From: Aradus depressus
Taxonomy: Eukaryota > Arthropoda > Insecta > Hemiptera > Aradidae
Length of the DNA: 64,000 nt
Direction of reading: 5' to 3'
Assembly (NCBI GenBank): GCA_963662175.1
Contig: OY759225.1
Span: forward strand, 8,877,107-8,941,106
Below the pieces are notes generated by a model that saw only the letters and a program-made list of their open reading frames with translations, was not told the origin of the DNA and did no database searches. A program made the position numbers and the translations under genes. Shown here in pieces: positions 1-64,000 of the stretch (its first letter is position 1; the number at the start of each line of letters is the position of its first letter).

Positions 1-1067
1 AATTCATAAATAAAATACACACAATAGAAAAAGAATAAAACAAAAATTGAATACGGGAACCAAAATTTTGAACCAAAAGGCACAAAACCTAAAAATTTAT
101 ACATAATGAATAATTTGTTGATGTATGAAAGTTTGGTTTGAGTTTGTGAGAGAAATGTTTTGACTGGTAGTCTCTCCATAAGTTACCGTAACGCGGAACG
201 TTCAGCGACTGAGTACTTTGCGAACATATGTTCAACAAATATTAAACACCATGTTGGGTCAATACTGTCAGTTGCCCTTCCCATCTGAGTCTTTATTTGA
301 GTTGCACTTATAAAATTGTATAGATCAAATATTATTTATCAAACATTGCATATATATGTATGTATCGAACGATTCGTTATTATTTAACTTTGTACAGCTA
401 CACGATGCATGGGGGCAGTTATGTTATCATGCATCGTATAGCAATGAATGGGACTCGATACAAAATACATATTCTAATAAATATATTCGACATAGAATAA
501 TAGCAATTAGTAAATAATATAGTTATTATATATTGTTCTTCTTTCATTGCTTTGTCCTTAAACCAATGGGCCTGTGAAAAATTTCAAAATGATCATCATG
601 ATAGCTAGCCGTAATAAATCGAAGAAAAAAATAAATAAATAACATAGTATTCTACTGTAACGACATAATCACTATAAAGCACTGATAAACCGTGGAGGTA
701 AAAAAACACTGGCGAACCTCCTCATCATCGTTACCATATAAACACCATAAACACTAATAGTTCGAATCAGGCATTTTTCCGAATATTCTGTCGAAAATCC
801 AACACCTTTTTTTGATTTACAGATTAAAACAAAAATAGCATAACCTAGCAGTTGGATTTCACGTATGGATAATATTTTTTGAGTGCATTGGTGAACACAC
901 GGGGTTTTTGGTGATACGGTCTGTCGTAAATAGACATTATATATATTTGTTTATTAGTACCTAAAAGTTTGTTTAGATATTTTTGTAAATAACTTAATTT
1001 TTAAATATATTTTTAACATTTTTTTTTAATCATTTATAAATATATAGGTATTTATATATAGATTATG
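1..1067. other. AT-rich non-coding stretch
   Basis: No reading frame, splice pattern or repeat copy could be recognised. The last exon of the gustatory receptor at 3.0-3.8 kb (minus strand) could lie here or beyond the window; I looked for a TYLVxLxQF-type end on the minus strand and did not find one. Confidence 0.5.
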
Positions 1068-1381
1068 TTAGGTTTTATGACTCATGTCCGGGCTTTAACT
1101 ACGAGGTCATATCGCCTACTACCAGAGCACTCTTTCGTCACTCTGGTGGACATGAGCCCAACTCTACTGTGGGAGTCCTAAATTTTGCCTACCCTAAATT
1201 TTTATTCACCTAGAGCAGGGGTCTTTAAACGAGTACCTGACATCGTACAGGCTCGGGACCATCGCTTAACGTCCCATCCGAAGGACGGCGTGCTTAAGTT
1301 TATTTTACCTCCCAGATAACCGAACCCACGTTCTTGAGCTCAGAAGGCAACCACGCATACCACTGAGCTACCGGCGCCCTC
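1068..1381 (-). repeat. SINE-A copy, tRNA-derived
   Basis: On the minus strand it reads from a tRNA-like head (A box TAGCTCAGTGGTATGC, B box region damaged) to the tail ending in AAAACCTAA. A short internal deletion removes part of the B box. The next SINE is inserted directly at its head end. Confidence 0.9.
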
Positions 1382-1395
1382 AAGAAATATTTCAA

Positions 1396-1693
1396 GGTTA
1401 GGTTTTATGACTCATGCCCGGGCTTTAACTACAAGGTCATATCGCCTACTACCAGAGCGCTTTTTCGTCACTCTGGTGGACATGAGCCCGACTCTACTGT
1501 GGGAGTCCTAAATTTTTCCTACCCTAAATTTTTTATTCATCTAGGGTAGGGGTCTTTAACGAGTACCTGACATCGTACAGGCTCGGGACCATCGCTTAAC
1601 GTCCCATCCGAAGGACGGCGTGCTTAAGTTTATTTTACCTCCCAGATAAAATAAACTAAGGGCCTCGGTCGGGCTACGAACCCACAACCTTGA
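1396..1693 (-). repeat. SINE-A copy, 5'-truncated, joined to U2 snRNA piece
   Basis: Same family and orientation as its neighbour. The head is cut just past the B box and fused to a U2 snRNA fragment. SINE plus U2 together are flanked by the direct repeat AAGAAATATTTCAA (1382-1395 and 1730-1743), so both arrived in one retroposition event. Confidence 0.9.
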
Positions 1694-1729
1694 GCTTCTC
1701 GGCCTTTTGGCTAAGATCAAAGTGTAGTA
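1694..1729 (+). pseudogene. U2 snRNA 5'-end fragment
   Basis: Reads GCTTCTCGGCCTTTTGGCTA followed by AGATCAAAGTGTAGT, which I recognise as the strongly conserved 5' end of U2 spliceosomal RNA, from about nucleotide 4 to about nucleotide 38. It is antisense relative to the SINE it is fused to, and three bases (GCT) are shared at the junction. It stops before the Sm site and stem loops III-IV, so it cannot be a working U2 gene. Confidence 0.85.
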
Positions 1730-1791
1730 AGAAATATTTCAAAGTAATCTTTAAATTGTATTGCCTAGCAACGGATTATATACTATTATAT

Positions 1792-1794
<3 letters not shown>

Positions 1795-1833
<39 letters not shown>
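1795..1833. repeat. (TA)n microsatellite
   Basis: Uninterrupted TA dinucleotides followed by a TTTA-rich run. Confidence 0.95.
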
Positions 1834-1837
<4 letters not shown>

Positions 1838-2012
1838 TTATTTTTAATAATCCGTAGATTAAAAGTTAATTTATTTCATTTTTTTTTGCAATTGTTTGTC
1901 CCTTCATTTCTTTTAAGGTTAACTGATTGTTTTCTTAAGGCTCAAGAGACGTAAAATTCGTACGTATAAACTAATATAAACGAAAAAATTACTGACTTAC
2001 GTTTATTCTTAC

Positions 2013-2085
2013 TTTTTCACAAACAGCATCAACAAATAACAAAATGTAAACATTCCATGTGTTCAGGGGACCGTGAAACATGAAT
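2013..2085 (-). pseudogene. Duplicated gustatory-receptor exon end (fragment)
   Basis: On the minus strand this 73-bp piece translates to a segment containing WNVYILLFVDAVCEK, which aligns with WHVYILLFVTTVCEQ at the end of the larger receptor exon about 1 kb away. DNA similarity continues past the exon into the intron, including both possible splice donors (GTAAGA and, a few bases on, GTAAGT). Upstream coding sequence is missing: SINE-A begins right at its 5' side. This is the remains of a tandem receptor duplicate, broken by the SINE or by deletion. No upstream exon part was recognised beyond the SINE. Confidence 0.7.
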
Positions 2086-2375
2086 GAGGGTGCCAGTAGC
2101 TCAGTGGTATGCGTGCTTGCTTACTGAACTCAAGATCGCGAGTTCGAAACCCGACTGAGGCCCTTAGTTTATTTCATCTGGGAGATACTTAAGCACGCCG
2201 TCCTTCGAATGGAGCGTTAAGCGATAGCCCCGAATCGTACGATACCAAGTACTCTTAAAAGGAGAATGAAAATTTAGGGTAGGCAAAATTTAGGATCCCC
2301 ATAGTAGAGTCGGGCTCATGTCTACCAGAGTGACGAAAGAGCGCTCTGGTAGTAGGCGATATGACCTTGTAGTTA
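2086..2375 (+). repeat. SINE-A copy, 3'-truncated
   Basis: Complete tRNA-like head with A box and B box (GAGTTCGAAACCC); stops before the GGGCATGAGTCAT tail. It sits against the duplicated receptor exon fragment. Confidence 0.9.
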
Positions 2376-2855
2376 AAAATATTGGATTTTCGCACGATTA
2401 CAATACTTCCTCAAACTAAAGATATGGGAAAGTAAACATATTTCCGTGAATGTACAGACATAACATTCATCTTATACGTGTATATATATATATATATATT
2501 AGGGTGTATCGAATTTTTTTAAATTTGATGGCCCTACGAAAAATTGAAAGTATTTGACATCTAAACAATAACAGAATATCAAACAAACTATTGTCGATGC
2601 TTTAGGGGGTCCCACATTCGTCTCAAAAACACGATTTTTACGCTTTTTCGAGTAGTATATAAAGAACTGAAATTTTTTTCGATTTTATTGTTATTTTTCT
2701 GTCAAATTCCAATTTCAAGTCGTGCCCCACTTAATTACAAGTAATATCATCATAAAAAAACATTATTGCAAATATTTAGAAGTTAACCAAGGAATATTAA
2801 TTATAGACAAAATGACATACGAGAAATAAAAATTATTCAAAATGCTACCATTGCG
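2376..2855. other. AT-rich spacer
   Basis: Contains a short (TA)n run near 2474-2498 and no recognisable gene or repeat copy. Confidence 0.5.
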
Positions 2856-2904
2856 TCAGATTTTAATGCGGATAACTTTAGTATTTGAAAATTTGATGAA
2901 ATTT

Positions 2905-2908
2905 AGTG

Positions 2909-2948
<40 letters not shown>
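2905..2948. repeat. (TA)n microsatellite in receptor intron
   Basis: TA dinucleotide run just downstream of the receptor exon. The open frame through it encodes only alternating Ile-Tyr and should not be taken as protein. Confidence 0.95.
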
Positions 2949-2951
<3 letters not shown>

Positions 2952-3005
2952 GAATATATATAATTTATATAAACAAAAAAAGTACGCACTTACGCTTGTT
3001 CTTAC

Positions 3006-3821
3006 TTGTTCACAAACAGTAGTAACAAATAACAAGATGTATACATGCCACAAAGCACACAAATGTAATCTTATTATATGGGCATAATGAACGGGAGAAT
3101 TCCTTAACCTGTAGTAAGCTCCAATCGAAAAAAAAAAGTAAAAAACTATACAATAAATTACTTTAAAAAATACACCAAAAAGTTGTGTAGAATAAATACG
3201 GTTTAATGTTTTACATTTCAAAATAGTATCTGAGTGTTCATCCAAAAATTTGAAAACACTTTCAGTTTTCATTTTTTTACAAATATTCAAAAAAATTTCG
3301 TTTATTAATTGTAGACAAGTACAAAAGTGTAATATTAATAAATATGTTTGCAAATTTGTTATAAATTCAAGTGAGCAAATTATAATTTGGTGCCAATTTG
3401 TAACAGTTTTTGATAAATAATTATAAAATAAATAACAGATTCCAGTATATAAAAAAATATTAGGTTTTATAGTCAAAGATAAATTTTGGGTTTTGAGTAT
3501 TTTCAATATTTGCTCCAGTTCTTTGAATATATTTGAATAAAATATTAAATTTATCCAGTGAAAGAATAAAATTAAAAGATCAATCAATGAACGCATAGAT
3601 TTCATAACTGTCTGAACTATATCAACTTTATCTGAGGACAAAATATGATAAAATTTAATGGAAATTGTTGCAATAATTGTTAATGTTGTAAGGCCTATGG
3701 AATAATATCTTAGTTTTGCGTTATATTTTAAAGTATACGAAATTGGGAAAACACCGATATATCTACTGAAAATAAGTAGATATTTTAGGTCTGTACTAAA
3801 GTTCTTTTCTTCGTCCAACAT
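3006..3821 (-). CDS. Insect gustatory receptor (7tm_7 type), first exon
   Basis: Encodes about 272 residues from MLDEEKNFSTDLKYLL to CEQ. Family signs: an N-terminus with a KYLLIFSRYIGVFPISY-like start, several hydrophobic segments (about residues 37-57, 85-105, 120-140, 150-170, 220-240 and 255-268), the LQLINEIF loop typical of the region after TM4, and LNRIYSTQLFGVFFKVIY matching the L..LN.IYS.QL pattern before TM5. These receptors are ligand-gated cation channels in sensory neurons. Two donors are possible: GTAAGA after Gln272 (end 3006) or GTAAGT after Ser276 (end 2994); both are kept in the duplicated fragment near 2.0 kb. The last exon with TM7 and its TYxxxLxQF motif was not found. 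The frame has no breaks, so the gene may be functional, but completeness cannot be judged. An odorant receptor is less likely. Confidence 0.75.
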
Positions 3822-4195
3822 TGTACTGAAGTTTGTCTAGATTTGAGAAATGATTTGCACTTGACAGTTGTCAATATGTTTACTGTACGTTTCAATTGGT
3901 GAATCAATAGTGTGTCCATGTTGAATACATAATACATAATGTACTCAACCAATATTTAGTATTAGAATCAATGGCGAACTAGGGGTAACCTAGGGAGGTA
4001 AAATCTGGGGATGGAACAGAAATTTTTTTTTTAGTTACCATAAGTTATACGGAGTACCTATATGGTAAGTCAAATTTCGATGTTTTCTGATTCCAAAAAT
4101 TAAAAAAAAAAAAATGTGTATGTAAACGAGATAACTTCGGGGCTCGACTCAAGATTCCTATTAACTTCCGATGTAATGAATGTATCAACACAAAA
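3822..4195. other. Upstream region of the receptor exon
   Basis: No recognisable promoter element. The far end (about 4130-4195) resembles a fragment of interspersed family R. Confidence 0.35.
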
Positions 4196-4390
4196 GAGGG
4201 CACAGGTAGCTCAGTGGTATGCGTGCTTGCCTTCTGAACTCAAGATCGTGGGTTCGAAACTCGACCGAGGCCTTTAGTTTATTTTATCTAGGAGGTAAAA
4301 TAAAGCACGTCGTCCTTCGGATGGGACGTTGAACGATGGTCCCTAGCCTGTACGATGTAATTTACTTTTTAAAGACTTTACACTACACAC
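4196..4390 (+). repeat. SINE-A copy, 3'-truncated
   Basis: Head with A and B boxes; lost after the TACGATGT segment. Directly followed by a second SINE in the same orientation. Confidence 0.9.
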
Positions 4391-4393
4391 ACT

Positions 4394-4695
4394 AGGGCGC
4401 CGGTAGCTCAGTGGTATGCCTGCTTGACTTCTGAGCTCAAGAACGTGGGTTTGTAGCCCGACCGAGGGGATCCCCTTCGGATGGGATGTTAAGCGATGGT
4501 CCCGAGCCTGTACGATGTCAGGTACTCGTTAAAGACCCCTGCCCTAGGTGAATAAAAATTTAGGGTAGGCAAAATTTAGGACTCCCACAGTAGAGTCGGG
4601 CTCATGTCCACCAGAGTGACGATAGAGCGCTCTGGTAGTAGGCGATATGTCCTCGTAGTTAAAGCCCGGGCATGAGTCATAAAACCTAACCTAAC
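4394..4695 (+). repeat. SINE-A copy with internal deletion
   Basis: Starts GGGCGCCGGTAGCTCAGTGG, loses the segment between the end of the tRNA-like part and CCTTCGGATGGGA, and ends with two AACCT tail units. Confidence 0.92.
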
Positions 4696-5306
4696 ATATA
4701 TATATATATATGTTGTCCTATTATGTCCTCATTACATATTTTTTTTAAATTATAATATTAGCAGAAATCTATATATTGGGTTGACTGGAACGGATAGTAA
4801 GCTGAAGGAGGATAATCCGTACAACTTTATGATAATTCAGGGTTGGGCTGGTCTGAAAGTTGTTCAACGATACGATATTCCCTCGGCTTTACCCAATCCC
4901 CCACAAAGTTTCCCTGCTTTCCCTCCATCCTATATTGAACTTAGCCAACTAATTTATGTGGCTTCCATATGATACATCTAATAAAGACGCCTCTCCTTCC
5001 CTCACACTTACTGGTAATTAGCAAATGAACTGTTTTCAACTAACCTCATACTAAAATAATTTATTTTCCAATTGCCTTCGCATATATATTACAAAATTCA
5101 TACCTTAATTAATTTATCTTTATTTATCTTGTATAAAGGACGCTCTGCATGTTGGGTGCCCCGGGGGTCCCTGTCTGGTCCCCCAGATCCTCATAACCCA
5201 AACATGATTGATCCAGCTAATATAGGTCTGCAATTTGTCAAGAATAAAAAATAAATAAATTGCTTGTCGATACATTCATTAAATTGGCTATATATATATA
5301 TATATA
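4696..5306. other. Non-coding stretch
   Basis: Starts and ends in (TA)n runs. No gene or known repeat recognised between them. Confidence 0.5.
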
Positions 5307-5574
5307 GGTTAGGTTAGGTTTTATGACTCATGCCCGGGCTTTAACTACGAGGTCATATCGCCTACTACCAGAGCACTCTATCGTCACTCTGGTGGACATG
5401 AGCCCGACTCTACTGTGGGAGTCCTAAATTTTGCCTACCCTAAATTTTTATTAACCTAGGGCAGGGGTCTTTAACGAGTACCTGACATCGTTCAGGCTCG
5501 GGACCATCGCTTAACGTCCCACCCGAAGGACGGCGTATCTCCCAGATAAAATAAACTAAGGGCCTCGGTCGGAC
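5307..5574 (-). repeat. SINE-A copy, 5'-truncated
   Basis: Tail (three AGGTT units on the plus strand) through to CCTCGGTCGG; the tRNA-like head is missing. A (TA)n tract lies on both sides, so insertion into a TA microsatellite is likely. Confidence 0.9.
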
Positions 5575-5633
5575 TATATATATATATATCATCCAACTTA
5601 ATGAATGTATCGAGTATAAAATGAATAAATAAA

Positions 5634-5878
5634 TAAAACAAACTTATTTTTTGAAATATTGTCTATTCCACTAAAGATGAATATATACTAAAGATGAATA
5701 AGACAATATTGAATATATACTAAAGATGAGTATATACTAAATAATATATATTGAATATATACTAAGATGAATATATACTATACATGAATAAGACAATATT
5801 TCAAAAAATAAGTTTTTTTTTTTTTATTTATTACAAATTCCACAATATGTCCGCATTCCTCAACTTAGAAGTTGATAA
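5634..5878. repeat. Penelope-tail palindrome, degenerate
   Basis: Left part (ATAAAACAAACTTATTTTTT...) and right part (...CACAATATGTCCGCATTCCTC) are the inverted arms seen intact at 34,967-35,236. The centre, which should hold a hammerhead core, is replaced by repeats of CTAAAGATGAATATATA. Confidence 0.7.
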
Positions 5879-5894
5879 AATGAATATATATATA

Positions 5895-6278
5895 TGAGGA
5901 GTTTGGAGCCAGAGCGGACCAACTGGTTGAAACAGAACAGGTAGAAAATGGCAATTGAAAATTGAGTACATTTTGTTTATCTCCATAAATGGGCCTTAAA
6001 TATTTATTTATATTTGAAATTTTAGAATAGTATTGGATGAGTGATCCCTTTTTGTGTTCTATAAAGTTTTTGAAGGCCGTATGATCCATTGTGACTTTGA
6101 AAATATATGCACAAAATATTTGTGGACTAAACTTAAAGTGCTGCTATCTATCAATGAAGTGAAGAAACTAAGTGATCCACACTGGTTTTGAAAAAGGGAA
6201 CCTATGCCAACATCAGGATGGTAATAACTCATTTTCCGAAAAATTGTGGGTTGGTCCGCTCTGGCTCCAAACTCCTCA
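5895..6278. mobile_element. Small DNA transposon with 29-bp terminal inverted repeats
   Basis: Begins TGAGGAGTTTGGAGCCAGAG and ends with its reverse complement; the match covers about 29 bp up to CGGACCAAC. Both ends lie in TATATA, consistent with a TA target duplication. A minus-strand frame at 5865-6089 overlaps one end and has no recognised similarity, so the element looks non-autonomous. Confidence 0.75.
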
Positions 6279-7254
6279 TATATATATATATTTATTTTTA
6301 TTTATTCTAGAATCTGTACAAAAACAATAACAATAAGCAGAAGTGATGACTAAGATGACGTGATAAAATAATAGGTAATACAAAATATTTGAAACATAAT
6401 AAGAAGGAAAAATAAATTAATAATCACAAAATAATAGCAAATATATACAAAAATAAATAAATAGAATCTGTACTAAATCAGTGGTGGTAGATGAATAAAC
6501 AGAAACAAAAAAAATAGAAGAGATAAAACAAATTTAAAAAATAAAAATAAAAATTAATTAATTAAAATAATAAAAATAAAAAATAAAGATATGTAAGAAA
6601 CTCGACGAGGACAGCACCAGTAGGACTCCCATACACTGCCATATACCACTCTCCAACTAGTGGACCCTCCCACCATAGTGCCCAACCCTCCACTGTCCAG
6701 CAGTGGAGGAAGACTACGAAGACTAGCTAAATTTAGCCTAGCGCGTGCCGTTCACAGAGGCGTAGCTCAGAGTATGTTTGTCGATCCGAGCGGGAGTGGA
6801 TGGATTATAATCCATCGAACTCATACCGGCGCTCTTCAGGAGTATATAAGGCTTACAAGTGTGTAATCTATTGCAGACATTTGACGGTTGCTTGGCTATG
6901 GCGCTCCCGCATTCGACACGTTGTGTATTTGGTTACGTCATTTCTATACCCTAGTGTCCATACACCCTCTTGGAGCACGAACAAGACGTTTCACATACCC
7001 CACTGGGCCTCCGCATTCTCGCTCCAGCCGGAAATGAAAAAAAAACATGAGCACATGATTTCGAGTCTGTATTTTTTGTTTTCAGTTCTGAAATAGGCTG
7101 TTCGGAAAACAAAAAATTCCAATGAAAAGTCAACATCAAATTTCTTTCCGATAACTTCCCCTATACTAACGTATAGCATGCCAAAAACTTGCAGGTATTA
7201 AATTTCATGAAAATTGAGCTAAGTTTTGTACAAGAAATGCGGATATTGTTTGCC
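6279..7254. other. Non-coding stretch
   Basis: Runs of A-rich sequence, then a more GC-balanced block (6600-7000) with several short overlapping frames on both strands, none resembling a protein family I know. The block may be an old unrecognised repeat. Confidence 0.4.
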
Positions 7255-7496
7255 CTATAGACTGGCATAATTTCTATACCAATTTAAGTAATCTCTTTCC
7301 ATATATAATTTTCCTGATTCAAATATTTCTCTTGAAGACTCTTTTATGTCTTCTTCTGAGAACTGAAGTAGGTTAAGAGCTTCTAAAATTTTTAAAATAT
7401 TATGAAGGGCTGTCGTAACGTAAATTTTCATAATCAAAGAGAACTCATTAAAATGTTTGAAGTTATTTATAAAGATAGAACACAAGTCTCCAAGCA
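7255..7496 (-). CDS. Exon-like reading frame, product unknown
   Basis: A minus-strand frame of about 80 codons follows a good splice acceptor (TTTAAATTTTTTTCAG, exon starting at 7496, two bases completing the first codon) and ends at a TAG. It encodes LGDLCSIFINNFKHFNEFSL and then a helical, charged end with SEEDIKESSREIFESG. No family recognised. The length and hydrophobic-then-charged layout would allow an internal or last exon of a chemoreceptor-like membrane protein, but that is inference only. A possible donor (GTATAG) lies shortly before the stop. It could also be a chance frame in AT-rich DNA. Confidence 0.25.
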
Positions 7497-8868
7497 CTGA
7501 AAAAAATTTAAACACAAAACTCAAATATAAATTTTGTTCAAAAGGGGTTCATTTATATAAGCTAGAGAAGACTTGTGACACATTTTATTCAGAAAATAAT
7601 TCAAGGAAATCCTGAAAGGAAATCCATGGCGGATTTGAAGAATAAATATGTTACTTAAAAGAGAAATAAAAATCGAATATATTATTTAATGTGAATAATA
7701 ATGAAATAAATTCAGTGAATCACCAGTAATGTGCTTCGCCAGTAATAATCAACTAAAGATTCGCTCTCCCTAACACAAAACGAACGTTTTAGTCAATAGT
7801 TGAGTACACTAGGAGTCCTGAATTCTCTTGATAAATTTTGTGTTAATACATTCGTTAAAAATTTGAAGATGTCGGTTTTGTGGAAAAATATTGAGAGTGT
7901 GAGGTCAAATATTGTGCAAAAAAACGGTATTCAATATTTTGTGGGGCGTTCAAAAGTTTTCTGAAAGTTTAGAAAAATTTTTGAAATTTTTGCCAGTGTG
8001 AGGGCCCCTTTACAACGCACACTGAGGCAAGAGGCCTCAAAACCTGGTCAAAATACAAAAAAAAAACAGATGGAAATTTTAAGGAGGGAGTGAAAGTGGG
8101 TTTACTTGCATACACCTGTACAAACATAAACAAGACCATTGCAGCCTTTTAATACCCTCTACATTGCCTCAGTCTATATTTATAACCTGTTAAAACCCAA
8201 TATTTTAAATTATTTTATTGTCTTAAATATGGAGGTATCTTCTCAAGGTAAGTGTACTGAATTATAATTACTATCATTAGCGTCACTGCTTCACGAGATG
8301 CCCCCTTTGAAGAAAAACTGACTGAATTTAGTTTTTACAAAAACTAATTTTTTTGTTATTGCCGGGCACTCGCTGTTTCACCTTCTTAAAGTATTTTCAT
8401 CAGATAACCAAAAAATGAGTTTTTACGAATTTGGGAGAAACGTCATTTTAAAGTTATAAATTCGTCCGAAGAAGAGGCAGATGTTTAATTTTAGCGAATT
8501 TTCCAAGAAAATGAAGCTATTGCAATTTCTAATTTCAGTTACCTAATATGAATTGTATATTTCTCATAAGCTGTATGAGCTACAACACATGTTCACCTCC
8601 TCTTGAGGAGCTGATGTATTTGTCAAAATACAGTACTCAATGAAGGGTCGGGGGATTTTTAAGTATTTTTTTCGTGTTCAGCACACCAAAAAACATAAAG
8701 TATATAAGTTTCATAATTTTGCCCCAGACATTTGTTCATTTTGCCCCAGTGTGCATCGGCAGTTGCCTAGAGGGTCCTGAAAACTAAAAGGTTAGGGAAT
8801 TAAAAATGGGGATTTCCTACAAGTTGGTATTTAGTCATACTGTTAACTTTTTATTTTATTTGCTAAGA
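7497..8868. other. Non-coding stretch with one candidate short first exon
   Basis: About 7725-7860 carries a worn copy of family R. At 8229-8247 an ATG opens six codons (MEVSSQ) followed by the strong donor GTAAGT, with a TATTTATAA stretch some 50 bases upstream. No matching downstream exon was found. Confidence 0.35.
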
Positions 8869-9214
8869 GGTTAGGTTAGGTTTTATGACTCATGCCCGGG
8901 CTTTAACTATGAGGTCATATAGCCTACTACCAGAGTGCTCTTTCGTCACTCTGGTGGACATGAGCCCGACTCTACTGTGGGAGTCCTAAATTTTGCCTAC
9001 CCTAAATTTTTATTCATCTAGGGTAGGGGTCTTTAACGAGTACCTGACATCGTACAGGCTCGGGACCATCACTTAACGTCCCACCCGAAGGACGGCGTGC
9101 TTAAGTTTATTTTACCTCCCAGATAAAATAAACTAAGGGCCTCGGTCGGGCTACGAACCCACGACCTTGAGCTCAGAAGTCAAGGAAGCATACCACTGAG
9201 CTACCGGCGCCCTC
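8869..9214 (-). repeat. SINE-A, full length
   Basis: Complete copy from GGCGCC head to AACCT tail, flanked by the 13-bp direct repeat TTATTTGCTAAGA (8856-8868 and 9215-9227). Confidence 0.95.
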
Positions 9215-9340
9215 TTATTTGCTAAGATGTTTATAAACAAGTATTATAGTTATCCTTTTATATTTAGTATAAAGCATTTAGCTGAAGTGTTAACAACTTT
9301 TTTTTAAGTAATTTTAAAATGGAATTTTGTGTCGAATAAA

Positions 9341-9979
9341 ATGGATTTGCGGGAAGTGATGTTGCATTATTTTCTTTCTAAAGAAACTACAGCACAAACA
9401 TACCGTTTGCTATTGGAAGTCTATAACGAACATGCTCCTTCTCAAAACACTTGCGAAAAGTGGTTTAGGAGATTCAAAAATGATGAATTTGAAAGGAACG
9501 TCCAGGGCAGCCAAAACCATTTGAAGACTCGGAATTGGAAGCATTACTAAACGACAATCCATGTGAGATTCTTGAAGTATTGGCAGAAACATTAAATGTT
9601 GATCGTTCAACAATTGGTAAACGTTTACATGTTATGGGCATGATTCAAAAACTTGGAAATTGGCTGCCAAATGAGTTAAAAGAGAGGGACATTGAACGAC
9701 GAAAAACCATTTGTGAATTGTTGCTGCAAAGTCAGAAATGGAAGGGATTTTTGCATCGTATTATTACGGGAGATGAAAAGTGGATTTATTACGACGATCC
9801 GAAACGCAGACCAGCATGTGTGAAGTCAGGTGATCCCGGTCGACAGACGCCAAAACGGAACATTCATGCATTACAATGTACCTGGTGGGACCAGAAGGGC
9901 GTAATATAGGTATTATGAGCTGCTGCAACCATCTCAAACCATTACTGGTGACTGGTATCGACTGCAATTATGCGTTTAA
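9341..9979 (+). pseudogene. Mariner transposase, broken and 3'-truncated
   Basis: Three pieces in different frames read as one Tc1/mariner-superfamily (mariner, DD34D) transposase. The first (9341-9535) gives the N-terminal helix-turn-helix with MLHYFLSKETTAQTYR and CEKWFRRF. The second (from about 9530 to 9909) gives LEALLNDNPC-type sequence, RSTIGKRLHVMGMIQK, and the first catalytic block ITGDEKWIYYDDPKR with its Asp, then WWDQKGV. After a further frameshift YYELLQPSQTITGDWYRLQL follows and then a stop. The second and third catalytic Asp (HDNARPH and YSPDLAP-type blocks) are missing, so it is dead. No 5' terminal repeat was found; a SINE lies about 130 bp upstream. Confidence 0.92.
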
Positions 9980-10084
9980 AGCAAGCTCGTAACAAAAAGC
10001 GACTGGAATGGGAGAAACACGAAGAGATTATGTTTTCTCTCTCCCTCTAGAACCAGTCGACCATTTGAGCTAAGATTGAATAGT

Positions 10085-10290
10085 TGACTTCTGAATCGGT
10101 TAACAGTTGTTATGGAGTTTTGAATTTAAATATAAAATTTCATATCGATACATTACATCTGCAGTTTTTATGATTTTTATGTTAAACCTCCCTCTTCCCC
10201 TTACTATCCCCATCCCCTATTCTATATGGCCGATTTGGCTGAAAATCAACAGGCGTTGTGTTTATGAGGATTCTATCGGGAGTTACAAGC
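10085..10290 (+). repeat. Interspersed repeat family R, partial
   Basis: Shares with other copies the blocks TTTTGAATTTAAATATAAAA, CGATACATT...CATC, a C-rich CCCTCTTCCCC stretch, GATTTGGCTGAAAATCAACA and TCTATCGGGAGTTA. Class unknown; no coding potential. Confidence 0.6.
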
Positions 10291-10599
10291 AGAAAGGATT
10301 TTTTATTTTTTATTTATGCAATCAGGGGTCAGAAAACATGATTTTCAATTAACCGATTACATAACTTCTCATTTACTTCATGTTTAGCTGGGAAAGTAGT
10401 ACATAAGAAGAAACAAGAAGTCATAAAGATAAGTAAATAAAAATATTATAATAAAAAGAGAAGTGAAAGAGTACAGTTTTCACTCACCAGAGCTCTTTTT
10501 ATGAAGCCCCTAGTTCCAACTTCTTTTGTAGTTTATGTCCTAAGTTGCGAGGTAGAAGACGTGTGTCGGTAGATTCCCAGGAAGTCAAACTGAAGAGGT

Positions 10600-10791
10600 C
10601 ACGTGAGTTTGTGAACACGATAACTCCCGATAGAATTAATGTACCAAAACGAATATTTATATAATGTACCCAGAACCATCTAAGGACGACACATATTGAT
10701 ATTCAGCCATATCAGACCAAGAGAAGGGGGAATTAGAGAAGGCTTAATACAAAACTCGATTAACGACCGTTGTAACGAAGGTATCGATTTT
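10600..10791 (-). repeat. Interspersed repeat family R, interrupted by LTR element
   Basis: Inverted relative to the previous copy. Its likely continuation (TTAATTCGTGCTGGGGAAGT) appears at about 13,305 on the far side of the LTR element, so the LTR element appears to have landed inside it. Confidence 0.55.
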
Positions 10792-10829
10792 GCGATTACG
10801 AATGCTAATAAACTTGATTTTTTAAAATA

Positions 10830-11500
10830 CAGTGTAAGCTCTATTTAACGCCACTCGATTTAACGACAAACTCCCTAAAACATCGAAATTACTTGTTTCT
10901 GGTTGGTTTACCTTGTCGTCCATACAATGATACACTCTATGTAGCATCACACCCACTCTAAATAACTACAACAATACGTCATTACTAAGCAATAAACAGT
11001 ACTTTCAAGTTGCCGAAATTAATAAGAACTGTGTACGATCTTTTGTTTGTTATTTTGTTGCTTTATTGTCTAGCACGTATTTACCTCGACTGTCGGCATC
11101 ATACGTACCGAAGATTCTGAGAAATTCGTTCTTTTGTTTGTTGTGATTACCTTGCACGTGTTTACCTCGGCTGCTACACTTTTAGTATAACCAAGTAGAT
11201 CCCACAGTATCCCAAGATATGAATAAAATACATAAGAAAATACAATTAAAATACTGGAGCAGCAACAAACGTCAGACGAAGATAACAGACTATACCAAAT
11301 AAGCGTTGTTATTTGTATCAAAATTAATGTTCGTTGTTTGTAAATTTTATACTTTATTAGTAAACACATATTATAGTAGTAAAATACTATTAAATGTAAT
11401 GTAATGTGTAGTGATTTTTCTTTTCTTCATTTAACGACAACTCTCAATAACGCCATAAAATGCGCAGTCCCTTAAGTGTCACTATATAGAGTTTACACTG
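10830..11500. mobile_element. Pogo/Tigger-like MITE
   Basis: Ends are inverted repeats: CAGTGTAAGCTCTAT on the left, CAGTGTAAACTCTAT read inward from the right, with a TA on each side (10,828-10,829 and 11,501-11,502). Subterminal TTTAACGACAA motifs occur at both ends. TA target and CAGTG tips fit pogo-type elements. No transposase frame. Confidence 0.8.
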
Positions 11501-11541
11501 TATTTTTTATTTATGAGAAGCTACTCACTAACATGTATATA

Positions 11542-12265
11542 TGTTACTGTTAATTTGATAAATTTGGTTATTATACATAATAACTGGTTATTATGTATTA
11601 TAACCACCGTTCTTGGTTAATATGACAAATTATTCACAGTTTCTTAATATTTATAATATTATACTAACCAGTTATTATACATAATATAAAACTCACCTTG
11701 TTAATATGATAAATTTTGCTTTCACAAAAACCTGGTTGCTTCCGAGTTTTGAACGACGGGAGGGGCAGATATATCGTTCCGCCGGCCGTAGGCCGGCACA
11801 CCTTCCCCCTGAATTTGGTACCATCTATTGTGATTTATTTGTCTCCAAATAATATAGCTTAAATTCCTGGATGAGTTCAGTTGCAATAACCCTTTGATGC
11901 GCTCTTGTCAATTTATCAAAATTGTAAGACATCAAAAATCTGAAACAAATAAATCACAATAGATGGTACCAAATTCAGGGGGAAGGTGTGCCGGCCTACG
12001 GCTGGCGGAACGATATATCTGCCCCTCCCGTCGTTCAAAACTCGGAGGCAATCAGGTTTTTGTGAAAGCAAAATTTATCATATTAACAAGGTGAGTTTTA
12101 TATTATGTATAATAACTGGTTAATATGATAAATGTTAAGAAGCTGTGAATAATTTCTCATATTAACCAAGAACGGTGGTTATTATACATAATAACCAGTT
12201 ATTATGTATAATAACCAAACCAGTTATTATGTATAATAACCAAATTTATCAAATTAACAGTAACA
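11542..12265. mobile_element. Foldback element, 724 bp
   Basis: Nearly the whole element is one inverted repeat: arms of about 310 bp around a centre of about 100 bp (about 11,850-11,945). Ends are TGTTACTGTTAATTTGATAA and its complement; TATA stands on both sides. Arms contain tandem GGTTATTATACATAATAAC-type units and a GC-rich CCGGCCGTAGGCCGG block. No coding frame, so it must have been moved in trans. Confidence 0.88.
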
Positions 12266-12411
12266 TATACACTGATTGTCCTTTTTTTTAAACATGTTTT
12301 TTTTAATTACTGAGAAATAAATGATATCGATTATTAATTAATTAAAATTCTAAATAATAAAATAAATAAATAAAACATGTGTGGGGGAGGGGGGGGGGGG
12401 GGGGCGCAACA

Positions 12412-12585
12412 ATCCCCCCTCCAGCGTCAGCGTTGGTCGACCTGGTAGAGATAAGCCGATTCCAGAGCATGAATATGTCGCACATCTTCGCCAGACGATG
12501 ATCAAGTTGCGAACAGCAAGGCCAGCCACCACTGTAGTCTTCGTCAGACCTACGTTCCGCCTAAATCACGTCGGGGTCACCAATT
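12412..12585 (-). mobile_element. LTR retrotransposon A, internally deleted body
   Basis: Only three scraps remain between the LTRs: the end of pol next to the polypurine tract (about 12,412-12,455), a pol segment of about 100 bp (about 12,456-12,551, related to IPEHEYVAQLRQTM of element B) that lies in the opposite orientation, and the primer binding site TTGGTGACCCCGACGTG (minus strand, about 12,567-12,583). All coding capacity is lost. Confidence 0.75.
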
Positions 12586-12667
12586 TAGCGATTATGAAAG
12601 CTAATAAACTTGATTCTTTTAAATATTTTTTATTTACGAGAAGCTACTCACTAACAACATGTATATA

Positions 12668-13257
12668 TGTTACACCGAATTGACGAAATTGCCTAGTTCG
12701 TGAACTAGGCAAACAATTGCCTAATTCATCGATTAGGAAATTTGTTGGTTTCATTTTGCCTATTTCGCGAAATAGGCAACCCCCACTTTTTGGGTAATTC
12801 CCTAAATAGGGAATTATTGGGATCTATATATCAATTATTATAGATAGGGAATTATTGAATTATATAAAACACAAATGATGAAAAAAAAGTCCTTTTAATA
12901 CTGGGTTTTAAACAACATTGAACAGTATTCGTTAGCAAATGTTTATAAAAACAATCAAAAAGAAGTCAAATTAAAAAAAAAAAATTAATCATGGTTTTTA
13001 CAGGATGTTCCACAATGACAAGCTGACTTACAAACGATGTCACTCTTATAACATTTACATCGTGAAGATTTACGTCTTTTTTGCATCAACATCTTTTAAA
13101 CTCTAACTATGCGCTGCATGTAGTTGCCTAATTCGTGAACTAGGCTACATGATTACTGCCGATTACGTGTATTAGGCAGTAGATTTGCCTAGTACGTGAA
13201 TTCGGCAATTTTTTGCCTAGTTTACAAATTAGGCAATTTCGTCAATTCGGCGTAACA
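12668..13257. mobile_element. 590-bp MITE with palindromic subterminal repeats
   Basis: Tips are TGTTACACCGAATTGACGAA and its near complement, with TATA on both sides. Just inside lie serial palindromes of the form TTGCCTANTTCGNGAANTAGG, each able to form a small hairpin. The centre carries a short cysteine-rich frame on the minus strand. It occupies the same LTR position as the foldback element in the other LTR. Confidence 0.85.
12985..13090 (-). pseudogene. Cysteine-rich transposase-tail remnant inside MITE
   Basis: A minus-strand frame of about 35 codons ends in RCKCYKSDIVCKSACHCG, then TSCKNHD and a stop. The spacing C-x-C-x7-C-x3-C-x-C-x4-C, preceded by a basic run (KRRKSS), recalls compact zinc-binding tails on several insect transposon proteins. 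There is no start codon of its own and upstream coding sequence is deleted. I read it as the last codons of the autonomous parent's protein. The parent superfamily is not identified. Confidence 0.5.
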
Positions 13258-13353
13258 TATACACTGATTGTCCTTTTTTTTAACATATGTTTTTTAAATT
13301 ACTATTAATTAATTCGTGCTGGGGAAGTACATTTTCTTGTTTAATTATATGTT

Positions 13354-13568
13354 GGGGGGCCATGGTGGCCGTGCGGGCTAGAGCGTAGGGCTTTGGTCGC
13401 ATGGTCTCACCATGGTTTGCGGGTTCGAATCCCGTCCGGGAGTGAGTTTTATTTCGTAGATAGAACTCCCTCCCGGGGCCATGGATGTCTTAAATAATTA
13501 TACATAACACATTGACATGGCTAATATGCACCGTTCATAAAGCCAAAAGAAAAAAAAAAAAAAAAAAA
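13354..13568 (+). repeat. SINE-B copy, derived from a class II tRNA
   Basis: Head GGCCATGGTGGCCGTGCGGG has a Leu/Ser-like A box; B box is GGGTTCGAATCCC, with a long spacing typical of tRNAs with a large variable arm. It is followed by a short body with an inverted CTCCCTCCCGG segment and ends in about 18 A residues. A second copy is cut by the right edge of the window. Confidence 0.85.
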
Positions 13569-14204
13569 TATATATGTTCAACTATAATCACATTATATAA
13601 CAAACACCCCTTTTATTATTTACATTTATTACGAATATAAGTTTTTAATTAGTGACTTTATTATTATTAAAATATTTTACATGGAAATAAAAGTAATTAA
13701 GTTATTCAGAATAAAGAATATAATTCCTTTTCTTTATTCTTTTTTTCTTTTTCTTATTATTCTAATATCTTGGAATTGTCCTGAGTAGTAAATATTTTTA
13801 TGAGAAGGCGGAGAAAGAGTCAGCTGTGGGCAAATCGTAAAAATAAAAATGTTTGGGGCAAAGAGGTGCCATCGTTGGTTGCCTTAATAAAAGGCAAATA
13901 CCCGCCTCAACTGTGGCTTTAGGGAGCCACAACCACAGTCCTCACTGAGTGCCCTAAATGGAAGATATCATTAAAAGTTTGTGTCTGACCTTACTTCTCC
14001 CAGCTCTACCGAGTATGGAGTAAACCTAGGTGTTGTCGTCGGTGAATCACCGGCAATGTACCCAGAACAAATTAATTAAATATGGTTCCGCTATACCTTT
14101 GTGGCGCCCCACACATGCGCGAACCATACCTCCACATCCGCCGATCTTATCTCTCTCACTGGTTGACTCGCCTCCGTCAGGCTGGTTTCTAGTTCCTGCC
14201 GCTT
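13569..14204. other. Non-coding stretch
   Basis: Contains a short GC-richer block (about 13,800-13,980) without a convincing frame or repeat match. A short GTGGCGCCCCACACATG piece near 14,100 resembles the LTR A/B start. Confidence 0.4.
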
Positions 14205-14302
14205 ACGTCAGGGCCACCAATGTAGCGATTAAAAAAGCTCAAATCAATTTGAGTTTTTAAAATATATTTTATTGACGAGAACCAACTCACTAACATAAAA
14301 TG
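14205..14302 (-). mobile_element. LTR end plus primer binding site fragment
   Basis: Minus strand: LTR end with GTTAGTGAGTTGG...AATCGCTACA followed by TTGGTGGCCCTGACGTAAGC, the primer-binding-site region of the same LTR family as elements A and B. Cut off by the following SINE. Confidence 0.6.
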
Positions 14303-14626
14303 GAGGGCGCCGGTATCTCAGTGGTATGCGTGCTTGACTTCTGAGCTCAAGAACGTGGGTTCGTAGCCCGACCGAGGCCCTTAGTTTATTTTATCTGGGA
14401 GGTAAAATAAACTTGAGCATGCCGTCCTTCGGATGGGACATTACGATGGTACCGAGCCTGTACAATGTCAGGTACACGTTAAAGACCCCTTGATGAATAA
14501 AAACTTTAGGGTAGGCAAAATTTATGTCTCCCACAGTAGAGTCAGGCTCATGTCCACCAGAGTGACGAAAGAGCGCTCTGGTAGTAGGCAATATGACCTC
14601 GTAGTTAAAGCCCGGGCATGAGTCAT
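14303..14626 (+). repeat. SINE-A copy without tail
   Basis: Complete head; ends at CATGAGTCAT, without AACCT units. Frames through it are not protein-coding. Confidence 0.92.
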
Positions 14627-15825
14627 TCCACGCTGAGCTACAAGCTACAAGCGTTTCAGATCTCATCCTCCTTCGTTTCACTCGATCCGCCGGCACGAAG
14701 CCCCATTCCATGTGCGGATAAATTTTACATCAGAAATCCTTATATATATTGAAATTCGTTTAGAGATTGTCGCCTTCACAAAGAGGTGGACTCTGATGAA
14801 GCAAGGGCCAAAAGGGCAGTTGCCTCCAAAGGGTTCGTACAAGTATTTTCTATTAGTGGTCCGCTGTGGAGATGACAAGAACACCCCCCCCCTCCACCCC
14901 CCTTGTCCAAGTCTACCAACTACATCAACTATTTACTTGGATCTTGGTCATTGATCTCAACTATGTTGAAGTAGCAGCAACTACGCTACTTCCACAGTCT
15001 AAGTCTCAGATCAGTCCAAGTTGTCCAACTTTAGACGAACAACTGTTTTCTGTTCAGTTGATTGGTTCTTTATTAGCTGAAACTTTGTAAAGAAAAGCGA
15101 ATCCTTGAATAATTTTGCAGATGTGTACTTCCACAGCTATAAACAGGGAGAGTTATAATAAATAAATAAATAAATAAAATAAGAATAAATAAATAAATTG
15201 AATAATAATTCTAAGGACTAAGATAAATACATAGCAATATTTAATATATGCTCTAGAATGTACTAAAATTGTTTTATTTTCTGTTCCCCATCAGTCGTGA
15301 TTGGCAGCACAGAGGACAGACAGACTTACCCCCTCTCTAGAATTGAGGCGGATCTTCTTCTTTGTTTCTTCCAAACTTTGCTTCTTTCATAGTCCAAGTT
15401 GTCCATCTTGAGAGGTAAAACTCTTTTCCCATCAGTTGATTGGGAAAACTCAGGGAGGGAAACACAAAAATATCCGTTAATCTCTGTTTTTGATTGTTTA
15501 TTAATTTATTTTCTATTCATTTCAGTTACTTAGTATTTTTTTTAAATGTATTGTTAAGCAGTAGCATTGTTTTTAATTTAACTGATAATTTTTGATTTGT
15601 ATTTAGTGTATAAGGATAATGGTTAAGGAGCCTTATTGTATAATTGTACCTCTGTAAATGCGACTGTTATAATAAACTCTTCTTCTTCTTCTTCAGTTGA
15701 TTGGTTGATTAGTGTGCTCCCAAAACTACTCAAAATCCTCGAGTAGTCGCTCAGATTTGTACTTCTGCAGATATAAACAAGGGAAGCTATAATAAATAAA
15801 TAGAATAAGAATTAATAATATCCTG
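14627..15825. other. Non-coding stretch, probable LINE 3'-UTR repeats
   Basis: Three related blocks (about 14,985-15,160, 15,380-15,480, 15,695-15,810) share CAGTTGATTGGTT, TTGTACTTC...GCAGATATAAACA and a TATAATAAATAAATA end. They look like untranslated ends of one retrotransposon family. No gene seen. Confidence 0.4.
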
Positions 15826-16047
15826 ATGAGGCTAAGAATCGGACACACTTGGCTAACTCATGTCCACATTTTATTGCGGAGACGCCCATCGAGATGTCCA
15901 CTATGCAAAGAAGAACTTACTGTCTTCCACATACTTCAGTCCTGTGAAGCTCTCAAAGCCTACCGAGAAAGAGATGGATTGCCTCACGATGCTCGAGCAG
16001 TGCTGAAAGATAGCTCGGCCTACACATCCCAGCTGCTGCAATTCTAG
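15826..16047 (+). pseudogene. LINE C-terminal zinc-knuckle fragment
   Basis: Encodes RLRIGHTWLTHVHILLRRRP, then a CPLCKEELTVFHILQSC block. This LRIGHT..LTH plus C-x2-C-x8-H-x4-C layout is the C-terminal end found after the RNase H domain or reverse transcriptase of I-like and related non-LTR retrotransposons. About 73 codons, starting in mid-domain and ending at a stop; the reverse transcriptase is missing. Sequence after the stop still resembles coding sequence in other frames, so frameshifts are likely. Confidence 0.75.
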
Positions 16048-16211
16048 CGAAACACTGGACTATATCACCAACAAATTATATGGTGCCATTCGCGGAGGAA
16101 TAGCTAATATCCAGAGAGATAGCCTTATCCGCATGTCACTATTATAATAATAGTTGTGCTGGCGCTAATGGCCTCTGCAGTCGATGCGCCTAGTAAAAAA
16201 ATTAATAAATA

Positions 16212-16333
16212 ATGCGATGTCAAGTGTTTATTAAAGACCCCTATCACAAGTGAATAAACCTACGAGTAAAGTCGGGCATGTCCACCAGAGTAAGCGATCT
16301 GATCTCGTAGCTAAAGCCCGGGCATGCTTTATA
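16212..16333 (+). repeat. SINE-A 3'-half fragment, worn
   Basis: Matches from GATGTCAAGTG to AAAGCCCGGGCATG with several small deletions. Confidence 0.7.
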
Positions 16334-17493
16334 ATAACTATCAACACTCAATTTAAAATTAGTATTCAGGTGTCCCTGTATAAGACTTGATTAATTGGCG
16401 CTAAAGAAATACATTGCCGGTACGCTGACGACATTGTTTTTTAATCAGATATGATAGCTATTTCCTCAGAGCGGAGTTGTAGGGTGTGGTTGAAGAATCA
16501 AATGGAATCCAGGAGTTTGACTTTATGAAGACGAAGTGTGAAGAGGCTGCGAAAAGTTAAGATGCTTGATAAAGTAACTAAGTTCCAAGTTGGACCATAT
16601 ATCCTTTGTGATGAACCCTGCTCAACTCCTCATCCTTTGAACAAATAAACAACAAACTAACAACTGTTTCCATCAACAAAACATTCACCTTTCTGTTGTT
16701 CGTCCCCATCTTAAACTTAACTTCTCACTGATAAAACCCCGTCTACCCATTTTCCACTTTGTCAGTTAAACAAGGAATCAAGAGCAATTTGTTGAAATCT
16801 GAGCAGACAAGAGAAAACTCATTACCCTTCCTTAAGGAGGACTATTCTTTCTCTCTTTATATTGTCGTTTCGTTTTGGATTACCCTCTCGTCTGTTAAAG
16901 TTACAACAATTTGCCCTTTACGCCTCTGACTTGGTCAACCAAAACTAAATTATCACACAGTGTTCCGATGAAAACAAACTTCGAGAATTTCTGCCAAGTT
17001 TTCGGCACTGACAAGGGTGTGGGTCGCCAATTTCAATGAAACTTTTTCCCGTGTTTCTACATCGAAAAATAATAGTTACGTGTCCAAGAGTAAAGCTCCT
17101 AGCTCCCTAAGTCAATTTCAAAGAAATTTTCAGGGATGTTTGTGCATCAAAAAACATATTTGAACATATTTGGCCCCCTCCTTCTGAAATTTGTTAAGGA
17201 TAACGTGTTGGATGTAGTTAGGTGGGAAGTAAATATATATTAACAGAGCAAAAAACCAAGATAAAAATTAAATAAACTGAAAAAATTGTTTTTATTAAAA
17301 ATGGATTGCTTGCAAGTTACCAATAGGATCTTCAACTTTCCCGTCCGTCTGATTCCTAAATCAGCAATCAGCTGTTACATAAATGTACATGTACAAAACA
17401 AGTCATATTAAATTTATTTAAATATATATGTATTCGATCATTTCATTTTCTCGCTCAAAATCGTCATTTCTGTTATACTTTATACTCTTAAAG
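16334..17493. other. Non-coding stretch
   Basis: Short stretches recall worn LINE sequence (for example GGTACGCTGACGACATTG near 16,420, a YADD-like motif), but no continuous frame supports an annotation. Confidence 0.35.
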
Positions 17494-17640
17494 CTCATTT
17501 TACATGCGCAGTAAAAATGCAAAGCGCAGCAGCAGCAAATGCACGGTATTGGATGTGAGTCATTTAATTCTAAAAGCACAGAAAAAACAGTGTGCATTTG
17601 CTGCTGCTGCGCTTTGCATTTTTATTGTTCATGTAAAGTC
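17494..17640. mobile_element. Short hairpin MITE, about 145 bp
   Basis: Arms of about 45 bp are inverted repeats containing AAAAATGCAAAGCGCAGCAG and CAGCAAATGCAC; the loop is about 55 bp. Ends TTTTACATG / CATGTAAAG are also paired. No coding content. Confidence 0.7.
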
Positions 17641-17879
17641 AACTTAAGTATTACAGTCAGTGGTTACCTCAGGGGGAGCTTCTAGAGGTCCGAGTCTCAC
17701 AAATTAATAACAAAATGTCTGCAACGCTAACCACGGAAACTGCGGGCTGTGCCCCCGGGAGTCTATACCCCCCCATTCTCGTAGCCTAACTCCCTCCCTC
17801 CCCCCCCCCCCCCCTGCTCAAAATCCTGGCTACGCCCTTGTATATAAAGACGTACGTTGGATATATTATAGTTAGTTAT

Positions 17880-18102
17880 TGGGACTCATGCCTGGGCTTT
17901 AACAACAAGGTCATATCGCCTACTGCCAGAGCGCTTTTTCATCGCCCTGACGGACATAAGTCTGACTCTTCTGTGGGATTCATAAATTTTGCCTACCTAG
18001 GGTAGGGGTCTTTAACGAATATCTGACATCGTACAGGCTCGGGACCATCGCTTAACGTCCCATTGGAAACTATGGGCTTTGACCGGGTTTCGAACCTCTA
18101 GA
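17880..18102 (-). repeat. SINE-A copy, worn and 5'-incomplete
   Basis: Tail side (GGGACTCATGCCTGGGC) to the B-box region (GGGTTTCGAACCTC) with several internal losses. Confidence 0.85.
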
Positions 18103-18130
18103 CATAACTACTTATAACAGAATAAAAAGT

Positions 18131-18400
18131 CGTCGGTGGATCACCAGCAATGTACTTCCCCAGAATGAGTTAATCAATTATCTTTTCGCTCCCTCTCCAA
18201 ACCCAGTCGACCGTTTGCGCTATTATTCAGCAGTTGACATACATAGAGGCTCCTAAATTCTCATACTTAATTTTGTGTCGATAAATTAAGATTTTTGAAT
18301 TGAGTCCATCCCCTGAACCCCCCTTTCCTTCAGCCGATTTTGCTGAAATTACAGAACCTGAATACTTCTTGAGCGCTCGAAAAATCCAGTGGCTACAAAA
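18131..18400 (+). repeat. Interspersed repeat family R
   Basis: Shows the usual head (GTCGTCGGTGGATCACC, ATGTACTTCCCCAGAA), the AACCCAGTCGACCGTTTGCG block and the CGATTTTGCTGAAATTAC block. Non-coding; class unknown. Confidence 0.65.
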
Positions 18401-18892
18401 TACATTAATTATACATTGAATTTAACTTATTTTAGTAAATATTTAATGTTAGGACGTAATCAGTAATACAAACTGTAAAATTTATCCTCTTAATTGAACT
18501 GAAATCTTGTTAATCAAGTAGACTCGAAAGGTGTTTCTTCAACCGAAGGAGAGGGGGGAAGGAGCGTTTAATAAACCGAAGAAAGGGAGAAGGAATAGGA
18601 TTTGGGGGGGGTTCGGAATAAGGATTGGAAGATGGAATAATTAATGCAATTCTCCACAGCGGAGAGCTTACAATAGGAATAATCCAGACGGTAGATTGGT
18701 GCCTTCGTAGAAGGAGCCAATCTTCAGATGTAAATCATCCCATCTACAACTAAGAAAAGGAACATACCCAACCAGCAAAACTCTTCCCTTAACCAACGAA
18801 TTTTTGGGTTCCATTCTTGGGGCATTTTGTCGGGAAAACTGTTGGAGAGAGAATCATCTGTAAATAGGTAGTGGGTATAAGAAAGTCGTCAC

Positions 18893-19215
18893 AAAAAAAA
18901 GTTGGCTATAAACTTCCCCAGCACGGATTAATCAATTATGTTTTCACTTTAAGCCAATCGATCATTTAGGCTAAAACTAAATATTTCACTTACATATACT
19001 TCTGAATCATAATAAATTTTGTATCGATACATTCATTACATTGGTAGTTATTAAGGTGTGTGTCGAACCCCTTGACTGTGTCCCTACCTTTCATTCGACC
19101 GATCTCGCGGAAAATTAATAGGTGTAATCCTCTATAAAGTTTTGAAATTAAATATAAAATTTCATCTTTATACATTTATTACATCGGCAGTTATTGGAAT
19201 TTTTAGGTTGAGTCC
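18893..19215 (+). repeat. Interspersed repeat family R
   Basis: Second nearby copy; includes TTTTGTATCGATACATTCAT twice in related form, suggesting the family has an internal duplication. Confidence 0.65.
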
Positions 19216-19790
19216 CCTTCAACTTCGTTAATTATTATGTGTCATCAGTGGCCGATACAAAGGGGGGGTAAATCAGAATTCCCTAGCGCAGAGGCTCAAA
19301 GTCAGTTCCGTTAAGGATAAAGAAGTATGCGCGTTAAATTGGGAAATGCGTCCTAGTGATGCGCGAAGGACCTCTTGCGGTCTTGCGCACAGACGTGACG
19401 TCATTCTCAGACTGTTACTATTATAATAATATTTCAGTCTTGATTATTAATTCATGCCCTTCGTCAAACCAACCTAAATATCAGCCCCTTGTCCTTCATC
19501 CTTCCAAATCTTGTGAATAGGATATAACATCCAAATCATGAACCAACAAAATTTCACCCCCCTCCTGATGTCATTAGAATGAATACATTAAAATAGCTTA
19601 TTAATTAGATACATAAACAGCTATAACTATTCGAGTCTGACGTACAAGTGATTATTAATAACAATACCATGTATTCAAAAAATAAAATAAAATAAATACT
19701 TAAAAATATATGAATACAAAAATAATAGTACCAACTTATAAACGGATACATTTATAACACTTTTTTATTTTAATAAAAATCAAGAATATT
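19216..19790. other. Non-coding stretch
   Basis: Nothing recognised apart from the probable A+T-rich 3' end of the Jockey-like element to the right. Confidence 0.4.
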
Positions 19791-19921
19791 TATTTATTTA
19801 TATATTTAGATAACATTTGGTAGTATCAATTGCGATAAATAGTACAGTCAGGTGCGTGGCTGTACTGCTGAGGTACGTGACCGAAGAGGAGTCCAAGCTA
19901 TTCCTGGAGCAGGTCCCTCTG

Positions 19922-20586
19922 CTATATCCGCTTGAGGCGTCGTGGTGGATTTGTGGGGAGAGTGTTTGTAGATAATTCTTGTATAAGTGGATTTGCGTGA
20001 TGATGGAGTTTGTCGTGTCCTATAACAGAAGGTACAAATGGGATGTTGAGGTCATTATGTAATGTGAGGTTGGAAATGTAAAATGGTGCATTGGCAATGT
20101 AGTGTAGTATAATAGATTGTATTGACTGAAGACGTTGTATGTTGGATTTTTTGGCTGATCCCCATATCTCGATGCCGTAAGTCCAGATGGGTTTTGATAT
20201 AGTGTTGTATATGTGAAGTTTGTTTTCAAGCGATAATGTCGATCGTCCAAATCTTCTTTTGAGGTCTATGCGTTTCAGTTTGATGTGAGTGGTCCAAGTT
20301 AAACGTCTGTCTAAATGAAGTCCTAGATATCGGACAGTGTCGGATGCAGGAATGGGCTGGTTGTTAATGTAAACTGGTGGACAAGTGTTGTGTCTGATGG
20401 TAAAAGTGGTTTGCAGAGATTTGTCTCTATTAATTTTTATTCTCCATTTGTTGGCCCAATCTGTTAGCTGGTGTAAATATTCCTGTAAGTGTGAGCTTGC
20501 TTGTGTTGTGTCTGAGTGTGTTAAGAGAATGGCTGTGTTGTCTGCGTACGTAGCAAGTAGTGTGTTGTCGTGTAATAAAAATTAAG
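19922..20586 (-). pseudogene. Jockey-type LINE, reverse transcriptase C-terminal half
   Basis: On the minus strand one frame stays open for about 220 codons. It enters in the palm at LLATYADNTAILL (YADD catalytic motif, here YADN), then LTDWANKWRIKINRDKS, VRYLGLHLDRRLTWTTHIK, the thumb with SKPIWTYGIEIWGSAKKSNI, and INAPFY-like ANAPFYISNLTLHNDLNIPF, ending with a stop at 19,922-19,924. That order is typical of Jockey-clade elements. The copy is 5'-truncated; the second catalytic Asp is replaced by Asn, so it is inactive. It begins right next to a hammerhead-like segment in the same orientation. A 3' UTR of about 130 bp with an ATAAATAAATA end follows. Confidence 0.88.
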
Positions 20587-20635
20587 ACAAATATTTGTTA
20601 TAACTCTTCCGGAAGTGTCTTTATCACTACGATAT

Positions 20636-20668
20636 TCCGGGACGTCTTTACGTCCCTTCATCAGGTCC
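20636..20668 (-). ncRNA. Hammerhead-like core, GGGACGT family
   Basis: Minus strand: CTGATGA, A, then GGGACGT-AAAG-ACGTCCC (seven perfect pairs), then GGAAT in place of GAAAC. The changed GAAA and poor stem I suggest a decayed copy. Flanks match those at 46.8 and 55.8 kb. Confidence 0.6.
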
Positions 20669-20715
20669 ATATGTGTGAAATATAGAGCAGAGAAAGAAAA
20701 CAATGTAACTATTGC

Positions 20716-20901
20716 AGTTACAAAAGCTAATTTATTTTAGTTTTTTTAAAAATATTTTTATTGAGGAGAAACTCACTAACAACATATACACGGATTGTCT
20801 TTTTTTTTAGAATATATGTTTTTTAAATTATTAAAAAATAAATGTTATCAATCATTAATCATATCAACATTCAAAATAATAAAACATGTGGGGGCGCCAC
20901 A
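20716..20901 (-). mobile_element. LTR retrotransposon B, 3' LTR
   Basis: Minus strand: starts TGTGGCGCCCCCACATG after the purine-rich GGGGGAGTGG and ends near GCTTTTGTAACT. Same family as element A. Confidence 0.8.
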
Positions 20902-20918
20902 CCACTCCCCCTCCGGCG

Positions 20919-21305
20919 TCAACGATGGTCGTCCTGGTAGAGATAGGCCCGTTTTAGTCTATCGATGGCCACCGTCACCGCTTTCCCCGCTCGGCTGATG
21001 GTGTATGTGTTCCTCCGGCGATGTTGCACCTCAAAGGGACCGTCATAAGGGGCCACGGCGTCATGTCGGACGAATACGTGCGAGCAGTTTTGCAGATCCT
21101 GACGGAGACTACAGTGGTGGCTGGTCAGTGCTGTTCGCAACATGATCATCGTCTGGCGGAGTTGTGCGACATATTCATGCTCTGGAATCGGCTCTCGATC
21201 AGCTGGAGCTTCTGTTATCATCTCCCCAGAAAGATGAAGGGTTGCTCCATACGTATACTCGGCCACCGAGGCGCCCATGTCCTCGTGCAGCGCCGCTCTC
21301 AGGCC
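20919..21305 (-). pseudogene. Ty3/gypsy-like pol, integrase C-terminal end
   Basis: A minus-strand frame enters from the truncated 5' side with ALHEDMGASVAEYTYGATLH, continues with PIPEHEYVAQLRQTM, then DLQNCSHVFVRHDAV, PYDGPFEVQHRRRNTYTI and VAIDRLKRAYLYQDD, and ends at a stop just before the polypurine tract. The PYDGPFxV and TxxIDRLKPA-like motifs are the usual C-terminal end of gypsy-type integrase, where cDNA is joined to the host chromosome. Everything upstream (gag, protease, reverse transcriptase, catalytic integrase core) is deleted: the 5' LTR joins directly to this segment. It cannot be active. Confidence 0.88.
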
Positions 21306-21865
21306 TAGTAGTTACAAAAGCTAATTAATTTGACTTTATTTTTTTAATATTTTTTTTTGACGAGAAACTCACTAACATCGTGTATATACACTGATTGTTG
21401 AGGGCGCCGGTAGTTCAGTGGTATGCGTGCTTGTCTTCTGAGCTCAAGAACGTCGGTTCGTAACCCGACCGAGGCTCTTAGTTTATTTTATCTGAGGTAA
21501 AATAAACTTAAGCACGCCGTCCTTCGGGTGGGACGCTAAGCAATGGTCCCGAACCTGTACGAAGTCAGGTACTCGTTAAAGACCTCTACCCTACGTGAAT
21601 AAAAATTTAGGGTAAGCAAAATTTAGGACTCCCACAGTAGAGTCGGGCTCATGTCCACCAGAGTGACGAAAGAGCGCTCTGGTAGTAGGCGATATGAACT
21701 CGTAATTAAAGCTCGGGCATGAGTCATAAAACCTAACCTAACATGTACATACACTGATTGTTTTTGTTTTTTTAAACATATGTTTTTTAAATTACTTAAA
21801 AATAAATTATATCAATTATTAATTCAAAATAATAAAACAAATAAATAAAACATGTGGGGGCGCCA
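21306..21865 (-). mobile_element. LTR retrotransposon B, 5' LTR with SINE inside
   Basis: Matches the 3' LTR from TTACAAAAGCTAATT to ACATGTGGGGGCGCCA (plus-strand view), interrupted by a full-length SINE-A. Confidence 0.8.
21400..21743 (+). repeat. SINE-A, full length, inserted in LTR
   Basis: Head to AACCT tail. Flanked by a direct repeat of about 19 bp (TGTATATACACTGATTGTT on the left, one mismatch on the right). Confidence 0.95.
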
Positions 21866-22860
21866 TATAACACTAACAAATACAAATAAAATAATAAAAA
21901 TCAATAAATAAATTTACTTTAAATAATAGTAAGTATAAAATATAATTGAAAAAATTATAATTTTTTTTTAAATAATAAATTTAATAAATAAATAATAGAT
22001 TCAATATATGTCGTCCTTAGAGAGTTCTGGATACAGATATAAAATTTCATGCATTCCCTCTTTCCCGATAAACACACAATGTTTGTTAAACACACAATGT
22101 TTGTTAAACACACAATGTATGTTAAACACACAATGTTTGTTAAACACAATATGTTTACACAAAATTATCAGAGAACACTAATTGGATTTACACAGTTTTT
22201 TAATAGAATTTCAGAAAATAATTAAATCAAAAAATTACAAATAAAAAAGTTATGAGACTTGGAGAAACCATTTTAGAGTTATAGAAATATTTGCATGGGA
22301 GTTGGACTGATTTGAAATCCAAATGGTGTTAAGTTGTTTGGATTCCATTACAAAAGGGGAGAAGTCCCTGAAATCCAAGTCCCTTCAACTTTAATTAATC
22401 CTGTGTCAGACAAACAAACTAAAATTGAAAGTTAAGATTCAAAAAACCCAGCCGAGAGGCAGAGCGTGGATCTTAGAAACACCAAACGTTAAATGGCTGC
22501 TTTGTTCAATGGTTTCTGATTTCAGACACTTTAAATCAACAAGAATTATTTTAAAAAAAAAGTTTTCGGTGTAATCACACGCAATGTACTTCCCCAGAAC
22601 TAATTTTTCAATTAACTCTTTGCTCCCTCTCCAAAACAGTCAATCAATAATTTACCTGGAACTTTTGTGATAATAAAAAAATGTACAATAAAATAAAATA
22701 ATACATTTCCTGTAGAAATTGTTGCTGGTCTTCTACTAAATTTTGCTTTCTATAGTAATTTGCGAAAAGGGTCCTAATAAAAATTTCTAAAATTCAGGAC
22801 GTGCAATTTTGAAGAAAGTGCACGTATTGACCCCTTCCCGTTGCGAATGGGGTCCGCTAC
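21866..22860. other. Non-coding stretch
   Basis: AT-rich; holds an 18-bp tandem repeat (22,071-22,148), a part copy of family R (about 22,565-22,660) and a block (about 22,695-22,850) that recurs near 53,385-53,520. Confidence 0.45.
22071..22148. repeat. 18-bp tandem repeat
   Basis: Four to five units of AAACACACAATGTTTGTT. Confidence 0.9.
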
Positions 22861-22867
22861 TTTGGTT

Positions 22868-23331
22868 TATTTATTTACAGACGCCTGACATGGAATCCTC
22901 ATACTAGACTTAAAAGTCAAGAACTTAATCGATGATACAAACTTTTATTACGACTTTTAGACAACAGATCGAAACTTACATTAAATAATAAAAGACTCAT
23001 TTACAACCAATTACTGAAGTCAATATGGGCGTATGGATCTGAACTCTGGGGCTCAACTAAACCTTCGAATTCTTATAGAATCCAAACCCTACAATCCCGT
23101 ATCCTTCGAAAAATCACAAACGCTCCATTCTACGTCTCTAATGCTATCCTTCACAATGACCTGCAGATTCCCTTTGTAAGGGATGTAATTAAATCCCGCT
23201 ACAGAAAATTCCATTCTACCCTTTCTTTCACCCTAATCCTTTAGTCCGCAGACTTGCCACAAGATCCCTTCCTAATGTTCATGTTCAGAGACTGAGGCGG
23301 CAATGGCCTCGAGACCTACTAGTGGATTGAA
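22868..23331 (+). pseudogene. Jockey-type LINE, C-terminal remnant
   Basis: In one plus frame it reads TWNPHTRLK, then LLLRLLDNRSKLTLNNKRLI, LLKSIWAYGSELWGSTKPSN, SRILRKITNAPFYVSNAILH and LRRQWPRDLL before a stop, with one internal stop and a frameshift near 23,225. This is the thumb and C-terminal part of a Jockey-clade reverse transcriptase, similar in layout to the copy at 19.9-20.6 kb but from another family. The catalytic part is missing. Untranslated T-rich sequence follows. Confidence 0.85.
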
Positions 23332-23544
23332 GACTAATCATCTACAAACGTTTTATGTTTATTTATCATTTAAATATTTTTTTTTTTTGTATATATTTTT
23401 AATTTCTCTTTCTCATCCGTAAATAACAAGATAATGGATGACATTATTAAATGATTTCTCTTTCAACATCCAAGACATTTATTTATCATGTATCACATTT
23501 GCTTGTTATAATATAACATTATAACATTATATTAGAATATAACA

Positions 23545-23549
23545 TTATA

Positions 23550-23619
<70 letters not shown>

Positions 23620-23620
23620 G
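23545..23620. repeat. (TA)n microsatellite
   Basis: About 35 TA units with a few TGTA interruptions. Confidence 0.95.
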
Positions 23621-23649
23621 TTGTAAATACAAAATTTAAATTAAAAAAA

Positions 23650-23790
23650 AAAAAATTTGAACCCCCTTTCCCTTCTGCCGATTTCGCTGAAACTCAACAA
23701 GTATTGTCTTCATGGAGTTTTTTTACTTTAAATATGAAATTTCATGTCGATACATTCATTCTATCGGGAGTTATCGTGTTACTGCAAATT
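23650..23790 (+). repeat. Interspersed repeat family R, partial
   Basis: Holds GCCGATTTCGCTGAAACTCA and CGATACATTCATTCTATCGG. Confidence 0.6.
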
Positions 23791-24012
23791 TGAGATAGGT
23801 GATTACAATTTATATGTGAACGCTTTAGCTAATTCTAAAGTATTACTCCTTTAAAAAAAATGTACAATGAAACAATTTGGATGAGAATTTCGTGAAAGAG
23901 TTGATAATAGGAGTGAGAGAAATGAAAGCAAGGAGAGTAGCTGTGTCTGTGGGTGGTACAGTAATGGGATGCCATTGTCTCTCTTGAAACTTGAGTTGTA
24001 CTAAAAGCATTG

Positions 24013-24955
24013 GACAATCACAAGTGTTGGTTCAAAGGGGCTCTGTCTCCATCGATCATATCACAGAGCATTGCATACCTCAACACTGTCAGTCTGTGAT
24101 ATACACTATCGAAGAGTACTACACTCCATATAGCAATGATATCGATAGATATCACAAGTGTTGGTTCAAAGTGGCTCTGTCTCCATCGATCATATCACAG
24201 AGCATTGCATACCTCAACACTGTCAGTCTGTGTTATACACTATCGAAGAGTACTGTACACGATATAGCAATGATATCGATAGATATCACAAGTGTTGGTT
24301 CAAAGGGGCTCTGTCTCCATCGATCATATCGCAGAGCATTGCATACCTCAACACTGTCAGTCTGTGTTATACACTATCGAAGAGTACTACACTCGATATA
24401 GCAATGATATCGATAGATATCACAAGTGTTGGTTCAAAGGGGCTCTGTCTCCATCGATCATATCACAGAGCATTGCATACCTCAACACTATCAGTCTGTG
24501 TTATACACTATCGAAGAGTACTGTACACGATATAGCAATGATATCGATAGATATCACAAGTGTTGGTTCAAAGGGGCTCTGTCTCCATCGATCATTTCAC
24601 AGAGCATTGCATACCTCAACACTGTCAGTCTGTGATATACACTATCGAAGAGTACTACACTCGATATAGCAATGATATCGATAGATATCACAAGTGTTGG
24701 TTCAAAGGGGCTCTGTCTCCATCGATCATATCGCAGAGCATTGCATACCTCAACACTGTCAGTCTGTGTTATACACTATCGAAGAGTACTACACTCGATA
24801 TAGCAATGATATCGATAGATATCCAAGAGGCTCTGTCTCCATCGATCATATCGCAGAGCATTGCATACCTTAGAACTGTCAGTCTGTGTTATAGTGCATA
24901 CACTATCGAAGAGTAGCAATGATATCGGTAGATATCACAAGTGGGAGTGAATAAT
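24013..24955. repeat. 134-bp satellite array
   Basis: About seven head-to-tail units, near 97% alike by eye, each with AGTGTTGGTTCAAAGGGGCT, CATCGATCATATC, CTCAACACTGTCAGTCTGTG and GATATCGATAGATATC. The last unit is shortened and rearranged (from about 24,822). The period is not a multiple of three, so frames of 118-136 codons recur in every unit; these are by-products of the repeat. Confidence 0.93.
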
Positions 24956-25074
24956 CGATTGAAAACAATTTCGTCGGAGAATCTCCAGCTATAATTCCCC
25001 AGCAAGAATTAATCAGTTCACAGGTTGTCAAATAAGATGTAGTCTGACCTCTGACAGATTTTTTATTTGTATTA

Positions 25075-25110
25075 GCTAGCCGGCTTTCGAGATTTCCCTC
25101 ATCATCAGGC
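25075..25110 (-). ncRNA. Hammerhead-like ribozyme variant
   Basis: Minus strand: CTGATGA, T, hairpin GAG-GGAAAT-CTC, GAAA, then stem III AGC-CG-GCT and A as the cleavage-site base. Stem I shows two pairs (GC before the core, GC after the site). No ORF nearby to name the host element. Confidence 0.6.
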
Positions 25111-26637
25111 AATCTGAAAAATATGTATATATATTTTTTAATTTGAATGAAAATTAATATATTTTATTAAATAAAATTAAAATTTTTTTATAATAAAAAT
25201 AAATAAATAAAACTATCTAAAAACTTTGATTTTCAGTCAAATAGGTCAAAGGGAAATTGTGGATTAGGGAAGGATTATATCTAAAAACCTTAATAATTGT
25301 CGATTTAATGAATGTATCGATATGACATTCAGTATCCAGTAAGGACTTCACCTACTGATTTTCAGCAAAATGAAACGAAGAGAAAAGAGGGTTTAGCGGT
25401 GGGGGCTCAACTCAGAACCCTAACTAGGCAAACAAATGGCAGACATCCTCTTTCGGTTGTCTCCATAAAATTAATTTCTTCAAGCATATTATATTAAATA
25501 CAATTTTGAACTCTTTCAAATTTTTTTTTTCAGTAATAATAAATTATTTACTCAAAATGAATCCTATGGTATTTTTTTTTTAAATATTCGTAATGAATTA
25601 CGTAAAACTGACACAAGATAATAAGCTACTGTTACAAATATAGGTAATTATCGTCATCTATATTTCCTTGTTAATACTTGATGTAAGGGTACCTGCTCTT
25701 GTCTCAATGCTGTTAATTTGCTGGGTTTGGTGGATCCTCCTCTGAAGAAGAGTCATCGAACCCCCATGGAGTCACATGACTCGAAGCGAGGAGTCCAACT
25801 AGGGACACATGAAGAATCATGTTCACTATTCAAGAAATAAAAACAGAGATCCTTCTGTATACATACATAGTTGGCAGAATCTGGAACATCTGTGTTGACA
25901 TTACCTGCAACACGCGGGGAGGTTCGTTTTGAATTAGAATATAAAAGATATTTTGAAGTCATCAATTGTGTAAATAAAGCCATTTTTATTTGACTCAAAA
26001 AAATATAACGATATTTTTTTACACTGTCATTAATTAAAATATTTGTGTAAACATTTTTTTTTTTTTTCGTAATGTTTGTTTTTGAAAATTTACATTCTAA
26101 TAGTAATAACTTTTCATCTATATATATATAATATAATAGTCTTTTCCGAAACGAAAATAATACGATTTTTATCGAATCGACAATAATTCATTGTTTATAA
26201 AACTGTCAGATTTTTGTTTACACTAAACGTCTCATAACTAACTTCACGTTAATTTAAAAAAATAGCCATTGCAACGACCGGCGGGTTTAGCTGGTCGATT
26301 ATACAACTTTTCCTATACTTTGTATAAATCTAGGGAAGTAAAAAGTATTGTATACAAAGTTAGAAAAATAGTAACAGTGAGATTAGTACTAGACAGTGTT
26401 ATCTGTTGAAATAATCAGTAGTGTTAGAGAGATAAAAAGCAGGAGTGACAGACAAGAAGTGTCTCTCTTTCAACAACACATTAATATTACAACAACATTT
26501 CCCTCAGGTCCCACAAAATTACTTTTCAAAGAAAATTTTATTTTCTGTTCGCTTTCATCTTTTTTTTCACCCTTTTTTATTATTTTATTTGGTTTGAAGA
26601 CATGGATACTTCACTACAAAACATGTAACCCTATGAT
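25111..26637. other. Non-coding stretch
   Basis: Includes a part copy of family R in reverse (about 25,255-25,400) and AT-rich sequence. The minus-strand frame at 25,753-25,998 resembles no known family. Confidence 0.45.
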
Positions 26638-26709
26638 CAACTTCTAAGTTGAGGAACGCCAGTTATAAATACGCGGTTATCCAGTTACAAATACGCGGCC
26701 TTTTATTCG

Positions 26710-27363
26710 ATGTTCCACAGAGCCTACTCAATTCCAATGACCCAACAATCAAAAGATAAAGAACTTAAGATTATTAAGGAAATAGCCAAAAACAATAGCT
26801 ACCCACAAAAAACAATAAATAAAATTGAAAAGAAGGTCAAAAATCATAATTTTAGGAACAAACTGACCAAATTAGAAACACAAAATAAAGTTTATAATAA
26901 ATGGGTCAGCTTAACTTACCACGGAAAAATTTCAGAAAAAATAGGTAAAGAGTTGAAAAAAGAAGGCTTCAATATCGGGTTTAAAACTATCAATCCCATA
27001 AGCCAGTGCCTAGAGAGAGGTAGGGACAGAACAGATATTGAGAATAAAAGCTGTGTTTATAGTCTAGAGTGTGCGACGTGCAGTCAATTATACATTGGAC
27101 AGACAGGACGTCGTTTTAGGGAAAGAATTAAAGAACACACGGCCGAAATAAAGAACCGAGGAAACCGTTCTACATTCGCGACCCACATAATTGACAATAG
27201 CCACACTTTCGACCCATCTACAGGCATCAAATATCTCCATTATTGCTCAAAAAGCAGGCTACTTAATAGCTTAGAACAATTAGAAATAAATAAAGCTAAC
27301 AAAAGGAACATTTGTATGAATGAACAAATTTATTTCAACTATTCCCCTTTGTTAACACCCTGA
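26710..27363 (+). pseudogene. Penelope-like element, thumb plus GIY-YIG endonuclease
   Basis: An open frame of 217 codons. The first part (MFHRAYSIPMTQQSKDKELK, NNSYPQKTINKIEKK) fits the end of a Penelope reverse transcriptase (thumb and linker). The second is a GIY-YIG endonuclease: CVYSLECATCSQLYIGQTGR, RFRERIKEHT, RSTFATHIIDNSHTFD, and SLEQLEINKA with the likely metal-binding Glu, ending SPLLTP. Penelope elements use this domain to nick the target. The catalytic RT part is missing, so the copy is 5'-truncated although this frame is intact. The left boundary is near 26,638, where the element's end sequence CTTCTAAGTTGAGGAACGC appears. A hammerhead-like motif lies 330 bp downstream. Confidence 0.88.
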
Positions 27364-27690
27364 TCCAGTTCTGTTTCCACACATATGTTTGTATTATCTG
27401 TTATTAATATTTGGTTCCACATATATATTTAATGTTATCTAAATCTTAATATTATTATTAATTTTATTTATATTTTTATTATTTATTTGTATTTGCACTT
27501 ATTTATTTGTTGTTTTGCCACGATTAGTCTAGTAATATTGTTTTATGTAAATTTAGAACTAGGTTTTGTTAGGAAATATTTCATGAGTTAGCTAACGGTA
27601 CAGCCGGGGGGCTCCCAAGTTTTAATAGCACCCTTTCACCCGAGATGTATTAGAAGGGTCGCTCTCTGCAAACTGACTTAGTTCATAACT

Positions 27691-27727
27691 AGACCTGACG
27701 ATGGTATAAAGCCGAAACCGGTAGTTA
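27691..27727 (+). ncRNA. Hammerhead-like ribozyme variant, Penelope family 1
   Basis: CTGACGA, T, hairpin GGT-ATAAA-GCC (one G-U pair), GAAA, stem III AC-CG-GT, A at the cleavage site, and stem I of three pairs (GAC with GTT, one wobble). It lies in the 3' region of the Penelope copy; a (TA)n run follows. Confidence 0.7.
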
Positions 27728-28489
27728 TATATATATATATATATATATCTACAGGAGAGCAATTTTGAACTGAAACAATTGCAATATAATAAAAACCAGC
27801 TGAAAATTGAAAATGGCCCTTTTTCCATTGGAAAAAAAAATGAAAACAGAAAGACTTTTTTTACGATTTGTTTATTCGAAAGTAAGGTCGGAACATAAAA
27901 AAAATTTGATGATTAATACAAAAAAACTGCAAAATTAGTGACTTCTGTGAAGGTATTTTATTTATTTAATTATTATTTTAAAAAATTTTCTTTATCATAC
28001 TACTAAAGATAACATAGGCCCTTCTTCCACGTCACCTTCTCCGTTCGTGCCTTCATTAATCAAGGTGCATGGCATCTATTGGCAGAGTATTTAACTTAAA
28101 ACTATGCAGGTGCTTGCTCCACATCACATAGATCCTTCTTCCATGAAAAAATGGTTTTTCAAAAAATCATGACATAGGCCCTTTTCCAGACACCAATTCA
28201 ATTGGTTTTTGTTTGGCGCGCAGCCAGGGTCATAGCGCCGATACGGTTAACAATATTTAAATAAAAAAAATGATAACAATAATAAAGGGGAAACAAATTA
28301 TTATTGTTTTTTTTTTCCCCCCAACCAAACAACAGTAACAAGCCTGAGTGTACATTCAGTTCAGGAAACGAAGTGTCACTCAAGAAGCATGAGGATACTC
28401 CGACGAATCGTTCATAAACTATTGTATGCAGAGGGATATCAGAGCAGACTTGAGAGACAATACGATGATCGACCGACCGCCCCAATTTT
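27728..28489. other. Non-coding stretch
   Basis: No gene or repeat family recognised. Confidence 0.45.
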
Positions 28490-29159
28490 TGTACGATAAT
28501 AACAAAAAAAGTACGATATTGTACGATAAAAAATAATTTTTTTTTACTTTATTCAAATTCAAACCATTTCAAAATTTCCCGCTTATTTTATGTAACTGTA
28601 GGTCTCTATATGCAGCGATAGATCGATGTTCAGAGTATCGATTCAACACTATCTTCATAGTTGTATTCAAAGAGCAAACTATTTGAATGTCCTCTGCTAA
28701 TCTTATCCTGCTAATCTTATAAAATATAAGAACTTTGGTCGTATAAAATTATTCTATTTAAAGTATTATTTTTATAAGATCTGCTTTTAAATATTTATAT
28801 ATTTATTCAATATTCTGTGTGAAAACGTTTTTTGTAATACGGAACTAAAAGTGAGATTAATAATTTAATAATGAGAGATTTTAAATAAAAGTTAGCACGA
28901 AAAGCAATAATATTGCAACGAGATTTGTTTGATTTGTAAGAATTATTATTGAAATAAACAAAGTTCATATAGTCTACGATTAAACATGATTTTTTTAATT
29001 TTTAATTTTAATAAGAAACTTGTATGATCATTCAGTACGATTTTTTAAAAAAATGTACGATAAAACGTACGATAAATTCCTTTTTCACCGTACGATAATC
29101 GTACGATAATTTTCGATATCTCGATACGATATGTTGTAGTCAAGAATCTGGCAACACTG
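28490..29159. mobile_element. Probable DNA transposon with GTACGATA subterminal repeats
   Basis: Seven exact copies of GTACGATA: three at the left (28,490-28,530) and four at the right (29,055-29,110). The right end reads CAGTGTTGCCAGATTC inward, a tip typical of hAT elements. The left tip was not found, so the element may be truncated. The middle is AT-rich without a frame. Confidence 0.55.
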
Positions 29160-29720
29160 CATACCAGGAGAACGGCACTTCTCCGCTGTGATCACAAAGG
29201 GCCCAAAATAACAGGGAAGGCATTCTTATAGCTCAGATTTAAATGGTTTTTATTTTTATTTTTTTGTTTCGTTATCCAATAATAATGAAACAAAATAATA
29301 CCCCTGACGCCAACTCATTACTTTCATATAATCAGTAAAGTAAGTATGAAATGATTTTGAGAAGGGAGAGAGATAGTGAGTGATCTGTAAGCGTGGTTGG
29401 TATCAGAAAGTCCTGTAATAAACACATCACATATATTTTTATATTTATATTTATTTTTTTCATTTTTGTGCATAATTACTCATTGTGTATATAATTATTG
29501 TTATTTTGAACGTATTCTTCTTTACAGAGACATTTTTATTTTTTACGTGTTTATTATTATACATATTGCCGTATATTTGTTTCACTTTATATTATTATCC
29601 ATAATTATCAAGAAATTTACCCATGGTTATTATCGATTTTATATATACCAGTCTGAGTGAGAGAATGAAAACTGACATTATTGCAGAGATATTGTGAAAT
29701 AATTCAAATGAACTTGAAAT
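29160..29720. other. Non-coding stretch
   Basis: The segment 29,330-29,430 recurs near 37,165-37,260 and, inverted, near 63,720-63,810. No gene. Confidence 0.4.
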
Positions 29721-29773
29721 AAATAAAACTTGTTTATTTATGATATTGTCTAATTTCACCAACTATATTTACA

Positions 29774-29809
29774 TGGGAGTACTTTCGGTATTTCTATCAT
29801 CCTCAGCCA
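29774..29809 (-). ncRNA. Hammerhead-like ribozyme variant, left arm
   Basis: Minus strand: CTGAGGA (variable base is G), T, then GATAGAAATACC, a four-base hairpin with one mismatch relative to the other arm, GAAA, stem III AG-TA-CT, C at the cleavage site, stem I of three pairs (TGG with CCA). Confidence 0.68.
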
Positions 29810-29922
29810 AAAGCATAAGAGATAAGACTAAGTTAACATTACAGAATGTCAGCCTCTGGGTAATGGGTTCCTCGAGAGGCTGACATTCTGTAATGTTAAC
29901 TTAGTCTTATCTCTTATGCTTT

Positions 29923-29958
29923 TGGCTGAGGATGGTAGAAATACCGAAAGTACTCCCA
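29923..29958 (+). ncRNA. Hammerhead-like ribozyme variant, right arm
   Basis: CTGAGGA, T, hairpin GGTA-GAAA-TACC (perfect), GAAA, stem III AG-TA-CT, C at the cleavage site, stem I of three pairs. AGTACT is a self-complementary hexamer, as expected if two molecules pair through stem III. Confidence 0.7.
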
Positions 29959-30082
29959 TGTAAATATAGTTGGTGAAATTGGACAATATCATAAATAAAC
30001 AAGTTTTATTCCTTTCAAATTCATATACCTTACAAATAAAAAATGAAAAAAAAACTTATTTAAATAACTATTTCCTTTTATA

Positions 30083-30403
30083 AGTTTAGGATTTAGGTTT
30101 TATGACTCATGCCCGGGCTTCAACTACGAGGTCATATCGCCTACTACCAGAGCGCTCTATCGTCACTCTGGTGGACATAAGCCCGACTCTACTGTGGGAG
30201 TCCTAAATTTTGCCTACCCTAAATGTTTATTCACCTAGGGCAGGGATCTTTAACGAGTACCTGACATCGTACAGGCTCGGGGCCATCGCTTAACGTCCCA
30301 TCCGAAGGACGGCGTGCTCAAGTTTATTTTATCTGGGAGGTATATAGATAAAATAAATTAAGGGCCTCGGTCGGGTTTCGAACGCACGATCTTGAGAGAC
30401 CTC
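30083..30403 (-). repeat. SINE-A copy, 5'-truncated
   Basis: Ends at the B-box region. Flanked by TTTCCTTTTATA (30,071-30,082 and 30,404-30,415). Confidence 0.92.
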
Positions 30404-30427
30404 TTTCCTTTTATACATGTAAAGATA

Positions 30428-30721
30428 GTAGTAGCTCAGTGGTATACGTGCTTGTCTTCTGAGCTTAAGATCGCGGGTTCGAAACCCGGCCAAGGCTCTT
30501 AGTTTATTTTATCTGGGATGTAAAATAAACTCAAGCAAGCTGTCCTTCGGATGGGACGTTCAGCGAAGGTCCCAAGCCTGCACGATGTCACTACCCTAGA
30601 TGAATAAACATTTAGGGTAGACAAAATTTAGGACACTCATATTAGAGTCGGGCTCATGTCTACCAGTGACGAAAGAGCACTCTGGTAGTAGGCGATATGA
30701 CCTCGTAATTAAACATAATAA
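30428..30721 (+). repeat. SINE-A copy, 3'-shortened
   Basis: tRNA-like head intact, GGCGCC lead lost; flanked by ATGTAAAGATA (30,417-30,427 and 30,722-30,732). Opposite orientation to the adjacent copy. Confidence 0.92.
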
Positions 30722-30732
30722 ATGTAAAGATA

Positions 30733-31204
30733 ATAAAAGTTTAGTTCGCATATCAGGAGTGTCTAGGATCAAACCCCATAACTCTCTCCCGTCCCAGGCC
30801 ACTAATGATACGTCTCCCACCAGTCTCTTGACACTTCAATATTTTCACGTCGAGGATTCCATCCCCGTCTTTTTGTCTTTAGCCTCCTTGTTAGCAGTGA
30901 AGAGTCCGCAGGTTCAAGGGTGTCTTTCTATGCAAGATCCTTGTAAAGGGTTGGTCTGGGACGAGCTAATGATGTCACTAGTGTCAACCACTTCACAATG
31001 ACGTCACGCCCACCATGACGACATTACAATAATAGTAATAATTATTGACTGAGCGAAGAGAAGTTTTTTTTTTACTTATTTTCGTATTTGGTCTCAAATT
31101 TAGTTACTAAAGAATTACTTTTTCAGCAAGCAGCTTTTCTCAGGCAGTCATTGAAAAGGTTTTATCAGATAGATGGTCGTTGACACAACAGAAATATGTA
31201 CCAA
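30733..31204. other. Non-coding stretch
   Basis: A more GC-balanced block (30,740-31,020) has a plus-strand frame that continues out of the SINE; it matches no family I recognise and is not annotated as a gene. Confidence 0.4.
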
Positions 31205-32025
31205 ACATAGGGTTTATAGAAATCATGATTTTAAAAAAAAAATCAAAAAAATCTATTTTTTTGATTTAAATCCGATTTAAATCAACTAAAAACTATCAAC
31301 TGAAAACTTAACTAATATTAACAAAACAGACCACAATTTCACAATTTTAGAAAAAAAAAAAAAAAAAAAATTCACAATTTTAAAAAACAAAAACAAAAAA
31401 ATAACAAAACGAACAAAACTAACCGAAATTTCACACAGCGAATATTTTCCACAAACTTAAAAACCAAAAACAAAAATAACAAAACGAACAAAACTGACCG
31501 AGATTTCACTCAGCGAATTTTTATCAATCTTATAATCAATTTTATATTCGAGATCGATTATGTAATTGGATGATCTGCTTACAGTCATGCCAACTTAGGT
31601 GCGATATTGTTGACCTAGTACCATGAACATTTAGGTTAGGTTTAATTATTCTTGAGTGTTCCGTATAAGTGTGTCTCTATTTATTTTAAAACTGCGATTT
31701 TGAGAACGCATTGGTCCATTCGCGTATTGCCAAGCTTGAACTCGTCTACTACGTTTCGAATACATAAGTTTTTGCACGATCGTTTCAACTTGGAGGCAAA
31801 ATAAAATCGAATTCGATAATTATCCGATGGTGAACAACATGGCTGGTCGGAAAAAGGATCCTGTATGGATTAATTACAATGAAGTCAAGGACGGAAAATG
31901 GCTGCGTGCAAAGTGCAAATACTGCAACAAAGAAATGCAGGCTATTGCTGAACGAATGAAAGATCAATCAAACAAATGATTTAAATCATGAATTTTAAAA
32001 AAAAAATCATTTGATTTAAATCGCG
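31205..32025. mobile_element. hAT-like non-autonomous element
   Basis: Ends are rich in ATTTAAATC and AAATCATGATTTTAAAAA in inverted orientation (31,205-31,290 and 31,970-32,025). It contains the start of a BED zinc-finger frame. Target duplication not clear. Confidence 0.6.
31827..31979 (+). pseudogene. BED zinc-finger N-terminus of a hAT transposase
   Basis: Fifty codons starting at an ATG (a second ATG lies four codons on): KKDPVWINYNEVKDGKWLRA then KCKYCNKEMQ. The W-x2-Y start and C-x2-C pair are the first half of a BED finger, the DNA-binding domain at the N-terminus of many hAT transposases. The frame ends before the His pair of the finger because the sequence jumps straight into the right terminal repeat. 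This is an internal deletion, leaving a non-autonomous element. Confidence 0.75.
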
Positions 32026-32079
32026 CTACGACATATCAACAATAACTGAAGAACATACAAGAAAAAGAAAGAATTATGT

Positions 32080-32400
32080 GTGTGTCTGTGAACACGATAA
32101 CTCCTGATAAAATAAATCTATCAAGACGACATTTTATATTTGTATCCAAAACCCTATAACGACGATACCTATTTATTTACAGCAGAATCGGGAAAAGCGA
32201 AGGACGGATCATGGGGGCTTAACACAAAAACTCTATTAACTGCCGTTGTAATGATAATGTATCAACACAAAATTTATTATGAGGATTCAGAAGGTCCTAT
32301 GTAAGGCAATTATAGTTTTTTATACTAAACGGTGGATTGGTTTTGAAGGAGAAAAAATTAATTGATTAATTCGTGCTGTGGAAGTACATTTTTGGTGATT
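32080..32400 (-). repeat. Interspersed repeat family R
   Basis: Nearly complete copy in reverse, ending with TTAATTCGTGCTGTGGAAGT. Confidence 0.65.
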
Positions 32401-32790
32401 TACCTATTATGCATTTACTATTTATGAAAATAGTGAATGAAAACTTACTGTAGTGTGGATACAGAGGCGACGCAAGGCGTGGGCGACAAGAGCCACCGCC
32501 TAAGGCCTCGCGCATCGAAGGTTCATGCAGCTTTGATTCATGAAAAATATTTGGTAGGCGTCCTGGGGGGTGGGTTTTTATAATTGATTTACATTTCTAT
32601 TATAACTATACACAAGTGTCTCGTTTTTTTTTTTTTTTTAATGATCAGTTGTATTAAATATCGGTACTCCCGCCACCTATTCAAGATTTAAAGGTCGTCG
32701 AAAACTAACTAGACGCTAACCTAGTATAGTTTCAAACCGTTTAACTCCCCACTCATTTCTATAAAGGCCCAGGAAGCCTCGCAAAATTCA

Positions 32791-33132
32791 GTTAGGTTAG
32801 GTTTTATGACTCATACCCGGGCTTTAATTACGAGGTCATATCGCCTACTACCAGAGCGCTCTATCACTCTGTTGGACATGAGCCCGACTCTACTGTGGGA
32901 GTCTTAAATTTTGGCTTCCCTAAATTTTTATTCACCTAGGGCAGGGGTCTTTAACGAGTCCCTGACATTGTACAGGCTCGGGACCATCGCTTATAGTTCC
33001 CATCCGATGGACGACATGCTTAAGTTTATTTTATCTCCCTAATAAAATAAACTAAGGGCCTCGGTCGGGTTTCGAACCCAAGATCTTGAGCTCAGAAGGC
33101 AAGCAGCATACCACTGAGCCACCGGCGCCCTC
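32791..33132 (-). repeat. SINE-A, full length
   Basis: GGCGCC head at the right, two AGGTT tail units at the left; no clear target duplication. Confidence 0.93.
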
Positions 33133-33960
33133 TAATATACCTTCAATATTGTATCATAACAGGACGAAAACTTGCCAGTGTCCCTGGCCAGAAATCGTCT
33201 AACTTCGGTTTCGTCATATTCTTCGTACTATTGAAACATTCTTCAGTTTTGATCAAATCGATGCTAGCTCCCTCACCAGTCGATTCTAAAACAAAGTGAC
33301 AAATATACCTTCAATACTTTATTATTATTATTTAAAATATATATTCTTACAAACATGGGGGAAGGTTACATCTTTTTACAAACAGGATATAAATAAATAT
33401 AAAAAAAATACTTTTTGAAAATATCGAATGAAAACTCACTGTAGTATGTTCACATATTTAATCCACTGTCCCTGGATATCCGATGGAACAACTTTACAAA
33501 ATCATAACCAAAAAATAACCTTTCGCAATGTCTTCGAGATCCTACCGCCATATTGGATTATTTTTCAAACAGAACGAATACTTACCAGTCATCATATTCT
33601 TCGGTTTTGTCATCATATTCTTCAGTTTTGTCATCATATTCTAAGACAAATGAAAAGAAGATAATAATGATAATATGTAATGGCACTATAGGTTGACATT
33701 TGCTTGGAAATTAGTTTTTTATAGGATTTGTTGTCGTTTATTTCACCTGTTGGTCATTCTGCATCAAATCGACCAAAATAATTTGATAGGTACTTAATTA
33801 TAATTATTTTTGCAGAGCTATTTGAAACACTTGGCTACCATCTTGGTATCATACCGAAAGTACTCCCATATTTTATATATATTTTATGAAATAAACAACA
33901 TTTTTAAAAAACAAACGTTTGTCTTTATTTTTTTAAATAAAAATCCCCCTAATCCCCCCA
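33133..33960. other. Non-coding stretch
   Basis: Holds a short tandem array of TCATCATATTCTTCGGTTTTG-like units (about 33,588-33,642) related to a block near 33,200, and the 3' half of the inverted-repeat family seen at 29.7 kb (about 33,853-33,900). Confidence 0.45.
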
Positions 33961-34665
33961 CAGTGCTGTTGGCTACCTACGCTGATGACACCTTGCTAAT
34001 ATCACAACACCGAGAACTGTCTTCAGCCGTGGATATCCTTCAACCATGTGTGGAAGTCTTGGCGTATTGGTTCAACAGGTGGAAACTTAGGGTTAATGGG
34101 GGCCAACATTTTCTCTCTTCGAAGAATAGACACTACCACATTGACAAAACTACACATGAACAACGTTTTCATAGACTACATTCCTAACCACGAAAAAATT
34201 AAATATCTTGGAATTCATTTGGACACAAAATTAACATGGAATCACCACATAAACAACAAACTCACGCAAGCATATACCAGACTATCGCAACTCTACCTCC
34301 TCATCAACAGAAGATCGCCACTCAAGTACACTTGCAGCATTCTTCTCTACGCATCATTACTCAGACCACTATTCACATATGCAGCACCCATCTGGCTAAC
34401 AACAAACATTCAAAAACTTCGAAGATTTGAAAACAAGGTTCTCCGTTTGGCAGTAAAAGCACCCTGGTTCGTCCGGAACACCCAAATTCGTCGAGAAACC
34501 GACCTTCCAGATATCGCAGAATTCCTGAAAAGAATTACCACGTCTCACCACGAAGGGCTGTCATTGGTCTCAGGAGCTCAATTTTATCGATTGGGCCAAC
34601 CAACCCAAAACAGAAGGCTAAAACCTCGCCTTTACCAGGACACCTTGTACTCAACTATTTATTAA
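33961..34665 (+). pseudogene. Jockey-type LINE, reverse transcriptase C-terminal half
   Basis: Begins at LLATYADDTLLISQHREL with an intact YADD catalytic motif, then YWFNRWKLRVN. A frameshift near 34,100 follows. The next frame gives IKYLGIHLDTKLTWNHHINN, PLFTYAAPIWLTT, LRLAVKAPWFVRNTQIRRET and LPDIAEFLKRI, ending with a stop at 34,663-34,665 and a T-rich tract. Domain order and motifs are those of Jockey-clade LINEs. The copy is 5'-truncated exactly before the YADD region, like the one at 20.6 kb. It is inactive. Confidence 0.9.
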
Positions 34666-34966
34666 ATATTTTTTTTTTTTTTTTTTTGCTGTGTAGAGTG
34701 CTTTGTGCACTGGAAACAGAAATAAAGTTGTGTTTTTAAAATAATATATGTTCCCTGCCTCCATGTTTCCGGTTTTGTTGTTATTGTTATATGCTTCAAT
34801 TTTTTTATTATTATTGCGCGTTTTGCGCTGAACCACCTAAAAGTTTTTCTTTCCTTATGCTTCAAATGAAAATATTTCATTTGTCTTAGTTTTTGAATGA
34901 AAGTGCGAACAATTCTTATAAGTAAACCAGGTAGGTAAGGAAAGGATGATGACTATTGAGGGGATC

Positions 34967-35236
34967 TTCTTAGTTGAGGAACGCGGACATATTGTGCAAT
35001 TTGTAATAAATAAAACAAACTTATTTTTTGAAATATTGTCTATTCCACTAAAGATATTTATAAAAATAAATCTACTTAGTTCATAACTAGACCTGACGAT
35101 GGTGTGAGGCTGAAACCGGTAGTTTTATTTTTATAAATATCTTTAGTGGAATAGACAATATTTCAAAAAATAAGTTTGTTTTATTTATTTATTACAAATT
35201 CCACAATATGTCCGCGTTCCTCAACTTAGAAGTTGA
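34967..35236. mobile_element. Penelope terminal palindrome with hammerhead centre
   Basis: Arms of about 100 bp (CTTAGTTGAGGAACGCGGAC ... and its complement) enclose a 20-bp spacer and one hammerhead-like motif. The right arm equals the 3' region of the GIY-YIG copy at 54.2 kb, tying the palindrome to that Penelope family. No coding sequence. Confidence 0.82.
35089..35125 (+). ncRNA. Hammerhead-like ribozyme variant, Penelope family 1
   Basis: CTGACGA, T, hairpin GGT-GTGAG-GCT (wobble pairs), GAAA, stem III AC-CG-GT, A at the cleavage site, stem I of four pairs (AGAC with GTTT). Confidence 0.72.
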
Positions 35237-35264
35237 AAAATAATGTCGTAATTTTTTTTTTTTT

Positions 35265-35420
35265 TTGACATGAAAACGTCTATTTGCTCGTTAAGCACAG
35301 TGATAGCCGGTCAAACTTTCTTGTGTTACAGAATAAATGGATAGAGCATGTCTGTACGTGTTTGTTGTGCAGTGTTTGTTTTGTCTGTGACGTTATCGGG
35401 CTAGTGTTTTTTCTTATTTA
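35265..35420 (+). mobile_element. DNA-transposon end fragment
   Basis: Contains GCTCGTTAAGCACAGTGATA, CCGGTC, CTTTCTTGTGTTACA and later TTTGTTGTGCAGTGTTTGTT, all shared with the inverted copy at about 42,490-42,700. Confidence 0.55.
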
Positions 35421-36192
35421 CAAACAGATATTTACAACTGCATAAAATCTAATACAACAAGCAAATGTGCTAATGGAGAAATAATATTTTATTTATTGAG
35501 GGGATGGTTTATATATTATATCGGAAATGTACGAGGAGTCTGTGACAATAGGAACTGACAGGTTATATAATAGTCTGAAATTAAGATGATCTAATATAAA
35601 TTTGAATAAAGAAGATGAACTACAGTTTACAGTTGTGTTCATGACCGCACAGGATGAAATGTTTAGAACTATCAGAGCTCAAGCCACATAAAACTCGAGC
35701 TACCTCGAAGGTTATAAGATGAAAAACACAATTTAGCTTTATCTGTCCCACTTTAACCTGTATTCCTTTATAGTTCAATTTCCCAGATGAGGATAAGCTT
35801 GCCTTTCTGTTAATGGAGATACACTCAGTATAATGTTAGTTCTTGTTATAACATATAACAGACATGGGGTCACAGACGAAGAGGATAAGGAGTCTCAAGT
35901 CTCAGTCTATCTTACATGTCCGAATACATTTTTTACGTTTTGTGTCGATATAGTGAAAATACTAATAAATAAAATTAAAAAGATGATAAAAAAAAGTATT
36001 TTTATATCGAACATTTCATTTTAGTCAATAAGTATTGATGTCAATAGATCATAGATCAAATATTCTTCTACTCAGACATATAGTAATACAGCACATTCAT
36101 GTTATGTTATATTGATTTCATAGAACTTATTATATTTTTATATTATTTTGGTTTCTTGTAATTTTTTCGTTTTCAAGTATATCCACAGTTAG
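35421..36192. other. Non-coding stretch
   Basis: Nothing recognised. Confidence 0.45.
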
Positions 36193-36406
36193 AGGGCGCC
36201 GGTAGCTCAGTAGTATGCGTGCTTGCCTTTTGAGCTCAAGATCGTGGGTTCCAAACCCGATCGAGGCCCTAAGTTTATTTTATCTGGGAGGTAAAATAAA
36301 CTTAAGCACGCCGTCCTTCGGATAGGACGTTAAGCGATGGTCCCGAGCCTGTATAATGTCAGGTACTCGTTAAAGACCCCTGCCCTAGGCGTATAAAAAT
36401 TTAGGA
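36193..36406 (+). repeat. SINE-A copy, 3'-truncated
   Basis: Complete GGCGCC head and both boxes; ends after AAAAATTTAGG. Confidence 0.92.
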
Positions 36407-36477
36407 CCATAAACTAATTACTCAAAACTATATCAGTCTTTTTTTCTGTTTTATTATTGGCCATTATTTATATCGAT

Positions 36478-36780
36478 GTTATTTTGGGCATATATATGTA
36501 CCTACATATAAATAAATAAAGGTACTTTTGCGTAGTACAACTTAAGCCTAAAAAACACTTCTCTCTCTGACTGTCCTACTCCACAACACAACTTAGACTG
36601 TTTCACACTATTTAAAACAGCAGATCGTCGTCTTTTGTTCTCCATTCATTGGTTGTTCACATTTCGTTTTAAAACAAAATGCGACTAGTCCATTTTTTAA
36701 TATTTATTCGCTATTTAAGTTACTTAACTCCTAACAGCTGTTTTTATATAAATAAATATAATTAATTTTATAATATGTAT
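36478..36780 (+). repeat. Repeat family T (possible solo LTR)
   Basis: Shares with 40,618-41,225 and 53,845-54,045 a TTTTGGGCATATATATG start, TATAAATAAATAAAGGTAC, CACTTCTCTCTCTGACTGTC, GACTGTTTCACACTATTTAA and CTAACAGCTGTTTTTAT. TATA-like box near the start and the lack of coding sequence suggest a solo LTR, unproven. Confidence 0.5.
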
Positions 36781-36792
36781 ATTAATACTCTT

Positions 36793-37134
36793 AGGTTAGG
36801 TTTTATGACTTATGCCCGGGCATTAACAATGAGGTCATATCGCCTACTACCAGAGCGCTCTTTCGTCACTCTGGTGGACATGAGCCCGACTCTATTGTGG
36901 GAGTTCTAAATTTTGCCTACCCTACATTTTTATTCATCTAGGGTAGGGGTCTTTAACGAGTACCTGACATCGTACAGGCTCGGGACCATCGCTTAACGTC
37001 CCATCCGAAGGACGGCGAGCTTACGTGTATTTTACCTCCCAGATAAAATAAACTAAGGGCCTCGGTCGGGTTACGAACCCACGACCTTGAGCTCAGAAGT
37101 CAAGCACGCATACCACTGAGCTACCGGCACCCTC
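36793..37134 (-). repeat. SINE-A, full length
   Basis: Flanked by ATTAATACTCTT (36,781-36,792 and 37,135-37,146); inserted at the end of a family T copy. Confidence 0.95.
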
Positions 37135-37146
37135 ATTAATACTCTT

Positions 37147-37985
37147 AATGTGTATAAATTTATGCCAGTATGAAATGATTTTCCAAAGTGGAAGGAGGGG
37201 AGTAAAAATGTGGTTGGTATAAAAAAAAAAATGTATGTTATGGCCACATCACATATATTTTTATTTTTTTAATTAGAAGGTAGAAGGATATCACACAGCA
37301 TTAATAATTATTTCGTTGAATGACAGAGATAATCCATGTTTATGTTGTAAATAGCTGGATAATAATAACAAATTTTAAACAGGGGACCTAATTAGTGACT
37401 AAAAATTCTATACACCTAATATCTTTTTATCAGAAGCCGGATTTTGTGCAGCAAAAAAATTAAAAAACATGACATTAACTGTTTTTCTACGGAAAAAAAT
37501 TTGATCTTATTTGTAAATTAAATAACTCTTAAAAAAAAAGCCTAAAGGAATTTATTTATACAATTTATAAAAAATATTTACTGAAAACAATTTTTTTTTT
37601 ACCTCCTTGTTTCAATTGCAAAAGCATAAATGTATAAATTGATTTAAAAAATACTAGAGATATGTAAAATACAAAACAGTTTACCACATTACTCGAGGTC
37701 GAGAATATGACTTCAATTTAAATGTATGTATGTATATTTTTTTGTTGAGCATTTAGTGCGTTAAAATTTACTACTAAATACATTTCAAAATTCTTGTCTG
37801 AAAAACTGTGACGCCTGTCGCTAAGTATGATGTCTTGTGATGGGGCATTTTTTGTAGCTGCTTATAATGTCTGGTTGTAGCCTCTGAAAGGTTATTTTTA
37901 CTTTGTTGTTATCACGTGTTTAAAATTTCATAATTATCATTAATAATTATTAACACTGGATAACTATCCTTTTTACTTTTTATAA
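37147..37985. other. Non-coding stretch
   Basis: AT-rich; no gene. The left terminal repeat of the Merlin-like element is expected here but was not identified. Confidence 0.45.
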
Positions 37986-38374
37986 TTTGAAAAGAATATT
38001 TAGAAGAATTAACAGTCAAGAAGAGAAATTTTTACAAACATTTGAAATTGTTCAAAGTGGAAAGTTCAGTTTTGGGCCACCAATGAAATGGAAATGCAAT
38101 AAATCAAAATGTAGACAAGAAAAACGACTAAAAACAGATAATTGATTAGAAGGTAGAATAAAAATAGCTAATGTTGTAGATGTATTTATTGTTGGTCTAA
38201 AGAACTCACAAGTGTTAACTTCTGTGAGAAAGAACTCAATATGTGTAAAGAAGCTGTTATTGACTACAACAATTATTTAAGAGAAGTTTGTATTTGGAAA
38301 ATGGAATCAGTAAATACAAAAATAGGTGGTCAAGGGTTTTTTGTAGAAATAGATGAAACATTGTATACAAAGTA

Positions 38375-38843
38375 GATGTTGATTAGCGACTGTAGATTCT
38401 AATTGTAGGAATATTGAGGGTCAGTCAAAGATGGAAAAAAACACTATTCAGATGCCAACGTTTCGATATATTTTATATCATCATCAGGGCCTACAAACAT
38501 GGGGGGGAATCAAGATTAGAATCAAAAATGAACAAAAAAAAAAAAGTTTTTTGTTGATAAACATTACTGAAAAAAATACACTATAACAAGTTAAAAATTG
38601 AAACTGACTTACTATGAATAATTACTAAACATTAAAATTAAATATGAATACATTACTAAACATAAACATTAATAATGGAAATAGACAAATAGGTGGAACA
38701 TAATAAAGAGTAAACATTAAAATGACTTACTATGAATAAGCAGGGTTGGGGAGAAGACATGTACACTGAATGGAGTCTTACATTGCAATGAAATGGTAAA
38801 AAATAATACTAGGGTGCTAAAGGAAACAGGTACAGGGAGCTCG
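38375..38843. mobile_element. Hammerhead-bearing insertion inside the Merlin transposase
   Basis: The transposase sequence GAAACATTGTATACAAAG at the left recurs as GAAGCATTGTATACAAAA at the right, an imperfect target duplication of about 15 bp. The 470 bp between them have no long frame and hold one hammerhead-like motif. The long duplication indicates retroposition, fitting a short Penelope-type derivative. Confidence 0.7.
38454..38490 (-). ncRNA. Hammerhead-like ribozyme variant with loopless stem III
   Basis: Minus strand: CTGATGA, T, hairpin GATATA-AAA-TATATC (six perfect pairs), GAAA, then ACGT, T at the cleavage site, stem I of three pairs (GCC with GGC). ACGT leaves no room for a loop, so stem III can only form between two molecules. 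Confidence 0.7.
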
Positions 38844-39216
38844 GAAGCATTGTATACAAAAAGGAAGAATGCTGGCAGAGTAAGTATTACCGCAACAGTG
38901 GATGTTTGTCGGTAAATGCTGAGAGAGAAATGAATGTTCCAGACAGAAGTCAACATATATTGTTAGGTATAATTATAGAAAAAATAAAACCTGGAACATA
39001 CTATAGTAAGTGATAACTGGAAAAGTTATTGAAATATATCAAATAAAGGTTATAACCATTTTTCCGTCCATCAGTAAAATTTTGTGGATCCCGAATCTCT
39101 CCAAAATACACAAAAAATAGAAAGATTGTGGGGATCTGCAAAATATGTTAATAAAAAAAGAAGAGAGACTGACCGAAATTATCTGACATCATACTTGGCA
39201 GAGTTTATGTGAAAAG

Positions 39217-40001
39217 ACCCTTTTTTCAAAAATTAAAATACATAAAGTAAATATATACATATAAATATATGTAAATAAAGTATCAAATAGAAAATATGTT
39301 TTATTTAAAATATAACCTTCCAAAAAATGAAAAAATATCGACATCCGTCAAAATATGGACATGTTGCAAAATCGATAACTAGTAACTGCTCGGGGTTAGC
39401 AGACCAGTTCCACATTATACTATTTATCTTTAAAAAATTAATAATTGATAAACTAAAAAACAAATCTATGAGTGAAGCTCTTTTTAAATAAATAACTTCA
39501 GACATAAAATAGATTTTACTTTACTCTGTACCAATTATATCTATACATAAAAAAATTAAATTAGAAGAGATGCCAGAAATTAATAAATGATGTCCCGATG
39601 TGGTACGTTGCTTTCCAAAGGTAGAAATCACAAGTTCTGATAGCCTAAATTACTTCAGAGATTGTAGGAAAAAAAAAATTAAATCAATTTAAATATTAAA
39701 AAATAAACTAATATATTAGAAAAAATTTAAAAAAATTAGGCCATCCTCAAAACCAAATATTTACATACCCTCTGACGTCAGATCAAAAAAAAATATCTTA
39801 TACTAATTTAAACTCCATCTCTCTGTTAGTTTTAAATCACTTTACAGTATTTATATCATAAACTGTACCACATTCCAACACTCATATTGCATTTATATAA
39901 ACTGAAAAAAAAAACCCCAGAGCGTGTTTGGACGTGCGGTCTGGCCAAGTTCCCAACGTAGTAGACTGACTGTCAAATCATTCCGTTCTCATTCATTTGG
40001 T
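39217..40001. other. Non-coding stretch
   Basis: AT-rich; the minus frame at 39,305-39,505 has no recognised similarity. Confidence 0.45.
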
Positions 40002-40617
40002 GCAGTGTTACCAGATCTGGAACAAGGGATTGCGGATTCGAGCGTTTGGAATTGCGGTATGAACCGAAAAAATGCGGAATTTTTAAAATATACAATTAAT
40101 AGTCTATTTAACAAAAAAAAAACAAAAAAAAAACAAAAGGAACAAAACTGATCAGTGTTTCAAAAAATATAGAAGAATATAAGTAGATAGAAAAATATGA
40201 TTTATTTAAATTTCAGTAAATAAAATTTGGTTTTTATACGTACGAAATAATCAACATTTTAGATTTTGCAATTTCAGATTAGGCAATTTTAGATTGGGCA
40301 TTTTAGATTGCACTTTACAGATCGTCACAAGATTCGAAACTAGACAATATATTTTCATTTGTGCCTTCTTCAAGCGAATTGACTGTTTCAACCGTCGGGT
40401 TTTCATGTGATGTCGGTGTTGGCTTGTATGTATGTTTGTTTGTCATATTTTCTGCCATAGAAGTTGTAGGTTTGAAATTAACGCAACAGCCGCCAAGTTT
40501 CCGGACTGCTAACAGGACTCCATTGATGGTGGGGTAATGAGGCGATTCCTCTTCTTCGTCTTTATGTTGTTGACTTTAGAAAATATCCTCACACAATCTG
40601 CGTTTAATTTGAATATC
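40002..40617 (-). pseudogene. hAT transposase C-terminal remnant
   Basis: Two adjoining minus-strand frames: the upstream one gives CVRIFSKVNNIKTKKRNRLI, the downstream one (stop at 40,315-40,317) gives TINGVLLAVRKLGGCCVNFK and an acidic end SSFESCDDL. The (A/V)ERxFSkvN.iKtk.RNRL signature is the hAT C-terminal dimerisation domain. A frameshift lies between the two parts (around 40,525). Beyond the stop, at about 40,002, CAGTGTTACCAGATCTGG may be the 3' terminal repeat (CAGTGTTGCCA type). The upstream side is cut by a family T repeat at about 40,618. Confidence 0.65.
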
Positions 40618-41225
40618 GAACTTTTATATTTTGGGCTTATATATGTGCATATAAATAAAAAGTAGGTACATTTTCTCTTTTACGTATTTCCAATGTTATA
40701 ATTTATCTCCTCTACATCTTCTCTCACTCAGACTGGTTCACTACACCTCAACCCTAAAAACACTTCTCTCTCTGGACTGTCCACTTTCTCATCTCAACTT
40801 AGACTGTTTCACACTATTTAAAACAGCTGTCGTCGTCTTTTGTACTCCATTCATGTTTGTTCATATTTCGTTTTAAAACAAAGTTCATCTTTGTATATTT
40901 ATTCACTATTTAAGTTACTTCTCTAGGAGGTAAAATAAACTTAAGCATGCCGTCCTTCGGATGGGACGTTAAGCGATGGTCCCGAGCCTGTACGATGTCA
41001 GGTACTCGTTAAAGACCCCTACCCTAGATGAATAAAAATTTAGGGTAGGCAAAATTTAGGACTCCCACAGTAGAGTCGGGCTCATGTCCACCAGAGTGAC
41101 GAAAGAGCGCTCTGGTAGTAGGCGATATGACCTCGTAGTTAAAGCCCGGGCATGAGTCATAAAACCTAAGTTACTTCACTCCTAACAGCTGTTTTTATAC
41201 AAATAACAATAATTAATTCTATAAT
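40618..41225 (+). repeat. Repeat family T with SINE inserted
   Basis: Same blocks as 36,478-36,780; the copy is interrupted at AAGTTACTT by a SINE-A. Confidence 0.55.
40921..41169 (+). repeat. SINE-A copy, 5'-truncated
   Basis: Starts at CTAGGAGGTAAAATAAAC, lacks the tRNA-like head, has the AAAACCTAA tail. Flanked by GTTACTT (40,914-40,920 and 41,170-41,176). Confidence 0.93.
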
Positions 41226-42029
41226 ACATCAATAATCCTAATGTGTGTAAATTTTTTTTACATCACAGTGGTCTCATTTATCGATAGTTTTCGGCCAGTA
41301 AAATTTTAGTGCTATTTTACTCTCTTATGGAAAAAGGATAAACAAGTGTAGGAATTAGAAGGTGAGACTTCAAATTTTTGGCATAAGGATCACTCAAAAC
41401 TGGGTAAGCCCCTAATGTGAAATAGGTACCTTATGGCAGGGATTTTTACCCCCAAAAGTGAATATATTATTGTCATATTTTATATATGCATATATATTTG
41501 TATTTTAATCATTACATGCTAATTCAAAATTTTTCTTTTATTAAAGATTTCAATTTGAGACGAAATTTTATTTTTAATGTTTTCGATATTTTAAGAAATA
41601 ACTGTAAAGGAGGGACAGGGAAAAAACCCCGTGGGGGTTGAAAAAGGATACCTACTTCTTCTCTAATTAAAATGCAATAGCAATATTCAAATTATTTTTA
41701 TGATTTAAATTTTTTCCCCTAGAGCTTTGAGGGTTGAGACTCCATTTGTGCTGGCCCTACACGGATAATAGGGCCATTAAAACCCTTCAGTGATGATTTT
41801 CATGCAGGGAAAATTTAAACATAAAGGATCAAACAAATTATTATTCATAAAAGGACTCGATGTAGGGGGTAGCGGTCTTTCGTATGAAGATTGCTATTTT
41901 AAACTCTCATTTCTATGGTAATTTTGAGTTCATGAGACAGTCTGGTCAGTTTCAATCAGTAGTTTCATGAATATCAGAGAGACTTCTATTATTTAAAGGC
42001 AAACGTAACACAGACCCACATTCATGCTT
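41226..42029. other. Non-coding stretch
   Basis: No gene or repeat family recognised. Confidence 0.45.
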
Positions 42030-42710
42030 TCAAAGAATAATAATAAATAAATAAATACCTGAAAAAAAAAAAAAAAAAAACATTAAGGCGTAGTCAAGGT
42101 CCACACCGTAGATTTTCCGTAAAAACGTCGGGATAAAATCATTTTCCATTTTCTTTTCGATGCTGGCGTAGCTCTTGCATGTGCTCGGCACTAGACTTTC
42201 TAGGTTTTCTTTAAATTCATTTTGATGCGAGCTTTCCTCTGATTTGCGTTTTCTATAATTCCGCGCATGTTTACCATTCATATGAGACGACATCTTTAAT
42301 TTTTTTGCAATTTTCAATTTAATACTGATTTTTACATATATTTCGGCGAATATTTTAATTGTTTCACTTTGAGTCCTAGTAGTGCTTCTCAAGCTCTTTA
42401 CAATGACACCCGAATCAACGTCCTATCTAAAGGCATTATCATGCTACACTAATTTCTAATTTTACACAACGCTAATTCGCAACAATCATCGCCGACGCCC
42501 ACACTAGCCCGATAACGTCAGAGGAAAAACAAACACTGCACAACAAACACGTGCAGACATGCTCTATCCATTGTGACCTCTACCGTTGTTATCGCATTAT
42601 TAGTCTCGTATTTATTATCGATTGAAATCTGACGGTATTTTGTAACACAAGAAAGTCTGACCGGCTATCACTGTGCTTAACGAGCCAATAGACTTTTTCA
42701 CTTAAAAAAA
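42030..42710 (-). mobile_element. DNA-transposon 5' end with start of a coding frame
   Basis: The right part (42,490-42,700) is an inverted copy of the transposon end at 35.3 kb. Reading leftward on the minus strand, a frame follows (42,392-42,030): MSSHMNGKHARNYRKRKSEE, then FKENLESLVPSTCKSY and FIPTFLRKIYGVDLDY, ending in a T/A-rich tract. The basic start resembles short N-terminal regions of hAT/ZMYM-type transposases, but I cannot assign it. An A-tract at 42,062-42,080 ends the likely coding part, so the last residues are not real. Confidence 0.4.
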
Positions 42711-42711
42711 A

Positions 42712-43130
42712 AAAGTCGTCGGTGAATCACAAGGAATGTACTTCCCCAGAACGAATTAATCAATTAACTTTTCGCCCCTCCTCCAAAACCAGTCGACCGT
42801 GTGCGCTAATAAACAATAGTTGACTTACATAGGGGCTCCTAAATCCTCACAATAAATTTTGTGTCGATAAATTTGGCAGTTATTAGAGTTTTTGGGTGGA
42901 GTTTGCCCTCTGTTCCCCCATTTTCCTTTGGCTGATTTCCCTGAAAATTAATAGGTGTTGTCCACATCGGGTTTTGAATTTACACATAAAATTTCGTGTC
43001 GATACATCAATTTGTTCAGAAGTTATCGTGTTCATAGCGTTAGGCAATTTTATTTTCCCACTTTTACGAAATATAGGGATTGTTATGTATTCGGTCGGAT
43101 ATTCGAAATTGATCCGGATTTTCATGAATT
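42712..43130 (+). repeat. Interspersed repeat family R, long copy
   Basis: Starts GTCGTCGGTGAATCACAAGG and includes all the blocks named for other copies, ending near TTATCGTGTTCATAG. Confidence 0.7.
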
Positions 43131-43182
43131 CAAATCTTTCTAAATTCAAAATAGGAAAAAAAAAAAATCATAAATTTGATAG

Positions 43183-43540
43183 AAGATATACATGGAACCC
43201 TCATACACGTCTCACTGAATCGTCGACTCAAAATGCTCTATGGACTTCTAATTAGACGATCAAAATTAGACATGACACAAAAACGGAACTGTTTCAGTCA
43301 AAAACCCTCAGACTGATAACACAGTGTCCCCCATACATAAACAACAGAACACTTCATAACTATCTCATGATATACACAGTACCCGAAACAATACTAACTA
43401 CTGTAATACTGTTTTTTTTAGCAAACTTTGCACAAATACAAACCCAGAAATACGTACCTACATTATCTTCACACTTACCACAAAACCCCCCACGAAGGTT
43501 GAAGAGAAGATGGAACCGCGACTTACTGCCACCTTAAATC
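43183..43540 (+). pseudogene. Jockey-type LINE, C-terminal remnant
   Basis: Starts RYTWNPHTRLTESST, the same TWNPHTRL motif as the copy at 22.9 kb, so probably the same family. Then, through frameshifts, SKTLRLITQCPPYINNRTLH-like sequence and a basic RRLKRRWNRDLLPP-like end before a stop near 43,540. The lariat-like thumb WAYG..LWG block is deleted. A T-rich 3' UTR runs to about 43,810, ending AAATAAAAGAC plus A residues. Confidence 0.7.
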
Positions 43541-43810
43541 CTATTTAATATTTTTTTACATTATTTTCATTTACTTTTATTCCTTTTTATTAATTAATTT
43601 ATTTTTTTTATTTTTTTATTTTATTTATTATATTTTTTTTTATGTTCTTGTCCAAATAATTAAGATAAATTTTCGTCCCGAGGACGTACCACTGGGAGGC
43701 TTTCCTCTCACATGCCATTCACGCCAACATATCAATACTTACCATGATAGATGCTGGTTGTTGCACCCTAGCAACAGTTGTATCTTCATAAATAAAAGAC
43801 AAAAAAAAAC

Positions 43811-44033
43811 CTTTACGAGGTTGTTATGTTATCGGTCGGAAATTCGATGTTGATCCGATTGAACCGGATTTTCATGGATTCAAACCTTTCTAAATTCAAA
43901 ATAGGAAACAAAAAATTCTGTCTATTGTGTTTGTGACCATAACTTCCGATACTCAGCATTTCGTATTTACTCAAAAATGAAAAAGTTTCTAAAAGGTTAT
44001 CAGTTCTCATGTGGTCGCAATTAGAGTTTAGAC
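43811..44033. other. Non-coding stretch before hAT element
   Basis: The block 43,830-43,910 (ATTTTCATGGATTCAAACCT and TTCTAAATTCAAAATAGGAA) repeats the end of the family R copy at about 43,080-43,160. Confidence 0.5.
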
Positions 44034-44743
44034 CATGTATGGGCAACCTTTGACATGTTGCGGGCCAAACTTTAGTGTGCAAATACGTTCGCGGGCCGCG
44101 TAGATGGTTCAAAATAAAATAACGTCGGACTTTAAAGTAGTGTTCATAATTTTTAGCGATAGATATCAGACATGAAATAATAAGACAATGTTATTATAAT
44201 ACAATTTATTAAAATAACAAAATGAAATGAAAAAAAAAAAGGTACAATATTATAATTAAATCGTGAAATTTGGAATTATTACAAACTACGAAAGTTAAGT
44301 AGCGACACCGAAATCAATGAGACACTTGAGCTTGAATTTGGGAAACTAATCCATTGATGTTTGAATTAATTCCACTGATACAAAGACGTAAAGAATTTTC
44401 CAAATTATCTTCAGTGAGCCTTGTACGATGTTTTGATTTATTAACTTTCATCATTGAAAAGAACTGTTCGCATTTATAAGGACTGCCAAATGCCCAAATC
44501 AATCAATCTTCTTGCGAATTTTCTAAGCTGCGGAAAATGGTCTTCTTCGAGGTATTTTTTGTAGAAATCGCACAACTCCACGTCAAACCCCATCCTACTC
44601 GATCTTCCTAATTTGGAGTGAGTGTGAGTAAGTAGTGTAATATTATTTTTTTTTAAATTGGGTTTTTCAAAATGTCTCGCGGGCCGGACCAAATCTTACA
44701 GCGGGCCGGATCCGGCCCGCGGGCCGGTTGTTGCCCACATATG
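44034..44743 (-). mobile_element. hAT element, deleted, 710 bp
   Basis: Flanked by the 8-bp direct repeat GTTTAGAC (44,026-44,033 and 44,744-44,751). Ends are inverted: CATGTATGGGCAACC on the left and CATATGTGGGCAACAACC read inward from the right. The subterminal part is rich in GCGGGCC motifs, common in this hAT group. It retains only the 3' end of a transposase. Confidence 0.9.
44314..44692 (-). pseudogene. hAT transposase C-terminus, GTF2IRD2-like
   Basis: Two overlapping minus frames: the first gives GFDVELCDFYKKYLEEDHFP and LRKFARRLI, the second FGSPYKCEQFFSMMKVNKSK then HRTRLTEDNLENSLRLCIS and ends SQIQAQVSH. FGS.Y.CEQ.FS.MK.NKSKHR.RLT is the hAT dimerisation segment seen in GTF2IRD2-like and related insect transposase genes. 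A frameshift (near 44,480) joins the two parts. The catalytic region is missing because of the internal deletion, so no activity is possible. Confidence 0.9.
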
Positions 44744-44751
44744 GTTTAGAC

Positions 44752-45391
44752 GATCGCTATTTTAGCTTTTCATTCTTATTTTTTATGTTTTTCACAAATC
44801 ATTTGAATTCACAATTCATCACGATTTCAAAGTGTATGATGCAAGTTCGAAGACAAAATATGAATTAGTATAAACATAAAACGGGGCGGGGCGGACCTAC
44901 GGATGTAAACAAAACCGCAAGAGAAAAGGGATTAGTGTTGCCTTCGAGTCTAAACAAAAACCAAGAACCACCATTCATTTCGTATTTTTCTGTTTCCGTT
45001 TCATCTATTCATCCTATTTTGAATCTGAAAAATGATTTTAACTCATTGAACGGTCTACTTTCGGCGCCCTACCTGTATATTAAAAAAAATCAGATGTAAA
45101 CAATTGAAGTAAAATACATAAAAACTCTATAATTCAGAATTTACAATTTAAAAAAAGAAACGGAGGGTCATATCAATTCTACATTTATATTGAGTACAAT
45201 GGAAAAAAAAAAAAAAAAAAAATTAAAGTTGAGCCGTTTAGCACACGTCTGATTAGTATAACTATACTATAAAAAAAAAATAAAATGAAATTAATAAAAA
45301 CTTAATAAATAAATACTTTAAAATATATGAATATAAAAAATATATTAATACATATATACATTCTAATGAGTAGTCACATTTTTCAATTTAA
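44752..45391. other. Non-coding stretch
   Basis: Nothing recognised up to the TTAA at 45,388-45,391. Confidence 0.45.
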
Positions 45392-46703
45392 CCCTAGAAT
45401 GACACCGTGGGGTGTCTGACACCCCAATCGAAAGTTAAAGTGTATTACTTAATTTCCTATAGTTCACAGAAGTCCCCCGACCCTATTTAAATCACAGTCA
45501 TCTCCTCCCTAACCTTACTGGGACTTCTAACATCTTTAGTAGGCCCTTGTGACTTCAGGAATCAACATTGAAGTGATCTTGGGCTGTCTCACACCCCACG
45601 GTGTTATTGACGTCATTCTTTTTTTTTACCTATTACAGGTAAGTTCTTTTTTTCATGGCTTTGTTTATAGTTTATGTGTTAAATCGTTATAGTTAATGTT
45701 TACTGTGGAGTTGGAAGTGGGTTTTGCGCCAATAGGTTTCTTCATAACGTATATTTATATATTTAAGGAAAGTTATGGCATCTCAAAAGAGGCAGTGGAC
45801 TGATGAGGAACTGTTGGTGTATCTCGAAGAATTGAGGAGAGAGGATATTGAGGAACTGGGAGGCAGTACTTCTGAAGAAGAATATGAAGAAACCCATGTT
45901 CATTTAGACTCTGAAGAGGAATTAGAAGACACATTCCTGGGACATGAGGAGCCCAGCACACGTGCAGACTCTTCGACCACATTGCCAAGACGATGTCCCC
46001 GAGAAGGTAGGAAAACTTAATATATTCGTAGGAAAGAATGGTTATTGTTGGAAAAAAGACATTCCCTCTACCAGAGGCCGAATAAAAGCAAGAAATATAG
46101 TATCTGGTCGACCAGGTCCACAAGGGCAAGCAGAAGATATTCGGGAAGTAGTTGACGGATGGCGGCTGTTATTTGATAGAAATATTGTCGATATGATTGT
46201 CAAACATTCAAATGAAGAAATCCGGCGAAGAAAAAGAAATGAAGAATATCCGAAATGGTTTCCATGAGCTGCCAGAGGCCGATGTGCAACGATCATCGTC
46301 TAATGAAGTGCACCGATTGTGACTGAGTGTAACTGTGCAAATTGTATATATTTGTTGTTAAAGTGATTTTTTTTACATAGACACTATACTTGAGTTTAAA
46401 AAAAAATAATAGTTTTTACCTTTCTTACAAATAAAATTTCGTAAAGTATTTTTATTTATATCTACTTTTTAACTTTTTCAACATGTTACATCCTTATTTG
46501 ATTTTGTTCCTATTAAATTAAAATAACTTTCTAATTTTGTTTGTTTGTTTTATATTTATTGCATATATTCTAAAATATTAAATCTGCATTAATTTTGGAT
46601 TAATGTGAAAAATAAATTACAAGAAAATTATATAAAGGGCTTGGGGTGTCAGACACCCCACGATGTCAATAGTGGTGACAAAATTCACGGTGTCATTCTA
46701 GGG
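45392..46703 (+). mobile_element. piggyBac element, internally deleted, 1312 bp
   Basis: Flanked by TTAA (45,388-45,391 and 46,704-46,707). Terminal inverted repeats are CCCTAGAATGACACCGTG; just inside on each side lies the palindrome GGGGTGTC(T/A)GACACCCC. TTAA target and CCCTAG tips are diagnostic of piggyBac. A third block of the same kind (CACACCCCACGGTGTTATTG) lies at about 45,590. The right end is in the 3' region of a LINE. Confidence 0.95.
45775..46319 (+). pseudogene. piggyBac transposase, N-terminus only
   Basis: The first frame starts at 45,775 with MASQKRQWTDEELLVYLEEL and a strongly acidic stretch (SEEEYEETHVHLDSEEELED), usual for piggyBac N-termini. A frameshift near 46,010 leads into IFVGKNGYCWKKDIPSTRGR, RARNIVSG-like KARNIVSGRPGPQGQAEDI, VDGWRLLFDRNIVDMIVKHS and NEEIRRRKRNEEYP, matching the start of the DDE_Tnp_1_7 domain. 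Sequence then jumps near 46,262 to what could be the last codons (HELPEADVQRSSSNEVHRL, stop at 46,319-46,321). The catalytic Asp residues are all in the deleted middle part. Confidence 0.85.
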
Positions 46704-46757
46704 TTAATAAAAATTAAGGTAACTATTTTTCAAAAATTCTTCGGAATTGTCTTTATC

Positions 46758-46800
46758 CCAACTATGTTTCAGGACGTTCTTACGTCCCTTCATCAGGTCC
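46758..46800 (-). ncRNA. Hammerhead-like core, GGGACGT family
   Basis: Minus strand: CTGATGA, hairpin AGGGACGT-AAGA-ACGTCCT with one bulged G, GAAA, short stem III AC-ATA-GT, T at the site. Stem I closes with only one pair, so cleavage in this form is doubtful. It lies about 230 bp after the stop codon of the LINE frame on the same strand. Confidence 0.6.
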
Positions 46801-47020
46801 CAATGTGCGAGATATAGAAAAGAAAAAGAAAACAATTACAATACATAAAAAATAAAATAAAATAAAATAAATATATATATATTAATCAATTATAAATGAA
46901 TAAATAAAACAACGTACATTGGACTGACCTTTAAGGTGTGGAGAAACTCTGCCCAATAAATAAAAATGAAAGCTTTGTATAAATAATGTTTTGGATATGA
47001 AACACGATTCTTTATTGTGA

Positions 47021-47431
47021 TTATATTATTATTTTTGAACAGTGAGAATAAAATTCCGTTTTCGTGTAAAGGGTTTCCTCTAACGTAAAGATTTTTAGTT
47101 GAAATTTAAATTTTTCTATTTTATCTATTGACTTCAAGACGTGGGAAAGGGCATTTAAAAAAATAATTCCTCTATGAGTTATACTTTTTATAAGCTTTCG
47201 TATCGGTAAATTCATTCCATCGAGTGTTATTGTGTTTACAGACACATAAACAGGATTCTTTACTTTCTTTTCATTTTTTGGAATTAAGGAGTCGAATAAA
47301 ATGAATTTGTAATAAAAATCATACTTTTTTTTTCCAAAAATGTTATTAATTTTAGAAGTCTTACCCCGATTGTAAAAATGGTCCAAAATTGAAAACCCTC
47401 TAGAGCCATGTCTTTTAATAGAGTTAAGCAC
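47021..47431 (-). pseudogene. LINE open reading frame 2, C-terminal tail
   Basis: A 136-codon minus-strand frame: RHGSRGFSILDHF, then NPVYVSVNTITLDGM, SITHRGIIFLNALSHVLKSI, KFKFQLKIFTLEETLYTKTE and FYSHCSK before the stop. The order G..LfN.LP..lk, FK..Lk and fY...EF is the usual C-terminal end of non-LTR retrotransposon proteins (Jockey/CR1-like). The related copy at 55.4 kb has NALPHFLKSI at the same place, restoring the LP motif. Downstream lies a 3' region conserved between the two loci and containing a hammerhead-like core. The reverse transcriptase domain is missing. It could be part of a Penelope element without GIY-YIG, but the motif order favours a LINE. Confidence 0.65.
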
Positions 47432-47434
47432 AAA

Positions 47435-47921
47435 ATCTGAACTTTCAACACTTACTTCGGGGGCTTAACACTTTTCAAAGCTCCTTACTGTCACCAACAG
47501 AAGTGTAAGTCTCTTCCAGAAAACTAAGTTTTTTTTTTTTTTCTTAATGTTCAAGAAAATATTTTAAAGATCGAGGAGTTAAGCTGTGTAGCTCAATAAA
47601 TCTGGGAAAATTTGTTGTTAAATTGTTTAAAGAAACTACAATGACATTTATTATAGTTTTATGTTAAGCCCTCCTTCCCTTTGGCTGATTTACGTAAAAA
47701 GCAATAAGTGACATTAAATAGTTTTGGATACACATATAAAATTTTATGTTAATACATTCATTATATCGGTAGTTATCGTGTTGACAGACACACATACATA
47801 CAGACATATAGACAGTCAGACATATTTTTTTTTTTTCATTTTTCGAATCAAGAAGTCGAAAAACATATGAAATATTATCGAAAACACCTTTTTTTGTGGC
47901 CACTCATTAATGGGCATATTT
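47435..47921. other. Non-coding stretch
   Basis: Includes a part copy of family R on the plus strand (about 47,690-47,800) followed by an ACATACAGACATA-type simple stretch. Confidence 0.45.
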
Positions 47922-48312
47922 CATATATATAAAGCTGAAAATGTCTGTGCGTTGTACCGCTATAACTCACGGCTTGATGGATTTGATTAATTTTTTTTTT
48001 TAATTTGTTCGTCATCGTCTGTGAAAGGTTATAGGAGTATTAGTACCTCAATATCTGGTTCATCCCAGCATCCACCCACGCAATCTTTGTAACTCAAAAA
48101 CCACTGCAATGATTAATGAGGAATCTTTTTGAATAAATTAGTTTTAGCTCCAAAGCTAGCGTTACTACAGTTGAAGGACTATAAGCCTTATTCCGTATGA
48201 ATAATTGAAAATTATAACATCATGAATGTTCTGTCGAGGAACTGAATAGCCTTATAGGAGATATTGGGAGAACAGTCAAAGTTCCCCGGGCAAAGCCGGG
48301 TATTACTGCTAG
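47922..48312 (+). mobile_element. Helitron-like element, non-autonomous
   Basis: Starts TCATATATATAAAGCTGAAA and ends with the hairpin CCCGGGCAAAGCCGGG, ten more bases, then CTAG followed by T. A 3' hairpin just before CTAG and insertion before T are the hallmarks of Helitrons. The left neighbour is T, not the expected A. About 391 bp; no Rep/helicase sequence. Confidence 0.85.
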
Positions 48313-48763
48313 TAATTTAATAAAGAAAAGTACTTTCTTCCTGGAATTCACTTTCAATTGTCAATTCTTCTATATCGTTCCTTTCCTTATTATATTCTTA
48401 TATACTCGTATATGCTAATCTGTCATAGTTAAGTCTAACTGCCTCTAAGAGTGGGCTGACAAAAAACAACAGTGGCGTCCAGAAGAGCAGAAGAAGGGGC
48501 GTTACCTGCCACCCATCCTCCCTTCCGCGAAGTAATGACAGGCGTCTGTTCCGCGGAAGGAAATCAGGATCGTCATAGGAGGGTTTTTTAGTGGGTATGG
48601 AGCCACGGCTCAAGTCACACACTATCCAGGGCTATCTATCTAAAAGTGCATAAAAAGTATTTCCCTACTGCAAAAAAAAAAAATAATAAATAAATATATA
48701 TATATGTACACTTTTTTAAACACTTATGTCTCTATCATCACTGTGATATCACTTTGTTCATGT
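48313..48763. other. Non-coding stretch
   Basis: No gene. The end of this stretch may belong to a diverged family T copy that continues past the SINE (about 48,690-49,230). Confidence 0.4.
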
Positions 48764-49104
48764 GAGGACGCTGGTAGCTCAGTGGTATGCGTGCTTGTCC
48801 TCTGAGCTCAAGAACATGGGTTCGAAACCCGACCGAGGCCCTTAGTTTATTTTAACTGGGAGGTAAAATAAACTTAAGCACGCCGTCCTTCGGATGGGAC
48901 GTTAAGCAATGGCCCCGAGCCTGTACGGTCAGGTACTCGTTAAAGACCCTACCCTAGGTGAATTAAAATTTAGGGTAGGCAAAATTTAGGATTCCCACAG
49001 TAGAGTCGGGCGCATGTCCACCAGAGTGACGAAAGAGCGCTCTGGTAGTAGGCGATATGACCTCGTAGTTAAAACCCGGGCATGAGCCGTAAAACCTAAC
49101 CTAA
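48764..49104 (+). repeat. SINE-A, full length
   Basis: Flanked by CTTTGTTCATGT (48,752-48,763 and 49,105-49,116). Confidence 0.95.
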
Positions 49105-49116
49105 CTTTGTTCATGT

Positions 49117-49635
49117 CTGTACTTCAACTGTCTCGCTTCTTGTCTCTCACTCTACTGAGTTGGCTATAAACAGCTGATACGCCGCCATTCGTTTTCCCCG
49201 TCTATTGTCCTTTAATTTTTAATAAAAGCGAATTCAATTATTAGTCTTTTTGTATTTATCACTAATTAATTTACTCATGTTTTAACATATGTTTTTATTT
49301 TTTTTAAACAAAACAATATTTTAGCCGTTTTCACAAAAAAACTCAACACTTCAGCGATTCTCCTCTTTAAAAAAAAATTAATAATTTTAGGGTAATTTAA
49401 TATTTACAATGTGGGTATTTTTTACATGACAATAAATGTTTAACAAAAGTTATTTGATTTTATTATATTATTATATTTTCTACTGCATTTTTATTTTTAT
49501 TTTTATTTTTCATATTTCATTTGTCAATTTGTGTAAAGTACATGTTTAATACTGGTCCATATAAACATGTTTCTCTTCTTTCTCCTTCATGAAAATGAAT
49601 TCGGACATTAACCATTGTGTCTTACTCTTTTGCAG
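49117..49635. other. Probable intron upstream of the beat-like exon
   Basis: AT-rich sequence ending in a good acceptor (TCTTACTCTTTTGCAG). No other exon recognised. Confidence 0.5.
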
Positions 49636-49769
49636 ACCTCCTGGAAGGAGAACCTGTCCTTCGACTAGAGAAGCTGCGATACTCTGTCGGGGACATCATC
49701 CGGGGTAACTGTACTTCGCCTCCCTCCAGCCCACCAGCCAATCTTACCTGGCTCATCAATGGACATAAG
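49636..49769 (+). CDS. Beaten-path-like Ig protein, one internal exon
   Basis: A 134-bp exon between TTTGCAG and GTAATC. After two bases completing a codon it encodes LLEGEPVLRLEKLRYSVGDI, then IRGNCTSPPSSPPANLTW, LINGHK. This matches the start of the second immunoglobulin domain of the beat family: (R/K)Y..GD...NCTS..S.P.A.LTW.IN, with the first disulphide Cys in NCT and the core Trp in LTW. Beat proteins are cell-surface or secreted partners of the Side receptors and guide motor axons and synaptic choice. The frame is clean, codon use is more GC-rich than anywhere around it, and both splice sites are good, so it is probably part of a working host gene whose other exons lie outside or far off in repeat-filled introns. 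Confidence 0.85.
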
Positions 49770-49771
49770 GT

Positions 49772-49920
49772 AATCCATTCATCCTGAGGCACCTAAACAA
49801 TCCTTTCATCCTGTGGCACCTAACCAATCCGTACATTCTGTGGCACCTAACCAATCCGTACATCCTGTGGCACCTAAACAATCCGTACATCCTGTGGCAC
49901 CTCACCAATCCGTTTTTTAC
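49772..49920. repeat. 27-bp minisatellite at the intron start
   Basis: About five units of CATCCTGTGGCACCTAACCA + ATCCGTA beginning a few bases after the splice donor of the beat-like exon. Confidence 0.92.
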
Positions 49921-50293
49921 TTCCACATATATAAGGGACGTTATATAATCTGTCAATGTTCAGTTTAACTGAAATTTTATGTTTTTTCCAAACCCCTAAA
50001 GAAAAAAAAAAAAAAAAAAAACGGTGAATCACTGGCAATGTTCTTCCCCATTACGAATTTGACTGTTTTTAGACAAAAATTCTTTTGTTTAGTTGATTGA
50101 AAATTCGATGTTGTTTCACTGGAATTTTGGGTTTTCCAACCCCTGATGCCAAAAATACAAAAAAAAAAGTCTTGTCTCTACAGAACCCTACAAAGACGAC
50201 ACCTATTATACCTGATATACACCTGATATTTTCAGTCAATTCGTCCAAAGAGAAAGGGGGGCTTTATTGGCGGCTTACACAATTTAGTTATTA

Positions 50294-50680
50294 TGAATCA
50301 TGCCAGGACTTCAATTACAAAGTCCTATGGCATACTTTTTTTTTTTTTCAACAACGCCCAACCTTCTATGGAATTTTCTCCCTTTGGGCTGTTAGAAGGC
50401 GGTTGGGAGAGGGTGGAGGGGGGGGGGGGGCTTTTGGCGCTCTAGCCCATACGCCCATCACGGCCCCTAAAATATCGCCTAGTACCAGAGCGCTCTTTTG
50501 TCGCTCTGGTGGGCATGAGCCCAACTCTACAATCGGAGTCCTAAATTCTGCATATCCAGGTTTAGTTACATAAAGTAAAGGGGTCTTTTAAGCTCAAGAC
50601 CAACGTCCCATCCGAAGGATGGCATGCTCAAGTTTTATTTACCTGCTGACACGCTACTTCTGAGCTACCGAGCTCAACTC
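50294..50680 (-). repeat. SINE-A copy, worn and interrupted
   Basis: The tail side (GAATCATGCCAGGACTTCAA) and the body (ATCGCCTAGTACCAGAGCGC) are separated by about 130 bp at 50,338-50,470 with a long T run, an inverted CCCAACCTTCT / AGAAGGCGGTTGGG pair and a G12 tract. Confidence 0.75.
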
Positions 50681-50689
50681 AAAAGCCCT

Positions 50690-51218
50690 GAAAGTCAACG
50701 AGGGAGAGCGAAAACGCTGTCGATTAATTTGTGTTGGGGAAGTACATTCTAGATGAGTTTTTGTTAGAAAATGTTTGAGTGAAGAATGAGTTTGAACTAT
50801 TAATGACTGTTATTAGATTTAGTTTGGTCTGGTTTGTTAGTAGAGTCCAAAGACACATTAGTTCTGGGATGACCCGGGAGGAGGGTAGCAAACCCCAGGA
50901 TCTGACCCTAAATGTTCCCAATCCTCTCCCTATAGCCCTGTAATTAAGGTTAGCCATTACCGGGATAATAGCCAAACACTCCTTTAGTCGGGATCCCCCC
51001 CCCCCCCCCTCCAATGTCTTCCATTTCCTATCCTATAAACTTATACATATAAAATTTCAGACAGCAAAATAAAAAAAAATCGTCTGTGAATCGTAAAATA
51101 TTTTATAAAAAATGAAAATTTTTAATTGGAAAAACTCAAGTCAAATTATTTAAAAAAAAAATATTGAAAATTATCGGAAAAATAACATAGGTGAAAATAT
51201 GTGCCTTTTATATAAAAA
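50690..51218. other. Non-coding stretch
   Basis: Part copy of family R in reverse near 50,690-50,750; a C13 tract near 50,996-51,009. No gene. Confidence 0.45.
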
Positions 51219-51613
51219 CTAGCAGTAATACCCGGCGTTGCTCGGGGAACTTTGACTTTTCTCCCAATATCTCCTATAAGGCTATTCAGTTCCTCGACAG
51301 TACATTCATGATGTTATAATTTTCAATTATTCATACGGAATAAGACTTATAGTCCTTCAACTATAGCAACGCTAGCTTTGGAGCTAAAACTAATTTATTC
51401 AAAAAGATTTCTCATTAATCGTTGCAATGGTTTTTGAGTTACAAAGATTGCGTGAGTGGATGCTGGGATGGACCAGATATTGAGGTACTAATACGCCTAT
51501 AACCTTCCACAGACGATGACGAACAAATTAAAAAAAAAATTAATCAAATCCATCAAGCCGTTCGTGAGTTATAGCGGTACAACGCACAGACATTTTCAGC
51601 TTTATATACATGA
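51219..51613 (-). mobile_element. Helitron-like element, non-autonomous
   Basis: Same family as the element at 47.9 kb, opposite orientation, roughly 90% alike by eye. On the minus strand it starts A|TCATGTATATAAAGCTG and ends TATTACTGCTAG|T, so both A and T of the Helitron target are visible. The terminal hairpin is slightly mutated. Confidence 0.88.
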
Positions 51614-51878
51614 TGGTCCGGGAAATGTTATTGAAAAATCGGTTTTGGAGTGATTCAATCGAAACATACCTGTTTCTAGGCCGATGCTTCAAGAAAGTTC
51701 TCAAGAAAGTTCACTCAACAAATGAACAGAGAAGTTCAAAGTTTCCATCGGATTGGTCCGCTTCAAAACTAGACACAAAACTGTGTTTAAAACCCCTCCT
51801 GAACGGAAACTCCCTCTATTACGTACAAAAATACATCCTCATAGAAATAAAAGATGTCTTCACACTGTTTTATTATTG

Positions 51879-51920
51879 ACCGGAACCGGTTTTCGACGCA
51901 ACAGCGTCATCATCAGTGGT
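51879..51920 (-). ncRNA. Hammerhead-like ribozyme variant, left arm
   Basis: Minus strand: CTGATGA, T, hairpin GACGC-TGTT-GCGTC (five perfect pairs), GAAA, stem III AAC-CG-GTT, C at the cleavage site. Stem I is ACCA with CGGT: first position mismatched, three pairs remain. Confidence 0.72.
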
Positions 51921-52373
51921 TCATCTATCATAGAATAACAAAATATACAAATAATAAAAAGTATAAATAACTCTTAAAGCATCAGGGTATAGAGTAACAA
52001 GATAAAAATTAAAAAATTAACTTACCCCACCCATACAGCACAGCGGTTAAAAGACAACTGGCATAGCACTAAGGGTTGGGGATAGCTAGGTTCACTCACT
52101 CTCTCAACATGCAAAAACCATTCATTCTATTATGTAGAGACTTGTTTTGGTTATTGTATATATTTGAATGAATGGTTTTTGCATGTTGAGAGAGTGAGTG
52201 AACCTAGCTATCCCCACCCCATAGAGCTATGCCAGTTGTCTTCTAACCGCTGTGCTGTGTGGGTGGGGTAAGTTAATTTTATAATTATTATCTTCTTACT
52301 CTGTACCCTGATGCTTTAAGAGTTATTTATACTTTTTATTATTTGTATATTTTGTTATTCTATGAGAGCGAGA

Positions 52374-52415
52374 ACCACTGATGATGACGCTGTTGCGTCG
52401 AAAACCGGTTTTGGT
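52374..52415 (+). ncRNA. Hammerhead-like ribozyme variant, right arm
   Basis: CTGATGA, T, hairpin GACGC-TGTT-GCGTC, GAAA, stem III AAC-CG-GTT, T at the cleavage site (52,411), and a perfect four-pair stem I (ACCA at 52,374-52,377 with TGGT at 52,412-52,415). This is the best-formed copy in the window. Confidence 0.8.
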
Positions 52416-52458
52416 CTAAAATAAAACAGTGGGAAGACAATGTCTTTTATTTCTTTAG

Positions 52459-54222
52459 AAAAAGTAAAACGTATGATGTGGTACTACAATAAGCTCTTGT
52501 ATCTGTACCAGTGGCTTAAATTAAAAATCCTCCTTCTTACCCTAACTGCTGCCGTCTCTTCGGCAGAGAAGACAGAGCTCCTTTGAGATTTGATAAGGGT
52601 GTTTACCTGATTCTCATGTCCCTTAATTTGGTTTGCAAAAAGGGCTCGTCGGGTTTAATCAGAGTCGCAGCAGGAGGGTGGTGGCCCTAGGATAAGGTGG
52701 CTGCTGTGTATTCTTCTTCGCCATCTTTAATTAATTCTCTTCCATTCACTTCCCTTAAATCACCCCGAAAGCTCTCTCAGATTTAAGGCAATTAAACGAA
52801 AGGTGAGAAAATGTTCCTGTGAAGGGCCTCTAGTCATGAAGAAAGTCTCAAAAAATAATGCTATATAATAATCTTATAATTATTATTCCTGTACAGATAA
52901 TAACTACTGCATAATATGCAGACCTCATAAGAAAACCTCGTAACTCCAAAAGTTGAAATTTTAGAGGAGGCACGAAATATTTATTTTCCGTTCTCGCTGT
53001 GGTATTCCTCAAACTTTTTCTCCAATAACCATTAATCCTTTGACATGATACAAACATATTATGGGGGTTTCTGTGATTCTGTGATGGTTAGTTGACAGGT
53101 TTTCTAGCAGATAGCAACAAAATCTGAAATTCACAAAAAATGGAGTTATGAGGTTTTCTTATGAGACCGACGATATACAGGTAATAAGGATCACCCCTTA
53201 TGTTTTGAAACGGTTCAGTTATGGGGTGTGGTAAAAAAAAAAATACGAGGTTTAAGTGTTAAACTTAAATAAATGATAAATAAATAATAATGAAATAAAC
53301 AATAATATTATTTATTATTTATTTATATTAATAATAATATTATTTATTATTTTTAATTATTTAATTAAAACAAAAAGAAACAATAAATTACCACATTTCC
53401 TGTAGAAATTTTTATCTCTTTTCTTTTACTAAATTTTGATTTCTACAGTAGTTTTTCGAAAAGAGCCCAAAAAAGTATCAAAAGTTCAAGACGTGCAATT
53501 TTGAAGAAAGTGCACGTATATTTAAAAAAAATTTCAATTAACAAACTTTTCATTTGGATTTCTAAAGAGATGTCATTGTCTTCTAAATTTTGCAAAAATA
53601 TGAAATATAATCCAAAGGTATTCAAATAATCTTATTGGGCCAACAGGGAAAATTAATAGAATATAATTTTATAGAACAAATATTGGGTTTATTTTCTTAA
53701 ATCTACATTAATTAAAATTAAAAAACTAAACATTGAAACAACCAAAAATCAAAAGAAAAATCTTAAAAACTAAATTCTTGACACTAATTCAATTTTTTTT
53801 TTTTTGTTTTATATTTTGGCTATTTTTTAAAATTTAAGTTATATATTTCTGGGCATATATCCTGTACATATAAATAAATAAAAGTACCTTCTTTTTGGAT
53901 CAATTTCACCGTCAATTCACTTCTATTAGTTCATTGCAATTTAAGCCTCCACTCTACCTACTACACACCCTAATAAAACAGCTGATGGCCGTGTTTTGTT
54001 TTTTTATTGGCATTTGTTTTAAAAGAAATGGTTTCTTATTATTTATTTATTAATTATTTTTTCTTTTGGTGGAAAAATAAAATGTATTTAATATTTAATA
54101 TAATATAAAAATATATAAATATATAATTATCTTTTTATCACTCACTGAGTTTTTACACGACAGAACCTCGAATTCCTTCTATATATTCCTTATTAACACT
54201 TCAACAAAAAATAGTTGAATAA
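52459..54222. other. Non-coding stretch
   Basis: No gene. 53,385-53,520 repeats the block found near 22,695-22,850; 53,845-54,045 is a diverged family T copy. Confidence 0.45.
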
Positions 54223-54555
54223 ACCGATATTGAGAATAAAAGCGGAGTTTACAGCTTAGAGTGCGCGATGTGCAGTAAATTATACATTGGACAGACGGGA
54301 CGTCGTTTTAAAGACAGGATCAAGAAACACACAGCCCAAATAAAGAACCGAGGCAACCGTTCTACATTCGCGACTCACATTATTGACAATAGCCACACTT
54401 TTGACCCATCTACAGGCATAAAATATGTCCATTGTTGCTCTAAAAGCAGGCTACTTGATAGCTTAGAAATATTAAAAATAAATAAAGCTACCAAAAGGAA
54501 CATTTGTATGAATGACCAAATTTATTTTAACTATTCCCCTTTGTTAACACCCTGA
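54223..54555 (+). pseudogene. Penelope-like element, GIY-YIG endonuclease only
   Basis: About 110 codons: DIENKSGVYSLECAMCSKLY, IGQTGRRFKDRIKKHT, STFATHIIDNSHTFD, SLEILKINKA and the end SPLLTP. It aligns along its full length with the copy at 26.7 kb, about 85% identical by eye, and is open without a break. Its 5' end is lost in the middle of the linker before the endonuclease, so no start codon belongs to it. A hammerhead-like motif lies about 265 bp downstream in the shared 3' region. Dead by truncation. Confidence 0.88.
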
Positions 54556-54819
54556 ACCGGTTCTATTTCCACATATACCTATGTTTGTTATTATCTGTTA
54601 TTATTATAGGTTTCCACATATATGTTATTATCTGTTATGTTTTTTAGTTTTTTACTTATTAGTCAAAGGATGTTATTTTATGTAAATTCATCATATCTCA
54701 ATCATATATTTCATGATGTAGCTAACGGTTAAGCCGGGGGATTCCCTAATTGAAGTGGCACCTTTCACCAGAGATGTATTGGAGGGGTCGCACTCTGCAA
54801 ACTAACTTAGTTCATAACT

Positions 54820-54856
54820 AGACCTGACGATGGCGTGAGGCCGAAACCGGTAGTTT
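54820..54856 (+). ncRNA. Hammerhead-like ribozyme variant, Penelope family 1
   Basis: CTGACGA, T, hairpin GGC-GTGAG-GCC, GAAA, stem III AC-CG-GT, A at the cleavage site, stem I of four pairs (AGAC with GTTT, one wobble). ACCGGT is self-complementary. Confidence 0.75.
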
Positions 54857-54915
54857 TATTTTTATAAATATCTTTAGTGGAATAGACAATATTTCAAAGA
54901 ATAAGTTTGTTTTAT

Positions 54916-55398
54916 CATATTTCTGACAGATTAAATAACTTCCCCTATACTTCGTGGGTGAAAGATTGAAAAAAATGTCTTTATTTATTAATTTTATTTT
55001 CAAAAATAAATTCAATATTGACTTCTAGTATAAGAAGAAAGATGGGCGGGGGAGGTCCCGCGGGAAATGGATAGGCTGGTGAGAAATGAAGAAGAGCTGG
55101 ACTGATGCTCCTGGGATGAAGCCCGCCCGCGTTAAAGATTGATTGATCCTGCCATGATGTCCCTTATCGCGGCATGTCTCCTCCCAGACTCCAGATTCAC
55201 CCGGCTTACTTCAATACACTCCCGCCCTTATCCCTAGTCGCCCTTTCATCAGGGTGGGAGAGAGTGCGAAACAATCCTGTACACCGCTCCGAAAAACTCG
55301 ATCAAATATGTATCTTTATATTTGAAACAGTTACGATTACGATACCAAAAAGAAAGAAGACTTTCGAATAACTAAACATTACTCTTCTCTTTTTGAAA
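54916..55398. other. Non-coding stretch
   Basis: A GC-richer block (55,020-55,290) without a supported frame. Confidence 0.4.
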
Positions 55399-55566
55399 AA
55401 AAGTATAACTCATAAAGGAATTAATTTATTTAATGCCCTTCCACACTTCTTGAAATCAATAGATACAATAAAAAAATTTTAATTTCAACTAAAAATGTTT
55501 ATGTTAGAGGAAACCCTTTACACGGAAACGGAATTTTATTCTCATTGTTCAAAAGGAATAAAATAA
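55399..55566 (+). pseudogene. LINE open reading frame 2, C-terminal tail (second copy)
   Basis: Reads KSITHKGINLFNALPHFLKS, IDTIKKF, one stop, then FQLKMFMLEETLYTETEFYS and a final stop at 55,564-55,566. It is the counterpart of the frame at 47.0-47.4 kb and shows the NALP motif more clearly. The 3' region that follows (GGGCAGAGTTCCTCCACACC, AAAGGTCAGTCCAATGTAC) also matches and leads to a hammerhead-like core at 55,831. Upstream coding sequence is not recognisable. Confidence 0.65.
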
Positions 55567-55830
55567 CCACAATAAAAAAAAAAATCGTGTTTCATATCTA
55601 AAAAACATTATTTGATACAAAGCTTTCATTTTTCTTTTTGGGCAGAGTTCCTCCACACCTTAAAGGTCAGTCCAATGTACCTTATTGTTTTATTTATTCA
55701 TTTATAATTTTTTATTTATTTACACGTTTTTATATATTCATTTTAAATTGATTAATCTATATACCTATCAATTTTTTTTATGTATTCTTACAGTTACATT
55801 GTTTTGTTTTTTCTTCTATATCGCACATTG

Positions 55831-55873
55831 GGACCTGATGATGGGTCGTCAGAACGTCCCGAAACATCGTTGG
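55831..55873 (+). ncRNA. Hammerhead-like core, GGGACGT family
   Basis: CTGATGA, T, hairpin GGGTCGT-CAGA-ACGTCCC (one mismatch), GAAA, stem III AC-ATC-GT, T at the site. As in the 46.8-kb copy, stem I closes with only one pair. It is 265 bp downstream of the LINE stop codon. Confidence 0.62.
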
Positions 55874-55929
55874 GATAAAGACACTTCGGTTTTGTTCAGT
55901 TTTTATTAATTTCATTTTAATTTTTTTTA

Positions 55930-56542
55930 ATAGTTTTGTTATTACTACTAATCATAGGTGTGTTAGACTCAAGTAGTTATAAATATATATCTTAATGTAT
56001 AAATTCTTTTGACGTATCCTATTACCATGTATTGGTCTAACGGAAATAAATTTATTATTATTATCGTGAAAAGGTATCTAATCGATTATTCAGTTTTCAC
56101 TGGAGATTCAAGTTGTCCGAACCCCTGAAAAATAAATAACAATTTTGAGTGACGCGGCACTCAGGAATTGATGTGTAAACATCTGCTTTAGTTTCAAAAA
56201 TTTGCTGTCGCGCACTGATTTTGATTAAAATTTGTTTTATAGTGTTACAATAAGAAAAGTAGTATGAGGAATTATACTTTCAAATTTATTGTTCTTCAAT
56301 TTCTTTTATACATGAAATTATAGGTTTGGTTTAGCTGAAATAAGATACGAGTACATATATACAACTGATAGTCGAAATGCTTGCGATTCGTATTCATTTG
56401 TAGAAAGTTTGTCATTTAAAAACAAAATAAGCTGTTCGGTATCTCCTGAAATAGGTGAAAACATTATATTATTTGTTGTGACAATATGACAACAAATAAT
56501 ACATTATTAACAATATTATATAATAATATATTGAAATATTAT
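55930..56542. other. Non-coding stretch
   Basis: Nothing recognised. Confidence 0.45.
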
Positions 56543-56890
56543 ATAGGGCGCCGGTAGCTCAGTGGTATGTGTGCTTGTCTTCTGAGCTCAAGAACGTGGG
56601 TTCGAAACCCGACCGAGGCCCTTAGTTTATTTTATCTGGGAGGTAAAATACACGTAAGCTCGCCGTCCTTCGGATGGGACGTTAAGCGATGATCCCGAGC
56701 CTGTACGATGTCAGGTACTCGTTAAAGACCCCCTACCTTAGGTGAATAAAAATTTAGGGTAGGCAAAATTTAGGAGTCCCACAGTAGAGTCGGGCTCATG
56801 TCCACCAGAGTGACGAAAGAGCGTTCTGGTAGTAGGCGATATGATTTCGTAGTTAAAGCCCGGGCATGAGTCATAAAACCTAACCTAACC
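56543..56890 (+). repeat. SINE-A, full length
   Basis: Flanked by TGAAATATTAT (56,532-56,542 and 56,891-56,901); two AACCT tail units. Confidence 0.95.
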
Positions 56891-57162
56891 TGAAATATTA
56901 TGTATTATATTTTTTTAGATTTACACTGTTATATTATTTTCTTTTACCACAATTTTTACTTATTGTGACAAATTTAAGCTGTCGAAGCATCTTAACCTAA
57001 AAGTTTCTTACCGAAAGATCATTTTACAGTTCGTAATAATATTATTGATATTTTAGTTAAGTTCACTACAACGGTAAATATGATCAATAACGTTGTAAAA
57101 ATACAATAGAAATGCTCAAAAACAGCTGACATCGCAGATAAGGAAGTGTGTAGTTGTGTGTG

Positions 57163-58005
57163 TGCGCTCGTCGGTGAATCATCGCCTATGTACTTCCCCG
57201 GCAAGTATTAATCAATTACTTTCTCATCCTCCTTACATAGCCAATCGACGTTTGGGCTGTCGGTGATAGGGAATAGTAGTCACTACTAGGTGATAGGGAA
57301 TAGTAGACACCACAAGGGGATAGGGAATATTAGTAGTCACCACTAGGTGATAGGGAATAGTAGACACCACAAGGGGATAGGGAATATTAGTAGTCACCAC
57401 TAGGTGATAGGGAATAGTAGACACCACAAGGGGATAGGGAATATTAGTAGTCACCACTAGGTGATAGGGAATAGTAGACACCACTAGGTGATTCTCTCGA
57501 TGAGAATAAAGTTTTACTACTCAAGCTATAAAAAGTATAAGGAATGTTTTCTAATTTAATTTTGTAAGACGATAATGTCAAGAAGATATCTACTTGCCGC
57601 AAGAATATAGTTTTCTCCGTGTAACTGTTGTGTCGATACATTCATTACATCGGTAGTTGTCTCCCTGATTCCTCGATTCCTCTGAAAATTATTAAGTGTC
57701 GTCCTCACAGATCTTTGAATTTACATATAAAATTTTGTGTCAATACATTCATTACAACCGCAGTTATTGGAGTTTTTGTGTTAAGTCTCCCCTTTTATCT
57801 CCCCCTCCCCTTTGGTCAATTTGGCAGAAAATCAAAAGGTGTTCTTATGGGTTTTGATACATTCATTCTATGGGCAGTCATTTGGCTGAAAAATGACATT
57901 TATTTTATAGGGAGTTATCGTGTTCACAGACATTTGGAATCCAAAGGTCGGAAAACTTGGAATTCCGTTGAAAACTCTGCATCGAATTTTCATCCTATTA
58001 TATAA
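57163..58005 (+). repeat. Interspersed repeat family R, long copy with minisatellite inside
   Basis: Head CGTCGGTGAATCATCGCC at 57,169, interrupted by the 57-bp minisatellite, continued from about 57,625 with CGATACATTCATTACATCGG and later TTATCGTGTTCACAGACATT. Confidence 0.65.
57262..57492. repeat. 57-bp minisatellite
   Basis: About four units built from two related halves, GGTGATAGGGAATAGTAGAC and GGGGATAGGGAATATTAGTA. The minus-strand frame through it is a by-product. Confidence 0.93.
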
Positions 58006-58425
58006 CTGTCCCTATACCTTGTAGAGCTGGAGAAGTAAAGAAATAAAGAAAGTAATAACCTTTATGGGAGGAAATGTCATTGGGAAAGTGAAAAACGAGC
58101 TTTTCCTAGAAAGATGACATATCTTGCCAGTTGAAATATTTTGATATTACAGGTGAAACCAAGGGCTGTCATATTTCAAAGGGTTTATCTTCATAAGGGT
58201 ACGGTGGAAGTCGGAACTTGGGAAGCAGGGGTGGGTCCGACAAATATCTTCCATCTGTTCTAGGATGGGGGGCATATATACGTTTTAGAAAATTTGAGTA
58301 ACTTTGTCAGCGTGAAAAGCCAGCCTGAGGGGTATCACGTCTAAATATCTAATCCAGACTATCAAACGACTGTGTACTATAATAATAATAGTAAATATGT
58401 CTATAAAATACATTTTCCAAATATA
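58006..58425. other. Non-coding stretch
   Basis: Nothing recognised. Confidence 0.45.
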
Positions 58426-58436
58426 CACCTTATAGG

Positions 58437-58786
58437 TTAGGTTTAGGTTAGGTTTTATGACTCATGCCCGGGCTTTAACAACGAGGTCATATCGCCTACT
58501 ACCAGAGCGCTCTTTCGTCACTCTGGTGGACATGAGCCCGACTCTACAGTGGGAGTCCTAAATTTTGCCAACCCTAAATTTTTATTCATCTAGGGTAGGG
58601 GTCTTTAACGAGTACCTGACATGGTACAGGCTCGGGACCATCGCTTAACGTCCCATCCGAAGGACGGCGTGCTTAAGTTTATTTTATCTCCCAGATAAAA
58701 TAAACTAAGGGCCTCGGTCGAGTTTCGAACCCACGACCTTGAGCTCAGAAGGCAAGCACGCATACCACTGAGCTACCGGCGCCCTC
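58437..58786 (-). repeat. SINE-A, full length
   Basis: Flanked by TACACCTTATA (58,426-58,436 and 58,787-58,797); tail has four irregular TTAGG-type units. Confidence 0.95.
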
Positions 58787-58797
58787 TACACCTTATA

Positions 58798-59134
58798 TAT
58801 CTCGCTCCTTAACATCAATTATTTTATTTTTTTTCGTATTTATTTTATTCATTTTTTCATCTTTATCCTTTTATTTTATTTCTGTTTTTTTTCTTAAATT
58901 ATTTTTATTGCAAGCCTGATCTAGCTTTCTTTCCCCTTCATAATCTTAATTTTTATATAGTGTTAAAATTTATTTTATTTTCTTCTATATATTTTTTTAG
59001 ATATATTTATTTTCGTATGATTTCTTCATAATAAAGCTGTTAATCTTAATTATTTTTGATTTATTATTTTATTTATTTCTTTTTTCTTTTTTCACTTCAT
59101 CATTACCTATCTATTTTTTTTTTTATTTTTTAAA
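58798..59134. other. T-rich simple sequence
   Basis: Resembles 62,000-62,690 in composition and in pieces such as TTCATAATAAAGCTGTTAAT; both may be 3' ends of one retrotransposon family. Confidence 0.45.
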
Positions 59135-59483
59135 GAGGGCGCCGGTAGCTCAGTGGTATGCGTGCTTGACTTCTGAGCTCAAGAACGTGGGTTCGTAACC
59201 CGACCGAGGCTCTTAGTTTATTTTATCTGGGAGGTAAAATAAACTTAAGCAGGCCGTCCTTCGGATGGGACGTTAAGCGATGGTCCCGAGCCTGTACCAT
59301 GTCAGGTACTCGTTAAAGACCCCTACCCTAGGTGAATAAAAATTTAGGGTAGGCAAAATTTAGGACTCCCATAGTAGAGTCGGGCTCATGTCCACCAGAG
59401 TGACGAAAGAGCGCTCTGGTAGTAGGCGATATGACCTAGTAGTTAAAGCCCGGGCATGAGTCATAAAACCTAACCTAACCTAA
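59135..59483 (+). repeat. SINE-A, full length
   Basis: Four AACCT tail units. ACCTATCTATTTTTTTTTTT occurs before the head and after the tail. Confidence 0.93.
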
Positions 59484-59764
59484 CCTATCTATTTTTTTTT
59501 TTAAATATTGTATTTTCTTATTTAGTTATATTCATTTTGTTCCTGTTTCTATCCACTGTAGCACTTTTATCTCATTACTGATATTTTATTTGTATTTGTT
59601 GCTCTGTTCAGTGACATTCATGTATTTATTCTTAGGGGACCTCAGTCCCAGAATAAAATTTATGTTCATTTAATTTCATTTTTATATCAATTATTGGTAT
59701 ATAAGGTGTTTATTTGAAAAATGTGTTTTAAAGATATATTTTTTAAAATGATTTTAACGGTCTT

Positions 59765-59766
<2 letters not shown>

Positions 59767-59808
<42 letters not shown>
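59767..59808. repeat. Poly(A) tract
   Basis: About 42 A residues in a row. The poly-lysine frame across it is not real. Confidence 0.95.
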
Positions 59809-59810
<2 letters not shown>

Positions 59811-60639
59811 AGTTGCCTTTTTACTTTTTTTCCCCTTCGATTGCTTTTTCCCTCGCTTTTTCCTCTTGAGAAAGGTATAGAATGTCTGGGTCAGGGGAAA
59901 TAATTGCCAGGAATAAGGGTGTTGAAGGGTTTCCTAATGGATGGTGTTCTTGGGAGACGTAATGGGAAAGGGGGAACCTAGAAGGAACATTGGGGAGGTA
60001 CATGAACCCAAGTCACGTATTTACATGCGGACTTAGTTGCCGGGGCTTCGTCTCAAAGGGGGACAAAGTTATTCCAAAGAGCACCCGAGATATGATGGGG
60101 GCAAGTAGTTAGTCAAAATAAGTTTCAACTTTATATATCAGCTCCCAACTTCAGCCTTAACCAATCCAACCTCTAGTTCCAAAATACATATTTTCAGAAG
60201 GGTGGTTTGCCCTTCACCTTGGGGCGAGTTTGGTTAAAGGAAACGTCGTATGTGAATCACATCAAGAATCAATCACGAATTCATCAATTAAGATTTCGCT
60301 CTGTGGAGCTGCCTAGGAATGAGTTTGTGATCTGCAGCTTGCTCAGTTATCGATTTGCGATCATCAGTCAACGCTATGCGAGGCTGTCTCCAGAGCTCAA
60401 TCCTCGGACAGAAACTCTAGTGTATACGCTTCAATGGACTGCTCTATGACCTCGAGAGCCGTGGATATGGCAATCTCGTGTTCACGGTGATAGTCATGTA
60501 CCTTGGGGTGTGAATCGGGCAGGGCTTCAACGTGACGCCCCACGTTGTTGTCATTAAAAAAATGACAAATACGTCAACTGCTACTTTCAACGCTCTGAGT
60601 TGCCTAGCCAGATAGGACTCGGCTACTGCTTGTAGAACT
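59809..60639. other. Non-coding stretch
   Basis: GC-balanced from about 60,190; may be worn LINE sequence continuous with the next entry. Confidence 0.35.
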
Positions 60640-61054
60640 ATCTACATTGGTAGCGAGACGGCAGCGCGTGATTGCGTTACAGGTGCTGGCCCGAGCTTCG
60701 CCAATAGACATGCTCTTGAATGTCGCTTCGTACTTCTGCAGACGCATTATACCTATAGGAGCAGATATAGATGAGCCCTTACGTATAGCCCTGGAGGAAG
60801 AGATGCGCGGACAGTACAGACCAGAGCATTGCAAGAACATTGTGTATAAGTTCAGAAATGGTTTATGGAGAGTTGGAGCGTTGGTCACAAACATAGGATG
60901 GCCGAACGTGCATATTTTCATTATATTAGGTACGCCTTGTCTTTACATGGGTACTGCCCGACCACAGGATGTCAGATACACGGAGAATTCAACTCGTGAA
61001 CTGTTCTTACGGCGGCGTCAAGTAGCGTCGAATGTTCGCTGGGGCTTAGGGTAG
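60640..61054 (+). pseudogene. Possible LINE remnant
   Basis: A 135-codon frame starts VARRQRVIALQVLARASPID and continues MLLNVASYFC. The first part recalls the QR..l....Y.t.s..al.vla...PidLl block that lies just after the reverse transcriptase of R1/I-type LINEs. The rest (EHCKNIVYKFRNGLWRVGAL) is not recognised. Confidence is low; it may instead be an unknown coding exon or chance. Confidence 0.25.
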
Positions 61055-62696
61055 AGTTGATACGCAGGACAGAATCGTACCTGCGACTCGACCTACTGCT
61101 GGGAGAGCCAAAACATTGATTAATTCGCACTGGGGAAGTTCATTGTCTATGATTCACTATCAACTATTGTTTTCAGTTTCTAGACTCGCCCATGGTTGGA
61201 GGTAGGTAAGAGCTTGTATTTTTCTTATACGTAGGGTCGAGTTTCGGTACATCCCTCAAAGTTAGGGATTTGTAGAACAGCCATAGGGGCTAGGGGGGTG
61301 TTCCTGTAGATTGGCTAACGAGGAAATAGTGCCTTTTGTAAAGAAAAGCCTCTACCCCCTCTCAATGGGCGGAACAACCTAACATTGGAAAGAAAAATAA
61401 ATTTAAGGCAACCGCATAATAGGGCTAATTTCTATATGAAATCAGCTAATCAGTGGAGGCTAGGGACAGGCAGAAGGGAGAAGAACGATGACGTCAACAG
61501 CAATACCAGGAAGTTTCCCGGGTCACCTTCATAAGGAAGGATCGTCTTGCCCAGTCACCTTCGAAGAGGATGGATGTGCTGTAGGATGTCCCAACTGTTT
61601 TAGTGAGTTGTAGAACTTTGTGTCAGTACAATTTTTATTATATGAAACGATCCTAAAATAAGGAGAAAAGTGAAAACGTGTATCAAGTTTAACGTAGAGT
61701 CAGTAGAATATTGAAGAAATCAGAAGCCCAGCAGAAATCGCGGTAGACAACGCCACACAGCAAAGTACCTGTAGATTGTAATATACAAATGTATTCTAGG
61801 ATAGTAGTATAGAAAAGGATTCTGATAAATAACCATAAATATTAATAATGTTTTCATCAAATATATTTATTAAAATAATCAGTAAGTTTCTTTTTGTGTA
61901 TTTTGCAACCTCATGTCATCTTAGTTTTTCAAAACTGTTGATAATCTTAGAGAACCCACAAACAAACAACCAAATAAAGTAAAATAAAAAATAACAATAA
62001 AGTTAATAATAATTACATGGAATCCCATTTTTTTCTCTTTTTTTTTTTATTCTCTAGTTTCATTATATTTTTTTAATCATATTTCCTAAATTATTCGATC
62101 ATAATAAATATTATTCCTTTTTTGTTCATTTTACACATTTATATATTTTTATCATGCAATTATTTATTTTCTATTTTATCTTATTTTAATTTGACTATTT
62201 TTCTTTGTCTTTTTTCTCCTCACACTTTTCTATCTAGCCCCTACTCTCTAAAATTAATTTTATTTCAAACCTTGTCTGGGCATCCTTCCTTCTCTTTTAT
62301 AATCAACCATCATAGTATTATGCTCTGTCGAATTTTGTTATCTATTTCATTTTTTTCTTAGTTATATAGATTTTTTTTTTTTTTTTTTTAAATATTCTCT
62401 TGTATTTATATAGATACTTTATTTATTTTTTTTTTTTCATTATAATGAAGCTGTTAATTTTATATTTTTTCATGTTAATCTTTTGTGTATCTATATTTAT
62501 AATTGTTTAGTTTTTCTCCAGTGCAGCACTAAATTATTTATCTATTTATTTATTTCTTTGTATGTCATACTGATACACTATTTCATTGTTTCATTTTCTT
62601 TACTCTGTATGTATTTATTCATAGGGGACCTCGGTCCCAGAATAATAAAATTTCTTTTCATTTCATTTCAACTGTATATTCCGTCACAAGGAGCCT
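61055..62696. other. Non-coding stretch, T-rich to the right
   Basis: A short family R piece in reverse at about 61,110-61,145. 62,000-62,690 is T-rich with TTCATTATAATGAAGCTGTTAA and an AATAATAAAATT end, probably a LINE 3' end. Confidence 0.4.
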
Positions 62697-62926
62697 AACT
62701 GGCCGAGATCCTTAAGTTTTTATCTGGAAAATAAAAAAAATTGAGCACGCCGTCCTTCAAAAGGGACTTTAAGCGATGGTCTCTGGCCTATACGATGTCA
62801 GAAACCCTACCTAAACCTGAGTATGTAAAATTTAGGACACCCAGAATAGAGCTGGGATTATGTCCACCAGAGCGTAGAAAAAACGTAATTAAAGCCAGGG
62901 CATGAGTCACAATAACTAACCAAAAA
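62697..62926 (+). repeat. SINE-A copy, worn
   Basis: From GGCCGAGATCCTTAAGTTT to GGGCATGAGTCACAATAACT with many changes. Confidence 0.8.
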
Positions 62927-63034
62927 TGTCTCTGCTCTCACACAGAGACAGATTTTTTTTTTTTCATTTTTATAATCAGAAAAGCATGAAAATCCGTTGA
63001 AAATTCCGCATCGAATTTTTTGCCGATTACATAA

Positions 63035-63270
63035 CTAAAGAATGTATCGATATGAAATTTTATATGTGTCGAGAACCACCTATAGTTTTCAGCCAAATCA
63101 ATCTAAGAGAAGGGGGGGTTAGAGGGGTGGACTTAACCCAAGAAGTTTAATAGTTGTCGTGTAATGAATGTATCGACACGACATTCAGTATCTGTTCCCA
63201 GAGGGACGACACCTATTGATTTAGGGGAGGAAGGGGGTGCGGAGGGGGGGTTTAACACAACAACGCTAAT
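63035..63270 (-). repeat. Interspersed repeat family R
   Basis: Reverse copy with AATGTATCGATATGAAATTT and GGGGGG stretches corresponding to the C-rich block of plus copies. Confidence 0.65.
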
Positions 63271-63410
63271 AACTGTCGATGTATAGGGGGGAAGAAGAGT
63301 GATCTGCACAAATGTGAAGGTATAAGAAAGTCATGTTATGGCCACGACCCATATATTCATCACTGATACTATGATGGGACGAGATTTATCATAGGAACAA
63401 AAAAGGTTCT

Positions 63411-63552
63411 CTTCACACTTTTTTATTTGCGACCAGAACAGACTTTTATCAGCCAGTAGTCCTTTAGACTCTAAAGTGTACGGATGGGATGTGCCATTAA
63501 TGATGACGCTGTTGCGTTTATATTCTAGTCGCGAATAAAACAGTGGGTATCC
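63411..63552. repeat. Worn relative of the long palindromic hammerhead element
   Basis: Outer parts CTTCACACTTTTTTATT and AATAAAACAGTGGGTA and an inner ATGATGACGCTGTTGCGT match 51,843-52,458, but the GAAA and stem III are lost. Confidence 0.6.
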
Positions 63553-63560
63553 GACATCAC

Positions 63561-63610
63561 AAAGGCTCGGAACCATTGCTCAAAGTCCCATCCGAAGGAC
63601 GGCGTGTTAA
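63561..63610 (-). repeat. SINE-A internal fragment
   Basis: About 50 bp: GGCTCGGAACCATTGCTCAA ... CCATCCGAAGGACGGCGTG. Confidence 0.75.
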
Positions 63611-63860
63611 AATTTTTTTTTTGTTATATATACCGCGATAAGTATATTTAACATATTGTAAATTGTGCTTAGTCCCGTTAATAAAGATTATTATTATTAT
63701 TATTATGCCAGGCGATGATAAAGGGCAAAAATGTGATATGGTTATTACAGGACTTTCTTATACCCACCACGCTTACAGACCATTCTCTATTCCCCTCCCC
63801 TTCACAAAACTATTTCATAATAAAAACCACCAATAATAAAACCATATTTAAAGTGCGTTT

Positions 63861-64000
63861 GGGGGCCATGGTGGCCGTGCGGACTAGAGCGTAGGGCTTT
63901 GGTCGCATGGTCTCACCATGGTTTGCTGGTTCGAATCCCGTCCGGGAGTGAGTTTTATTTCGAAGATAGAACTCCCTCCCGGAGCCATGGATGTTGTAAA
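63861..64000 (+). repeat. SINE-B copy, cut by window edge
   Basis: Matches 13,354-13,500 with few differences, including the B box GGTTCGAATCCC. Confidence 0.88.

Follow-up and report, generated by a model that had tools for sequence, protein, structure and literature searches.

Small hammerhead ribozymes with a palindromic stem III, probably of Penelope-like retrotransposons, in Aradus depressus

Hammerhead cores and neighbouring features

The window, which is the whole stretch of 64,000 nucleotides of the Aradus depressus genome that was analysed and whose positions are used below, contained twelve hammerhead-like cores. All twelve had been listed in an earlier note made from the sequence alone, in which the minus-strand positions were off by 6 nt, the true starts being 51916, 46796, 38487, 29806, 25108 and 20664. 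Copies within one family are not independent, and the 12 sites represented six families, A (27695, 35093 and 54824), B (20664, 46796 and 55835), C1 (29806 and 29926), C2 (51916 and 52378), D (38487) and E (25108). Two further families, F and G, were obtained from the genome, giving eight in total. The features of the window were as follows.

5624..5879: family A inverted pair of tails only, without ribozyme core
20628..20667, minus strand: family B copy with decayed core (GGAAT), extra base A
25075..25110, minus strand: family E hammerhead; stem III AGCCGGCT, stem I of 2 bp
26653..27363, plus strand: GIY-YIG endonuclease end of a Penelope-like ORF (Pfam PF01541, E 1.8e-06)
27691..27727, plus strand: family A hammerhead; CTGACGA, extra T, stem II GGT/GCC, GAA, stem III ACCGGT, H17 = A, stem I of 3 bp (GAC/GUU)
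29708..30024: C1 head-to-head pair, its ends one long and one short as judged by eye; 8-bp candidate duplication AATGAAAA at 29664 and 30042
29774..29809, minus strand: family C1 hammerhead of the other arm; stem III AGTACT, stem II with one broken pair; not picked up by the pattern scans, including that of the shuffle test
29923..29958, plus strand: family C1 hammerhead; stem III AGTACT
34966..35232: palindrome enclosing the family A copy at 35089..35125, its left arm being an inverted tail without ribozyme
35089..35125, plus strand: family A hammerhead; stem II GGT/GCT
38454..38490, minus strand: family D hammerhead; stem II GATATA/TATATC, stem III ACGT, stem I GCC/GGC
46760..46799, minus strand: family B copy, extra base A
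51843..52454: C2 head-to-head palindrome of about 612 nt
51879..51920, minus strand: family C2 hammerhead of the other arm; first stem I pair A-C
52374..52415, plus strand: family C2 hammerhead; stem II GACGC/GCGTC, stem III AACCGGTT, stem I ACCA/UGGU
54223..54555, plus strand: GIY-YIG endonuclease fragment in the same element as the 54824 ribozyme (Pfam PF01541, E 3.2e-07)
54820..54856, plus strand: family A hammerhead; stem II GGC/GCC, stem III ACCGGT, stem I AGAC/GUUU
55832..55871, plus strand: family B hammerhead-like copy; stem III ACAT (non-palindromic), stem I GAC/GUU

CTGANGA was read in all twelve cores. A paired stem II and a following GAAA had been claimed throughout; stem II was fully paired (G-U counted) in 10 of the 12, with one broken pair each in 29806 and 55835, and GAAA was present in 11, 20664 reading GGAAT. 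The claimed U-H site with a matching stem I was borne out, a non-G cleavage base being followed by a short stem I.

The window cores are real and far above chance, the chance level being taken from 300 dinucleotide shuffles of the window searched on both strands. Cores with one inserted base and a stem II of at least 3 bp numbered 9 in the window against 0.09 by chance; a self-complementary stem III spanning 4 nt or more was present in 8 of them, against 0.007. The form without insert occurred once against 0.12 by chance, at 55835; read with one insert, this site is also a core in which stem II keeps 6 of its 7 pairs.

The search with hammerhead covariance models proposed earlier gave no match in the window at the Rfam gathering scores, and no hammerhead family was matched at either of two thresholds. 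Rfam was likewise silent in 10 of 10 viral-contig loci picked for no-insert cores, so this test says little. A microRNA-family match at 52035-52258 lay below the gathering score within the C2 palindrome, and was taken as a hairpin artefact.

Architecture and covariation of the stems

CUGANGA and GAA were joined by stem II, A15.1-U16.1 was present, and stem I adjoined C3 and an H17 that was A, C or T, never G, in all 11 sequences tabulated; the architecture is that of a hammerhead. Stem III was a loopless palindrome in seven of the eight families, with six different sequences, family B being the exception (ACAT in 12 of its 13 genome cores, ACGT in one). A diminished stem III able to pair between molecules is a feature of the dimer-type small hammerheads of Penelope-like elements, and it was found in all families except B.

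In the register given by stem III, stem I was paired at 23 of 24 positions over the eight families, or at 20 of 21 without family B, whose register was chosen to fit since it has no palindrome. Stem I slid to eight other offsets gave 6-13 of 24 paired, and partners shuffled among families gave a mean of 11 pairs, with none of 20000 shuffles reaching 23. Stem II was paired at 24 of 24 positions against 18.1 with shuffled partners, the full 24 being reached by 2 of 20000 shuffles. Both stems thus covary between families; structural selection had been suggested earlier for the stem II hairpins.

Association with Penelope-like elements

GIY-YIG ORFs preceded two of the three family A ribozymes of the window. 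The stretch 27030-27742 aligned with 54222-54871 across both ORF and ribozyme, which places the 27695 ribozyme in the same element as its ORF. The 27695 copy lost similarity to its relatives a few bases past H17. In C2, one genome locus (L307), a pair with two long ends and no duplication, had a GIY-YIG-like ORF between its arms with an E value of 0.0074, below the Pfam cut-off, and pieces of two further C2 loci had no Pfam match. The ORF link therefore comprises two family A copies and, weakly, C2; no Penelope-like ORF was tied to B, C1, D, E, F or G. Neither the GIY-YIG ORF nor an unrelated ORF found a match in protein searches. The Penelope-like origin suspected earlier is upheld by the ORFs of family A, with weaker support from C2. 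Inverted pLTRs, short target duplications and a tail, which mark Penelope-like elements, were found in the sampled C2, F, G and D loci described below. Penelope-like hammerheads without helix III have been reported (PMC6155905).

We consider it probable that these sequences belong to the small hammerhead ribozymes that act as dimers, located in the pLTR region on the 3' side of Penelope-like retrotransposons. In order, the unit has the core CUGANGA, an extra nucleotide that is mostly U, stem II, GAA, a loopless self-complementary stem III, H17 and a stem I of 2-5 bp. Stem III would pair with its counterpart in another RNA molecule of the same strand to form a double hammerhead, each unit of which would, from the known chemistry of the class, cut after H17. 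The likely job would be processing of tandem or multi-unit Penelope transcripts.

Genome copies and structure of the insertions

The patterns searched occurred 6,858 times in the 698-Mb genome (2064, 2398, 1213, 1156 and 27 per pattern), while each reversed pattern gave 0 matches. The 29-mer core of family D accounted for 1213 occurrences, the family B stem II pattern for 1156 and exact copies of family E for 27.

Two samples of loci from families C2, F, G and D were taken, one of 60 loci (52 inverted pairs, examined by BLAST) and one of 10. Both were non-random, as 37 of the 60 and all of the 10 were chosen for two closely spaced cores, and several sets of loci came from the first places listed on contig C1. 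The copies were mostly arranged head to head, usually with flanking duplications of about 12 bp; among the 23 loci picked as single cores, an inverted partner was found in 15 and none in 8. One long and one short end were combined in 45 of the 48 pairs with both ends classified, a count that leaves out 12 of the 52 and 2 of the 10 pairs with one or both ends at neither site. The pair at L310 was long/long by gapped alignment and short/long by eye, and the mechanical score was used in the counts. Truncated 3' ends may cluster at the predicted ribozyme cut, although the truncated arms that ended near it were few (e.g. L264, L272 and L301).

Such mirror-image pairs look like single insertion events, and the palindromes of the window, which had been noted earlier, are of the kind that the genome copies show as insertion units, with two inverted copies per event. 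Within the window, a candidate duplication was found only at the C1 palindrome, and no 8-bp duplication around the C2 palindrome or the 35093 locus. Around 5624-5879, AT-rich repeats make duplications hard to judge. Snap-back copying of one cDNA was rejected, as it predicts equal ends but long and short ends were observed. Reverse transcription may have two fixed start sites, each used a single time and each serving one of the broken DNA ends. In the sampled insertions of the four families both 3' ends lay downstream of the predicted cut, so the inserted RNAs were uncut at that ribozyme; in C2 the ends fell near positions 100 and 137 of the query arm, with the predicted cut after position 54 (hand count). 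A rule of one long and one short end was not found reported in the open literature searched, in which PMC3846280 comes close.

For the insertion step there is about an even chance that each event copied a single RNA two times, using a different start site at each DNA end, with the ribozyme idle in integration; this is compatible with dimer-acting hammerheads as proposed above. Besides the prevalence of one long and one short end, it would account for the similarity of arms within pairs, where the mean differences within and between pairs were 0.9 and 2.1 in C2, 1.2 and 3.7 in G, and 0.2 and 0.5 in F, and where the arms were identical at family variants in 15 of 23 C2, 3 of 9 G and 4 of 5 F pairs. 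The Anolis Penelope-like element PAc, with two adjacent start sites of reverse transcription and both strands cut and extended, agrees with it (PMC11167929). Against it, the arms differed at family variants in 8 of the 23 C2 pairs (e.g. L259, L288, L291 and L302) and 6 of the 9 G pairs, which may reflect later mutation or two templates, and one pair with two short ends (L312) had an 8-bp duplication.

It is unlikely that the palindromic hammerhead serves mainly for dimer linkage of two Penelope RNAs, with cleavage secondary, by which a single RNA-protein complex could prime at either end of the broken target and leave a head-to-head pair. Retroviruses offer a comparison, as their dimer initiation site holds two RNAs together. 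The palindrome is kept although its sequence changes, a single duplication encloses both arms of the head-to-head pairs in the sampled insertions, the inserted RNAs are uncut, and PAc inserts without cleavage (PMC11167929), all in favour of linkage. Yet arms share more variants within a pair than between pairs, as expected for one RNA copied twice, and a single RNA that uses each of its two start sites once is the simpler explanation of the near-fixed long and short ends; moreover, a mere linker would not need the full set of ribozyme core bases. A combined form, in which the palindromic stem III links two RNAs in one integration complex with one start site per end, so producing the near-fixed head-to-head pairs with their long and short ends, as a pairing device timed by cleavage, is quite unlikely.

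Stem III as an intermolecular helix

Stem III had been described earlier as a stem of 2-3 bp, with the remark that hammerheads with a reduced stem III act as dimers. A short hairpin did not hold; the dimer part gains from the palindrome. Without a loop, stem III could form only between two RNAs. A short hairpin within one RNA, acting as a monomer, is very unlikely: ACAUCGU of family B could form a 2-bp hairpin (by eye), but the palindrome was perfect and loopless in 9 of the 12 window copies, all except the three of family B, and the pairs of stem I break outside the palindrome register. The printed genome copies of C2, D, F and G likewise had the palindrome between GAA and H17 without loop bases, a few of them with point changes. 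RNA folding gives a weak indication: the minimum-energy structure of the single strand was often another fold, and cofolding, run on these sequences alone, favoured the dimer by 3-14 kcal/mol in each of the 11 sequences.

The extra base before stem II

All twelve window cores had a single extra base, mostly U, directly ahead of stem II. It had been put forward as a constant part of the fold in this species. Its constancy was confirmed for the GGC/GCC stem pattern, the one pattern counted genome-wide in both forms (2398 with the extra base and 1 without), while its restriction to this species fails, as viral-contig hammerheads carry one too. The extra U is most improbable as the start codon (A9-U-G10.1) of the Penelope ORF: the U variant of the core does read ANGATGG, and the family B frame is open across the 16 codons of the sequence used, but with one sequence per family the frame stops within 12 codons in A, F, G, C2, D and E, for which this function was rejected, and after 14 codons in C1, A replaces U in about 29 of 100 listed family B copies (by eye), and the viral-contig hammerheads carry U as well.

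Comparison with known systems

Small Penelope-like hammerhead variants with a reduced stem III, cleaving as dimers, were reportedly described by Lunse, Weinberg and Breaker. The reduced stem III, the Penelope association and the dimer logic are common to both. Metazoan retrozymes are non-autonomous units in direct tandem; such an arrangement was not seen here, with 0 same-strand neighbours within 1.5 kb among the 60 loci.

PAc resembles the Aradus elements in having a hammerhead in its pLTR, a GIY-YIG enzyme, two start sites of reverse transcription downstream of the ribozyme and cutting plus extension of both DNA strands, the last two being predicted for Aradus (PMC11167929). Cleavage of the PAc hammerhead depended on the protein, and insertion in vitro proceeded without cleavage. 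The ORF of PAc reportedly opens at stem II, whereas the Aradus frame stops early in six families; and no start-site difference between strands is reported for PAc, whereas the sampled Aradus insertions have nearly always one end of each kind (PMC11167929).

The Penelope families of Adineta vaga have head-to-head inverted pLTRs, duplications of 8-10 bp and an optional tail on one pLTR (PMC3846280). Head-to-head pLTRs, short duplications and a tail on one arm are likewise found in Aradus, where one long and one short end come close to a rule, stricter than the optional tail. The main text on Adineta vaga does not use the word hammerhead, and self-priming on an antisense template is favoured there (PMC3846280). 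For hammerheads of Aedes and others, palindromic stem III and loop III were described and dimers proposed (PMC3088659, Figure S8 legend); those hammerheads have a loop III, whereas in Aradus the palindrome is the whole stem.

Significance

The role of hammerheads in Penelope elements is unsettled, as PAc inserts in vitro without cleavage (PMC11167929). This genome holds eight naturally covarying families, thousands of copies and a countable insertion signature, with which the roles of cleavage, of RNA pairing and of the two start sites of reverse transcription could be separated by whole-genome counts plus short in vitro tests.

Hammerhead-like cores and their families

All 12 cores listed in the earlier note were found in the window, with the minus-strand positions 6 nt off, and CTGANGA, a single extra base, stem II and then GAA could be read in each of them. 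The hairpins had been described as staying paired, which held for stem II in 10 of the 12 (G-U counted), with one broken pair each at 29806 and 55835. Expected numbers were taken from 300 dinucleotide shuffles of the window. Cores carrying the single extra base and 3 bp or more of stem II were seen at 9 sites (0.09 expected), and 8 of these also had 4 nt or more of self-complementary sequence directly after GAA (0.007 expected); the form lacking the extra base was seen at one site, 55835 (0.12 expected). The sites fell into six families, and since copies within a family are not independent, six is the fair count of window motifs.

Families of hammerhead-like cores in the window, from self-alignment (core positions)
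Family A: 27695, 35093, 54824
Family B: 20664, 46796, 55835
Family C1: 29806, 29926
Family C2: 51916, 52378
Family D: 38487
Family E: 25108

The window also contained an array of 134-nt tandem repeats, most of them 91-98% alike (23883-24893), and a second repeat family in both orientations (21397-21741, 30088-30387, 36191-37139, 40830-41203, 48763-49104, 56537-56912 and 58414-59478), within which lay an inverted pair with 345-nt arms (58443-59478).

In the genome holding the window (697,738,979 bases, 74 contigs, both strands counted), 6,858 matches were obtained in total, from a C2 28-mer (2064), the GGC/GCC stem II pattern carrying a single extra base (2398), a D 29-mer (1213), the B stem pattern (1156) and an E 30-mer (27), with 0 matches for each reversed-pattern control.

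Stem III palindrome and covariation

What had been taken for a short stem III was a loopless perfect palindrome after GAA in 9 of the 12 copies and five of the six window families (ACCGGT, AGTACT, AACCGGTT, ACGT and AGCCGGCT). Two families added from genome copies carried ACCGGT (F, with stem I and loop unlike family A) and ACTAGT (G). When the palindrome was read as the stem III of a dimer, the base after it (H17, at the predicted cut) was A, C or T in 11/11 tabulated sequences. In the register set by the palindrome, bases past H17 were complementary to those preceding CTGANGA at 23 of 24 stem I pairs over eight families, and only 6 to 13 of 24 were formed when the register was shifted by 1-4 nt in either direction. 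For family B, which lacks a palindrome to fix the register, the best-fitting register was taken; excluding this family, 20/21 pairs were formed. When partners were shuffled among the eight families, with one hand-picked sequence per family, stem I gave a mean of 11 pairs and reached 23 in 0/20000 trials, while stem II (24/24 pairs observed) gave 18.1 and reached 24 in 2/20000. Stems I and II covary across families, and stem III stays self-complementary as its sequence changes.

At the palindrome position, family B genome cores had ACAT in 12/13 and ACGT in 1/13. In family B (L318-L329 and window 55835) the frame from the A9-U-G10.1 codon was open through the ribozyme over the 16 codons typed, like the open frame described through the ribozyme of PAc, a Penelope-like element of Anolis. 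Coding may account for the non-palindromic stem III of this family.

The extra base and viral contigs

The extra base had been proposed as a constant of the fold in this species. Its constancy stands for the GGC/GCC pattern in this genome, with one match lacking it vs 2398 having it (T 97, A 2, C 1 by eye in 100 of the 2398 places listed), but it is not special to the species, as viral contigs have it too. In family B it was about 71 T and 29 A (by eye, 100 of 1156 places listed). Among the viral-contig matches listed, 39/98 distinct one-insert and 97/132 distinct no-insert matches parsed as hammerheads whose stem I had 5 bp or more; T was the extra base in 37 of those 39.

Stem III took the form of a hairpin in many viral-contig motifs (including L002, L003, L004, L011, L012, L015, L019, L020, L024 and L028), whether or not an extra U followed A9, and four contigs (L184, L189, L193, L226) each held 3-5 no-insert motifs spaced from some hundreds to roughly 2,000 bases apart. 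Many such motifs may be unlisted, because Rfam 15 at gathering scores reported no hammerhead in 20 viral-contig loci with hammerhead-like motifs. Rfam gave no match to the window ribozymes either, which says little, because it also missed ten viral-contig loci picked for canonical-looking cores. A match to the microRNA family RF04170 at 52035-52258 (100.6 bits, gathering score 200) lies in the C2 palindrome under threshold and is likely a hairpin artefact.

Host element

In family A, two ribozymes out of three followed, at a distance of about 0.3 kb, an ORF that encodes a GIY-YIG domain (PF01541, E 1.8e-06 and 3.2e-07), and these two loci aligned with each other through ORF and ribozyme. The genomic C2 locus L307 had a weaker GIY-YIG-like ORF (E 0.0074, under the Pfam cut-off), and ORF fragments from two other C2 loci had no Pfam match. 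From these ORFs, the ribozyme-bearing elements are most likely Penelope-like, as the earlier note had suggested; families B, C1, D, E, F and G are most likely so too, as assigned by shared 3' architecture only. PMC6155905 already describes Penelope hammerheads in which helix III is minimal or missing.

Head-to-head insertions

Among the places listed, close neighbours were head-to-head in 22/22 cases for C2, 16/16 for F and G and 16/17 for D. Sixty loci were sampled from one contig, many chosen as pairs (22 C2 close pairs, 18 C2 single cores, 15 F/G pairs and 5 F/G single cores), and yielded 52 head-to-head pairs; neighbours in tandem or tail-to-tail arrangement were absent within 1.5 kb. An inverted partner, sometimes a tail only, was found for 15/23 single-core picks and none for 8/23.

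Both 3' ends fell at one of two fixed sites in 40/52 pairs; in the other 12/52, one or both ends lay elsewhere. The long end extends about 26 to 50 nt beyond the short end, with A- and C-rich stretches. Of the 40 pairs, 39 were one short plus one long and one was long/long (at least 39 mixed if ends were independent, p 3.6e-11). Flanking duplications of at least 8 bp (median 12) surrounded 35/40 pairs, vs 3.9% with shuffled flanks; all 35 were mixed, and the sole long/long pair had none. The ten D pairs, from that contig too, comprised six mixed, two with one unclassified end, one long/long (L310, mixed when judged by eye) and one short/short (L312, with an 8-bp duplication), and 7/10 had a duplication of at least 8 bp. 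Mixed ends thus make up 45/48 C2, F, G and D pairs with both ends classified, and two inverted copies appear to arise from one event, with a single duplication round both.

A separate list of 939 exact C2 long tails served as a check; in its first 100 entries, the single neighbour pair within 2 kb was the L307 locus, without a duplication. The window C1 palindrome seems mixed, with a candidate 8-bp duplication; no flanking duplication was found round the window C2 palindrome or the 35093 locus.

Comparison and mechanism

Cleavage as a dimer is reportedly the finding named in the title of the paper by Lunse et al. PMC3088659 describes a palindromic stem III with a loop, whereas stem III here is loopless in most families. 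Head-to-head inverted terminal repeats (pLTRs) with a tail optional on one are described in PMC3846280, whereas here long plus short is near-fixed, a rule not found in the open-access literature searched.

Since the predicted cut lies upstream of both 3' ends, the inserted RNAs are, on these predicted positions, uncut at that ribozyme. This agrees with PAc, for which PMC11167929 describes insertion without need for cleavage. We equate the long and short ends with the Penelope tail and the two RT start sites of PAc (PMC11167929).

Differences between arms were fewer within than between pairs (C2 0.91 vs 2.09; G 1.2 vs 3.7; F 0.2 vs 0.5), and arms were identical in 15/23 C2, 3/9 G and 4/5 F pairs. 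Such sharing of variants would suit either one RNA copied twice or two transcripts of one locus. A bold reading would have the palindrome link the two templates. Most likely, a predicted dimeric hammerhead would process multi-unit transcripts, and insertion would proceed by two-sided priming in which each of the two RT start sites is used once.
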